A stretch of DNA of 25,949 bases, from positions 1 through 25,949 of IMG/VR virus record IMGVR_UViG_3300042673_000265; one strand, given 5' to 3'. The notes beneath the pieces were generated by a model. That model ran no database searches. It saw only the letters and a list, made by a program, of their open reading frames with translations, and had not been told where the DNA came from. The translations under genes were made by a program, and so were the position numbers. The number at the start of each line of letters is the position of its first letter. Within the stretch, counting starts at the first letter, position 1. This stretch comes from a virus. Shown one piece after another: positions 1-25,949 of this stretch.

Positions 1-16
1 CAATTATATGTGCCAT

Positions 17-259
17 CTATTTCTTTTCCTCAACGTAATGTTTACTCCAGTCATACTGTGTTTCTGTGTGACGTTTATCTTGATAGTGTGTGGGACCGTC
101 ATAGTAATCTAATCCAAAATGACGTCGCAGGTTTTTTTGATCACCTTGGCTACCACACATGTCAGCACAACGTTCACCAACCAAACGATAAAAGTGCGCA
201 AGATTGTCTGTTACTGGCAATCCTGCTTGTTCAGCTAATCTTTCTAATTCTTTAGTCAT
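17..259 (-). CDS. Small conserved-looking phage protein, unknown function (80 aa)
   Basis: Complete 80-residue ORF from ATG to a TAG at 17-19. I do not recognise a domain. It is charged and soluble-looking, with an N-terminal helix rich in Glu, Leu and Ala, a central pair of cysteines spaced Cys-x3-Cys (ERCADMC), and a tail rich in His, Asp, Tyr and Lys. It has no signal peptide or membrane segment. No Shine-Dalgarno sequence precedes the ATG; instead a strong sigma70-type promoter ends only five bases upstream, so the mRNA may be leaderless. No other ATG occurs until residue 34. It is the first gene of a new transcription unit that runs off the left edge. I am confident it is coding from its place in the collinear gene array, not from homology. 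Confidence 0.6.
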   Translation of the reverse strand: MTKELERLAEQAGLPVTDNLAHFYRLVGERCADMCGSQGDQKNLRRHFGLDYYDGPTHYQDKRHTETQYDWSKHYVEEKK

Positions 260-264
260 ACTAT

Positions 265-293
265 ATTATATTTAGATTTTTGGTAGAAGTCAA
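265..293 (-). promoter_or_regulatory. Sigma70-type promoter upstream of the 80-aa gene
   Basis: On the minus strand, TTGACT at 293-288 and TATAAT at 270-265 are separated by exactly 17 bases. The -35 box overlaps the stop codon of the 3'-5' exonuclease gene. The expected start of transcription falls at or next to the ATG at 259. Confidence 0.65.
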
Positions 294-871
294 ACATTTT
301 TTGCACTATCCAATATACTTTCTAACTGTGCTTGACGATCCAGCAGTTTGAAAAACAATGCTAAGGTATTAGCCGCATCAACATCCGCACGGTGTGCCTT
401 ACCTTTGAAATGCAGTTTGAAATAGCCCATAGCTGAACTCAATCCTCCACTAGGCTGTTTACCACGTGTAAGCATCAAGTATGTATACCAGGTCTTGACA
501 TCGATCCAACGACGGCCAAAATGCGGGAAATCCGCATGATTTTTGCAGAATTCTGCCAATAATTCCACACTATCACCACCGCCCCAGGTCACTGGGTTGA
601 CAAAGACCTTATGCTCACGTATCAACTCACTGAGCTCACGGGCAACATGCTCATGACTGTATGCTTCTGCACGTATGTCCGCATCAGTTATGCCTGTTAG
701 GTCATTGATGAATTCACTAATAGGTTCCTGCGGATCTATATACCATTTACGGACAACATAGTCTTCAAAGCGTGTAGTCTTATCACCTATAGCCACACCA
801 ACCTGTATGATCTTGCCACTGGGTTGATTGAGTTCTAAATCTAATGCTAGGAACTTACCATCTGCTATCAT
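290..871 (-). CDS. DEDDh-type 3'-5' exonuclease (DnaQ-like)
   Basis: A 193-residue RNase H-fold exonuclease of the DnaQ/DEDDh superfamily, expected to degrade or proofread single-stranded 3' ends using two metal ions. Exo I is the Asp-Leu-Glu at residues 11-13 (LALDLELN). The stretch NDLTGIT near residues 56-62 is typical of DnaQ-like enzymes. Exo III is the HRADVDAANT segment at 160-169, which gives the His and Asp of the DEDDh signature. The length fits a stand-alone exonuclease domain. The ATG overlaps the TGA of the upstream 5'-3' exonuclease gene by four bases, so the two are translationally coupled and probably act together in replication, repair or host DNA degradation. The polymerase encoded at 24974-22317 has its own exonuclease domain, so this is an additional activity. 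The superfamily call is firm; the exact substrate is unknown. Confidence 0.85.
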   Translation of the reverse strand: MIADGKFLALDLELNQPSGKIIQVGVAIGDKTTRFEDYVVRKWYIDPQEPISEFINDLTGITDADIRAEAYSHEHVARELSELIREHKVFVNPVTWGGGDSVELLAEFCKNHADFPHFGRRWIDVKTWYTYLMLTRGKQPSGGLSSAMGYFKLHFKGKAHRADVDAANTLALFFKLLDRQAQLESILDSAKNV

Positions 872-1869
872 GCCAAATCTTTCTGTGGATAGCTAGCTGT
901 CATCCATTCAGCCATGTTACTGGCGTTCTCACTTAGTTTAACTAAATCGTATTTGCCACAGAACTTTAAGAACTGTGCGCCAACCATAGGAACATTTTTA
1001 GGATATTGTTCATTGGCTATAGTTACTGCTATCTCTACTTTAATGTCATCTGGTTGTGCTGTTAGATCAACTAGGACACGATTACGCTCATAGTCATCTA
1101 ACACACGATGTTCTACACCATTGTGATCAACCCAACGCTGTAGCATCATGTTGTTCCAATTATAACCTTTCTTATCTTTGTCACTGTAGGCTTCTTCGAG
1201 ACCTACTTTGTTTTTACTGCCTTTGGTGCGCACGCCTGGAAATGCGGAAAATACATTGTCTGTGGGATCACCACGCATACACTTTTCAAAAAGTATAAAC
1301 TTAGGATCAGGAATCTTTTTAGGCTCTTTAGTTTTCTTATCTAAGACAGGTTTACCTTTCTTGTCAAAGATACCTTCTAAGGTATGGAGCTCGTCACTTA
1401 TTCCGTTATATTGATTTACATTATCAGCCAGTAACTGATAGAAATCAGTGTCACTGCTAACAATAGTATGATGATCGTTGGGGTGAGCTTGGATGAATCC
1501 GGCGATAAGATCATCTGCTTCAAGTTTTGAGTTTTGAAGCACTGTGCAATTTGTTTTGTCAGCGATAAAAGTTTTAAGATCATCAAAGGTTTCCCAAAAT
1601 AACTTATCTTCTTCTGCTTCGCTTTCGGTAAGTGCCGCACGTGCTACACTACGGTTTTTCTTATAGGGTTCGTAGAAGTCTTTACGCCAACTGCGACCTT
1701 CTAAACAGAATATAACATGATCAGCTCGTTGATCACGCCATGACTTATTGACGCTAGCTAGAGTTACGTGGATAGCAAAACCCAGCTTGTCCCAAGTGTC
1801 GCTTTGACGATGTGCTGAATGTCTTGCCCTAAAAAATGTGTTTGCTGTGTCTACTAATAGATATCTCAT
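868..1869 (-). CDS. FEN/PIN-type 5'-3' exonuclease (T4 RNase H-like)
   Basis: A 333-residue flap endonuclease/5'-3' exonuclease family protein, close in size to T4 RNase H (about 305 aa), which removes RNA primers and flaps from the lagging strand. Visible acidic metal-binding motifs are Asp7 (LLVDTANT), LEADD at 116-120, SSDTDF at 138-143 and GDPTDN at 200-205, the last lying where FEN enzymes have their helix-hairpin-helix acidic cluster. A basic FYEPYKKNRS segment near 65-74 fits the helical arch region that binds single strands. Residues 165-190 form a Lys-rich insert (KKGKPVLDKKTKEPKK) that looks like an added loop. Its start overlaps the stop of the SGNH-like gene by four bases (ATGA), and its end overlaps the DEDDh exonuclease. 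It is a replication gene by family; whether it also degrades host DNA is not shown. Confidence 0.9.
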   Translation of the reverse strand: MRYLLVDTANTFFRARHSAHRQSDTWDKLGFAIHVTLASVNKSWRDQRADHVIFCLEGRSWRKDFYEPYKKNRSVARAALTESEAEEDKLFWETFDDLKTFIADKTNCTVLQNSKLEADDLIAGFIQAHPNDHHTIVSSDTDFYQLLADNVNQYNGISDELHTLEGIFDKKGKPVLDKKTKEPKKIPDPKFILFEKCMRGDPTDNVFSAFPGVRTKGSKNKVGLEEAYSDKDKKGYNWNNMMLQRWVDHNGVEHRVLDDYERNRVLVDLTAQPDDIKVEIAVTIANEQYPKNVPMVGAQFLKFCGKYDLVKLSENASNMAEWMTASYPQKDLA

Positions 1870-2555
1870 TTAATCATTATACTTTCTTTTATGATTTTTG
1901 TCAAGTGATTTGCCCAAATCAAATGTGCATCGGGTCCATAATGATAATTACCTGTATTTATAGTATGACATCCTTGATCGCTTAACCAATTATAATAGGT
2001 ATAATTGTTGTTATATGGGTACAGATAATTGTGTCCCCACTCGAGATGTTTGGTGAATTCTAATGCCGAATAGCTGTTAAAGAATAAATGTGGAATGCCT
2101 GCCAATTCTTGATGTAGTGCCCAAATTTTTTCTTCAGCTTCTCTTTTTTTTTGCTGATGATCAATATTATTGACCCAATGCTTGTACTGTTGTTTGATAG
2201 CATCTGGCCAATCGTTACCAACCCCACCTGCATTGATCTGCCAATATTGTCCTTCGTACAGCCATTCTTCACGTTCCCAGGTGCTCCACCCAATTACGAT
2301 CAAATCTGGACGATTGTTTTTAAGATAATGTTTAGTAGTGCGGATGATACGATCATTACTGCTAGCACTTTCGGCATCACAATATAGTTCAGCTGAGAGA
2401 TTTTTTGCTAGGATATTACCATAACTAACGAATAAGTTATCGGGATGGGGAACTCTTCCTAGATATTTGTGTTGTGGATCATCGTTTGCGAAAGCAAATG
2501 AATTTACAGCTTCAGCACCTGCACTATGGCTGTCACCATTTACATATAAGATCAA
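1866..2555 (-). CDS. SGNH/GDSL hydrolase-like protein
   Basis: A 229-residue protein whose N-terminus reads VNGDSHSAG, matching block I of SGNH/GDSL hydrolases with Ser9 as candidate nucleophile. The SSND segment at 65-68 could supply the block III Asn. GPDAHLIWANHL near 207-218 carries an Asp and a His close to the C-terminus, where the catalytic Asp/His pair normally lies, although the spacing is Asp-x-His and not the usual Asp-x2-His. The middle is rich in Trp, Tyr and Asn. No signal peptide is seen, so it should act inside the infected cell. Family members cleave esters such as acyl or acetyl groups. I recall phage proteins of this kind in marine T4-like genomes without a known role. ATGA overlaps join it to the genes on both sides. 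The fold is likely; the activity is unproven. Confidence 0.65.
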   Translation of the reverse strand: MILYVNGDSHSAGAEAVNSFAFANDDPQHKYLGRVPHPDNLFVSYGNILAKNLSAELYCDAESASSNDRIIRTTKHYLKNNRPDLIVIGWSTWEREEWLYEGQYWQINAGGVGNDWPDAIKQQYKHWVNNIDHQQKKREAEEKIWALHQELAGIPHLFFNSYSALEFTKHLEWGHNYLYPYNNNYTYYNWLSDQGCHTINTGNYHYGPDAHLIWANHLTKIIKESIMIK

Positions 2556-2926
2556 CTGATTTCCGTTCTACCATCGCCTAGATCACGGCGATTTGATGGT
2601 CTATTAGAAGGATCTGCCTGCTCTTGTTCATAGGTTTCCATGACCACATTGCGACATATTGCTCTGAACCAATTGTCTACAATGTCTTGATCGGTCTTGC
2701 CTTGATAACCAGCACGTACCAAGTTAGCCACGAATTTATCATTCCAATCTAGTTCAAAACTACCCTGACCTGGATCTTTTGGATCAATGTCCATGCTGAT
2801 GACTTCAACATAAGGTTCGCCTGCTTCTGTGGCTAAATCTTTTGGCGTCTTTTTAGTTTTTTGAGTCTTAATAACTGGCTGTTCGAGTTTGGTACCAAAT
2901 AAACTATTGATTAATTTCTTTATCAT
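2552..2926 (-). CDS. Conserved-looking phage protein, unknown function (124 aa)
   Basis: A 124-residue soluble protein with no domain that I can name. It starts with a short hydrophobic-basic helix (MIKKLINSLFG), followed by a Lys/Thr-rich linker, then a compact region around residues 40-100 with an acidic stretch (MDIDPKDPGQ) and a Trp- and Cys-containing helix. The C-terminus is polar and rich in Asn and Arg. The central part reminds me of hypothetical proteins in T4-like phages of marine bacteria, but I cannot attach a function. The ATG overlaps the stop of the DUF2061 gene by four bases, and its own stop overlaps the SGNH-like gene, so it is certainly translated as part of this operon. 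Confidence 0.7.
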   Translation of the reverse strand: MIKKLINSLFGTKLEQPVIKTQKTKKTPKDLATEAGEPYVEVISMDIDPKDPGQGSFELDWNDKFVANLVRAGYQGKTDQDIVDNWFRAICRNVVMETYEQEQADPSNRPSNRRDLGDGRTEIS

Positions 2927-3135
2927 TTAATACCCCATTTAATTTTTAACCAAATACGCTCGTGGATGTAATAGTCCACACTTAATAATATATGTAACAA
3001 AGTAGCGAACCCTGTGCTATGTGCCAGATCGCCTGTGTACAAATATGTCCAAAAGATAGTAAACAGCCAAGCTGTGATACGATAGCTGACCATCCTGGCG
3101 ATAGTTCTCTTGTGTGTTTCTTTTATTTGCCCCAT
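2923..3135 (-). CDS. Small DUF2061-type membrane protein
   Basis: A 70-residue integral membrane protein. A basic N-terminus (KETHKRTIARMVSYR) precedes two hydrophobic helices at about residues 17-33 and 40-52, and the protein ends with YYIHERIWLKIKWG. The order of these elements, basic KR..A.....R start, a conserved T between helices and a HERIW end, is the DUF2061 pattern known from small bacterial inner-membrane proteins of unknown role. The start overlaps the end of queE by 13 bases (ATG inside the last TCA-TGG-GGC codons), so it is translationally coupled. A role in the phage is unknown. Confidence 0.75.
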   Translation of the reverse strand: MGQIKETHKRTIARMVSYRITAWLFTIFWTYLYTGDLAHSTGFATLLHILLSVDYYIHERIWLKIKWGIK

Positions 3136-3974
3136 GAATTACCCCAAAGATCAACATGTAATCGTGGACTGTAATAATATCCACGACGCATAGCTTCATC
3201 AGCTACATTAAATTTATTACCATCGTAGACTTTAACCACACCACCCACTGGCATGATATAAACAACACCTTTAAATTTAGCTCGACGATATTCTGCTACA
3301 GCCCGATCAACTTCATCAAAGTCTGCTGGAGATTCGACTACAAACTTAAGGTATGTAGTGCCAACACGTTCATAACTCTTAACTATGTCAGGTTTGACTG
3401 CATCCGCCCATGCTTCACCACTTGCTGATAGTTTAGCACTGACGCTGAATGTAATCTCTCTACTACCACGATTCCATAGTTTCAGATACTTAGCAAAGTC
3501 TTCATGTAGTTCCTGTGTGCCGTTAGTTTCAAATGTTAAGTTCTTTAAGTTGTACATGTCTTTATGTGATAACAAATCTGGATAAGCACGTTGCCAACCT
3601 AACAATGGTTCACCACCTGTGATAACCAAATGGGTGTCATTGCCATTAGGCATGATCCAGCTATTACTAGGCACTAGGTCTAGCATACGATCGACTACAG
3701 CATCAATCTCTAATAGTGGACTAAAGTTCTTAAATCTAGGATCCCAACTTGCATAACTGTCGCAACCGGTATTAACCAAAGGTAGTTCTTCATATATGCG
3801 ATATTTTGATGGATCGATGAACTCACGCTCTGTGCTCATCTGTGTACGATCCGTCATACCAAATCCGCCACAGGTAAAGTTACAGCCAAAGGTTCTTAAG
3901 AACACACTAGGCACACCAATAAAGCGTCCTTCACCTTGTGCTGAATAGAATATTTCTGATATTTTTAATTTCAT
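3123..3974 (-). CDS. queE: 7-carboxy-7-deazaguanine synthase QueE, with atypical cluster loop
   Basis: QueE is a radical SAM enzyme that turns 6-carboxytetrahydropterin into 7-carboxy-7-deazaguanine (CDG), the third step from GTP to preQ0. The N-terminus (SEIFYSAQGEGRFIGVPS, residues 6-23) and RTFGCN are QueE hallmarks, and ITGGEPLL at 118-125 is the SAM-binding GGE motif. The iron-sulfur loop is unusual. It has Cys31 and Cys35, but where the third Cys of Cx3Cx2C should be (residue 38) there is Phe, and the next cysteine is Cys71, after a 35-residue insert. At 283 residues it is longer than most bacterial QueE (about 220). It starts its own transcription unit behind a consensus promoter. The 20-base leader is AT-rich with no Shine-Dalgarno sequence. 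Partners in this window are FolE, the QueD-like protein and DpdA. Confidence 0.9.
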   Translation of the reverse strand: MKLKISEIFYSAQGEGRFIGVPSVFLRTFGCNFTCGGFGMTDRTQMSTEREFIDPSKYRIYEELPLVNTGCDSYASWDPRFKNFSPLLEIDAVVDRMLDLVPSNSWIMPNGNDTHLVITGGEPLLGWQRAYPDLLSHKDMYNLKNLTFETNGTQELHEDFAKYLKLWNRGSREITFSVSAKLSASGEAWADAVKPDIVKSYERVGTTYLKFVVESPADFDEVDRAVAEYRRAKFKGVVYIMPVGGVVKVYDGNKFNVADEAMRRGYYYSPRLHVDLWGNSWGK

Positions 3975-4000
3975 AATTTTTATTAAATAAGTATCTAACT

Positions 4001-4029
4001 ATTATACTTTAAAATTAGTATACAGTCAA
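4001..4029 (-). promoter_or_regulatory. Sigma70-type promoter of queE
   Basis: Minus strand: TTGACT at 4029-4024, 17-base spacer, TATAAT at 4006-4001. The -35 box overlaps the region just after the stop of the upstream radical SAM gene. Transcription would start near 3994, giving a leader of about 20 bases before queE. Confidence 0.75.
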
Positions 4030-4037
4030 ACTTTATA

Positions 4038-6074
4038 CTAAATTTCTTTGATATTTTTTGCAATTTTCGATGATCTAAAATCAAAACATGCTCTATAAAA
4101 ATATTGTTTTTGTCTATCAAGTCCTTGCATTTGATTCCAATCAATATCAAACCAACGCCCACCGATTAATATTTGGGTATCTAAAATTACAAATTCTTTG
4201 TTATTAAGTTCTAGAACCCCTGACTGTTGATATTTAAACCAATCATATTTAGAATTAAATTTTTTTCCTGATGAATAATTTATGTCAATTGTTATATTTT
4301 TAGAATAGTTTAGAAGATCTTCTAGTTTATCATCTATTTTGATCAATTGACTGATACTCTTAAATGTAGCATCAAATAATGAATCAATATCTAGTAGACT
4401 CACAAATATAAAATAGATAGCTGGAGCGAATGTAAAATTTAAATCTTCATGATAATCAATGTACAGGTCCGGGCAGTCTGTGTTGATCCATTCCTTAAAC
4501 TTATTAACAGATTTTAAATAATTATTTTGTAATGTTGTATTTGTGTTAGAATCGTACAGTATAAAATTAATAGTGTTGTTGAAAAATTCCCCATAAGATA
4601 TTTCATGTTCTTTCCATAAATAATCAGCTACTAATGATAATATCTTACTATTCTGCATTGATGCAGTAAAAATTTGTAACATATTCATTAATATCCAATC
4701 ATCCGGTGTATAGGAAAAACTTCCAACAACATATTCACCAGTCATGTCATCAAAATTATTTGCAACAGTTACTCCTGAATCTTGTTGTCGACCCGGTTTG
4801 GCTTTGATTAATCTAGTCGCACCTACACCCTGACTGCTTTTATTTTTAACAGTGACTATCTTAAACTTCTTTCTATATATTGGATCTGCAGCGGGGGTAG
4901 CTGGAAGCATAGCCCAATGGTAACTCAAAGGATAAGGTAACTGTTCTATACTAATAGCTTGTATACCAGTCTTAACTGTTTCAACTGAACTTCCAGGTAA
5001 CCCTAAAATACTTTCAATCCAGATTGGTAAGTATTTTTCTTCTTGTAATTTTTTAAACATTTTTACCTGATCTTCAAAACTAAAATCTACTCTATCCACG
5101 TTCTTTTTTACTTCATCATTGATGTCTTGAATAGCTATCTGATAATGACTTAGCATATCTGCTTCGGCGAGTAAGAGATAAATTTTAGTAAGTTGATCAA
5201 TTTTGACTTTTGTGGGTTGGATTAGTATTTGTTTAGGAAACCCATATTTTATTTTAGTTGCTACACAGTGCTTGATATATTCTATATCAATTGGAAACAT
5301 TCCAAAATTAGCATCTGCAAAATTTATGGCATCTATATTATTTTCTCCTGTCCAAGTAATTTCATCTAATACCGTGCCAAAGTCTTTCTTGTTTGTCTTA
5401 GTAAAAGTGCCGCCACCCCAGTCGCAGAAACTACACTTGTACGGACAACCTCGACTGGTTTCCATTATTAACCAACTTCGTTGTGATTTAAGATTGTTAA
5501 TAAATGGAATCATATATTGCTGTTGTGCTCTATAGGGATTCTTAGGCCATTTAAATTCTCGTTTGTTTGGTGCAAGACTGTTAAATTTTCTATCTCTATT
5601 TTTATCAGGATAATAACAATATTGTATTTGTTCTGCACATAATTTATTATTATTTTGAGATATGTTGTCTAGAATATCTAAAAAAGATTGTTCGCCATAG
5701 GCATCGCTAGGAACAACAAGATCAATGAATTGATATTGTCTAAAAAAATCTTCATTATAATGTATATCGCATTGCGGCCCACCCCAAATAATTACAGTAT
5801 TGGGAAGAGATTTTTTTATATCAGAAGCAAGATCTAAGTTAAATTTTTCATTCCAGATATAAACACTAAACGCAATTACAGTTGGTTTTTGATCAACAAG
5901 ATATTTTAATAAATTATCAGGATGGTCGTACTCTAAATTGGGATGTCCCCACTCCCAAACAGATGAATATTTACTGCGTTCCTCGTAATAGGTTTTAACA
6001 CTAGCCCATAGTAATGGAATCGAATAGGTATAAGATCCCGGTCTGTTTACTACAAAAATTTTGTTTTTCTTCAT
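4038..6074 (-). CDS. B12-binding-type radical SAM protein (678 aa)
   Basis: A 678-residue radical SAM protein with the layout of the cobalamin-binding subclass. The N-terminal 190 residues look like a Rossmann B12-binding domain (PTVIAFSVYIWNE at 64-76, VIIWGGPQ at 94-101, YGEQSF at 126-131). The 4Fe-4S motif is RGCPYKCSFCDWGGG, with Cys210, Cys214 and Cys217. FADANFGMF follows in the TIM barrel, and ILGLPG near 355 is also typical. A long C-terminal part of about 270 residues is not recognised. The protein shares its motif set and the FADANFG signature with the 595-residue protein encoded at 12411-10624, so the two are paralogues. Such enzymes methylate or rearrange unactivated carbons; the substrate here is unknown. 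It lies 131 bases after the fucosyltransferase-like gene, with no clear Shine-Dalgarno sequence before its ATG, and just upstream of queE. Confidence 0.8.
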   Translation of the reverse strand: MKKNKIFVVNRPGSYTYSIPLLWASVKTYYEERSKYSSVWEWGHPNLEYDHPDNLLKYLVDQKPTVIAFSVYIWNEKFNLDLASDIKKSLPNTVIIWGGPQCDIHYNEDFFRQYQFIDLVVPSDAYGEQSFLDILDNISQNNNKLCAEQIQYCYYPDKNRDRKFNSLAPNKREFKWPKNPYRAQQQYMIPFINNLKSQRSWLIMETSRGCPYKCSFCDWGGGTFTKTNKKDFGTVLDEITWTGENNIDAINFADANFGMFPIDIEYIKHCVATKIKYGFPKQILIQPTKVKIDQLTKIYLLLAEADMLSHYQIAIQDINDEVKKNVDRVDFSFEDQVKMFKKLQEEKYLPIWIESILGLPGSSVETVKTGIQAISIEQLPYPLSYHWAMLPATPAADPIYRKKFKIVTVKNKSSQGVGATRLIKAKPGRQQDSGVTVANNFDDMTGEYVVGSFSYTPDDWILMNMLQIFTASMQNSKILSLVADYLWKEHEISYGEFFNNTINFILYDSNTNTTLQNNYLKSVNKFKEWINTDCPDLYIDYHEDLNFTFAPAIYFIFVSLLDIDSLFDATFKSISQLIKIDDKLEDLLNYSKNITIDINYSSGKKFNSKYDWFKYQQSGVLELNNKEFVILDTQILIGGRWFDIDWNQMQGLDRQKQYFYRACFDFRSSKIAKNIKEI

Positions 6075-6205
6075 CTAAATATTTAACTTTTATCTTTCCT
6101 ATGGGTAAACTATTCATACGTTCTGTTCTGATTTATTCACAGTAGTAGCATAGTAGTCACACTATAAAATATCTTACTAACTTTTAATTTTATTTAATTA
6201 ACCTG
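6075..6205. other. 131-base gap between two genes
   Basis: The longest intergenic stretch in the window, very AT-rich. It holds an imperfect direct repeat (plus strand, about 6138-6160, two copies of an AGTAGT-like unit). I find no GC-rich hairpin with a T-run and no well-spaced -35/-10 pair on the minus strand. An AGGA about 24 bases before the next ATG is too far to be an ordinary ribosome binding site. Confidence 0.4.
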
Positions 6206-7531
6206 TTATCCTACTAGTTTACTATTATTTTTGAAATGTGTTAATTGATAATCATCTAAGTCTGACCATGAAAAATTAAATACTTCTTTGCATTCTCGTT
6301 TAATTTCGTTGGGTAGAGAATGAAAATCAGTTTTATTATAAATTTCTGGCCAATGTTCTGCTTTAATCGCATTATATTTTTCTGTAAAAATTTTATTATA
6401 ATCTTCTTCTATTAGAATTTTTTCTCGTTCTTGATATCTCTTAAAGAGATCGGCGCCTAGGACATCAACTGAATGTATGGACCTTTCTAAAGATTCTGGA
6501 ATATCAAAAATCTTGGGGGAAATCGCTTTTAAACGTTCAACAGTTTGTGCTCTGAGATTAATGCAAAGATTATAATTATGTTCTATGTCTGCAGATATTT
6601 CTTCTCTGCGATCTTGTAGTATTTTTGGAAACACACGGATATTTTCAATCGTCTGTTCCCATCGTGTTTCGAGATCGTCGACAGTGGCATATTCTGGGCA
6701 AGGTAAATAGTTATTAAAAGTTTTAAATCCTAATTCTGTTAGTTCATCGAACAAAAATCTTGATGTGGGTAACATGATAAATGGATGATGATTTAAAATA
6801 GTCATCCATGTTTTTTCAGTTATCGAACCATCTGGAGTTTCGGATAATATTGTAAAATTTGATAGCTGATATTGACCAACAGGAAAGATAACTGCACGAA
6901 AGATAACCGTTGGATCTTCTTGAAGAGTATTATTATCAACGAATGCATTTTTAGTACAGTAATCAAAAAACTCTTCGAAATTTACTGGAATCTGGCCAAA
7001 ATTCTGATAAAAATAATACAACACATGAGATTTTTGCTTATCTGCTGATGGGAAAGTCCATATGATATCACCTAATAGATCCGAGTCATATAATCTTTTT
7101 AAAAATCCAACTCTGTTATGCCTATCCAGCATACCTGTAGGAAAATACCCTTTTTCGATATGCCAATTCCATGAAGAATTGCGTATGTTTCTTTTTTCTA
7201 AATCTTGCATACAATGAAATAGCCAATAATTAATCGGAACTACCTCACAATTTTCAAGAATATTAGTAGATAGAAGTTGTGGATATGTCTTTCTAATATT
7301 GGAACTTACAATCAAAGTAATTTTACTAAAATTATGTGCGATGATTTTGTCAATGATTCCTACTAGAATATTAACAGATGATTCTCCTTGACTCGCAATA
7401 ATCAAATGAGTTTTATTAAATGGTAAATTTATCTTTGTTAATTCTCGGTTAACTATTTCATCTGTAATTTCATCTAATAGACGTACACTAAAAGGATAAA
7501 GATAATTCAGATCAATATATGCTATTATCAT
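6206..7531 (-). CDS. Fucosyltransferase-like (GT10-type motif) phage protein
   Basis: A 441-residue protein if it starts at the ATG (7531) that overlaps the TGA of the phosphoribosyltransferase gene by four bases. Two in-frame ATGs lie further upstream, but the overlap start fits the rest of this operon and gives a natural N-terminus (MIIAYIDLNYLYPF). Near residues 235-275 the segment from ILSETPDGSITEKTW to HHPFIML and ELGFKTF matches the donor-binding pattern of alpha-1,3-fucosyltransferase-like (GT10) proteins, where a conserved EKT followed by a PFI and GFKTF block is diagnostic. The first half is not recognised, and the last 100 residues are charged and helical. It may transfer a sugar to DNA, lipopolysaccharide or a protein; acceptor and donor are unknown. 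The family assignment rests on a single motif region. Confidence 0.6.
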   Translation of the reverse strand: MIIAYIDLNYLYPFSVRLLDEITDEIVNRELTKINLPFNKTHLIIASQGESSVNILVGIIDKIIAHNFSKITLIVSSNIRKTYPQLLSTNILENCEVVPINYWLFHCMQDLEKRNIRNSSWNWHIEKGYFPTGMLDRHNRVGFLKRLYDSDLLGDIIWTFPSADKQKSHVLYYFYQNFGQIPVNFEEFFDYCTKNAFVDNNTLQEDPTVIFRAVIFPVGQYQLSNFTILSETPDGSITEKTWMTILNHHPFIMLPTSRFLFDELTELGFKTFNNYLPCPEYATVDDLETRWEQTIENIRVFPKILQDRREEISADIEHNYNLCINLRAQTVERLKAISPKIFDIPESLERSIHSVDVLGADLFKRYQEREKILIEEDYNKIFTEKYNAIKAEHWPEIYNKTDFHSLPNEIKRECKEVFNFSWSDLDDYQLTHFKNNSKLVG

Positions 7532-8073
7532 CTTTCCCATGGATAAACGATCCAAACATCTTCTTCGGCTTTGTTTATTTCCACAGCACTGTAGTTGACC
7601 TTGCGGCTAAACTTGCTGGATAAATTATCAAATAATACTGCAAAACGCACATTGTTGCCCCAGACATCTGCCCAGGTTGGATCGTTAGGCAAGTTGCTAC
7701 CTTGCCAATCGTCGATGATCCAATCTAATGTAGCACCTGTATCATTGATATCATCTAAAATTAAAATGTTCTTACGCAGGCTAGGATCACTTGTTGGTTC
7801 ACCTTTAGGTCTAGGAACTGCACTAGCATCTAAATACCCAAAGGCATCTTCAGCCATCCAACCGTTGCTTTCACCACCAGTACCATCACGCAGGGCTACT
7901 TTTAATGTTTCCATTGGAACGTCTAACATATGACTCATATATACCGCGGGAACAAGTCCTCCGCGGGTAAGTCCTACGATATAATCTGGACGCCAGTTGT
8001 CTTTATACATTTGGTATGAGATTTTATTAACGTATTCACGGATCTGTTGATCATCTACATATAACTTTTTCAT
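7528..8073 (-). CDS. Type I phosphoribosyltransferase (Gpt/Hpt-like)
   Basis: A 181-residue PRTase-fold protein. The PRPP-binding loop is clear at residues 104-116 (ILILDDINDTGAT), and the pyrophosphate-binding turn VGLTRGGLVPA lies at 33-43. This pattern is closest to xanthine/hypoxanthine-guanine phosphoribosyltransferases, which convert a purine base plus PRPP to the nucleotide. A loop at 60-100, rich in Gly and Pro, is longer than usual. It lies three genes after folE in the same unit, with ATGA overlaps on both sides. It may simply salvage purines for replication. Given the neighbouring deazaguanine genes, it could also act on a 7-deazapurine base, but that is inference. Confidence 0.8.
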   Translation of the reverse strand: MKKLYVDDQQIREYVNKISYQMYKDNWRPDYIVGLTRGGLVPAVYMSHMLDVPMETLKVALRDGTGGESNGWMAEDAFGYLDASAVPRPKGEPTSDPSLRKNILILDDINDTGATLDWIIDDWQGSNLPNDPTWADVWGNNVRFAVLFDNLSSKFSRKVNYSAVEINKAEEDVWIVYPWER

Positions 8074-8369
8074 CTCATTAACTCCATGGTCATGATCTTA
8101 GCAATAGCATCTGTCTTGTTTTCTTCATCATCATTTATAATATGCATGTTAGTAGTCCATTCGCTACGATTTTTATCCCAGCGTCCAACTTCAAGAATCA
8201 TACCACCTGTAGCATTGTAGATACGGAAATTGCTTTCTGGATTACGATCAAAGAAACTAGGTGCATCACTTTTTATCCTTACGCTATCTCTAATAGGAAT
8301 CGCTTCTTCCCAATCATCGTAGCGTTCTACACCTAACCAACCGCAAATTTTACGTTTTAACCAACGCAT
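8070..8369 (-). CDS. Small phage protein, unknown function (99 aa)
   Basis: A 99-residue soluble protein that I do not recognise. The N-terminus is basic and aromatic (MRWLKRKICGWLG) and could be an amphipathic, membrane-touching helix. The middle (FRIYNATGGMILEVGRWD) looks like two beta strands with a turn, and the C-terminus is acidic and then helical. It begins three bases after the NTF2-like gene stop and overlaps the phosphoribosyltransferase start by four bases, so it is part of the folE unit. Nothing in it suggests an enzyme. Confidence 0.7.
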   Translation of the reverse strand: MRWLKRKICGWLGVERYDDWEEAIPIRDSVRIKSDAPSFFDRNPESNFRIYNATGGMILEVGRWDKNRSEWTTNMHIINDDEENKTDAIAKIMTMELMR

Positions 8370-8372
8370 AGT

Positions 8373-8705
8373 TTATCCTTTGTATGCTCTAACGCTGATG
8401 ATCTTACCGTCTTCGTTGTAGGTGATGACGTCTGTGACGAATATTTGTTCTGCACCGTTGATAGTGATCAACAGTTCAGCAATGATGTTATCGCCATCTT
8501 CATATATCGCACCTGGAGTGGCTGTGATACTGTCAACACTGTTGAAAATCTTTTCATAGACAGCTACCACATCATTTTTACCTACTGCGGCATTTTCCCA
8601 GTCACGTAATTGGCAACCTGGTGCGAACATCTTAGATATCGCATCTAAATTTTTATATGAAAATAGATAAAAATATTGTAAACTCAATGCTTTTAAATCG
8701 ATCAT
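8373..8705 (-). CDS. NTF2-like / SnoaL-like small protein
   Basis: A 110-residue protein with the pattern of the NTF2/SnoaL cone-shaped fold: an N-terminal helix pair (YFYLFSYKNLDAISKMFAPGC), then GKNDVVAVYEKIF, followed by alternating beta strands ending in ITYNEDGKIISVRAYKG, which is typical of the last strands of this fold. These domains serve as binding pockets, isomerases, hydratases or enzyme partners. No catalytic residues can be assigned with confidence, although Asp35 and Asp91 line up with common pocket positions. The ATG overlaps the TGA of folE by four bases, so it is coupled to FolE and may act on a pterin or a nearby intermediate; that link is inference from position only. Confidence 0.75.
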   Translation of the reverse strand: MIDLKALSLQYFYLFSYKNLDAISKMFAPGCQLRDWENAAVGKNDVVAVYEKIFNSVDSITATPGAIYEDGDNIIAELLITINGAEQIFVTDVITYNEDGKIISVRAYKG

Positions 8706-9397
8706 CTTGGGGCAAACTCCTGTTGTAATTTAATATTGTCAAAAAATTCTTTCTTAGTGTTGCCATCATCTTTAAAAGCACCTTTAAGCACTGTGGTTTG
8801 TGTTAGACTACTATGTGCCATGATGCCTCTGTTCTCACAGCAACCATGTGTGGCCTGTATATACACTGCTACGTTTTCACTGCCTGTGGCTTTCATTATT
8901 TCTCTCGCGATGTCATTAGCAAGTTCTTCTTGCAGTGTACCACGACGGCTACACCATTGAGCAATACGAGTATACTTACTAAGTCCAATAAGTTTCTGTG
9001 CGGCGATAATTCCAATATAGGCAACACCACTGACAGGCTGGTGATGATGACTACACATACTACGAAGCTCACTTCTAACCACCAGCATACCTTCATATCG
9101 GTCCTCACTATCATTTGGAAAAGCTGTAGCGTCTGGTGCCGGATCATACCTACCTGCCATAATCTCATTATAGTACATTTTAGCAAGACGTCTGGCTGTG
9201 CCCTTTGAGTTAGGATCATTTTCACGATCGATCAACAAGGTATCTAACACGCCCTCAAATGCTCGAGTCGCTTCATCGATCAACGCTTCTTTATTTTCTT
9301 CAGTGATGTATTCTGAGATGTTATCACCTGCCCAGAATCGTTTGTTATTGTTCTTTAGATTATTACGAATAGTTTCGCTGACTACATATTTTGTCAA
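8702..9397 (-). CDS. folE: GTP cyclohydrolase I, TTG start
   Basis: FolE opens GTP to 7,8-dihydroneopterin triphosphate, the first step to both folate and 7-deazaguanines. Zinc ligands are visible as Cys115 and His118 (SMCSHHHQPVSG) and Cys186 (HGCCENRG). IGLSKYTRIAQW and RRGTLQEELANDI are the classic active-site and substrate-binding blocks. The length of 231 residues is normal (E. coli FolE 222). The start is a TTG at 9397-9395, preceded at seven bases by GGAG; the next in-frame ATG is too far in. The gene has its own near-consensus promoter. In this context (queE, a queD-like gene and dpdA in the same window) its product most likely feeds the deazaguanine route. Confidence 0.95.
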   Translation of the reverse strand: MTKYVVSETIRNNLKNNNKRFWAGDNISEYITEENKEALIDEATRAFEGVLDTLLIDRENDPNSKGTARRLAKMYYNEIMAGRYDPAPDATAFPNDSEDRYEGMLVVRSELRSMCSHHHQPVSGVAYIGIIAAQKLIGLSKYTRIAQWCSRRGTLQEELANDIAREIMKATGSENVAVYIQATHGCCENRGIMAHSSLTQTTVLKGAFKDDGNTKKEFFDNIKLQQEFAPR

Positions 9398-9412
9398 TTT
9401 TTATCTCCGATG

Positions 9413-9439
9413 TTAACCCAGTGGATTGGGATATGTTAA
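9413..9439 (-). promoter_or_regulatory. Possible stem-loop in the folE leader
   Basis: In the minus-strand leader, TTAAC (9439-9435) can pair with GTTAA (9417-9413), with an inner CCA/TGG stem, a five-base bulge and a six-base loop. It sits between the promoter and the GGAG ribosome binding site. The helix is weak and may be chance. Confidence 0.25.
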
Positions 9440-9440
9440 T

Positions 9441-9469
9441 AGTATATAGGTTATTTAGGTCTATGTCAA
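9441..9469 (-). promoter_or_regulatory. Near-consensus sigma70 promoter of folE
   Basis: Minus strand: perfect TTGACA at 9469-9464, 17-base spacer, TATACT at 9446-9441. Transcription would start about 35-40 bases before the TTG start of folE. The spacer contains CTAAATAA followed by CC, a string shared in almost the same place with the clamp promoter. Confidence 0.85.
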
Positions 9470-9487
9470 CTTTATTTGATAATAATG

Positions 9488-10627
9488 TTATAATCCTAAT
9501 TCTGTACGTAGATCATCTACAGGACTGGACCAATCGTTGGTAAATGATCGCAAATATTCGATACGATCTAGATCTTCTTGTGTTTCTAATACCATTTCTT
9601 CATTGCAAAAATGCAATCGACATTTGTTTGATAGTGCTGCCTGTAATAATTTTTGACGATGTGCGGGATCATCGGGTAAACTGAATATACTGAATAACAA
9701 TATATGATCCACACCACCGTGTGTTATCTGATAATCTAAAAATGCATAGTTAGTTCCTTCATTATCACCACCTTGATAAGGGAAGGTATAATTACGTTTT
9801 TGACAGTATGCTTTGACTACAAGTGTTTGGAAATGGAGATCTATGTGCCTAGTCTTGATTCCTTCATATTCACCGTGGGTAACTACCACCTCACCCGGTT
9901 TAATATCTACAACCTTTGTATATTGACGATCAAACAGTTTACGGAAATATGCGCCAGGCCATTTACGATGGGGTTGTCCCCCACGCACTAGTAATCTTAC
10001 ATCCATGCTTACTCTAGTCTTTCCGGTTCTATTAGGAAAGTTGCCATGTATATGTTCTTGTAAAAACAAGTGCGCCTGCCCTGGATGTAGTGTAACTGGC
10101 CAAGCGTTCGTAGCACATGCATTTTGTATGCGTTCGTAGTCCCAATTTTCCAAAACTGTACGACGAGTGATTTCTCTGCTAGCATCCAAATCTAAAATTT
10201 GTAAGGTATTGGTTTCATAACAATCAGTAAAAGGCACCCAAATTGTGCGTAGTCCTAGTCCATTGCCCACCCATCGTCCTTGATGAAATAATAAAACTGC
10301 ACCAATTTTGTCTTGGTCTGGCTCTAAGATGCGTAAATTACCAAATTTTTGAATTAAAACGTCGGTTCCTAACTGTGGTACAATTAAATCATTTATCAAT
10401 TGATCATAATAATCGTAATATTTGGTATTCAACAATTCATGCGATGCTTTGTGATTCAATTCTGAAATTTTGTATGGAGGGACGACTTCATGAATAAGGT
10501 CTAACGATTGAACGTCAGGATAAAATTTTCTAATGGTTTCTAATACGATATCAACTAATGGATATTTTTCTAAATCATAATTAAGTGATTTATTGTTAAA
10601 TGTTTCTTGTGTGCGGCCCAAACTCAT
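9488..10627 (-). CDS. 2OG-Fe(II) oxygenase fused to a LIC12192-type carbohydrate-cluster domain
   Basis: A 379-residue two-domain protein. Residues about 85-215 look like a 2-oxoglutarate/Fe(II) dioxygenase of the PhyH-like kind. IWVPFTDCYETNTLQILD (129-146) is the typical strand with a Trp-x-Pro start, and PGQAHLFLQEHIHGNFPN (182-199), followed by RVSMDVR (205-211), gives the distal metal His (His194) and the 2OG-binding Arg. Residues about 255-362 resemble the LIC12192 family of sporadic carbohydrate cluster proteins: a FQTLVVKAYC start, an ILLFSIFSLP core, RLHFCNEE and DRIE at the end. I know the two as separate neighbours in bacterial glycan loci; here they are one chain. The ATG overlaps the stop of the B12-type radical SAM gene by four bases. 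It is the last gene of the 14-gene run. The oxygenase call is solid; the second domain rests on memory of the family pattern. Confidence 0.7.
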   Translation of the reverse strand: MSLGRTQETFNNKSLNYDLEKYPLVDIVLETIRKFYPDVQSLDLIHEVVPPYKISELNHKASHELLNTKYYDYYDQLINDLIVPQLGTDVLIQKFGNLRILEPDQDKIGAVLLFHQGRWVGNGLGLRTIWVPFTDCYETNTLQILDLDASREITRRTVLENWDYERIQNACATNAWPVTLHPGQAHLFLQEHIHGNFPNRTGKTRVSMDVRLLVRGGQPHRKWPGAYFRKLFDRQYTKVVDIKPGEVVVTHGEYEGIKTRHIDLHFQTLVVKAYCQKRNYTFPYQGGDNEGTNYAFLDYQITHGGVDHILLFSIFSLPDDPAHRQKLLQAALSNKCRLHFCNEEMVLETQEDLDRIEYLRSFTNDWSSPVDDLRTELGL

Positions 10628-12411
10628 GATATACTCACCTTATTTTTAAGTAATCCTTTCCGACGAAGGAGGTAGAAATTTTCTGTTACCGAATCAAGTT
10701 GATTGCTAACCTGATATTTAGTTAAACCAGATTGTCCGCTGTATAAATTAAACTCAGTTGTAAGTTCTATAGGATATGTTTCATCTTTATCATATATAAA
10801 CATTTTCTGCAATTTGTATATGTCAATTGAATAATTTACACATAAATCTGCTAAAGTTTTTATAGCTAAATCATAGACATGGTTTTTATTATTATACAGT
10901 GGTTCGTATGATACACTATGAAGTGCGTGACCTCCTTGATAGTGGCTAGGAAGTTTTCCGGTACTTAAATAGATAGTTACGATTTCTCTTAGATCGGTGT
11001 AATGGGCAGAGAACAACAAATCCTGCTTTATCATATTAAATAATTTGTCATAAAAAGTTCTATAAGCTACACCATGAACATTTCTTGCGTATCTGGAGAT
11101 AATTTGAGTATAGCCATTCATATGAAAATGAATAATCATCCAGGCATACATGTAACTTTCAATGATGTCATCAAAACTCATAGTTTTTGTTTGGGTAACT
11201 ATTTCATTAAATTCTTTAACAGAATCTTCATCTTTTTCTCCCCCCAATAGAAGATAATCTTCCACCATGATAGATTTGATTCCGTAGAGTGTTCTCGAAA
11301 ATGGAGAGGCCATCTCTGAGTTACGTAATAACTGTGCAAACCAAACATCTATAATCTGATGCTGTCCTAATTCTAACAAATCAGTGAGCCCTTGTTTCCA
11401 AGATTCGAGAGTTTCATTAGGCAGCCCTAATATCATTTCGGTATAGGTGTTAACCCCGTATTTTAGACTGGCATCCATTACTTGTTTAATGTCGGAGATA
11501 TCTAAATTTTTACGTTTAATATCAATTAGAGTTTGTTCGTTCATGCTTTGAACACTAACGGTTATACCTTTACTATAAGGACCAATCTCTTTAGCGATTT
11601 CGTAGATAATGTCGGTGCTATTTTTGGTGTATTGAACACTAATAGATTCAATCATTGATTTATCTGCCGCTGCTCTGATAAGTTTAGCAATCTCTAGGTC
11701 GCGTTCTTTGAATATACCAAAATTTGCATCAGCAACAAAAATGTAACTTACACGATTGTTAGCAGCCCAATTTAATTCTTCGGCCACACGTTCAATCCCG
11801 AATTTTTTAATTTTAGAATAGGTTAAACTGCCCCAATCACAGAAGGTGCACTGAAAAGGACATCCCCTATTAGTTTCCAATGACATCGCCCACACAGCAT
11901 TCGGATTATTTTTAATAATTTTATCAAAAACTCCAGTCGTATACGGACTAGGTATAGTTAACTCTTGTAATCTTGATTTATTGTAAGATTGTTCGATTGG
12001 TGTTGAATTTAAAATGCTATTTAATAGAGATAAAAAAGATTCCTCACCTTCGCCGAATATCACAGAATCAATGAACCAATAGTTTAATGTTTGGTCTGTA
12101 GGTTGAGGTCCACCGAAAACTATTATACAATCTGGCCAGCGTTTTTTAATTTGTTCTGCTAACACTAAACAATAATTTTCGTTCCATAGATAACAACTGA
12201 AACCGCATACTACGGGATCAGTAAGTTGTTCTAAAACTAAACTAATTTGTTGTCTACGGAAAAAAATATTATCTAATAAAAAATTATCAGTAATATGTGA
12301 AAATTGACTTACATAACTCCACACACACCCTGCACTATAAGGTAACCAGTAATTTTTTTCATTACGAACTTCAACAGCGTATTGGGGTTGAAACAAATAA
12401 ACATTTTTCAT
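10624..12411 (-). CDS. B12-binding-type radical SAM protein (595 aa)
   Basis: A 595-residue radical SAM protein. The N-terminal domain (residues 1-165) has the B12-binding pattern: PVVCGFSCYLWNE at 66-78, IIVFGGPQPT at 96-105 and FGEGEESF at 119-126. The cluster motif is NRGCPFQCTFCDWGS, with Cys184, Cys188 and Cys191. FVADANFGIF and MILGLPNETLESW follow in the barrel. The C-terminal 200 residues are not recognised. It is a paralogue of the 678-residue protein encoded at 6074-4038, sharing CDWG and ADANFG. The start lies directly after a run of A residues with no Shine-Dalgarno sequence. Its stop overlaps the 2OG/LIC12192 gene, which suggests consecutive steps on one substrate, perhaps a sugar or a modified base. 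No methyl-transfer activity can be read from the sequence alone. Confidence 0.8.
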   Translation of the reverse strand: MKNVYLFQPQYAVEVRNEKNYWLPYSAGCVWSYVSQFSHITDNFLLDNIFFRRQQISLVLEQLTDPVVCGFSCYLWNENYCLVLAEQIKKRWPDCIIVFGGPQPTDQTLNYWFIDSVIFGEGEESFLSLLNSILNSTPIEQSYNKSRLQELTIPSPYTTGVFDKIIKNNPNAVWAMSLETNRGCPFQCTFCDWGSLTYSKIKKFGIERVAEELNWAANNRVSYIFVADANFGIFKERDLEIAKLIRAAADKSMIESISVQYTKNSTDIIYEIAKEIGPYSKGITVSVQSMNEQTLIDIKRKNLDISDIKQVMDASLKYGVNTYTEMILGLPNETLESWKQGLTDLLELGQHQIIDVWFAQLLRNSEMASPFSRTLYGIKSIMVEDYLLLGGEKDEDSVKEFNEIVTQTKTMSFDDIIESYMYAWMIIHFHMNGYTQIISRYARNVHGVAYRTFYDKLFNMIKQDLLFSAHYTDLREIVTIYLSTGKLPSHYQGGHALHSVSYEPLYNNKNHVYDLAIKTLADLCVNYSIDIYKLQKMFIYDKDETYPIELTTEFNLYSGQSGLTKYQVSNQLDSVTENFYLLRRKGLLKNKVSIS

Positions 12412-12422
12412 TTTTTTTTTTT
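12411..12422 (-). repeat. Run of 12 A residues between two genes
   Basis: On the minus strand an unbroken run of 12 A residues spans the TAA stop of the epimerase gene and the ATG of the radical SAM gene. It replaces the ribosome binding site; A-rich leaders can be bound by ribosomal protein S1. The exact length may also be uncertain for technical reasons. Confidence 0.8.
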
Positions 12423-13335
12423 ATTTTTGCTTCCAATGAGCAATAGTTAAATCTAATCCAGTATCTAAATCAACTTTTGGAGCCCACCCAGTAAGTTCTG
12501 TTACTAGCTTATGATTGCTGTTAAGTAGATAAATTTCACCAGGACGTTCTGGTTTAGTATTCCAAAAGATACTGCCTTTCCAATCTAACTTGTCTGCAAT
12601 CTTATCCGCTAATGCGCTAATTTGTATGGGATTGTTTGGACCAATGGTAAAGATATAACCACTATTGGTTTTTTCTGGATTTTCGATAATCGTAGACCAT
12701 AGGTCTAGCAGATCATCAATGTATAAGAAGTTGCGATAAGGTGTACCGTAACCCAATCTTACTGCACTTGAATTACGCAACATCTGAGTAATAATCTGTT
12801 CAACTACAAAGAAGTCGTTTTCTTTACGCCCATAGGTATTGGTCTGACGGATAGCACAGAATGGCAAGCCTAAACTGCGATGTGCGTATTCTAAATATTT
12901 CTCACATGCCAGTTTTGCCACAGCATAAGGTGCATTGGGATTAGGTTTAGTGTTCTCGTCAAATGTTGGAATCGTGCCTTTAAAATATCCTTGTTTTTTA
13001 ATTAGGTCACTAACGGGTTGCCAACCATATACTTCCATGGTACTAGCAAATACAAAGTTCTTTAAGTTCTTAAGTTTGGCAGCACTTTCAATTAGGTTGA
13101 CTGTGCCCACATAGTTAATTTCACTAAAGGTAACTTGCTCATAGAAACTGCGTTCAACTTCAGTTCTAGCACCAAAATGTACGATAATCTCAGGGTTAAA
13201 ACTAAATAATTCTTCGCGAACTTTGCTAAAATCTAACAGATCTGCTGTCATAGCAAATACAGTATGATTCTTTTTTAATAATTTAGTAAAATGTGATCCG
13301 ATAAATCCGCTGGCACCTGTAATAAAAATTTTCAT
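12421..13335 (-). CDS. Extended-SDR nucleotide-sugar epimerase/dehydratase
   Basis: A 304-residue NAD(P)-dependent sugar nucleotide enzyme of the extended short-chain dehydrogenase family. The cofactor loop GASGFIGS is at 7-14, the catalytic Ser/Thr at 98-99 (FASTMEVYG), and Tyr137-x3-Lys141 (PYAVAK) completes the triad. RNFLYIDDL near 205-215 and a C-terminal RPGE are usual in UDP-glucose 4-epimerase and GDP-mannose dehydratase relatives. The length is close to normal. The substrate cannot be chosen between UDP- and GDP-sugars. Its ATG overlaps the stop of the small 2OG-type oxygenase gene by four bases. In this operon it sits with a DegT-like protein and a glycosyltransferase, which suggests synthesis of a specific sugar. 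Confidence 0.88.
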   Translation of the reverse strand: MKIFITGASGFIGSHFTKLLKKNHTVFAMTADLLDFSKVREELFSFNPEIIVHFGARTEVERSFYEQVTFSEINYVGTVNLIESAAKLKNLKNFVFASTMEVYGWQPVSDLIKKQGYFKGTIPTFDENTKPNPNAPYAVAKLACEKYLEYAHRSLGLPFCAIRQTNTYGRKENDFFVVEQIITQMLRNSSAVRLGYGTPYRNFLYIDDLLDLWSTIIENPEKTNSGYIFTIGPNNPIQISALADKIADKLDWKGSIFWNTKPERPGEIYLLNSNHKLVTELTGWAPKVDLDTGLDLTIAHWKQK

Positions 13336-13844
13336 TGATTTGTTACTCCTGTAATTATCATCATGTACCTGTTACTATGTCCTAAATTTGCTGTCATGTG
13401 TAAATCCGACAGTTTAAAACCAATCCAGTCACCTGCCGTCCAATTTGTAAATCCAAAATCTGCTATTTCGATATATTGACCGGATTGCCAATCATCCAAC
13501 ATAACCATCACTCTAGATATTTCGGAGTTGTTGTTTATTCCTGTTAACTCGTTATAAAACTTATATACATCTTTATGTTTAGGAATTACGTTTCCGAAAT
13601 CTAATCTATTTACTTGAACTTTCAGTTGTTTTAACCAGTTAAACTCTTTATATATAGAAAAAAATCTAATATCACCTTCTAAATCTTTAATTTGCCAAAC
13701 AGAAGTATTATACCTTTTAGCGTCCTCGGGATCAAACAAATCACTTAAAGCATTTGAGTTATTTAAACTATATTTTTTTTCTACAAATTTTAATTGCTTA
13801 ATGTCCTCTAAGTTCCATGTTGGATGAATGTGACCTCGCATCAT
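13332..13844 (-). CDS. Small 2OG-Fe(II) oxygenase-like protein
   Basis: A 170-residue protein with a double-stranded beta-helix pattern like that of aspartyl/prolyl hydroxylase-type oxygenases. PKHKDVYKFY gives a His-x-Asp pair (His90, Asp92). TAGDWIGFKLSDLHMTANLGHSNRY gives a distal His149 and Arg159, in the order metal His-x-Asp, then His, then 2OG-binding Arg. It is shorter than many relatives but long enough for the core. No signal peptide is present. ATGA overlaps join it to the DegT-like gene before it and the epimerase after it. It may hydroxylate a sugar, nucleotide or amino acid. This is the second 2OG-type protein in the operon; the substrate is unknown. Confidence 0.65.
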   Translation of the reverse strand: MMRGHIHPTWNLEDIKQLKFVEKKYSLNNSNALSDLFDPEDAKRYNTSVWQIKDLEGDIRFFSIYKEFNWLKQLKVQVNRLDFGNVIPKHKDVYKFYNELTGINNNSEISRVMVMLDDWQSGQYIEIADFGFTNWTAGDWIGFKLSDLHMTANLGHSNRYMMIITGVTNQ

Positions 13845-14419
13845 TTTATTATAATCTCTCTTAAATCTGGGTATTCTTTATATTTAACAGTCTGGTCCAC
13901 AGTGGATAATAATTCTAATCCACGAGCTGCATCTTCTATAGTAGGCTTATAATGATATCCAACACGGAATACCTTTTGTTGTTCCCAGGGACTAATATTA
14001 AGATCTCGCCCATCATACCGCTGTTGGCTAAGGACATCATAGATTTCTACATCATCAGTTAAGACCGCACCACCACGACCAATCTCAAGAGGTTTATTAT
14101 AACCAAAACTTAGGCACTGTAGCTGTCCCTCGCGATACATACCTTCTCGAAGCAGTCTAGCTGAATCCCAGATGCGTGTGCCAATGAACTGATATTCACC
14201 GATCCATGGTTTATCAGTATAGCTATATTCAATGCCTAACTTGTGCATGGTCATTGGGATACTGAGATAGGTATGTGCTGGAAATTGCACACGAGTGATA
14301 CGGTCATAGCGTAGACACAGCTCAATAGCGTGTGTGCAACAATCTGTCATCACGGCATATGGTGCGCCTGTGAACAGAGTCAATGCCCGTTCAAATTCAT
14401 AGATCTTATCAAACATCAT
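13841..14419 (-). CDS. Half-size DegT/DnrJ/EryC1-type aminotransferase-like protein
   Basis: A 192-residue protein with the large-domain motifs of DegT-type PLP-dependent sugar aminotransferases. VQFPAHTYLSIP (44-55) matches the substrate-side strand, RIWDSARLL (82-90) holds the Asp that contacts the PLP ring nitrogen, and SFGYNKPLEIGRGGAVLTDD (104-123) contains the candidate PLP lysine, Lys109, and the glycine-rich turn. Full-length relatives have about 370 residues; here the C-terminal domain is missing. It is not a simple truncation by frameshift, because the stop overlaps the next start by four bases and the sequence ends in an ordered way. It may work as a minimal enzyme, a partner subunit or a non-catalytic binding protein. 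Confidence 0.7.
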   Translation of the reverse strand: MMFDKIYEFERALTLFTGAPYAVMTDCCTHAIELCLRYDRITRVQFPAHTYLSIPMTMHKLGIEYSYTDKPWIGEYQFIGTRIWDSARLLREGMYREGQLQCLSFGYNKPLEIGRGGAVLTDDVEIYDVLSQQRYDGRDLNISPWEQQKVFRVGYHYKPTIEDAARGLELLSTVDQTVKYKEYPDLREIIIK

Positions 14420-15474
14420 TTGATATTGTTTAATAGATTGGTCGCTGAAAAGAATTTTTCTGTAAGACTGACAGCATTAGCACGAACTAACTGTGTGCGA
14501 GAGTCAAAGTTTTCCATGTGTTCACGGATTATATTGACCAGTTTAGTTTTATGTGTCAGATAGCTATCAAAACTTTCAGTCCACTCACTTGGGTATTTAA
14601 ACAATCCGCCATACATCTCTTGATAACTTAAACGATCTGGAACCACCGGAACTGCACCAACCAGCATACCTTCATAGCAACTGATGCCTAGAGTTTCTTG
14701 TAGGTTAGCTGAGAATACTATCTTACTTTCACCTAATAGGCGATGATACTGATCTTTAGTCAACTGTTGATCCTGGCAGACTATCCACTCATATTGTGGT
14801 AGTGTTTGGGCTAGATCGCGAAATATCTCTACCTGTTTCTCTGGAGCGATGCGATGCGGAAACAAGATAAGATCACGCTTAGGTAAATCCTTATATGGCG
14901 CAAGTATCTCTGCCATATATTCCATAGGCCAACCTGTGCGAACGATCTTCTTTTCGTTAAACCAGTTAGGTACTTTAAACAAGTTAAAGTTGAACATAGT
15001 AATATGGAAATCAGTAGCAAAGTAGTTATAGTCCACAGCTTCAAAGAAACTTTTCTCTGCATGTCTGACCCATGGCGCATCACCAATAAGACGTCCTAAG
15101 AAGTCCTGTGGATCATAACTACCAGCATGCCAAAGTGCGTGTATCTTTACCTTTATGTCCAACAGCTCGGACATATATTTAAGATTGATGATGCCAGGAT
15201 GCCAAGCATCAGTGAAAATGAAATGATCTCCAGCGTGAACCTTACCATCCGTAAACAGGCGCCCAATCTGCCCAACTTGATCAGCTTTGTAAACATTTGT
15301 GCCGCCAAAGTTGAGAAAAGCACCGGGAGTAGTAGCTTGAGGAATATCGGTAGGGCCTTCAATAACCACAACATCATGTCCTGCATCCTTTAGTAGATTA
15401 GGCACATGAGTCTTCCATTGACCCGTGTACCTTGTTTCAACTGCTTCTAGATCAACTAGAAATACAGTCATCAT
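14416..15474 (-). CDS. GT-B glycosyltransferase, similar to tRNA-queuosine mannosyltransferase type
   Basis: A 352-residue GT-B fold glycosyltransferase of the GT4-like group. The C-terminal Rossmann half begins at ILFPHRIAPEKQVEIF (about 203-218), where Arg and Lys usually contact the nucleotide-sugar phosphates. ANLQETLGISCYEGMLVGAVPVVPDRLSY carries the donor-binding Glu-x7-Glu motif. The FPHR..PEK and QE..GIS..E...GA.P..P.RLSY blocks resemble the DUF3524/queuosine mannosyltransferase group. That is suggestive beside QueD and DpdA, but it is a motif-level likeness only. The N-terminal half has TDAWHPG and HALWHAGSYD segments. It is coupled by ATGA overlaps to the genes on both sides. The acceptor could be modified DNA, tRNA or a glycan. 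Confidence 0.75.
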   Translation of the reverse strand: MMTVFLVDLEAVETRYTGQWKTHVPNLLKDAGHDVVVIEGPTDIPQATTPGAFLNFGGTNVYKADQVGQIGRLFTDGKVHAGDHFIFTDAWHPGIINLKYMSELLDIKVKIHALWHAGSYDPQDFLGRLIGDAPWVRHAEKSFFEAVDYNYFATDFHITMFNFNLFKVPNWFNEKKIVRTGWPMEYMAEILAPYKDLPKRDLILFPHRIAPEKQVEIFRDLAQTLPQYEWIVCQDQQLTKDQYHRLLGESKIVFSANLQETLGISCYEGMLVGAVPVVPDRLSYQEMYGGLFKYPSEWTESFDSYLTHKTKLVNIIREHMENFDSRTQLVRANAVSLTEKFFSATNLLNNIK

Positions 15475-15698
15475 TGACCTCTGTTGTTTCTATTATAGCC
15501 AACATGTCCATTACGGGCCTGCCATTGCTGACGTTTCTTACGGCGTTCCTGCCATTCTTTATATTCTGGCGATCTATATAGATCAGCCTCATCATATTTG
15601 ATCATACGGAAGCGACAGTAGTTTAACCATGCATCTAGGTCTTGGAAAATTTGGCGTACTTCAGCCTTCATTGGATATCTGCGATTGTCTTGTGCCAT
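15471..15698 (-). CDS. Small basic phage protein, unknown function (75 aa)
   Basis: A 75-residue basic protein, rich in Arg, Lys, Gln and aromatic residues, with a helical N-terminal half (EVRQIFQDLDAWLNYCRF) and an Arg/Asn/Gly-rich C-terminal tail that could bind nucleic acid. I do not recognise a family. A strong ribosome binding site (AGGAG) lies eight bases before the ATG and follows the QueD stop codon directly. The same leader string, GGAGAAACAA, precedes the sliding clamp gene. The stop overlaps the glycosyltransferase start by four bases. Confidence 0.7.
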   Translation of the reverse strand: MAQDNRRYPMKAEVRQIFQDLDAWLNYCRFRMIKYDEADLYRSPEYKEWQERRKKRQQWQARNGHVGYNRNNRGQ

Positions 15699-15707
15699 TT
15701 GTTTCTC

Positions 15708-16133
15708 CTATACGGACACAGATTGATAAGGACGAGTATGATTATACTCAACATAACACCCATTCTCGCCATCTTCACTTACTTCAATGTGAACATCACG
15801 ATTGGGATACTTGCTGGCGATCTGATCGTATAAGTCATCTGCGATCATCTCACAACTCTTATAGTTTAATTCTAGTATGCCACTGTAGAGATTTTCACAC
15901 CAGCGTTTGAACTGTATGAACTCTAGTTCACGATCATCATGGAATACATCAATACTTATCTTAAAATGGAACATATGGCGGTGCGGATGTGCTAGAAAAC
16001 TGACATCTGCCAGTTTAGGATCTGAAGCCGCCGCTGGAAAAGCATGAATACCTTCCTTCTGGAAAGTCACCCAGATTTTCTTCTGTGCTGATTGTTTAAT
16101 TCTTTCTATACGTTCACGTTCTATTTTTATCAT
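15708..16133 (-). CDS. queD: 6-carboxytetrahydropterin synthase-like protein (QueD), no canonical catalytic Cys
   Basis: A 141-residue PTPS/QueD-fold protein, expected to convert dihydroneopterin triphosphate to 6-carboxytetrahydropterin for QueE. The zinc-binding His-x-His appears as HRHMFHF (His51, His53), with His30 as the likely third ligand. LEFIQFKRW (70-78), NYKSCEMIADDLYDQI (90-105) and VHIEVSEDGENGCYVEY (114-130) match the three conserved blocks that follow. In canonical QueD a catalytic Cys sits four residues before the first His of His-Gly-His. Here that position is Leu47, and the only cysteines are at 79, 94 and 126. The N-terminal 20 residues are an extra basic helix. It follows radical SAM gene 17140-16139 by five bases. 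The fold is clear; the chemistry may differ from standard QueD. Confidence 0.8.
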   Translation of the reverse strand: MIKIERERIERIKQSAQKKIWVTFQKEGIHAFPAAASDPKLADVSFLAHPHRHMFHFKISIDVFHDDRELEFIQFKRWCENLYSGILELNYKSCEMIADDLYDQIASKYPNRDVHIEVSEDGENGCYVEYNHTRPYQSVSV

Positions 16134-16138
16134 ATATT

Positions 16139-16159
16139 CTATTCTCTATTCTCTATTCT
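16139..16159 (-). repeat. Three perfect tandem copies of a 7-base unit at a gene end
   Basis: On the plus strand CTATTCT occurs three times in tandem (16139-16145, 16146-16152, 16153-16159). It encodes the last residues and stop codon of the SPASM-type radical SAM gene and lies just before the queD-like start. A 7-base unit shifts the frame with each gain or loss. Confidence 0.9.
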
Positions 16160-17140
16160 ACACATATTAATACATATAGGGTTAGGGTTGTTATCTAAAC
16201 TTTCTGGTAAGATTTTTTGATAGAACTCATTTTTTATGATATCTTCTATTTTGTGATAATGTAGATCGATATGATCAAACTTATCCAATCTTAAATATTT
16301 TTTTAAATGTATTTTCGTAGCTTTATTGATTGTTGATTTATCTGGTGCTACATGGGATCCAAGTAAATAACAACAAGGCCAAACAGTCCCATCAGCATAG
16401 ATACTGACCCATTTAATATCTCTACTTTCGCAATCTATTTTTAATTTATCATATTGATTATACAATTTTACAATATTTTCTTCGACATTGTCAACAGTTG
16501 TCTTTTCGATTTTATGAGAAAATACTCCTTTATTGTAAACATCTGCAGATAAAGTGGGTCCGAATCTATCACTCGGTAAATATTCAAACCTCTTAAACCC
16601 TAATTTTTTTGATAAGGCTGAGCAGGCGTCGATCTGATGCTGATTGTGCTTGAAAACTATCATTTGCCATACAGCGTTTCCCCCTGCTTTTATGAAAGAT
16701 TCTGCATGGTTAATTATACGTTCCCAATCAGTGTTAACACGATATAAACCATGTGTATCTTTCATACCATCAAGAGCAAAGTGTACAGTCGCATTATCCC
16801 TGATAATTGTTCTACCCAATTCTTCCCAAAAATCGCAATTTCTCATGCTACCATTGGTGCCAAGCATAAATTTTCCTGGACTGTGTTCTAACACATATCT
16901 ACAGAATTTTATAATATCCGGATGCATAGCATTATCGCCGGTGGTCCCAAGAAATTTTGTATATTGTATATGATTTAAAAAATCAGGAGATACTTGATTT
17001 TTAAATACTTCAAAATCTAAAAAAGTATTTAAATTTGGAAGAGTACCATCATTTGGAGTTCGGGCACACTGTGGACATAGTGCATTACAACTATTAGTTG
17101 TTTCGATGTCTAATTTATATATTTCTTCAGGTCGAAACAT
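16139..17140 (-). CDS. SPASM-type radical SAM protein (333 aa)
   Basis: A 333-residue radical SAM protein. The cluster motif SCNALCPQC is at Cys18, Cys22 and Cys25. In place of the GGEP turn it has GTTGDNAMHPD (65-75), a variant seen in some of these families. A C-terminal auxiliary-cluster region of SPASM type is suggested by Cys237, the pair Cys256-Cys257 in ADGTVWPCCYL, and Cys323/Cys327 at the very end (PICINMC). SPASM proteins often act on peptides, but also on small molecules such as sugars. Its ATG shares one base with the stop of the 175-residue gene, and queD follows by five bases, so it is firmly embedded in the dpdA-queD operon. The substrate is unknown. Confidence 0.82.
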   Translation of the reverse strand: MFRPEEIYKLDIETTNSCNALCPQCARTPNDGTLPNLNTFLDFEVFKNQVSPDFLNHIQYTKFLGTTGDNAMHPDIIKFCRYVLEHSPGKFMLGTNGSMRNCDFWEELGRTIIRDNATVHFALDGMKDTHGLYRVNTDWERIINHAESFIKAGGNAVWQMIVFKHNQHQIDACSALSKKLGFKRFEYLPSDRFGPTLSADVYNKGVFSHKIEKTTVDNVEENIVKLYNQYDKLKIDCESRDIKWVSIYADGTVWPCCYLLGSHVAPDKSTINKATKIHLKKYLRLDKFDHIDLHYHKIEDIIKNEFYQKILPESLDNNPNPICINMCRIENRE

Positions 17141-17667
17141 TATTTAATAATCTCATCTTTACCATATTGGTCCCAATCAGTAAAGCTGTCAGTTGTTGTT
17201 AAATCACGTAAACGATGGCACCAAACCCCTGGGTTTGAATGATCAAAGTCTAGATCGTCTAGCTTAATTGTAGCATTATATCCCAGCTGTGTCAAGTAGG
17301 GTAATTTTACCGAAATCTGCGGAATGAATCTGCGATGACTAATAAATGTACATTCTAGCACACCTTGTACCACTGCAACGTCAAAATCTAGGGTGCACCA
17401 AAGGCCTGAGGTCAAGCATTGATCAATCATACGTTCCCACGGACGCCAGGCGTTGACATCATCTGTGGCTAAGTTAGGAAAACTTTGATTAGCACCAAAA
17501 TAAATATGTTTACACTCTTTTTCTTTGGCTAATGTGATAATTTCTTCTGCATGTTGTACGCCTACTACGAACAGTGTCATCATACCAAATGCAGGAGTTC
17601 GTTCGATCTCCACACCAGTGAAGTATGTTATATCTTCTTTTACACCATCTGTATAATCACGCTTCAT
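17140..17667 (-). CDS. Phage protein of unknown function between coiled-coil and radical SAM genes (175 aa)
   Basis: Given as 175 residues from the ATG at 17667, which overlaps the end of the preceding small gene by 11 bases. An upstream ATG at 17706 would add 13 residues but would overlap by 50 bases. The protein has hydrophobic strands separated by charged helices (MMTLFVVGV, then EEIITLAKEKECKHIYFG), then a Trp-rich middle and a long acidic segment (KLDDLDFDHSNPG) before a WCH motif. The alternating pattern suggests an alpha/beta fold, but I do not recognise the family. No signal or membrane segments are present. Its position, one base from a radical SAM gene and two genes from the queD-like gene, suggests a partner in the same pathway. 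Confidence 0.7.
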   Translation of the reverse strand: MKRDYTDGVKEDITYFTGVEIERTPAFGMMTLFVVGVQHAEEIITLAKEKECKHIYFGANQSFPNLATDDVNAWRPWERMIDQCLTSGLWCTLDFDVAVVQGVLECTFISHRRFIPQISVKLPYLTQLGYNATIKLDDLDFDHSNPGVWCHRLRDLTTTDSFTDWDQYGKDEIIK

Positions 17668-17851
17668 CGTATTCTGCCAGTTGTTTTTTAGTTTGAGTAA
17701 TTTCACGTTTAATCCCTAGTTTCTCATGTTTGATTTTACCAAGGTGCATGTCATCTAGGTAATGACTATACCCATCTTTGATTTTCTTTTCCAACACTGC
17801 ATGGCGTTCTTGTAGATGTTTAAGATGATGTTCTAATTTTTCTTTGTTCAT
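17657..17851 (-). CDS. Small coiled-coil protein, DUF465/YdcH-like
   Basis: A 64-residue, highly charged helical protein with heptad-like Leu/Ile spacing through its length (LEHHLKHLQERHAVLEKKI, later HLGKIKHEKLGIKREI). The His-x3-Leu-x2-Leu start and the KxxKLxxKxxI end match the small DUF465 (YdcH-like) family of bacterial coiled-coil proteins of unknown role. A good ribosome binding site (AAGGA) lies eight bases before the ATG. Only 35 bases separate it from the twitch-type radical SAM gene upstream, and it overlaps the next gene by 11 bases. Confidence 0.7.
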   Translation of the reverse strand: MNKEKLEHHLKHLQERHAVLEKKIKDGYSHYLDDMHLGKIKHEKLGIKREITQTKKQLAEYDEA

Positions 17852-17886
17852 AGATCATTCCTTTCTTAAGTGTTGTTTAATTATAT

Positions 17887-19023
17887 TCATAATTTAACTC
17901 CAAATGTTTCTTCAAAATTTTGATTTCTAATCTGATCCAATTCTAGTGTATAGTTTACAAAAGTATTATATGATGATGCATTCATTATACACTTATTTAG
18001 ATTATTTTGCAATGATTTTAATGTCTGGATTGATCGTTCTGGGTTATTATCTATAGTGGACAATGTATCAATAGCTTGCTGTAATTGTTCATTCGCTGTT
18101 TGTTTTAACGCATCATTTAATACTGCTGGATTTAAAAAAATTGGATCTTTACAGATACTAAACCATATTTCCAGTGGTTGATCTGCATATTCTATTTTAA
18201 GACTCTTAAAGAATATCAATAGATTGTTAATGTCTAATATACTATATGCACTTAACACAGTATTAAATCCTACACTTTGTCTAGTAGACAGTATCTGTTT
18301 AATATTTTTAACTAACGTAGGCCATACAGTTCCATTACGAACATATTCTGCAACATGGGACACAGCATCAAGACTGATAGTCCAATGAACACGATCAAAA
18401 TGTTTGACTAATTCAACAATTTTATTATTAATTACACTAGCATTTGTAGTAATCAATAATTCGCAAGCGGTATTATTTAAACGAATAAGTTCTTCTAATA
18501 CCGCTATATTTTCTTTAATTAATAATGGTTCCCCACCTGTAAAATTAATTCTTTTCACCGTAGACAATAATAATTTAATATCCTGTTGGCTCTTGTGATT
18601 TTCTAAATGTATATTAGTCGGTGTGTGATACTTGGATAATTTTAGATTTTTCTGTATCTCTCTGGCTATCTCACTGCTGAAACTAGGTTCACAGCTGCGG
18701 CAACTGAAATTACATAAATTACTGTGGCGCAGATCTAGATATAAAATTTTGTCAGGAACAGTTTCGATGCTATAATTCCAATCTTTAAGTGCCAATGCCC
18801 TGGTGCTGGTATATCCTTGTTCTTCTAATTTCAGACAACCTTGATAACACTCTTGTGGAATTTTACCTTGACTAATGTTATTTTTTATGTCAGCCAGATA
18901 TGTTGATTTAAAAAAATCTATTGGCGAAACATCAAGTTTAGTAGAACTACTACAACACATTTTAATACCGTCTGCTTGGACAAATTGATGTATCCAAGGC
19001 AAAGGGCAAAAGAATTTAGACAT
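17887..19023 (-). CDS. Twitch-type radical SAM protein (378 aa)
   Basis: A 378-residue radical SAM protein with an added N-terminal cysteine domain. The catalytic cluster motif is NLCNFSCRSCEP, with Cys104, Cys108 and Cys111; NFTGGEPLL near 158-166 is the SAM-binding turn, and LLITTNASV and WTISLDAV follow in the barrel. Before it, FCPLPWIHQF (5-14), MCCSS (Cys23, Cys24) and CYQGC (Cys59, Cys63) form a set of five cysteines that resembles the CPxPW/twitch auxiliary-cluster element, which is more often found at the C-terminus. The start overlaps the dpdA stop by eight bases, which ties it closely to DpdA. It could act on the deazaguanine base before or after insertion, or on an unrelated substrate; only the enzyme class is certain. 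Confidence 0.82.
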   Translation of the reverse strand: MSKFFCPLPWIHQFVQADGIKMCCSSSTKLDVSPIDFFKSTYLADIKNNISQGKIPQECYQGCLKLEEQGYTSTRALALKDWNYSIETVPDKILYLDLRHSNLCNFSCRSCEPSFSSEIAREIQKNLKLSKYHTPTNIHLENHKSQQDIKLLLSTVKRINFTGGEPLLIKENIAVLEELIRLNNTACELLITTNASVINNKIVELVKHFDRVHWTISLDAVSHVAEYVRNGTVWPTLVKNIKQILSTRQSVGFNTVLSAYSILDINNLLIFFKSLKIEYADQPLEIWFSICKDPIFLNPAVLNDALKQTANEQLQQAIDTLSTIDNNPERSIQTLKSLQNNLNKCIMNASSYNTFVNYTLELDQIRNQNFEETFGVKL

Positions 19024-20557
19024 CTTGTTCTAATTCATCTAGTTTAGCTTCATCTAAGCCACTGTCGTCTACATGATGTTCTTCGACTTCTTCACTTTCA
19101 AATAATGTATTAAACATAGTACTTGCGTTAACTGTTTTCTTACCTGTAGCACCACGTGTACCAATGATTGACATCCAGAACTTGCTGAATTCATCAATGA
19201 TAGCCAATGCTGTACCTTTGTCGCTGGTAGCAAATATAGCATCAACCACATCACGGAAGTACACACGATCAAATGTTTCTTGTACTAGCATCCTTGGAGT
19301 AAGTCCAAGATCATATTGACGATTAGCTTCTTGCACTGCTGTTAAATGGCTCCAAACATTATGACCCATCTGTATAGCATAACTGAAACTATCCCAACTT
19401 GTCTTACCTTCTTTATTAATTTTATTTAGATCACCTGGCTTATAGATACAGATATCTTTAATAGTACAACGTTGGCTTATTGGGCTTTCTGTGAATGCTT
19501 TGAACAAGTTATCTTGTAATACGGCATCACGGAACCGACGTGTATCTGTTGAATATTTTTTATCGTCAACACTAGGTACCATTCTATAGACCCATTTTTC
19601 TCTATCAGTGATTTCTGTTTGAATATAGATCTGCCCATTAGCACTAGCCAAGAATGGACTAGCGCAATCAAACGATATTGTAAAGTTTGAATTATGATAC
19701 TTACGAACAGCTCGTTGTATATCTGTTAATAAACATGCCCACTCAAGTTTACTTGTGCCCAAGAAGTGCATCCAATCATGCAAGCCTTTTTCTAAAAGAC
19801 CATCAAAGCGTAGTTCTACAAGTCTGCGTAATACTAAGTGTACATCACACATGTTCTGTCCACCCATAGCCCAACCTTCAAATGGTTGTGCATACTGCTT
19901 AGGATCACAGTACTTCTTCATACGATCATACCAATCGTCTGCGTCTGCGTGATTCTCACCCTGTAGTACGTTTAAGAATTTACAAGCCCCTGTGCGATTC
20001 TTCATGAAGTAATCATTGTTAATATAAGTGCCTTGAACTGCTTCCATGTATGTATTAATACCTGTGGCTTTACGACCTGCTGGACTACGAGCCACCCACG
20101 CTGGGATATCTAAGATCATACCACGATCCATATAAGCATCCATCCATGATAACACTAGCTCACGTTTCTTCTGTGCTTTAGGACACGTAGGATTCTTCCA
20201 ATCACCTTCCCATACACCCTTACCAATTTGGAAACCACCTGAATCACCTAAGATAAAACTACGGCTACGATCTCTATTTCTGACCATATCTTCTTTAGGA
20301 CTGTGTTTGTTAACATCTAATTCAGCATGACCTGCTGAATACAAGGCCCATTGATATGGAAAATATGCTGCATCTGGATTAAGCCAATTGAGACCTTCTA
20401 TACCATTTTCAAAGTCAGAGGGTATGCGTGCTGGATCTACATACGTAGGATCATGCCGTTGTTTACCTACATAGGTAGCATAGAAGCCACTCAATGCTGG
20501 TAAGAATACGGCATAGTCTAGCTGTTTGCTGGTAAGATTGTCTCTTTCAAATGTCAT
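19016..20557 (-). CDS. dpdA: DpdA-like DNA 7-deazaguanine transglycosylase (TGT family)
   Basis: A 513-residue protein of the tRNA-guanine transglycosylase family. ILGDSGGFQ (102-110) carries the catalytic Asp105 that recognises the base. SFDCASPFLASANG (295-308) carries the nucleophile Asp297 in the block that reads FDCVxPTRxxRxG in TGT. VLQGENHAD, MGGQN and HFLGTSK match the intervening blocks, and GHNVWSHL (398-405) the end of the zinc region. The zinc motif is altered: Cys364 and Cys370 with His399, instead of Cys-x-Cys-x2-Cys and His. Phage members (DpdA) swap guanine in DNA for preQ0 or a related base and protect against restriction. An acidic tail of about 25 residues ends the chain. 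The gene sits two bases after the sliding clamp gene, and the start has only a weak ribosome site. DNA rather than tRNA as substrate is inferred from the phage context. Confidence 0.85.
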   Translation of the reverse strand: MTFERDNLTSKQLDYAVFLPALSGFYATYVGKQRHDPTYVDPARIPSDFENGIEGLNWLNPDAAYFPYQWALYSAGHAELDVNKHSPKEDMVRNRDRSRSFILGDSGGFQIGKGVWEGDWKNPTCPKAQKKRELVLSWMDAYMDRGMILDIPAWVARSPAGRKATGINTYMEAVQGTYINNDYFMKNRTGACKFLNVLQGENHADADDWYDRMKKYCDPKQYAQPFEGWAMGGQNMCDVHLVLRRLVELRFDGLLEKGLHDWMHFLGTSKLEWACLLTDIQRAVRKYHNSNFTISFDCASPFLASANGQIYIQTEITDREKWVYRMVPSVDDKKYSTDTRRFRDAVLQDNLFKAFTESPISQRCTIKDICIYKPGDLNKINKEGKTSWDSFSYAIQMGHNVWSHLTAVQEANRQYDLGLTPRMLVQETFDRVYFRDVVDAIFATSDKGTALAIIDEFSKFWMSIIGTRGATGKKTVNASTMFNTLFESEEVEEHHVDDSGLDEAKLDELEQDV

Positions 20558-20559
20558 TG

Positions 20560-21291
20560 TTACTTACTTTGTGCTGGTAAGATGTAGTTGTAAGTTGCTA
20601 GTCCTGAATTGACAGTGATCTGTGCCGCACCCTCATCACTGATACTAAATTTCTTATCACCTGCTAGATTTAAGATACTTAATACAGCATTTACTGGCCA
20701 TGACCACCCTTTAGTTAGTGTGCCGGTTATACCTGCTTGGAATACGAAATTACCTGCATGACTGCTATGATCACCAAAGAAGAATTTTAGTTCATTACCT
20801 TCTGTTTTAGCAGTGAAGTTAAGTTCTTCTGAGTTAGCACTTGCCATGAATTTCAGTCTCTGTATATTGGTCACCGATGGAGTGAATTCTACGTTCCATG
20901 TAACCGCTCGCATCTTGACCGTTTTGAGTTTGTCATTGACGATCTCTTGGCTCATGAATCTATAATCATTCTTGAAATCCCCTGCGGCATTTTCAAAATG
21001 CAAGCCCACTGCTACCTGTTCACCATTGCGGTCTTGTTTGGTGATCGAAATCTTAGCATTTTCTTTGTATTCACTGATGCCCAAGATCACGCTTAGTTTT
21101 GATAAGTTCGGCATACCAAAAGTACCAATGAATTCTGCTACTGGTCCATTTAGTTTAGCCTGCACGATAACACTACGGTCTTCAGCCAGTGCCTCGATAT
21201 TTGTTTCTGAATCGGTCCCCATGATCTTAACCAGATCGATGTTACCTAGCCCATGTGTATTTTTAACGATGTCTAATAGATAATCACGCAT
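20560..21291 (-). CDS. DNA polymerase sliding clamp (T4 gp45-like)
   Basis: A 243-residue clamp-like protein, near the length of T4 gp45 (228 aa). It has the repeated beta-alpha-beta pattern of clamp domains with few charged loops: EFIGTFGMPNLSKLSVILG (93-111 approximately) corresponds to the region that reads DLNGFLGILSLV in gp45, and the protein ends with a strand (ATYNYILPAQSK) as in gp45. It should form a trimeric ring that tethers the polymerase and, in T4, also activates late transcription. It has its own promoter and a strong AGGAG ribosome site. Clamp-loader genes (44/62) are not in this window. The call rests on pattern, length and proximity to the polymerase. Confidence 0.8.
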   Translation of the reverse strand: MRDYLLDIVKNTHGLGNIDLVKIMGTDSETNIEALAEDRSVIVQAKLNGPVAEFIGTFGMPNLSKLSVILGISEYKENAKISITKQDRNGEQVAVGLHFENAAGDFKNDYRFMSQEIVNDKLKTVKMRAVTWNVEFTPSVTNIQRLKFMASANSEELNFTAKTEGNELKFFFGDHSSHAGNFVFQAGITGTLTKGWSWPVNAVLSILNLAGDKKFSISDEGAAQITVNSGLATYNYILPAQSK

Positions 21292-21312
21292 TTGTTTCTC
21301 CTTTGATAGTGT

Positions 21313-21341
21313 ATTATATATGGTTTATTTAGATCTTGCAA
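21313..21341 (-). promoter_or_regulatory. Sigma70-type promoter of the clamp/dpdA operon
   Basis: Minus strand: TTGCAA at 21341-21336, 17-base spacer, TATAAT at 21318-21313. The spacer holds CTAAATAA and ACC, shared with the folE promoter. It is followed by a strong ribosome site (AAAGGAG) seven bases before the clamp ATG. It should drive the 14-gene run down to 9488. Confidence 0.75.
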
Positions 21342-21354
21342 GCTATTTGATAAA

Positions 21355-22320
21355 TTATTTTCTCCTGACCGCACCGCTGGCCTGTGATATCTTTGATGTG
21401 GTCAGATCGCCAGAGCGTTTTAGTTCTGCCCAACTCACATGAGAAACATTGACATCATCTGATATGATGTCGTCGAATCCAATCAATTCAAATCCATGCT
21501 TGGAATATATTTTTTCTAAGAGTAGCGGAGTGCACCAGCTGGCAGAATTTGAATCAGCTGATCTCGCTGACATTACTAGGTCACAATTATTATATGTGAA
21601 TAATAGGGTTCCGCCTGGTCTTAAAAGTCTCATCATCTGCTGTAGATAGAGATCAATAACATCAACGGATAAATGGTTGAAAAAATCCCAACAGAATATC
21701 AAGTTGAACTGTGCTTGGGGCAACGTTGACAGATCTCTTTTGTCGTTAAGTTCATATAATTGAACTCTTTTCTGATATATTTCTGGAAATGATTGTAGTG
21801 ACTCTTGCAATATTTCGATACTCGGCCCCATTAAGTACAAGGGATCACTGGCCACCATGAGGCTGATCCAGCCATCGATATTAGAAGGATTTATCTCCGC
21901 AGGAGGAAAAAGTCTAGTGTTTATCTGGAGTCCGGGATATCTGACCTGGCTAATCTTGCTGATTTTATTATTAAAAATAGTTCTAACAATTTCGTTAGTT
22001 GGTAAGTGACTTACTATAGTAGATTCTTTAAACACGTCGCTAGTAACACTTTTTGATTCTAGTATGTTAGAAATATTATGATCGATACTATCGATAATCC
22101 TTCCGACTTCGGCGATAATATCTTTATTTTTTTGATCTATGTCACTGTAGATTGATCTGATTTGATCGATACGTCCATGATATTCATTGAGATCAAATCT
22201 TGATATCAGTGATTCGATCAATTGACTCTTAGAATATATGGTATCATCGATCGATAACTTAGGAATAATCTCTTTGAGCTTATTTTTATGTTCTACTAGA
22301 GTAGCGAGATCAGTCATCAT
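21355..22320 (-). CDS. SAM-dependent class I methyltransferase-like protein
   Basis: A 321-residue protein with two parts. Residues 1-100 are helical, with coiled-coil character (repeated Ile/Leu at heptad spacing around DQIRSIYSDIDQKNKDII). Residues about 155-300 look like a class I methyltransferase: VQLYELNDKRDLSTLP (acidic end of strand 2), FNLIFCWDFFNHLS (strand 4) and MMRLLRPGGTLLFTYNN, the typical post-motif with PGG. A clear GxGxG motif I is not visible, and the stretch SDPLYLMGPS near 173-182 may take its place, so activity is uncertain. The ATG overlaps the DNA polymerase stop by four bases. The substrate is unknown; no DNA-methylase DPPY or PC motif is seen. Confidence 0.7.
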   Translation of the reverse strand: MMTDLATLVEHKNKLKEIIPKLSIDDTIYSKSQLIESLISRFDLNEYHGRIDQIRSIYSDIDQKNKDIIAEVGRIIDSIDHNISNILESKSVTSDVFKESTIVSHLPTNEIVRTIFNNKISKISQVRYPGLQINTRLFPPAEINPSNIDGWISLMVASDPLYLMGPSIEILQESLQSFPEIYQKRVQLYELNDKRDLSTLPQAQFNLIFCWDFFNHLSVDVIDLYLQQMMRLLRPGGTLLFTYNNCDLVMSARSADSNSASWCTPLLLEKIYSKHGFELIGFDDIISDDVNVSHVSWAELKRSGDLTTSKISQASGAVRRK

Positions 22321-24974
22321 TCAAACGTAAACAAGTTATCAAATGTTGTGGCGATCTGAGTGTTTTCGGCGATTTGCCATTTCAACACACCTAGTAAGTT
22401 TTCTACCTTTTGATCAACAATGCCAGTTTCCATACTAGCATCATCAAACGGTAATTCTTTAAACCACGCTGGAATGTGTGTTTCATCTGTTGGATACCCA
22501 ATTGACGTATAGCCCAATGGATTGTCTTTTAACTTACATACTACAGTTTTCATACCATCGACGATACTCATGCTGTATTGATCACCCATCATGCGTTTCA
22601 AGTTGTTCCAATTCATGGCCGCCCGCACATGTCCTGGCATGTTGGCTTTGCCTAGACGTTCTTCTTCTTTGCTATACTTGGTTAGATTGTTTACACGTTT
22701 AGGTGTACCTTTTTCCCAGGCTGGACGCTCTGTAAAGATCAATTTGAAGTCACGCACTTTGTCAATTATCGCTTCACGACCTGTACCTGTCAACACAGAT
22801 AATAAGACGTCACTTAAGAAGTCTTGGATAACTTTAGGGGTATCTGATCTCTTTAAGTCTAAGCCCATGGCTTTTACTTTACCAGGTGTACCATGTGTGT
22901 CTAAACGATGGCCTTCCATATCATAGATCAATATGGCATAGCGTTTCTTTTTAATAAACAGGCCTTTAAGTGATACACTTTCTCGCCCACCTTTGATCAG
23001 TTCGCCTTGACGACGGGGAGTATGGAAAGCCCGTTCACAGAATGCTGGAAAACTCTCATTGACCTGATCGGCGATGCTGTCATACAGGCCTACTGCTATG
23101 TCTTTGTTCCATTCCATCTTACCTGCTAGAACGTCTGCACGTACCATTGGATACGCACTGAAATAACAAGAGTCTGTATCACCATAGATGATCGCTTCAC
23201 CGGTATGATCATATACGCCAGTGATACACTCATTAATATAGGCATCCATGTGACGAGCAATGGTTCTGCCAGTTAGTGTAGTTGATTGTCCGATACGTTT
23301 GTCAAAGAAACGACATCCTGGATTCAAAATAGCACCATATAGACTGTTCAAGTTAATTTTTTTAACCAACTGACGCTTGTCCCAGAACGCTGTATCTTCA
23401 TCAGTTGTAGCTTCTTTCTTTTTAGCCTGCATGTCTTGACGTTCAGCATACCAACGCTCTAGCAAGCCTGGGATAACACCTTTGCGTTCATTATTGAAAA
23501 TAGTACCATTGGCACTAAGTATCCAAGGTTTATTACTGTCAAAGATCAATCGCCAAACATCTGCGGCACTTAGGACATCACTAGTGCCATTAGCCCAATC
23601 GATAGTAATCTCAGTACCCACTTCACCGTTCATCACTGCGGTGTATTCTAAACTGCCGAACAAGTTTTCCCATGCGTCAGCAAAACTACTACCTGCTGTT
23701 TGTTTTTCTTTGATATAGTGTTCAGTCATAGTCTGACGTAGTTGTCCTACGATAGTTTCTGGACCCATGTTAAGTGCGCGAATAGCACTTGGATACAGTG
23801 AGTTAATGTCAATAGCGCCAATGTAGTCATGCATGCCTGCTTTAGGAGTCGCTACATACGCACCTGCGGCCTGTGTATCAAACTGTTCATCACGATTACG
23901 ATTTGGCACAACCATACCCAGTTGATGTGCTTCATTGATAATAGCCTGTTCTGTAACTGCTACAGCACCCATGGTAGTTTGCAGTAGCACAGTGTTGTCA
24001 TGCGCTAGTTCGTTGGCTAGATCTAAGAAGCGTAGTTTGGTATCTAGTTTGTGTAACAAGGCAGTGTCTTGGCGATTGTATTCGATAAACTTGGCAAAGT
24101 CTTTGTTGTACAGTTGATCCAAGGTACCTTCGTACTGTGTTTTACTTTCGCCTAGTTCATATTCTGAAATAGCATCTAATGAATAGCTATGGCGTTCTTC
24201 ATAGGTATATTTGCGATACAGTTGCATATAGTCCATGTGTACACGACCAATAAGATCAAATGTCATGTTAGCTGCACCAAAGCGTTCAAACTCACGCTGT
24301 TTAGGGAACTGTCCCCATAAACAGAATCTGCGTGTGTCATCTTTGCTTAGGACACGATTGGTACGCTGCACCATATATGGAATATCAAAGCCCTCTGAGT
24401 TCCAACCTGATAATATGTCTGCGTCATCGATCAAGTCCAAGAATGTTTTAAGCAGGTCTTCTTCACGTTCCATCAAGAAACAATTATCATAATTTTTAGC
24501 AATCTCTTCAGCAGTTTCCCAACTCATGCTCTTAGGTGGGATAACCATGGTAACCAGTTTGTCTAACCAATCTAGATATACTGATACTGCGGTTATGGGA
24601 TTAAATGGGTCTTCTGGACGACTGAATCCTCTGACAGGGTCAAAGTCAACCTCAATGTCGAAGAATGCTGTCTGTAGTTTGGGGGATTTCTGTCCTAGAT
24701 AGTTATCTTCAAGACAACGAAACACAGGGTTGATATCACTTTCCCAGATGCGTTTGCCTGAATTGATTTTAACTTCTTTGTGGAACTCTTTGCCTACACG
24801 GGTACTAAATTTTGTTACAGGGGTATCATAGATAGTGCGAAACTTACCACGAGGATCATCGTAGTAAAATGTATAGTTGGCGGGATATTCTTTATATTCT
24901 CTTTGTCCATTTACACGCTCAACGATGTAAATACGATCTTTTGTTCTGTCGAACAATGCGTCTACATAACTCAT
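22317..24974 (-). CDS. Family B DNA polymerase (T4 gp43-like)
   Basis: An 885-residue replicative polymerase, near the length of T4 gp43 (898 aa). Exo I is FFDIEVDF, with Asp106 and Glu108. Exo III appears around EYNRQDTALLHKL. Polymerase motif A is DINSLYPS (near 390), motif B KKINLNSLYGA (near 540-550), and motif C YGDTDS (near 596). FIKKKRYAIL is the conserved KKRY block. The chain is uninterrupted, with no intein or split. The C-terminus (LFTFE) may hold the clamp-binding peptide. It is translated from an AAGGA site six bases before ATG, immediately downstream of a hairpin that resembles the T4 gene 43 autoregulatory operator. It is coupled to the methyltransferase by a four-base overlap. 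Confidence 0.97.
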   Translation of the reverse strand: MSYVDALFDRTKDRIYIVERVNGQREYKEYPANYTFYYDDPRGKFRTIYDTPVTKFSTRVGKEFHKEVKINSGKRIWESDINPVFRCLEDNYLGQKSPKLQTAFFDIEVDFDPVRGFSRPEDPFNPITAVSVYLDWLDKLVTMVIPPKSMSWETAEEIAKNYDNCFLMEREEDLLKTFLDLIDDADILSGWNSEGFDIPYMVQRTNRVLSKDDTRRFCLWGQFPKQREFERFGAANMTFDLIGRVHMDYMQLYRKYTYEERHSYSLDAISEYELGESKTQYEGTLDQLYNKDFAKFIEYNRQDTALLHKLDTKLRFLDLANELAHDNTVLLQTTMGAVAVTEQAIINEAHQLGMVVPNRNRDEQFDTQAAGAYVATPKAGMHDYIGAIDINSLYPSAIRALNMGPETIVGQLRQTMTEHYIKEKQTAGSSFADAWENLFGSLEYTAVMNGEVGTEITIDWANGTSDVLSAADVWRLIFDSNKPWILSANGTIFNNERKGVIPGLLERWYAERQDMQAKKKEATTDEDTAFWDKRQLVKKINLNSLYGAILNPGCRFFDKRIGQSTTLTGRTIARHMDAYINECITGVYDHTGEAIIYGDTDSCYFSAYPMVRADVLAGKMEWNKDIAVGLYDSIADQVNESFPAFCERAFHTPRRQGELIKGGRESVSLKGLFIKKKRYAILIYDMEGHRLDTHGTPGKVKAMGLDLKRSDTPKVIQDFLSDVLLSVLTGTGREAIIDKVRDFKLIFTERPAWEKGTPKRVNNLTKYSKEEERLGKANMPGHVRAAMNWNNLKRMMGDQYSMSIVDGMKTVVCKLKDNPLGYTSIGYPTDETHIPAWFKELPFDDASMETGIVDQKVENLLGVLKWQIAENTQIATTFDNLFTFE

Positions 24975-24986
24975 CTTTTTCCTTTT

Positions 24987-25008
24987 TGTGCGACTTATAG
25001 CTCACACA
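24987..25008 (-). promoter_or_regulatory. Leader hairpin just before the polymerase ribosome site (possible gp43 operator)
   Basis: On the minus strand, TGTGTGA (25008-25002) pairs with TCGCACA (24993-24987), seven pairs including one G-U, around the eight-base loop GCTATAAG. The helix ends right before the AAAAAGGA ribosome site. In T4, gp43 represses its own translation by binding a hairpin with a short stem and an eight-base loop in this position. Confidence 0.6.
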
Positions 25009-25042
25009 CACTCTACATGCCCAAAGTGGGCGTTAATATATA

Positions 25043-25071
25043 ATTATAACTTAAATCTATGGAATGGACAA
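25043..25071 (-). promoter_or_regulatory. Sigma70-type promoter of the DNA polymerase gene
   Basis: Minus strand: TTGTCC at 25071-25066, 17-base spacer, perfect TATAAT at 25048-25043. Transcription would start near 25036, giving a leader of about 62 bases that contains two small hairpins. Confidence 0.7.
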
Positions 25072-25085
25072 CGTATTTTGATAGA

Positions 25086-25877
25086 TTAATGCTTTCTTTT
25101 TATTTCTAATAGACCAAACTTTTCAAAGATTTTAGCATATAAGTAGCCCAAGTCTATCTCCCACCATCGATGAGAAAAACTGCCACCACCGGGCCTAGTT
25201 GTATGATTTGAATGAAACTCTTCTCCGCAATGTAGTATGCCGATCGGAAAATAATTTACTGCATGTTTCGTATCTAGATACCCAAATCCGTGATTCGGGC
25301 TAGTATAATCTATCGCTTTACATGTTCCGATTCCGTGGAACATAAAAACCACTACCCACGGATGCCAATATTTCTCTAATAAATACCACAACACACCTGA
25401 TAGGAATCCAGCTAATGGACCAAACAATATCCAACCAACTATTCCCACTAACCATATTCCAAGGTATCTATTTTCTTTAAAGAAATTCTCTAAGTGATCA
25501 TCAAAATCCTGATATGGATTTGGGTGAGCATTCTTCCATTCCTGAGGAACGAACCATGCATCACCTTCCTCTGGTATTCGATTAATGTGGGTTATTTGCT
25601 TAAAAGTAAATCTTCTTGGACTGTTTGAATCTATATCAGTGTCACCAAACTGATGGTGAAAATTATGTGCGAACCAAGCTTCTGTTTTCCAACCAGGCCA
25701 CCATGATAGACCTAACCATAATATGATTCTGCAAAACTTTTCAAATTTATGAGACAGCACTCTCATAGACCGATGAGTAATATCTCTATGGAAGTAGATG
25801 GTGTATATCATCCAAAAGATATGTCTGAGAAATATAATATATATAGGAAACCAATACCAATAAAATAATCCGCTCAT
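25086..25877 (-). CDS. Fatty acid desaturase (delta-9-type, membrane di-iron)
   Basis: A 263-residue integral membrane desaturase that would introduce a double bond into acyl chains. Histidine box 1 is HRDITH (30-35), box 2 HNFHH (71-75), and box 3 FHSNHT (221-226). Bacterial relatives usually read HNNHH in box 3, so the last His is Thr here. Further His residues at 172, 181, 196 and 205 could complete the di-iron site. Hydrophobic segments lie near 5-29, 50-62, 138-165 and 172-186. The length is close to that of short bacterial acyl-lipid desaturases (about 260-300). It has its own promoter and lies 111 bases before the polymerase gene. Presumably it changes host membrane lipids during infection; that it is active is not certain. 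Confidence 0.85.
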   Translation of the reverse strand: MSGLFYWYWFPIYIIFLRHIFWMIYTIYFHRDITHRSMRVLSHKFEKFCRIILWLGLSWWPGWKTEAWFAHNFHHQFGDTDIDSNSPRRFTFKQITHINRIPEEGDAWFVPQEWKNAHPNPYQDFDDHLENFFKENRYLGIWLVGIVGWILFGPLAGFLSGVLWYLLEKYWHPWVVVFMFHGIGTCKAIDYTSPNHGFGYLDTKHAVNYFPIGILHCGEEFHSNHTTRPGGGSFSHRWWEIDLGYLYAKIFEKFGLLEIKRKH

Positions 25878-25905
25878 ATCTCTATTTATTAATTATATTC
25901 TATTA

Positions 25906-25934
25906 ATTATACAGCAATCTTCCATAACCCACAA
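25906..25934 (-). promoter_or_regulatory. Possible promoter of the desaturase gene
   Basis: Minus strand: TTGTGG at 25934-25929, 17-base spacer, TATAAT at 25911-25906. The -10 box is perfect, but the -35 box matches at only three of six positions. No Shine-Dalgarno sequence is seen before the ATG at 25877, apart from a GAGAT four bases away. Confidence 0.5.
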
Positions 25935-25949
25935 GATCAACTAAGAAAA

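Follow-up and report, generated by a model that had tools for sequence, protein, structure and literature searches.

The window, by which is meant the whole 25,949-nucleotide stretch of DNA analysed here, comes from a large aquatic virus of bacteria and holds a core of genes conserved among related phages, around which radical SAM (rSAM) and other enzymes are gained, lost and replaced. Quite possibly, though the reading is a tentative one, it is a gene cluster for DNA modification, conserved among phages, whose accessory enzymes are interchangeable and in which a DpdA-type enzyme would insert a 7-deazaguanine and a GT4-type glycosyltransferase (GT) would add a sugar. The comparison was with complete dpdA-to-queE clusters from related phages, 30 with that of the window included. 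FolE, QueE, DpdA, the 15708 family and a protein here called X are present in 29 of 29 complete clusters and GT in 28 of 29. The core genes, with the near-core and smaller conserved ones, are as follows.

3123..3974, minus strand: QueE, 7-carboxy-7-deazaguanine synthase, the fifth rSAM, core (phrog_2076, 4e-52; 29/29 complete clusters)
7528..8073, minus strand: phosphoribosyltransferase-fold protein (PRT), near-core (Pfam 6.1e-13; 27/29 complete clusters)
8373..8705, minus strand: SnoaL-like protein, often between folE and PRT (Pfam 2.3e-10; 17/29 complete clusters)
8702..9397, minus strand: FolE, GTP cyclohydrolase I, core (Pfam 4.7e-40; 29/29 complete clusters)
13841..14419, minus strand: half-length DegT/AHBA-type PLP enzyme, 192 aa, near-core (Pfam 2e-13; 23/29 complete clusters)
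14416..15474, minus strand: GT4-type glycosyltransferase, 352 aa, core (EX7E motif; 28/29 complete clusters)
15471..15698, minus strand: small conserved ORF, 75 aa (24/29 complete clusters)
15708..16133, minus strand: phrog_17812 protein, core, labelled QueD in the initial annotation (PTPS-like His and SCE motifs; 29/29 complete clusters)
17140..17706, minus strand: X, conserved core protein of no assigned function (29/29 complete clusters)
17657..17851, minus strand: small conserved ORF, 64 aa, between dpdA and X (homolog in 23/29 complete clusters)
19016..20557, minus strand: DpdA-type DNA guanine transglycosylase, 513 aa, core (TGT fold, invariant motifs)

On its AlphaFold model (pLDDT 84) the product of 19016..20557 is a TGT-fold protein, the nine best PDB matches all being tRNA-guanine transglycosylases (E 6.6e-6 to 3.8e-3), and its DSGGFQ, QG, GGQN and FDC motifs are invariant. 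By sequence it matches nothing in Pfam, PHROG, NCBIfam or the PDB. The name DpdA, with DNA as the probable substrate, derives from the fold together with the gene context. FolE and QueE are both present, with scores below the NCBIfam equivalog cut-offs. No QueC was recognised in the window and no amidotransferase was found nearby; QueC is also missing from 19 of 20 long records of relatives (the remaining one has a weak partial match), and its activity may be host-supplied.

The QueD label of 15708-16133 is softer than it had been given. Even with the threshold at E=1, none of the PTPS or QueD models of Pfam and NCBIfam matches the protein, its profile match to the QueD of ACP17 is weak (probability 10%), and ACP17 encodes a true PTPS plus a separate 15708-type protein. 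Its standing as a proven QueD is rejected on these grounds. X, whose start is probably Met14, near 17667, is rejected as QueD as well, because it lacks PTPS features and its ACP17 homolog adjoins the true QueD. X has no library match, and its low-confidence model (pLDDT 69) gave no useful structural match; PA5oct-like phages have a homolog (45%), and so does ACP17 (31%), where it lies next to FolE/DpdA. [That neither QueD nor QueC is confirmed counts against the best explanation too.]

The GT is the core member that points beyond a plain deazaguanine. Its EX7E motif (E260, E268) is invariant, and Pfam Glycos_transf_1 matches 6 of 15 family members, at best with 8e-12 (the window GT itself only at 0.0075); by sequence nothing in the PDB matches either it or the twitch rSAM considered below. 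Of 18 long records, 16 have the GT, and the exceptions (G059 and G015) are also without a dpdA match. Its gene touches that of DpdA in Paride, ACP17 and X1, and in Phosso it is beside FolE/QueE; the 15708 family is in all four alike, as copies 49-58% identical that adjoin or are near GT/DpdA. Judged by homology, GT and the 15708-type protein thus accompany deazaguanine genes in the unrelated cultured phages PA5oct/Paride, ACP17, X1 and Phosso. From the locking of GT to DpdA in unrelated phages a sugar-bearing deazaguanine is predicted, with DNA as the presumed target of the GT. The hypermodification of the inserted base that was proposed at the outset is plausible, and the more so because a conserved GT sits in the core; the further part, rSAM action on the base or its sugar, is conjectural.

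In the phage DpdA/DpdA2 7-deazaguanine systems of Hutinet et al. 2019 (PMC6884629), as here, FolE, QueE and a TGT-fold DpdA are clustered. The window differs from these in having no nearby QueC or amidotransferase, in a DpdA that matches no PHROG, and in a core to which the GT4, 15708 and X families are added, with rSAM add-ons; ‘radical SAM’ is a term absent from the main text of the 2019 paper. Closer is the deazaguanine system of the jumbo phage PA5oct, which has homologs of the window DpdA (36%), GT (42%), 15708-type protein (49%), QueE and X (45%), though PA5oct-type phages, unlike the window, gave no B12 or twitch rSAM match. Iyer et al. 2021 (PMC7824862) report the PA5oct system, and the passages found there connect no glycosyltransferase or rSAM with it.

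The accessory genes of the window, several of which overlap their neighbours, are these.

4038..6074, minus strand: B12-A, cobalamin-type rSAM, 678 aa, accessory but cluster-tied (TokK/CysS profile match)
6206..7555, minus strand: cargo protein of no assigned function, 449 aa (homologs in the PRT-to-queE stretch of relatives)
9488..10627, minus strand: fusion of a 2OG-Fe(II) oxygenase with SpoChoClust_1 (‘sporadic carbohydrate cluster’), cargo (TIGR04324, TIGR04323)
10624..12411, minus strand: B12-B, cobalamin-type rSAM, 595 aa, cargo of a carbohydrate-type module (Pfam 6.2e-15, plus B12-binding)
12421..13335, minus strand: NDP-sugar epimerase/dehydratase, cargo (Pfam Epimerase 1.7e-41)
13332..13844, minus strand: cargo protein of the B12-B module (HxD...H pattern; recurs with B12-B)
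16139..17140, minus strand: SPASM-type rSAM, 333 aa, sporadic cargo (Pfam Radical_SAM 6.2e-7)
17887..19023, minus strand: twitch-type rSAM, 378 aa, accessory but cluster-tied (NF033640; 8-base overlap with dpdA)

The five rSAM genes of the initial annotation are real: the ORFs are intact at 6074-4038, 12411-10624, 17140-16139, 19023-17887 and 3974-3123, all on the minus strand, QueE has its phrog_2076 match, and the other four match Pfam Radical_SAM above the curated cut-off (B12-A 4.3e-10, B12-B 6.2e-15, SPASM 6.2e-7, twitch 1.4e-8), with the CxxxCxxC motif and auxiliary cysteines invariant in ortholog alignments. The tight spacing noted for two of them holds as well, since twitch and dpdA overlap by 8 bases, and the SPASM gene ends 5 bases before 15708-16133 and has 1 base in common with 17140-17706. 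The viperin-type antiviral rSAM model gave 48.8 bits, below its curated cut-off of 180.

All four extra rSAM genes belong to a single run of genes, some overlapping, that point the same way, and locus L150 repeats most of the window set (B12-A, B12-B, epimerase, fusion protein and the 13332-type protein). Both features would suit the initial proposal that the four enzymes are consecutive steps of a single obligate pathway on the inserted base. The counts in the 30 complete clusters, on which that proposal is rejected, leave it largely refuted and hardly credible: 13 lack any extra rSAM, 14 carry a single one and two carry a pair, and all four occur in the window alone. The four vary independently, their slots are interchangeable and are empty in near relatives, and the B12-B module also occurs without deazaguanine genes. 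Because related viruses gain, lose and swap them, the rSAMs look like optional add-ons and not a fixed pathway. The density described as very unusual stands in so far as the window has the top count of the 30 clusters. It does not stand against the genomic background of the relatives: these genomes are rich in rSAM genes throughout, and the overall density here (3.9 versus 3.4 per 100 kb) is therefore not unusual. The cluster shows no enrichment of rSAMs as a class (P 0.47), and a general concentration there is rejected.

That absence of overall enrichment also favours a pure cargo hot spot between the polymerase/clamp and exonuclease genes, at which unrelated metabolic genes would gather and the rSAMs would have unrelated roles and keep their position through recombination between the conserved genes on either side. 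The cargo is heterogeneous (sulfate permease, subtilase, peptide deformylase and antiporter genes occupy these slots elsewhere) and its GC3 is low, 0.21-0.29 versus mostly 0.29-0.38 in core genes, which suits the reading with exchangeable accessory enzymes too. An ADH-like cargo gene, not an rSAM, is equally cluster-faithful (3/3). Residence in the cluster may thus come from an insertion hot spot and inheritance, and by itself it is no proof of function. Nevertheless a hot spot as the whole explanation is distinctly improbable, given the behaviour of two of the four enzymes.

The twitch protein scores 267 bits against NF033640 (curated cut-off 170) and is thus a member; within NF033640 it belongs to a dpdA-linked subfamily separate from the arrays that these genomes carry at other places. 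In a scan without dpdA as bait this subfamily was found solely beside dpdA, at 14 of 14 loci from about 12 distinct phages. Its phylogeny tracks that of DpdA (Mantel 0.75), and in L129/L130, where the gene order is rearranged, it still adjoins both dpdA and the 15708-type gene. Full-length B12-A relatives, also sought without dpdA as bait, are in deazaguanine clusters at about 16 of 18 distinct loci, and in the long dpdA-ascertained records three of four B12-type rSAMs are within the cluster (P 0.0016). The B12-A phylogeny does not follow that of queE (Mantel 0.32; control 0.83). B12-A occupies several different slots yet keeps to the cluster, which recombination at a single slot does not explain. 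[The neighbouring 6206..7555 protein, without a match in the Pfam, PHROG and NCBIfam searches, has homologs in the PRT-to-queE stretch of L030 (54%), L150 (29%) and L079 (25%).]

B12-A matches, over both its B12 and rSAM domains and with CxxxCxxC present, C-methyltransferases of solved structure, TokK (4.6e-59) and CysS (3.7e-50), and so has TokK/CysS-type homology; its C-terminal part is unmatched, and C-methylation is a prediction from that homology. Among the cobalamin-dependent rSAM C-methyltransferases TokK, CysS and KedN5, both B12 proteins match the KedN5 model best, at 169.5 bits and, for B12-B, 172.1, far from the NF033712 cut-off of 700 and thus outside that subfamily.

B12-B is of another kind. 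As far as its gene neighbourhoods tell, it belongs to a portable carbohydrate-type module with the epimerase and the 2OG-oxygenase fusion. The fusion protein matches TIGR04324 at 1.8e-23 (83.4 bits, below the curated cut-off of 150) and TIGR04323 at 55 bits, which is at the cut-off; the nearest NCBIfam models for the epimerase are LegB/RmlB, all far below cut-off. The HxD...H pattern of 13332..13844 suggests a 2OG-Fe(II)/cupin oxygenase, and proteins of this type accompany B12-B in L150, L190, L193, L195 and L198. In L190, L193 and L195 the fusion protein, B12-B and the 13332-type protein are together without deazaguanine genes, and the bacterial relatives of B12-B are located among epimerases, GDP-mannose dehydratases and DegT, that is, among sugar-nucleotide genes. 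All this would fit accessory genes that build or remodel a host-surface or virion glycan (O-antigen-type, or tail decoration) and are in the cluster merely as in a cargo region; similar sporadic sugar clusters in cyanophages are read as O-antigen diversifiers by Iyer et al. 2021 (PMC7824862). For the accessory genes at large that explanation seems rather unlikely, as it does not account for the near confinement of twitch and B12-A to deazaguanine clusters, across DpdA proteins 52-94% identical, or for the GT touching DpdA in unrelated phages. Conservation of the set beside dpdA is partial: twitch and B12-A, as subfamilies, keep to the cluster and do not occur routinely in relatives that lack dpdA, whereas for B12-B, which is portable, and for distant relatives of the sporadic SPASM enzyme this is in part the case.

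The SPASM enzyme just misses the Pfam SPASM cut-off (E 0.001, 19.7 bits against 21.5). It has two close orthologs (67% and 56%) in the same slot, C256, C257, C323 and C327 being invariant in the three, and in most relatives the X-to-15708 gap is −3 bp, that is, the slot is empty. Many SPASM/twitch rSAMs modify peptides, and both enzymes have weak similarity to peptide maturases, with arrays of related twitch-like rSAMs elsewhere in these genomes. That the two act on a peptide or protein, whether of phage or host, is nonetheless very unlikely, for the cluster-tied twitch subfamily is distinct from the arrays (at least 423 bits, as against at most 141 for off-cluster twitch-like rSAMs).

Under the favoured reading, that of a modification cluster whose accessory enzymes are exchangeable, 7-carboxy-7-deazaguanine would be the product of FolE, QueE and a QueD activity that either 15708-16133 or the host provides. 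For this base, or for a derivative, DpdA would exchange guanine in DNA, presumably that of the phage. The dedicated GT4 enzyme would then put a sugar on the inserted base, and accessory enzymes would alter base or sugar differently in each phage. B12-A may C-methylate an unactivated carbon, by analogy with TokK and CysS; the twitch rSAM may act at some further site of base or sugar; and B12-B, the epimerase and the 2OG-oxygenase fusion may provide the sugar or reshape it. By coming and going, such enzymes would vary the modification and so counter host nucleases. The wider form of this, that a glycosylated 7-deazaguanine made through a DpdA-GT4-phrog_17812 core is common to unrelated large phages, with B12 and twitch rSAMs diversifying base or sugar, is possible but doubtful.

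The two-stage logic, with a handle installed on the base and then decorated, is like that of T4-type glucosyl-hmC and CmoX/CmoY (PMC12783734). Here the handle would be a 7-deazaguanine brought in by transglycosylation, and the sugar on it is predicted. The phage 7-deazaguanine bases in the literature examined carry small groups only. A 2023 NAR paper reportedly describes further phage deazaguanines, DpdA subfamilies and later tailoring enzymes. If the prediction is correct, a sugar-bearing deazaguanine would add a new type to the known DNA hypermodifications, the gain and loss of accessory rSAMs around the core would amount to DNA decoration diversified by gene exchange, and TokK/CysS-type enzymes, which methylate unactivated carbons, would have DNA-directed candidates. 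The model of the core concerns phages already in culture, those of the Paride/PA5oct type, ACP17, X1 and Phosso.

All five radical SAM genes reported in the initial annotation are present and intact on the minus strand: queE (3123-3974), a twitch-type gene (17887-19023), a SPASM-type gene (16139-17140) and two B12-type genes, B12-A (4038-6074) and B12-B (10624-12411). The core cysteines of the last four are invariant in each ortholog alignment. The close packing claimed, with overlaps or gaps of eight bases or fewer, is also real, the twitch gene overlapping dpdA by 8 bases and the SPASM gene ending 5 bases from the gene at 15708-16133. The record is a virus fragment of 25,949 bases. Across 1-9919 its gene order is confirmed by L122, L123 and L124, near-identical contigs (99.9%) that represent this phage in other samples. 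In QueE a long insert separates putative cluster cysteines two and three (CNFTC...TGCDS), which usually lie close together.

DpdA (19016-20557) had no match in sequence libraries; the nine best PDB matches of its predicted fold are tRNA-guanine transglycosylases. The identities of FolE and QueE are clear. That of QueD, formerly given to 15708-16133, is unsupported: the protein matches no PTPS model and belongs to phrog_17812, and Acidovorax phage ACP17 has a phrog_17812 protein plus a true PTPS. QueC was not found in 19 of 20 long related records. The DNA polymerase at 22317-24974 and the following gene show that this is part of the replication block in a large phage of T4-like type.

20560-21291, sliding clamp by our reading; member of phrog_12062, whose entry states no function, and homologous to the annotated clamp of Sinorhizobium phage Phosso

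Clamp and dpdA abut (20557-20560); 35 relatives hold a conserved gene of ~195 aa between them, and it is present in L029, a contig with dpdA 97% identical to that of the window. Adjoining the polymerase, 25086-25877 has the appearance of a fatty-acid-desaturase-like membrane protein, with homologs in some relatives.

When 80 viral contigs bearing a close dpdA are compared gene by gene, a conserved order emerges: dpdA, X (17140-17706), the 15708 gene, a small ORF (15471-15698), a glycosyltransferase gene (GT, 14416-15474), a half-length DegT gene (13841-14419), folE, a phosphoribosyltransferase-fold gene (7528-8073) and queE. The radical SAM genes occupy slots between these, and in most relatives the slots are empty, X and 15708 then being spaced by -3 bp without the SPASM gene and dpdA and X by ~150 bp without the twitch gene. 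Among 30 complete dpdA-to-queE clusters (two entries being one phage), 13 lack an accessory radical SAM gene, 14 carry one and 2 carry two; a set of four is seen in the window alone. Third-position GC is 0.21-0.29 in cargo versus 0.29-0.38 in most core genes. The radical SAM genes are accessory rather than steps of one obligate pathway. Other cargo includes a sulfate permease, a subtilase and a peptide deformylase. In the queE..2552 slot, L060:9300-10400 and nine other loci carry S-adenosylmethionine synthetase MetK (466 bits, cut-off 309), which might feed SAM-dependent steps.

The density that had seemed so unusual is peculiar to the window among complete clusters, but not to the cluster within its genomes: long relatives have many radical SAM genes away from it (up to 12 per genome, often in arrays), and nine long dpdA-bearing records give 3.9 per 100 kb inside versus 3.4 outside (P 0.47; assignment was by hand from coordinates, with some cluster lengths estimated). 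Twitch-like arrays far from dpdA occur at G010:163-170 kb, G012:266-272 kb, G008:98-108 kb, G055:241-247 kb and G084:43-51 kb in large phage genomes, and include one 856-aa double radical SAM protein.

Two of the four subfamilies, twitch and B12-A, are tied to the deazaguanine cluster. Searching the viral collection by twitch alignment, dpdA not being used, gave 14 loci (~12 distinct; DpdA identities 52-94%), in all of which dpdA lies beside the twitch gene or is separated from it by a small ORF or 15708-type gene alone. Even where gene order is altered (L129 and L130), twitch remains between clamp and 15708 with dpdA next. Its divergence tracks that of dpdA (Mantel r 0.75; 0.91 for the control, dpdA against clamp). 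For full-length B12-A, about 16 of 18 distinct relatives are inside deazaguanine clusters, in most cases ahead of queE, in others following GT or folE; the exceptions, L161 and L165, are perhaps fragments. The phylogeny of B12-A departs from that of queE (0.32, versus 0.83 for the control, queE against the exonuclease), so B12-A has been exchanged, though it still ends up in this cluster. Profile A5 for B12 proteins has its strong match inside the cluster in 3 of 4 independent long genomes ascertained by dpdA (P 0.0016). However, an ADH-like cargo gene of the dpdA-X slot is just as confined (in-cluster in 3 of 3 cases, 18 long records). Cluster fidelity is thus partly a trait of the region, and this control weakens the argument from location to radical SAM function.

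B12-B travels with an epimerase (12421-13335), a 2OG-oxygenase/SpoChoClust_1 fusion (9488-10627) and a 13332-type protein (13332-13844). The set recurs within a deazaguanine cluster in L150; fusion, B12-B and 13332-type protein occur without deazaguanine genes in the short contigs L190, L193 and L195. In bacteria, relatives of B12-B (31-38%) have epimerases, GDP-mannose dehydratases, DegT and FkbM-type genes as neighbours, which suggests sugar chemistry. Two close orthologs of the SPASM gene share its slot; its distant orthologs are found in other places.

The conserved core is the greater surprise, and the pairing of GT and phrog_17812 with deazaguanine genes is the strongest lead. GT carries EX7E, a motif of GT4 enzymes. 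It occurs in 28 of 29 complete clusters and in 16 of 18 long records, the other two giving no dpdA match in a search that fell short of some whole records. Its homologs adjoin DpdA in unrelated cultured phages, Pseudomonas phage Paride (42%), ACP17 (36%; DpdA recognised from motif order and position only) and Xanthomonas phage X1 (25%; DpdA annotated queuine tRNA-ribosyltransferase), and in Phosso (51%) one sits with FolE and QueE. A 15708 family member (49-58%) is beside or near GT in all four. A distant GT relative (25%) in Xanthomonas phage PhiXhv-12 (L307), with no DpdA visible near it, accompanies glucosamine-6-phosphate synthase-like and GlcNAc-deacetylase-like genes. We know of no report of glycosylated 7-deazaguanine in DNA, and none is described in those parts of the literature compared, one key 2023 paper lying outside the comparison.

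DpdA would insert the QueE product, or a derivative, and GT would add a sugar to the inserted deazaguanine. B12-A, which is related to TokK and CysS, both C-methyltransferases, and the twitch enzyme may tailor base or sugar, and the B12-B module may remodel a sugar, for DNA or for surface glycan. The full chain is a tentative proposal, somewhat short of an even chance. The initial annotation was right in what it observed, and only in part in its interpretation: the cluster is not one pathway but reads as a modification core whose add-ons can be exchanged, two of them being tied to that core.

Follow-up and report, generated by a model that had tools for sequence, protein, structure and literature searches.

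A phage gene pair linking a B12-binding radical SAM protein to a two-histidine Fe/2OG–LIC12192 fusion, a possible radical halogenase

Enzymes of the Fe(II)/2-oxoglutarate (Fe/2OG) type seldom lack the carboxylate iron ligand in nature, and its loss is usually the mark of a halogenase. An HXG/A motif is the published signature of 2OG halogenases, some of which act on nucleotides (PMC11186838; PMC12766721), and a D-to-G exchange has been described as the switch to halogenase (PMC12346261). AspH is also a two-histidine 2OG enzyme by nature, yet it acts as a hydroxylase and not as a halogenase (PMC13168262). Among phages, the account of Gkotsi 2019 cited in PMC10452541 describes VirX1 as a flavin halogenase encoded by cyanophages. 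The fusion protein described here resembles the Fe/2OG radical halogenases (CurA Hal, SyrB2, CytC3, AdeV/AdaV) in its predicted fold, its HxG/A...H two-histidine site and its 2OG arginine, but is not closely related to them in sequence, and the known halogenase substrates are carrier-bound acids and nucleotides. It shares with AspH the missing carboxylate ligand, whereas AspH belongs to the PF05118 family and acts on eukaryotic protein substrates. VirX1 would share with the proposed activity only that it is a phage-encoded halogenase, since it is flavin-dependent and unrelated.

The window, meaning the whole stretch of DNA analysed (virus record IMGVR_UViG_3300042673_000265, positions 1 to 25,949), is kin to jumbo phages. 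The gene pair comprises the following features:

10624..12411, minus strand: B12-binding radical SAM protein, 595 aa (PF04055 6e-15; PF02310 32.4 bits, just over the cut-off of 32.1; NF033712 172 bits)
11839..11862, minus strand: CxxxCxxC [4Fe-4S] motif of the radical SAM protein (C184, C188 and C191 invariant in an alignment of 11 relatives)
10624..10627, minus strand: ATGA, overlap of the radical SAM stop with the fusion start, read in the sequence
9488..10627, minus strand: fusion protein, 379 aa, HxG Fe/2OG domain followed by LIC12192 (TIGR04323) domain (profile, fold and alignment evidence)
9917..10627, minus strand: N-terminal PhyH-type double-stranded beta-helix domain, residues 1-237 (TIGR04324 1.8e-23; fold comparison)
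9533..9892, minus strand: C-terminal domain, residues 246-365, predicted serine-recombinase catalytic fold without the catalytic residues (structure and profile comparison)

The four-base overlap between the radical SAM stop codon and the next ATG is as the sequence-only reading had described it; an identical overlap occurs in loci L043, L044, L046, L048, L052 and L102, and a Shine-Dalgarno-like stretch, AAGGTGAG, lies immediately upstream of the fusion start codon. The coupling proposed from this arrangement holds in the window but is limited to a clade, the radical SAM gene adjoining the fusion in 10 of 33 dereplicated fusion loci. With a B12-binding domain at residues 65-129 and the CxxxCxxC motif at residues 184-191, the upstream product qualifies as a B12-binding radical SAM protein. 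Its top NCBIfam match is NF033712, the KedN5 B12 radical SAM C-methyltransferase, whose cut-off of 700 bits it does not reach, and of 50,697 phage records a single one encodes a match to it.

The N-terminal half of the fusion matches TIGR04324 over residues 38-239 (E 1.8e-23), with 83.4 bits against a curated cut-off of 150; it is a divergent relative of that family and, by NCBI's rule, not a member. The oxygenase domain recognized earlier is thus present, but its limits of 85-215 were drawn rather short. The sole Pfam match of the fusion is PF05721, PhyH (E 0.0024). A profile search of the C-terminal half bore out its resemblance to the LIC12192 family, with a TIGR04323 match at residues 260-359 (E 7.4e-15) scoring 55.0 bits, exactly the cut-off of 55. 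Joining of the two families is not a chance event of this contig: of 42 relatives in the alignment, 41 are full-length fusions and one is the oxygenase half of a bacterial split pair; TIGR04324 is matched in all of them and TIGR04323 in 41 (E <= 0.001), the single miss being that split half. In bacteria, TIGR04324 and TIGR04323 are adjacent separate genes, as first noted; in most loci of the Bdellovibrionota phylum the TIGR04323 gene directly follows TIGR04324, overlapping or abutting it. The fusion keeps this order but joins the two. Because the same families are neighbouring genes in bacteria, the fusion argues for a functional link, as first proposed.

Scanning with the fusion alignment recovered 272 viral-contig stretches that encode relatives. 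The fusion forms a phage lineage spread over hundreds of contigs. No fusion was found among isolate phages (50,697 phage records) by tblastn with two divergent queries, and there is therefore no cultured host.

Three predicted active-site positions define the iron site of the N-terminal half:

10277..10285, minus strand: H115-Q116-G117, predicted proximal Fe ligand motif with Gly replacing Asp (alignment)
10046..10048, minus strand: H194, predicted distal Fe ligand, invariant in fusions and bacterial TIGR04324
10013..10015, minus strand: R205, predicted 2OG-binding arginine (R-x-S), invariant in fusions and bacterial TIGR04324

HQG was present in 90 of 90 fusions read, in contrast to HxD in all 16 bacterial TIGR04324 proteins read. 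One pattern of the fusion scan contained HQG, which could have biased selection at this site; however, an earlier scan with HQG-free patterns and a site-unbiased scan that found fusions via the C-terminal domain alone likewise gave HQG throughout (50/50 unique fusions in the latter). In the tree, the HxG group and one bacterial HTG split pair lie on one side of a branch with support 100/98. The fusions belong to the same family as TIGR04324 by profile and tree, with the same spacing around both histidines and the same invariant shell, but differ from it by Asp to Gly, S123 to G, K213 to L and L192 to H; the fusion of the window is further set apart by scoring about half the cut-off, by its attachment to TIGR04323 and by being phage-borne. 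Loss of aspartate throughout the lineage is established, and alignment indicates that the lost residue is the iron-binding one, as in Fe/2OG halogenases and two-histidine AspH. The fusion thus carries the sequence pattern of a halogenase, in which Gly/Ala replaces the Asp/Glu ligand while both histidines and the 2OG arginine are retained. The designation "2OG oxygenase" is sound as regards the TIGR04324 profile, but hydroxylation should not be assumed when this aspartate is absent in every fusion. The scan with the fusion alignment returned no viral HxD forms. A single-protein scan, on the other hand, recovered distant viral FHSD relatives (L239-L244) that lack the LIC12192 domain, and we therefore discarded the notion that viruses have only HxG.

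In the AF2 model (pLDDT 94.7) the N-terminal domain is a double-stranded beta-helix. Its top solved match by Foldseek is the CurA halogenase domain (3nnj, E 7.9e-9), with SyrB2 also ranking high (3.2e-7). The top structural match by VIA is PtlH (2rdr; Z 14.1, 3.6 A over 207 residues), an HxD hydroxylase, which counts against a halogenase reading. The fold is thus not specific to halogenases, because HxD hydroxylases match it as well.

A feature missed in the sequence-only reading is the predicted fold of the C-terminal domain. Compared alone, this domain (residues 246-365) retrieves serine recombinases at ranks 1-31 (Z up to 12.3), with the next unrelated entry at 6.8; 2gm4_A superposes with Z 11.7 and 2.5 A over 109 residues. 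Alignment of the domain profile with resolvases by hhalign gave 91.6%, consistent with a weak profile kinship. The similarity to serine recombinases (gamma-delta resolvase, TP901-1, the phiC31 integrase catalytic domain) spans the whole domain, but a DNA-binding domain is absent and the catalytic positions hold other residues: in the profile alignment Y-A-R-x-S pairs with Y-V-F-S-R and LDRLGR with VHMLPQ, and the fusion of the window has HGEYEG and IFSLPD there, so that neither the catalytic Ser nor the catalytic Arg is present. The LIC12192 domain is therefore modelled as a catalytically dead serine-recombinase fold, of which its family name gives no hint. This assignment rests on structure and profile comparison; a PDB sequence search with LIC12192 proteins gave nothing credible, Pfam Resolvase matched just one of eight such proteins (E 0.13), and no paper naming LIC12192 or "sporadic carbohydrate cluster" was found in the literature searched.

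The pair adjoins genes for sugar metabolism within an island of 7-deazaguanine genes:

12421..13335, minus strand: NAD-dependent nucleotide-sugar epimerase/dehydratase (PF01370 1.7e-41; phrog_540 nucleotide-sugar epimerase 7.7e-57)
13332..13844, minus strand: protein of 170 aa, a candidate small 2OG enzyme (a weak PF05118 match only, E 0.041)
13841..14419, minus strand: short DegT/DnrJ/EryC1 aminotransferase-like protein, 192 aa (PF01041 2e-13)
14416..15474, minus strand: GT4-like glycosyltransferase (PF00534 only 0.0075; phrog_4356 glycosyltransferase 5e-4)
8702..9397, minus strand: FolE, GTP cyclohydrolase I (phrog_2197 1.3e-45)
3123..3974, minus strand: QueE, 7-carboxy-7-deazaguanine synthase (phrog_2076 4.1e-52)
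19016..20557, minus strand: probable DpdA/TGT-like transglycosylase (DSGGFQ, GWAMGG, LGT and FDC in the translation, which we take to be TGT motifs)

FolE and QueE are both present, as in phage islands for 7-deazaguanine DNA modification. The DpdA-, QueD- and QueC-like labels are motif-based, with no match in Pfam, PHROGs, PADLOC or PDB; a homologue of the DpdA-like gene adjoins the glycosyltransferase gene in Wroclawvirus. The glycosyltransferase is common to other jumbo phages (51% to Phosso, ~42% to Wroclawvirus), and FolE, QueE, the DpdA-like gene and the glycosyltransferase follow the Wroclawvirus/Phosso order of DpdA/FolE/QueE-type islands, from which the window differs by an insert, a sugar cassette that includes the fusion and a pair of B12 radical SAM genes. 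As the cassette lies inside this island, whose glycosyltransferase recurs in other jumbo phages, its product plausibly ends up on glycosylated DNA.

We propose, with a probability of about 0.38, that the pair belongs to a phage cassette making a modified activated sugar, in which the fusion is an HxG Fe/2OG radical halogenase with a dead-recombinase binding or docking module. An activated sugar would be prepared by the nucleotide-sugar epimerase together with the DegT-like protein, and the B12 radical SAM enzyme probably methylates one of its carbons. The fusion would bind Fe(II) through H115 and H194 only and 2-oxoglutarate through R205. A halide could then enter the open Fe site, because G117 replaces the expected carboxylate ligand, and a ferryl intermediate would move chlorine or bromine onto an unactivated carbon. 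The inactive recombinase fold may present the substrate or dimerize the enzyme. The product would pass to the island glycosyltransferase, plausibly for attachment to a 7-deazaguanine base in phage DNA.

HxG is no proof of halogenation, because AspH hydroxylates with two histidines. The fusion could likewise be an AspH-like hydroxylase or oxidase with water in the carboxylate site, which hydroxylates, dehydrates or epimerizes the activated sugar. This is a tentative but serious candidate, for which AspH provides a precedent of the same two-histidine geometry without halogenation, and the sugar-antibiotic PhyH enzymes EvdO2, AviO1 and HygX are among the fold matches of the N-terminal domain. However, the fusion has no match to PF05118, the AspH family, in the Pfam search, and to our knowledge the well-described PhyH-type HxG/A enzymes are all halogenases.

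It is unlikely that the substrate is instead a lipid, a nucleotide or a protein of the virion or tail fibre, with the cassette merely adjoining the fusion in some phages. Cyanophage-like contigs (for example L005, L058, L062 and L067) do place the fusion just upstream of a ~1,940-residue tail-fibre gene with no cassette gene nearby; 14 of the 33 dereplicated loci lack the epimerase, several of them adjoining such a gene, and 19 lack 7-deazaguanine genes, all of which counts against a sugar or DNA role. Nevertheless, an epimerase homologue (~60% identical) accompanies the fusion in the other 19 loci across separate branches, the two bacterial chromosome cases, a Roseivirga fusion (L041) and a split pair (L042), lie beside glycosyltransferases or a GDP-mannose dehydratase, and LIC12192 domains elsewhere are fused to methyltransferases or sugar-type aminotransferases. 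The sugar-like substrate suggested earlier is thus favoured by context, but not in every locus.

With one canonical Fe ligand lost, the N-terminal half might also be catalytically inert, serving just to bind a sugar or as a scaffold for the radical SAM enzyme. Such a pseudoenzyme is very unlikely, as 50 unique sequences of ~35% identity show no change at either histidine, at R205 or in the shell (Q93, W130, N199, S207 and R211), which argues against decay. Relocation of the carboxylate ligand to D209 (R-x-S-x-D strand) in an otherwise ordinary oxygenase is extremely improbable and was rejected: the HxG group always has D209 where 16/16 bacterial HxD proteins have N, but the viral relatives with intact HSD (TRISFDFR, TRVSIDVR) and PtlH, an annotated hydroxylase with FHQD, carry the same D, which is therefore no substitute for the lost aspartate.

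In its broadest form the halogenase proposal is rather doubtful: a widespread phage lineage of Fe/2OG radical halogenases, each carrying an exapted serine-recombinase-fold domain, would halogenate an activated sugar or nucleotide that is attached in jumbo phages to 7-deazaguanine DNA. Were this correct, a non-heme iron halogenase would be described for the first time from a virus, and perhaps also for the first time a genome that bears a halogenated sugar. B12- and 2OG-dependent phage chemistry is little explored, as the near absence of both proteins from phage records illustrates. So far the LIC12192 domain has had no annotation beyond that of a sporadic carbohydrate protein; it now gains a predicted fold, as a recombinase domain that has lost its activity and been put to new use in glycan metabolism. 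Since a large phage lineage has fixed the aspartate loss while close relatives keep HxD, the fusion is a lead for enzyme discovery and offers a clean evolutionary comparison between HxD relatives, the bacterial HTG split pair and the HxG fusions. Should the product decorate phage DNA, it would constitute a new route past restriction.

The window, a virus record of 25,949 bases, has its main genes on the minus strand, and the closest matches to its DNA polymerase come from jumbo phages (51% for the 469 kb Sinorhizobium phage Phosso, 46% for the 490 kb Agrobacterium phage Atu_ph07). The sequence-only reading had proposed a radical SAM gene coupled to a fused 2OG oxygenase gene, and this pair, joined by an ATGA overlap, was borne out:

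10624-12411, minus strand, B12-binding radical SAM protein, 595 residues
9488-10627, minus strand, fusion protein, 379 residues

Residues 38-239 of the fusion match TIGR04324 with a score well under the family cut-off, and residues 260-359 match TIGR04323 (LIC12192 family) with a score exactly at the cut-off. The interpretation that the fusion argues for a functional link between both halves holds; the sugar-like substrate that it was taken to indicate is likely. What surprises most is that the iron site is of halogenase type throughout the lineage and that the LIC12192 domain has a recombinase fold.

The genes around the pair are transcribed in the following order:

polymerase, 243-residue protein, DpdA/TGT-like protein (labelled from motifs), two radical SAM genes
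then a protein that we take to be QueD-like, glycosyltransferase, DegT-like protein, 170-residue protein, epimerase
then B12 radical SAM protein, fusion, FolE, SnoaL-like protein, phosphoribosyltransferase, second B12 radical SAM protein, QueE

FolE and QueE are profile-confirmed, and a PAC2 homologue of the 243-residue protein is annotated as a sliding clamp. The second B12-type radical SAM gene in the cassette region (4038-6074, 678 aa) is KedN5-like with 169 bits, where the family cut-off is 700; isolate phages hardly show B12-dependent enzymes. Two more radical SAM genes (16139-17140 and 17887-19023), one of them over the cut-off for N_Twi_rSAM with 267 bits, bring the number to five in 26 kb, QueE included. 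The DegT-like aminotransferase (13841-14419) has only 192 aa, a size kept in several relatives. A 263-aa protein with HxxHH-type histidine clusters (25086-25877) reads like a fatty-acid desaturase and gave no Pfam match.

An AlphaFold2 model of the fusion (pLDDT 94.7, pTM 0.90) has an N-terminal half with a PhyH-type fold, for which the best Foldseek match was the CurA halogenase domain and the best VIA match was PtlH (Z 14.1, 3.6 A over 207 residues). The C-terminal half superimposes on gamma-delta resolvase (Z 11.7, 2.5 A over 109 residues). When this domain was modelled alone (pLDDT 86), serine recombinases took up VIA rows 1-31 (Z 12.3 to 8.2), followed by an unrelated row at 6.8, and profile-profile comparison with resolvases gave 91.6%. 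The catalytic serine and arginine positions of the recombinases are occupied by other residues, and the domain therefore has a recombinase fold without recombinase chemistry; we infer a role in binding or dimerisation.

Scanning viral contigs with the window protein as query returned 14 relatives, and scanning with an alignment found 272 stretches encoding relatives. The C-terminal domain alone found 245 stretches, from which 79 loci were kept; in all 79 it is part of a fusion, full-length in 71 and cut by contig ends in the remainder. Two divergent fusion genes stand in tandem with a 4-base overlap in L070:6868-9137, L074, L077 and L084. Bacterial and archaeal matches were found in 3 of 84,980 species genomes, a scan that undercounts other forms because its patterns were based on HQG and QExxHGN. 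One match (L040) carries the epimerase and fusion on a contig that is probably a phage contig or fragment, despite being binned as Candidatus Pelagibacter. A Roseivirga chromosome (L041) has an intact fusion among glycosyltransferase-like genes, a GDP-mannose dehydratase and an epimerase, and in a Bacteriovoracaceae genome (L042) the halves are two separate, overlapping genes adjoining a GT2 glycosyltransferase.

TIGR04324 exceeds its cut-off in 16/240 genomes of the phylum to which the Bacteriovoracaceae genome belongs, and at most of the loci it is directly followed by an overlapping or abutting gene that starts with a TIGR04323 domain. That gene extends into a methyltransferase in L116, L117, L122, L129 and L130 and into a DegT aminotransferase in L120 and L123. 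The LIC12192 domain is thus a module joining sugar-type enzymes, with the phage fusion as a third architecture besides these two. No TIGR04323 match over the cut-off was found in 395 Bacteroidota-phylum genomes.

The iron site is HxD in each of the 16 bacterial TIGR04324 proteins that were read, HQG (H115-Q116-G117 in the window protein) in all 90 fusions longer than 360 residues, and HTG in the split L042 protein. As one earlier search pattern contained HQG, the count was redone on a set gathered via the C-terminal domain only, and HQG was again present in every unique full-length fusion (50/50). H115, H194, R205, Q93, W130, N199, S207 and R211 are common to both groups, and four positions switch together with HxD to HxG (S123G, L192H, N209D and K213L). 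In the tree, a branch with support 100/98 separates the HxG group and the split protein from the remaining proteins. The split protein itself falls outside the fusion clade (clade support 94/92 to 99/95), so the Asp was probably lost before the fusion arose.

HXG/A is the published selection mark for 2OG halogenases, nucleotide halogenases included (PMC11186838; AdeV, PMC12766721), and D-to-G, although alone not sufficient, was the key step by which a plant halogenase arose (PMC12346261). AspH is a counter-example that binds iron with two histidines and water and hydroxylates without halogenation (PMC13168262). Because the motif marks halogenases but AspH hydroxylates, we would place halogenation only slightly above two-histidine hydroxylation for the fusion. 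D209 was rejected as a replacement iron ligand because viral FHSD relatives that lack the LIC12192 domain and have the Asp intact (L239-L244, from a scan with a bacterial protein) retain D at this position. In the two of these loci that were inspected (L242:176-3615 and L244:772-4219), a tandem pair of HSD-type TIGR04324-like genes is directly preceded by the gene for a 671-residue protein that, as judged by eye and not by profile, is similar to the window's B12 radical SAM protein. The radical SAM/2OG pairing may therefore extend outside the fusion clade.

Among 33 dereplicated fusion loci, the best-shared neighbour is the epimerase (19/33); the radical SAM gene is adjacent in 10, and 7-deazaguanine DNA-modification genes are absent from 19. 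In cyanophage-like contigs (L005:7971-9107, L058, L062 and L067) the fusion immediately precedes a tail-fibre gene of roughly 1,940 residues. The backbone of the window's gene order also occurs in Phosso and in Pseudomonas Wroclawvirus phages, where the genes for a DpdA-like protein and a GT4-like glycosyltransferase overlap each other and lie beside QueE (L158:6382-9065, L159:5995-8678), an arrangement possibly indicating glycosylated 7-deazaguanine DNA. The DpdA-like protein was found in 13 records (11 Pseudomonas, 1 Sinorhizobium, 1 Vibrio) and the glycosyltransferase in 19 (11 Pseudomonas, 1 Sinorhizobium, 7 others); these organism counts suggest that about 12 records carry both, the combination being seen individually only in the listed records. 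Given the recurrence of the backbone and of the DpdA-like/glycosyltransferase pair, a sugar on 7-deazaguanine DNA would be a reasonable end use of the product.

Follow-up and report, generated by a model that had tools for sequence, protein, structure and literature searches.

Near-obligate pairing of a glycosyltransferase with a predicted DpdA-type transglycosylase suggests sugar-modified 7-deazaguanine in phage DNA

Gene content of the operon

The window, that is, the whole 25,949-nucleotide stretch of viral record IMGVR_UViG_3300042673_000265, carries six consecutive sugar-type genes on its minus strand, in the order glycosyltransferase (GT), mini-DegT, 2OG oxygenase, SDR, B12 radical SAM and 2OG/LIC12192 fusion (Table 1). 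This order had been predicted from the sequence and was borne out by the ORF coordinates and family matches, although the range originally given, 10624-15474, covers only five of the genes and omits the fusion. Likewise, 4-base overlaps had been reported at nearly every junction, and five were indeed found (p75/GT, GT/DegT, DegT/2OG, 2OG/SDR and B12 radical SAM/fusion), but SDR and B12 radical SAM are separated by a 9-base gap. Because such overlaps are ordinary on this strand (11 of 25 listed junctions), they indicate an operon only and do not single out the block, and we rejected them as evidence for a special unit. Chance could nonetheless be excluded, since homologues of the block genes are conserved across many other phages.

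Table 1 Genes of the operon and its surroundings in the window
Feature	Coordinates	Strand	Remarks
Sliding clamp (gp45-type)	20560..21291	-	First gene of the shared core; Wroclawvirus homologue annotated PCNA; no Pfam match
Predicted DpdA-type guanine transglycosylase	19016..20557	-	Follows the sliding clamp gene at a distance of 2 bases
p188, core protein	17140..17706	-	80 homologous ORFs in the loci collected at that stage; no match in Pfam or NCBIfam and none usable in the PDB
QueD-like T-fold protein	15708..16133	-	Near GT in nearly all phages
p75, small basic protein	15471..15698	-	Between QueD-like and GT; pI 9.9; 60 homologous ORFs in the loci collected at that stage
GT, GT4-like GT-B glycosyltransferase (predicted), 352 aa	14416..15474	-	Operon core gene
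Mini DegT-family PLP protein, 192 aa	13841..14419	-	PF01041 2e-13; large-domain core, C-terminal small domain absent
Putative 2OG-Fe(II) oxygenase, 170 aa	13332..13844	-	Cargo; weak Asp_Arg_Hydrox below cut-off; one HxD at residue 90
SDR, nucleotide-sugar dehydratase/epimerase/decarboxylase type	12421..13335	-	Cargo; Epimerase 1.7e-41
B12-binding radical SAM protein	10624..12411	-	Cargo; PF04055 6e-15, PF02310 9e-8; CxxxCxxC at 184
2OG oxygenase/LIC12192-type fusion	9488..10627	-	Cargo; TIGR04324 83.4 bits (cut-off 150), TIGR04323 55.0 bits (cut-off 55)
FolE, GTP cyclohydrolase I	8702..9397	-	PF01227 4.7e-40; CSHH and HGCCE motifs
Purine phosphoribosyltransferase-like	7528..8073	-	PF00156 6e-13; PRPP motif LILDDINDTG
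QueE-type radical SAM, 7-carboxy-7-deazaguanine synthase family	3123..3974	-	TIGR03365 3.7e-12, below cut-off

The glycosyltransferase, the transglycosylase and the deazaguanine supply

Against Pfam Glycos_transf_1 the GT scored 16.3 bits, below the cut-off of 26.4; we therefore call it GT4-like without placing it in that family, and its identity rests on its fold. The AlphaFold2 model (pLDDT 82.6, pTM 0.82) matched GT-B enzymes in structure comparison at VIA Z 21.7-19.4, including 6kih (Z 21.7, rmsd 3.7, 315 aligned) and BshA 6d9t (Z 21.4, rmsd 3.5, 298 aligned), while a PDB sequence search gave nothing usable. R208, K213, E260 and E268 are invariant across phage and bacterial homologues, so that the EX7E motif (E260/E268), present also in the protein of Xanthomonas phage X1, is intact; together with the R/K pair we take it to be the donor-site motif of GT4-like retaining GT-B enzymes. 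By its modelled fold and conserved residues, the GT is a complete GT4-like GT-B enzyme whose donor site is intact.

Its nearest folds, BshA and tetrahydrobiopterin glucosyltransferase, are those of enzymes acting on small molecules or glycans. The T4 alpha-GT and beta-GT were not among the best 50 VIA matches listed, which excludes nothing. A charge argument for DNA binding was abandoned when it came out with the opposite sign: the GT (computed charge -8), like DpdA (-11.5), is acidic, and the GT thus lacks DNA-binding charge. We also rejected a plain BshA identity, which would fit the homologue in phage PhiXhv-12, where a bacillithiol-type BshB gene adjoins the GT match; the PhiXhv proteins share only 25% identity over 78% of the GT, and BshB adjoins them, unlike at the window locus.

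Neither the transglycosylase nor the records of its relatives had a Pfam TGT match, and a PDB sequence search with the protein returned nothing usable. A profile of phage and bacterial homologues aligned with the TGT profile over 342 columns (hhalign probability 91.4, E 1.1e-7), against 0.0-0.1 for nine comparison pairings. Only the profile that includes the bacterial homologues reached this match (91%): a phage-only profile was weak (15% against E. coli TGT, 0% against the TGT profile), and a two-sequence ACP17/X1 profile gave 0.1% against the TGT profile. In the alignment, D105-S106-G107-G108-Q110, D150, G200, G228 and D297 are invariant with E. coli TGT, and these positions are presumably the TGT catalytic aspartates and DSGGxQ, QG and FD motifs. 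The protein is accordingly best described as a predicted TGT-related, DpdA-type enzyme.

The neighbour originally called QueD does have the fold of that enzyme. Its model (pLDDT 88.8) is nearest to E. coli QueD and PTPS (E. coli QueD 4ntk: Foldseek E 2.6e-5; VIA Z 10.7, rmsd 2.5, 107 aligned), and H30, H51 and H53 are invariant. In QueD, a catalytic Cys precedes the HxH zinc ligands; in our alignments no Cys stands immediately ahead of H51xH53. The protein matched neither Pfam PTPS nor TIGR03367 nor any other Pfam or NCBIfam family, a PDB sequence search gave nothing usable, and its profile reached 14% against the ACP17 PTPS in hhalign. True PTPS/QueD-family proteins are also encoded elsewhere in several of these phages. 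We rejected a plain QueD identity and refer to the protein as QueD-like. The phosphoribosyltransferase-like protein matched PRK09177 (XGPRT) at 3e-7, below the cut-off, and its gene is present in 34 of the 36 GT-seeded loci that had room for it. No QueC above the cut-off was found in 12 related records, and the substrate would therefore be either the carboxy base or host-made preQ0 or preQ1. The nitrile of preQ0 is no acceptor, and preQ0 as the base would need an extra step.

The GT-DpdA pair in viruses and bacteria

Among 80 viral loci seeded with the GT, every locus with room for the gene in question carried dpdA (62/62), the QueD-like gene (76/76) and queE (36/36, counting loci that continue for 9 kb or more beyond the GT on the downstream side), and folE was absent from only 4 of 51 (47/51). 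Reciprocally, the GT was found in 43 of 43 loci with room among 80 viral loci seeded with dpdA. The room cut-offs (0.7, 4.5, 5.5 and 9 kb) were our choice; without them, dpdA was present in 73/80 GT-seeded and the GT in 58/80 dpdA-seeded loci. Judged by contig name, the two sets overlap in at least 10 cases, and dpdA was present in 106 of 113 distinct GT loci. Five of the seven loci lacking it end no more than 2.5 kb from the GT on the dpdA side. Phosso, which has a GT locus without dpdA, encodes dpdA elsewhere in its genome, a different DpdA type adjoins the GT in ACP17, and at two loci (L092, L093) the place expected for the GT is taken by an SDR together with another gene, GT-like or unassigned.

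The pair extends to the Wroclawvirus phages Paride and PA5oct, to ACP17 and to X1, where a 25%-identical GT adjoins a gene deposited as queuine tRNA-ribosyltransferase, followed by a QueD-like gene and then QueE. Of 19 phage records matching the GT, four had no DpdA match, namely those of Erwinia phage Ep032 and three PhiXhv phages, and their GT matches reach 25% identity at 78% coverage of the GT. The GT genes of phages are mostly labelled hypothetical.

A DpdA homologue likewise lay beside or near the GT in 13/13 bacterial GT loci (Magnetospirillum, Azospirillum, Sulfitobacter, Shimia and others), and on bacterial chromosomes the pair occurs without pol or clamp genes. In six of these loci a gene for Vut_1, a YhhQ-type preQ0 transporter, stands directly upstream of the GT (above the Pfam cut-off in only two of the six), and no pterin gene was recognised among the neighbours examined. 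YhhQ/COG1738 corresponds to PF02592 and is given a role in preQ0 transport in the accessible part of PMC5372724. All six tested genomes with the bacterial pair encode a separate canonical TGT. Among the scanned neighbours, in a scan without dpd models, neither dpdB nor a restriction gene was recognised; near the Azospirillum pair, PADLOC reported a PD-T4-4 gene and no restriction partner. A count in Alphaproteobacteria recovered the GT in 1/385, the query genome alone, and so shows rarity and adds no linkage cases. In phages and bacteria, the GT is genetically tied, almost obligately, to a TGT-family transglycosylase.

Sugar genes as exchangeable cargo

The mini-DegT is about half the length of full-length relatives (360-390 aa), its best stretch ending at position 244 of the 360-position Pfam profile, yet its PLP lysine K109 is invariant in 15 sequences and aligned with the Lys of the solved DegT enzymes 9bgp and 8e77. 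It was found in 34/80 GT-seeded loci and is common in the near clade. Homologues of the 170-aa oxygenase were present in 5/80, and one locus (L062) has the same cassette minus this gene. The SDR has GxxGxxG at 7, STMEVYG at 98 and YxxxK at 137, with UDP-glucose 4-epimerase, GDP-6-deoxymannose reductase and RmlB as best solved relatives. For the B12 radical SAM protein the best NCBIfam match was a KedN5-type C-methyltransferase (172 bits, cut-off 700), and folE or queE occurred in 14 of 24 loci seeded with it. TIGR04324 and TIGR04323, matched by the fusion protein, are 'sporadic carbohydrate cluster' families.

In related loci, NDP-sugar dehydrogenase, SDR and DegT genes cluster beside the GT. 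From these neighbourhoods we rejected the block as a single unit, contrary to the original prediction of one sugar-pathway block: the GT is core, DegT is frequent in the near clade, and the SDR, B12 radical SAM and oxygenases form an exchangeable cargo. The phage sugar cassette that we propose comprises DegT, SDR, NDP-sugar dehydrogenase, B12 radical SAM, 2OG oxygenases and perhaps a sulfotransferase.

A proposed route to glycosylated deazaguanine

The recurrence of GT and DpdA across several phage lineages and in bacteria, together with clustered nucleotide-sugar genes, is the pattern predicted by a sugar on DNA deazaguanine, and we consider it probable that the operon makes glycosylated 7-deazaguanine in phage DNA. 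This interpretation had been raised from the single operon; the GT-DpdA tie proved tighter than any one operon could show, whereas the idea of a single inherited pathway fell away. Going by the protein families, the route from GTP towards 7-carboxy-7-deazaguanine would run through FolE, a QueD-family step and QueE, DpdA would swap DNA guanine for the deazaguanine base, and the phosphoribosyltransferase may recycle the guanine displaced. The GT would transfer a sugar from an NDP-sugar to a side group of the base, slightly likelier after the base has been inserted in DNA than before. The SDR and mini-DegT could yield a keto-sugar and then an amino-sugar donor, while methylation or oxidation of the sugar or the base may fall to the B12 radical SAM and 2OG proteins. 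As cargo is swapped between phages, the sugar probably varies by phage while the GT-DpdA step stays constant.

Alternatively, the transglycosylase might act on tRNA, with the GT glycosylating a queuosine-like base. Glycosylation of tRNA queuosine by GT4-type enzymes is known, and in galactosyl- and mannosyl-queuosine a sugar sits on a tRNA 7-deazaguanine set by a transglycosylase, albeit in animal tRNA and with the queuosine cyclopentenediol as acceptor. The TGT relationship of DpdA in the profile match and the queuosine-precursor-type transporter of the bacterial islands would also suit this reading. We nevertheless judge it unlikely, given that phage dpdA lies in the replication region between the sliding clamp and the deazaguanine genes, that a canonical TGT is separately encoded wherever tested alongside the bacterial pair, and that the phage DpdA proteins tested in the accessible part of PMC6884629 modify DNA. 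Somewhat more doubtful is that the GT sugars a free pterin or deazaguanine metabolite for storage, export or feedback, leaving the DNA base sugar-free: tetrahydrobiopterin glucosyltransferase and BshA among the nearest folds, the acidity of the GT and the capacity of FolE and a QueD-fold protein to make pterins speak for it, but the six islands join GT, DpdA and Vut_1 with no pterin gene recognised nearby, and storage would not predict such strict pairing with a transglycosylase. That the block makes a virion or host-surface glycan sugar and sits in a deazaguanine operon by accident is very improbable, for although the cargo is mobile and surface-glycan loci typically contain DegT, SDR, radical SAM and LIC12192 families, the GT-dpdA pairing holds in all viral loci with room and on bacterial chromosomes; single cargo genes may still be accidentally placed.

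Relation to known systems and implications

Glycosylated DNA is known on pyrimidines (hmC, hydroxy-C and base J). T4 differs from the proposed system in its base, which is inserted by polymerase rather than by a transglycosylase. Its alpha-GT and beta-GT, like the proposed GT, are phage glycosyltransferases acting on a modified base, hmC, as far as the accessible text of PMC13216743 describes. The closest parallel in layout is the arabinosyl-deoxycytidine of Mosigvirus, whose DNA sugar transferase lies within a cluster of sugar genes (isomerase, epimerase, kinase and NTP-transferase), although there the sugar is arabinose on cytosine, derived from 5-hydroxy-dCMP, and the base is made before replication, not exchanged (PMC13390438, accessible part).

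Phages 9g, CAjan and nt-1 (Hutinet 2019, PMC6884629) resemble the window in uniting FolE, QueE, a QueD-fold and a DpdA-type protein in one operon but, in the portion available, encode QueC or Gat-QueC, whereas here no QueC is in reach. The bases reported there are dPreQ0, dPreQ1, dADG and dG+, and the available text has no word beginning with 'glycosyl' or 'sugar', in contrast to the GT in every operon with room here. Bacterial dpd islands (PMC11888242) share DpdA and preQ0 supply with the GT-DpdA islands (YhhQ in ~9%), but were sought there through dpdAB, with restriction genes optional, and 'glycosyltransferase' is absent from the part of that text available. No report of a sugar on DNA 7-deazaguanine was found in the literature searched, outside which lay Cui 2023 and a 2024 MMBR review.

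For glycosylated deazaguanine, direct tests could use cultured phages that already exist, namely Sinorhizobium phage Phosso, Pseudomonas phages Paride and PA5oct and Acidovorax phage ACP17, or DNA of Sulfitobacter or Magnetospirillum. We see about an even chance that many phages and some bacterial chromosomes carry DNA 7-deazaguanine sugared by a dedicated GT-DpdA pair, with a shuffled phage cassette giving a lineage-specific sugar. The reading offers a candidate function for the GT genes. If true, a glycosylated purine obtained by base exchange would represent new chemistry, would extend 7-deazaguanine DNA from small to bulky groups and should influence restriction, CRISPR and sequencing, and lineage-specific sugars would amount to antigenic-style variation of DNA itself.

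The glycosyltransferase belongs to the core of the dpdA operon

The GT4-like glycosyltransferase (GT) is a core component of the operon, and the other genes of the sugar block beside it are exchangeable cargo. A GT scan of IMG/VR returned at least 598 stretches, every one encoding a relative. Among the best 80 of these, which we analyzed, dpdA was present in 62/62 loci with 5.5 kb of room (the length around the seed gene within which a partner could be seen), a QueD-like gene in 76/76 with 0.7 kb and folE in 47/51 with 4.5 kb; with 9 kb, queE was found in 36/36, folE in 33/36 and a phosphoribosyltransferase in 34/36. All 73 dpdA genes seen in these 80 loci lay on the same strand as GT. The reciprocal DpdA scan (80 loci) recovered GT in 43/43 loci with room and in 58/80 overall, although the two sets share at least ten contigs by name and are thus not fully independent. 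Once near-identical GT genes were removed, dpdA accompanied GT in 106 of 113 loci.

The window, from a 25.9-kb IMG/VR virus record, carries all its assigned genes on the minus strand. These run from fatty-acid desaturase, T4-type polymerase, methyltransferase-like gene, sliding clamp, dpdA, two radical SAM genes and p188 (a core protein) through QueD-like, p75 (a small basic protein), GT, mini-DegT, 2OG-type, SDR, B12 radical SAM and 2OG/LIC12192 fusion to folE, SnoaL-type, p99, phosphoribosyltransferase, p449, a second B12 radical SAM, queE and exonuclease-type genes, with 4-base overlaps at 11 of the 25 listed junctions. Gene calls bear out the six-gene block, GT to fusion, of the original prediction; the range given for it began too late and omitted the fusion gene. 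The methyltransferase-like gene is just 26–39% identical to its counterparts in relatives with mostly much more similar polymerase and clamp genes, and appears to be fast-changing or swapped. Directly after dpdA lies a Twitch-domain radical SAM gene (NF033640, 267 bits, above cut-off), with full-length homologs in just 8 loci of the set then compared.

Coordinates of features in the window and in compared loci (L numbers)
Feature	Locus	Position	Strand
GT	window	14416-15474	-
dpdA	window	19016-20557	-
2OG/LIC12192 fusion gene	window	9488-10627	-
QueD-like gene (QueD fold)	window	15708-16133	-
Twitch-domain radical SAM	window	17887-19023	-
Methyltransferase-like gene, between polymerase and clamp	window	21355-22320	-
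Sulfotransferase-like gene	L001	6444-7034	
GFO/IDH/MocA + ADH-like pair	L060	6561-8344	
Subtilase	L010	5832-8138	
IMP dehydrogenase/GMP reductase	L041	15176-16255	
585-592-aa ORF	L210	12558-14315	
585-592-aa ORF	L209	12567-14324	
585-592-aa ORF	L212	9212-10990	
PD-T4-4-type defence gene	L202	4496-6106	

Cargo genes are shuffled between loci

The claim that the block forms one unit had to be cut back: against the constant GT, among the best 80 of at least 598 GT-seeded loci, DegT occurred in 34, B12 radical SAM in 8 when paralogs are counted, and SDR in 6; 5 held the 170-aa oxygenase and 2 the fusion, and these genes are shuffled between loci. L062 (GT-DegT-SDR-B12 radical SAM-fusion-folE; from GT to fusion, 71, 68, 80, 57 and 67% identical to the window's genes) lacks only the 170-aa oxygenase of the window's set, L003 reads GT-B12 radical SAM-DegT-SDR-folE, and L025 reads GT-SDR-B12 radical SAM-DegT. 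L086 combines GT, NDP-sugar dehydrogenase (a cluster of three loci), oxygenases, SDR and fusion. The GT place itself is held in L092 by a 424-aa protein with a sub-threshold glycosyltransferase match (0.0097), SDR being next; its L091 counterpart scores 3e-5, just under cut-off. In L093 the place holds 338- and 404-aa proteins, neither matched in Pfam, plus SDR.

A sulfotransferase-like gene (PF03567, 1.4e-5 in the L001 representative) lies upstream of GT in 24 loci, in L001 between clamp and dpdA, and could indicate sulfation of a sugar or base. A different clade, with 17 loci, has a GFO/IDH/MocA gene and an ADH-like gene paired upstream of GT, which perhaps take part in sugar oxidation. A subtilase downstream of folE (PF00082, 1.8e-30, 768 aa in L010) forms a cluster of four loci, and an IMP dehydrogenase/GMP reductase within the operon, which perhaps supplies guanine, forms another of four.

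Isolated phages and bacteria carry the pair

GT tblastn matched 19 phage records. Eleven of these belong to Pseudomonas phages of the PA5oct/Paride type, each with a DpdA homolog, which in the two inspected (Paride and PAC2) lies immediately upstream with a one-base gene overlap. Phosso GT is flanked by folE and a QueD-like gene, its DpdA homolog lying elsewhere. In Xanthomonas phage X1 the consecutive genes are folE, GT, one whose deposited annotation is queuine tRNA-ribosyltransferase, then QueD-like and queE. In ACP17 (two records, one phage), GT adjoins a 424-aa protein bearing DSGG, QG and SYD motifs; alone it matched the phage DpdA profile weakly (26%), and together with its X1 counterpart it matched the phage-plus-bacterial DpdA profile at 97.3%. 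The matches in PhiXhv-12, -15, -16 and Ep032 (25% identity over 78%) argue against all distant GT relatives being deazaguanine enzymes; that of PhiXhv-12, the one inspected, adjoins a BshB-type deacetylase.

A GT-profile scan of species genomes found 18 loci, 17 with DpdA (the exception is a 4.6-kb contig). Judged by their other genes, five (L197-L200, L214) are phage operons; the remaining 13 (L201-L213) look bacterial, and all have a DpdA homolog (26–33% identity) beside or near GT, in Magnetospirillum in the order GT, QueD-like, DpdA. The pair is rare and patchy, since among 385 Alphaproteobacteria sampled across the class (E 1e-20) GT was found in the query genome alone. In six of six loci (Rhizobiales, Azospirillum, Shimia, two Sulfitobacter, Pelagibacterium) Vut_1, above the Pfam cut-off in 2 of the 6, lies directly upstream of GT. 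The family, PF02592, corresponds to COG1738/YhhQ, with a role in preQ0 transport according to excerpts of PMC5372724, and such a transporter would indicate preQ0-type bases. In Sulfitobacter and Shimia, DpdA is followed directly by a 585-592-aa ORF, a candidate partner, whose L210 copy matched nothing in Pfam or PADLOC. The defence gene of L202 lies near the Azospirillum GT-DpdA pair.

Protein evidence and a predicted route

The GT model (pLDDT 82.6, pTM 0.82) has a complete GT-B fold, nearest among the matches listed to retaining GT4/GT20-type enzymes (VIA Z 21.7-19.4), and R208, K213, E260 and E268 are invariant across phage and bacterial proteins. A DpdA profile built from both matched the TGT profile (342 columns, 91.4%, E 1.1e-7), whereas nine other pairings, of unrelated profiles and two thinner DpdA-type profiles, gave 0.0–0.1%; the match thus depends on including the bacterial proteins. 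Mini-DegT, a putative enzyme without the small domain, keeps its PLP lysine.

The QueD-like protein has a QueD fold and three invariant histidines, and lacks a cysteine at what we take to be the QueD cysteine site. It coexists with PTPS-family genes in other phages: of 12 related records, 6 gave a match to the PTPS model, and in Rhizobium phage RHph_I1_18 a gene deposited as PTPS lies near the QueD-like one. The QueD-fold protein travels with GT across phages. As no QueC exceeded the cut-off in the same 12 records (nine are environmental contigs, possibly fragments), the base may be either a carboxy base, which could accept a glycosyl group, or preQ0/preQ1 from the host, and we prefer neither candidate substrate.

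Cui 2023 reportedly described deazaguanines of the carboxy, formyl and methyl types and none with a sugar. Text searches turned up no paper linking deazaguanine or DpdA to a glycosyltransferase or sugar, and the available portions of PMC12028318 and PMC12783734 contain no such link, though Cui 2023 or the MMBR 2024 review may mention one. The phage deazaguanine bases in PMC6884629 are small, unlike the sugar-bearing base predicted here, and its retrieved text has no word beginning "glycosyl" or "sugar". Paride DNA modification is not mentioned in the accessible part of the Paride paper (PMC10761892). The nearest layout is that of Mosigvirus, with a DNA arabinosyltransferase within a cluster of sugar-modifying genes (PMC13390438, in excerpt).

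Most likely, FolE, a QueD-family step and QueE would convert GTP to a 7-deazaguanine, DpdA would exchange it into DNA, and GT would then transfer a sugar whose donor is tailored by SDR and DegT, with further changes by the radical SAM and 2OG proteins. What the analysis establishes is gene presence, folds, catalytic residues and linkage; the substrates, step order and chemistry are inferred. The suggestion that a sugar is attached to deazaguanine in DNA, weakened for the block as a unit, gains strength for GT through its linkage to dpdA, as a putative chemistry.
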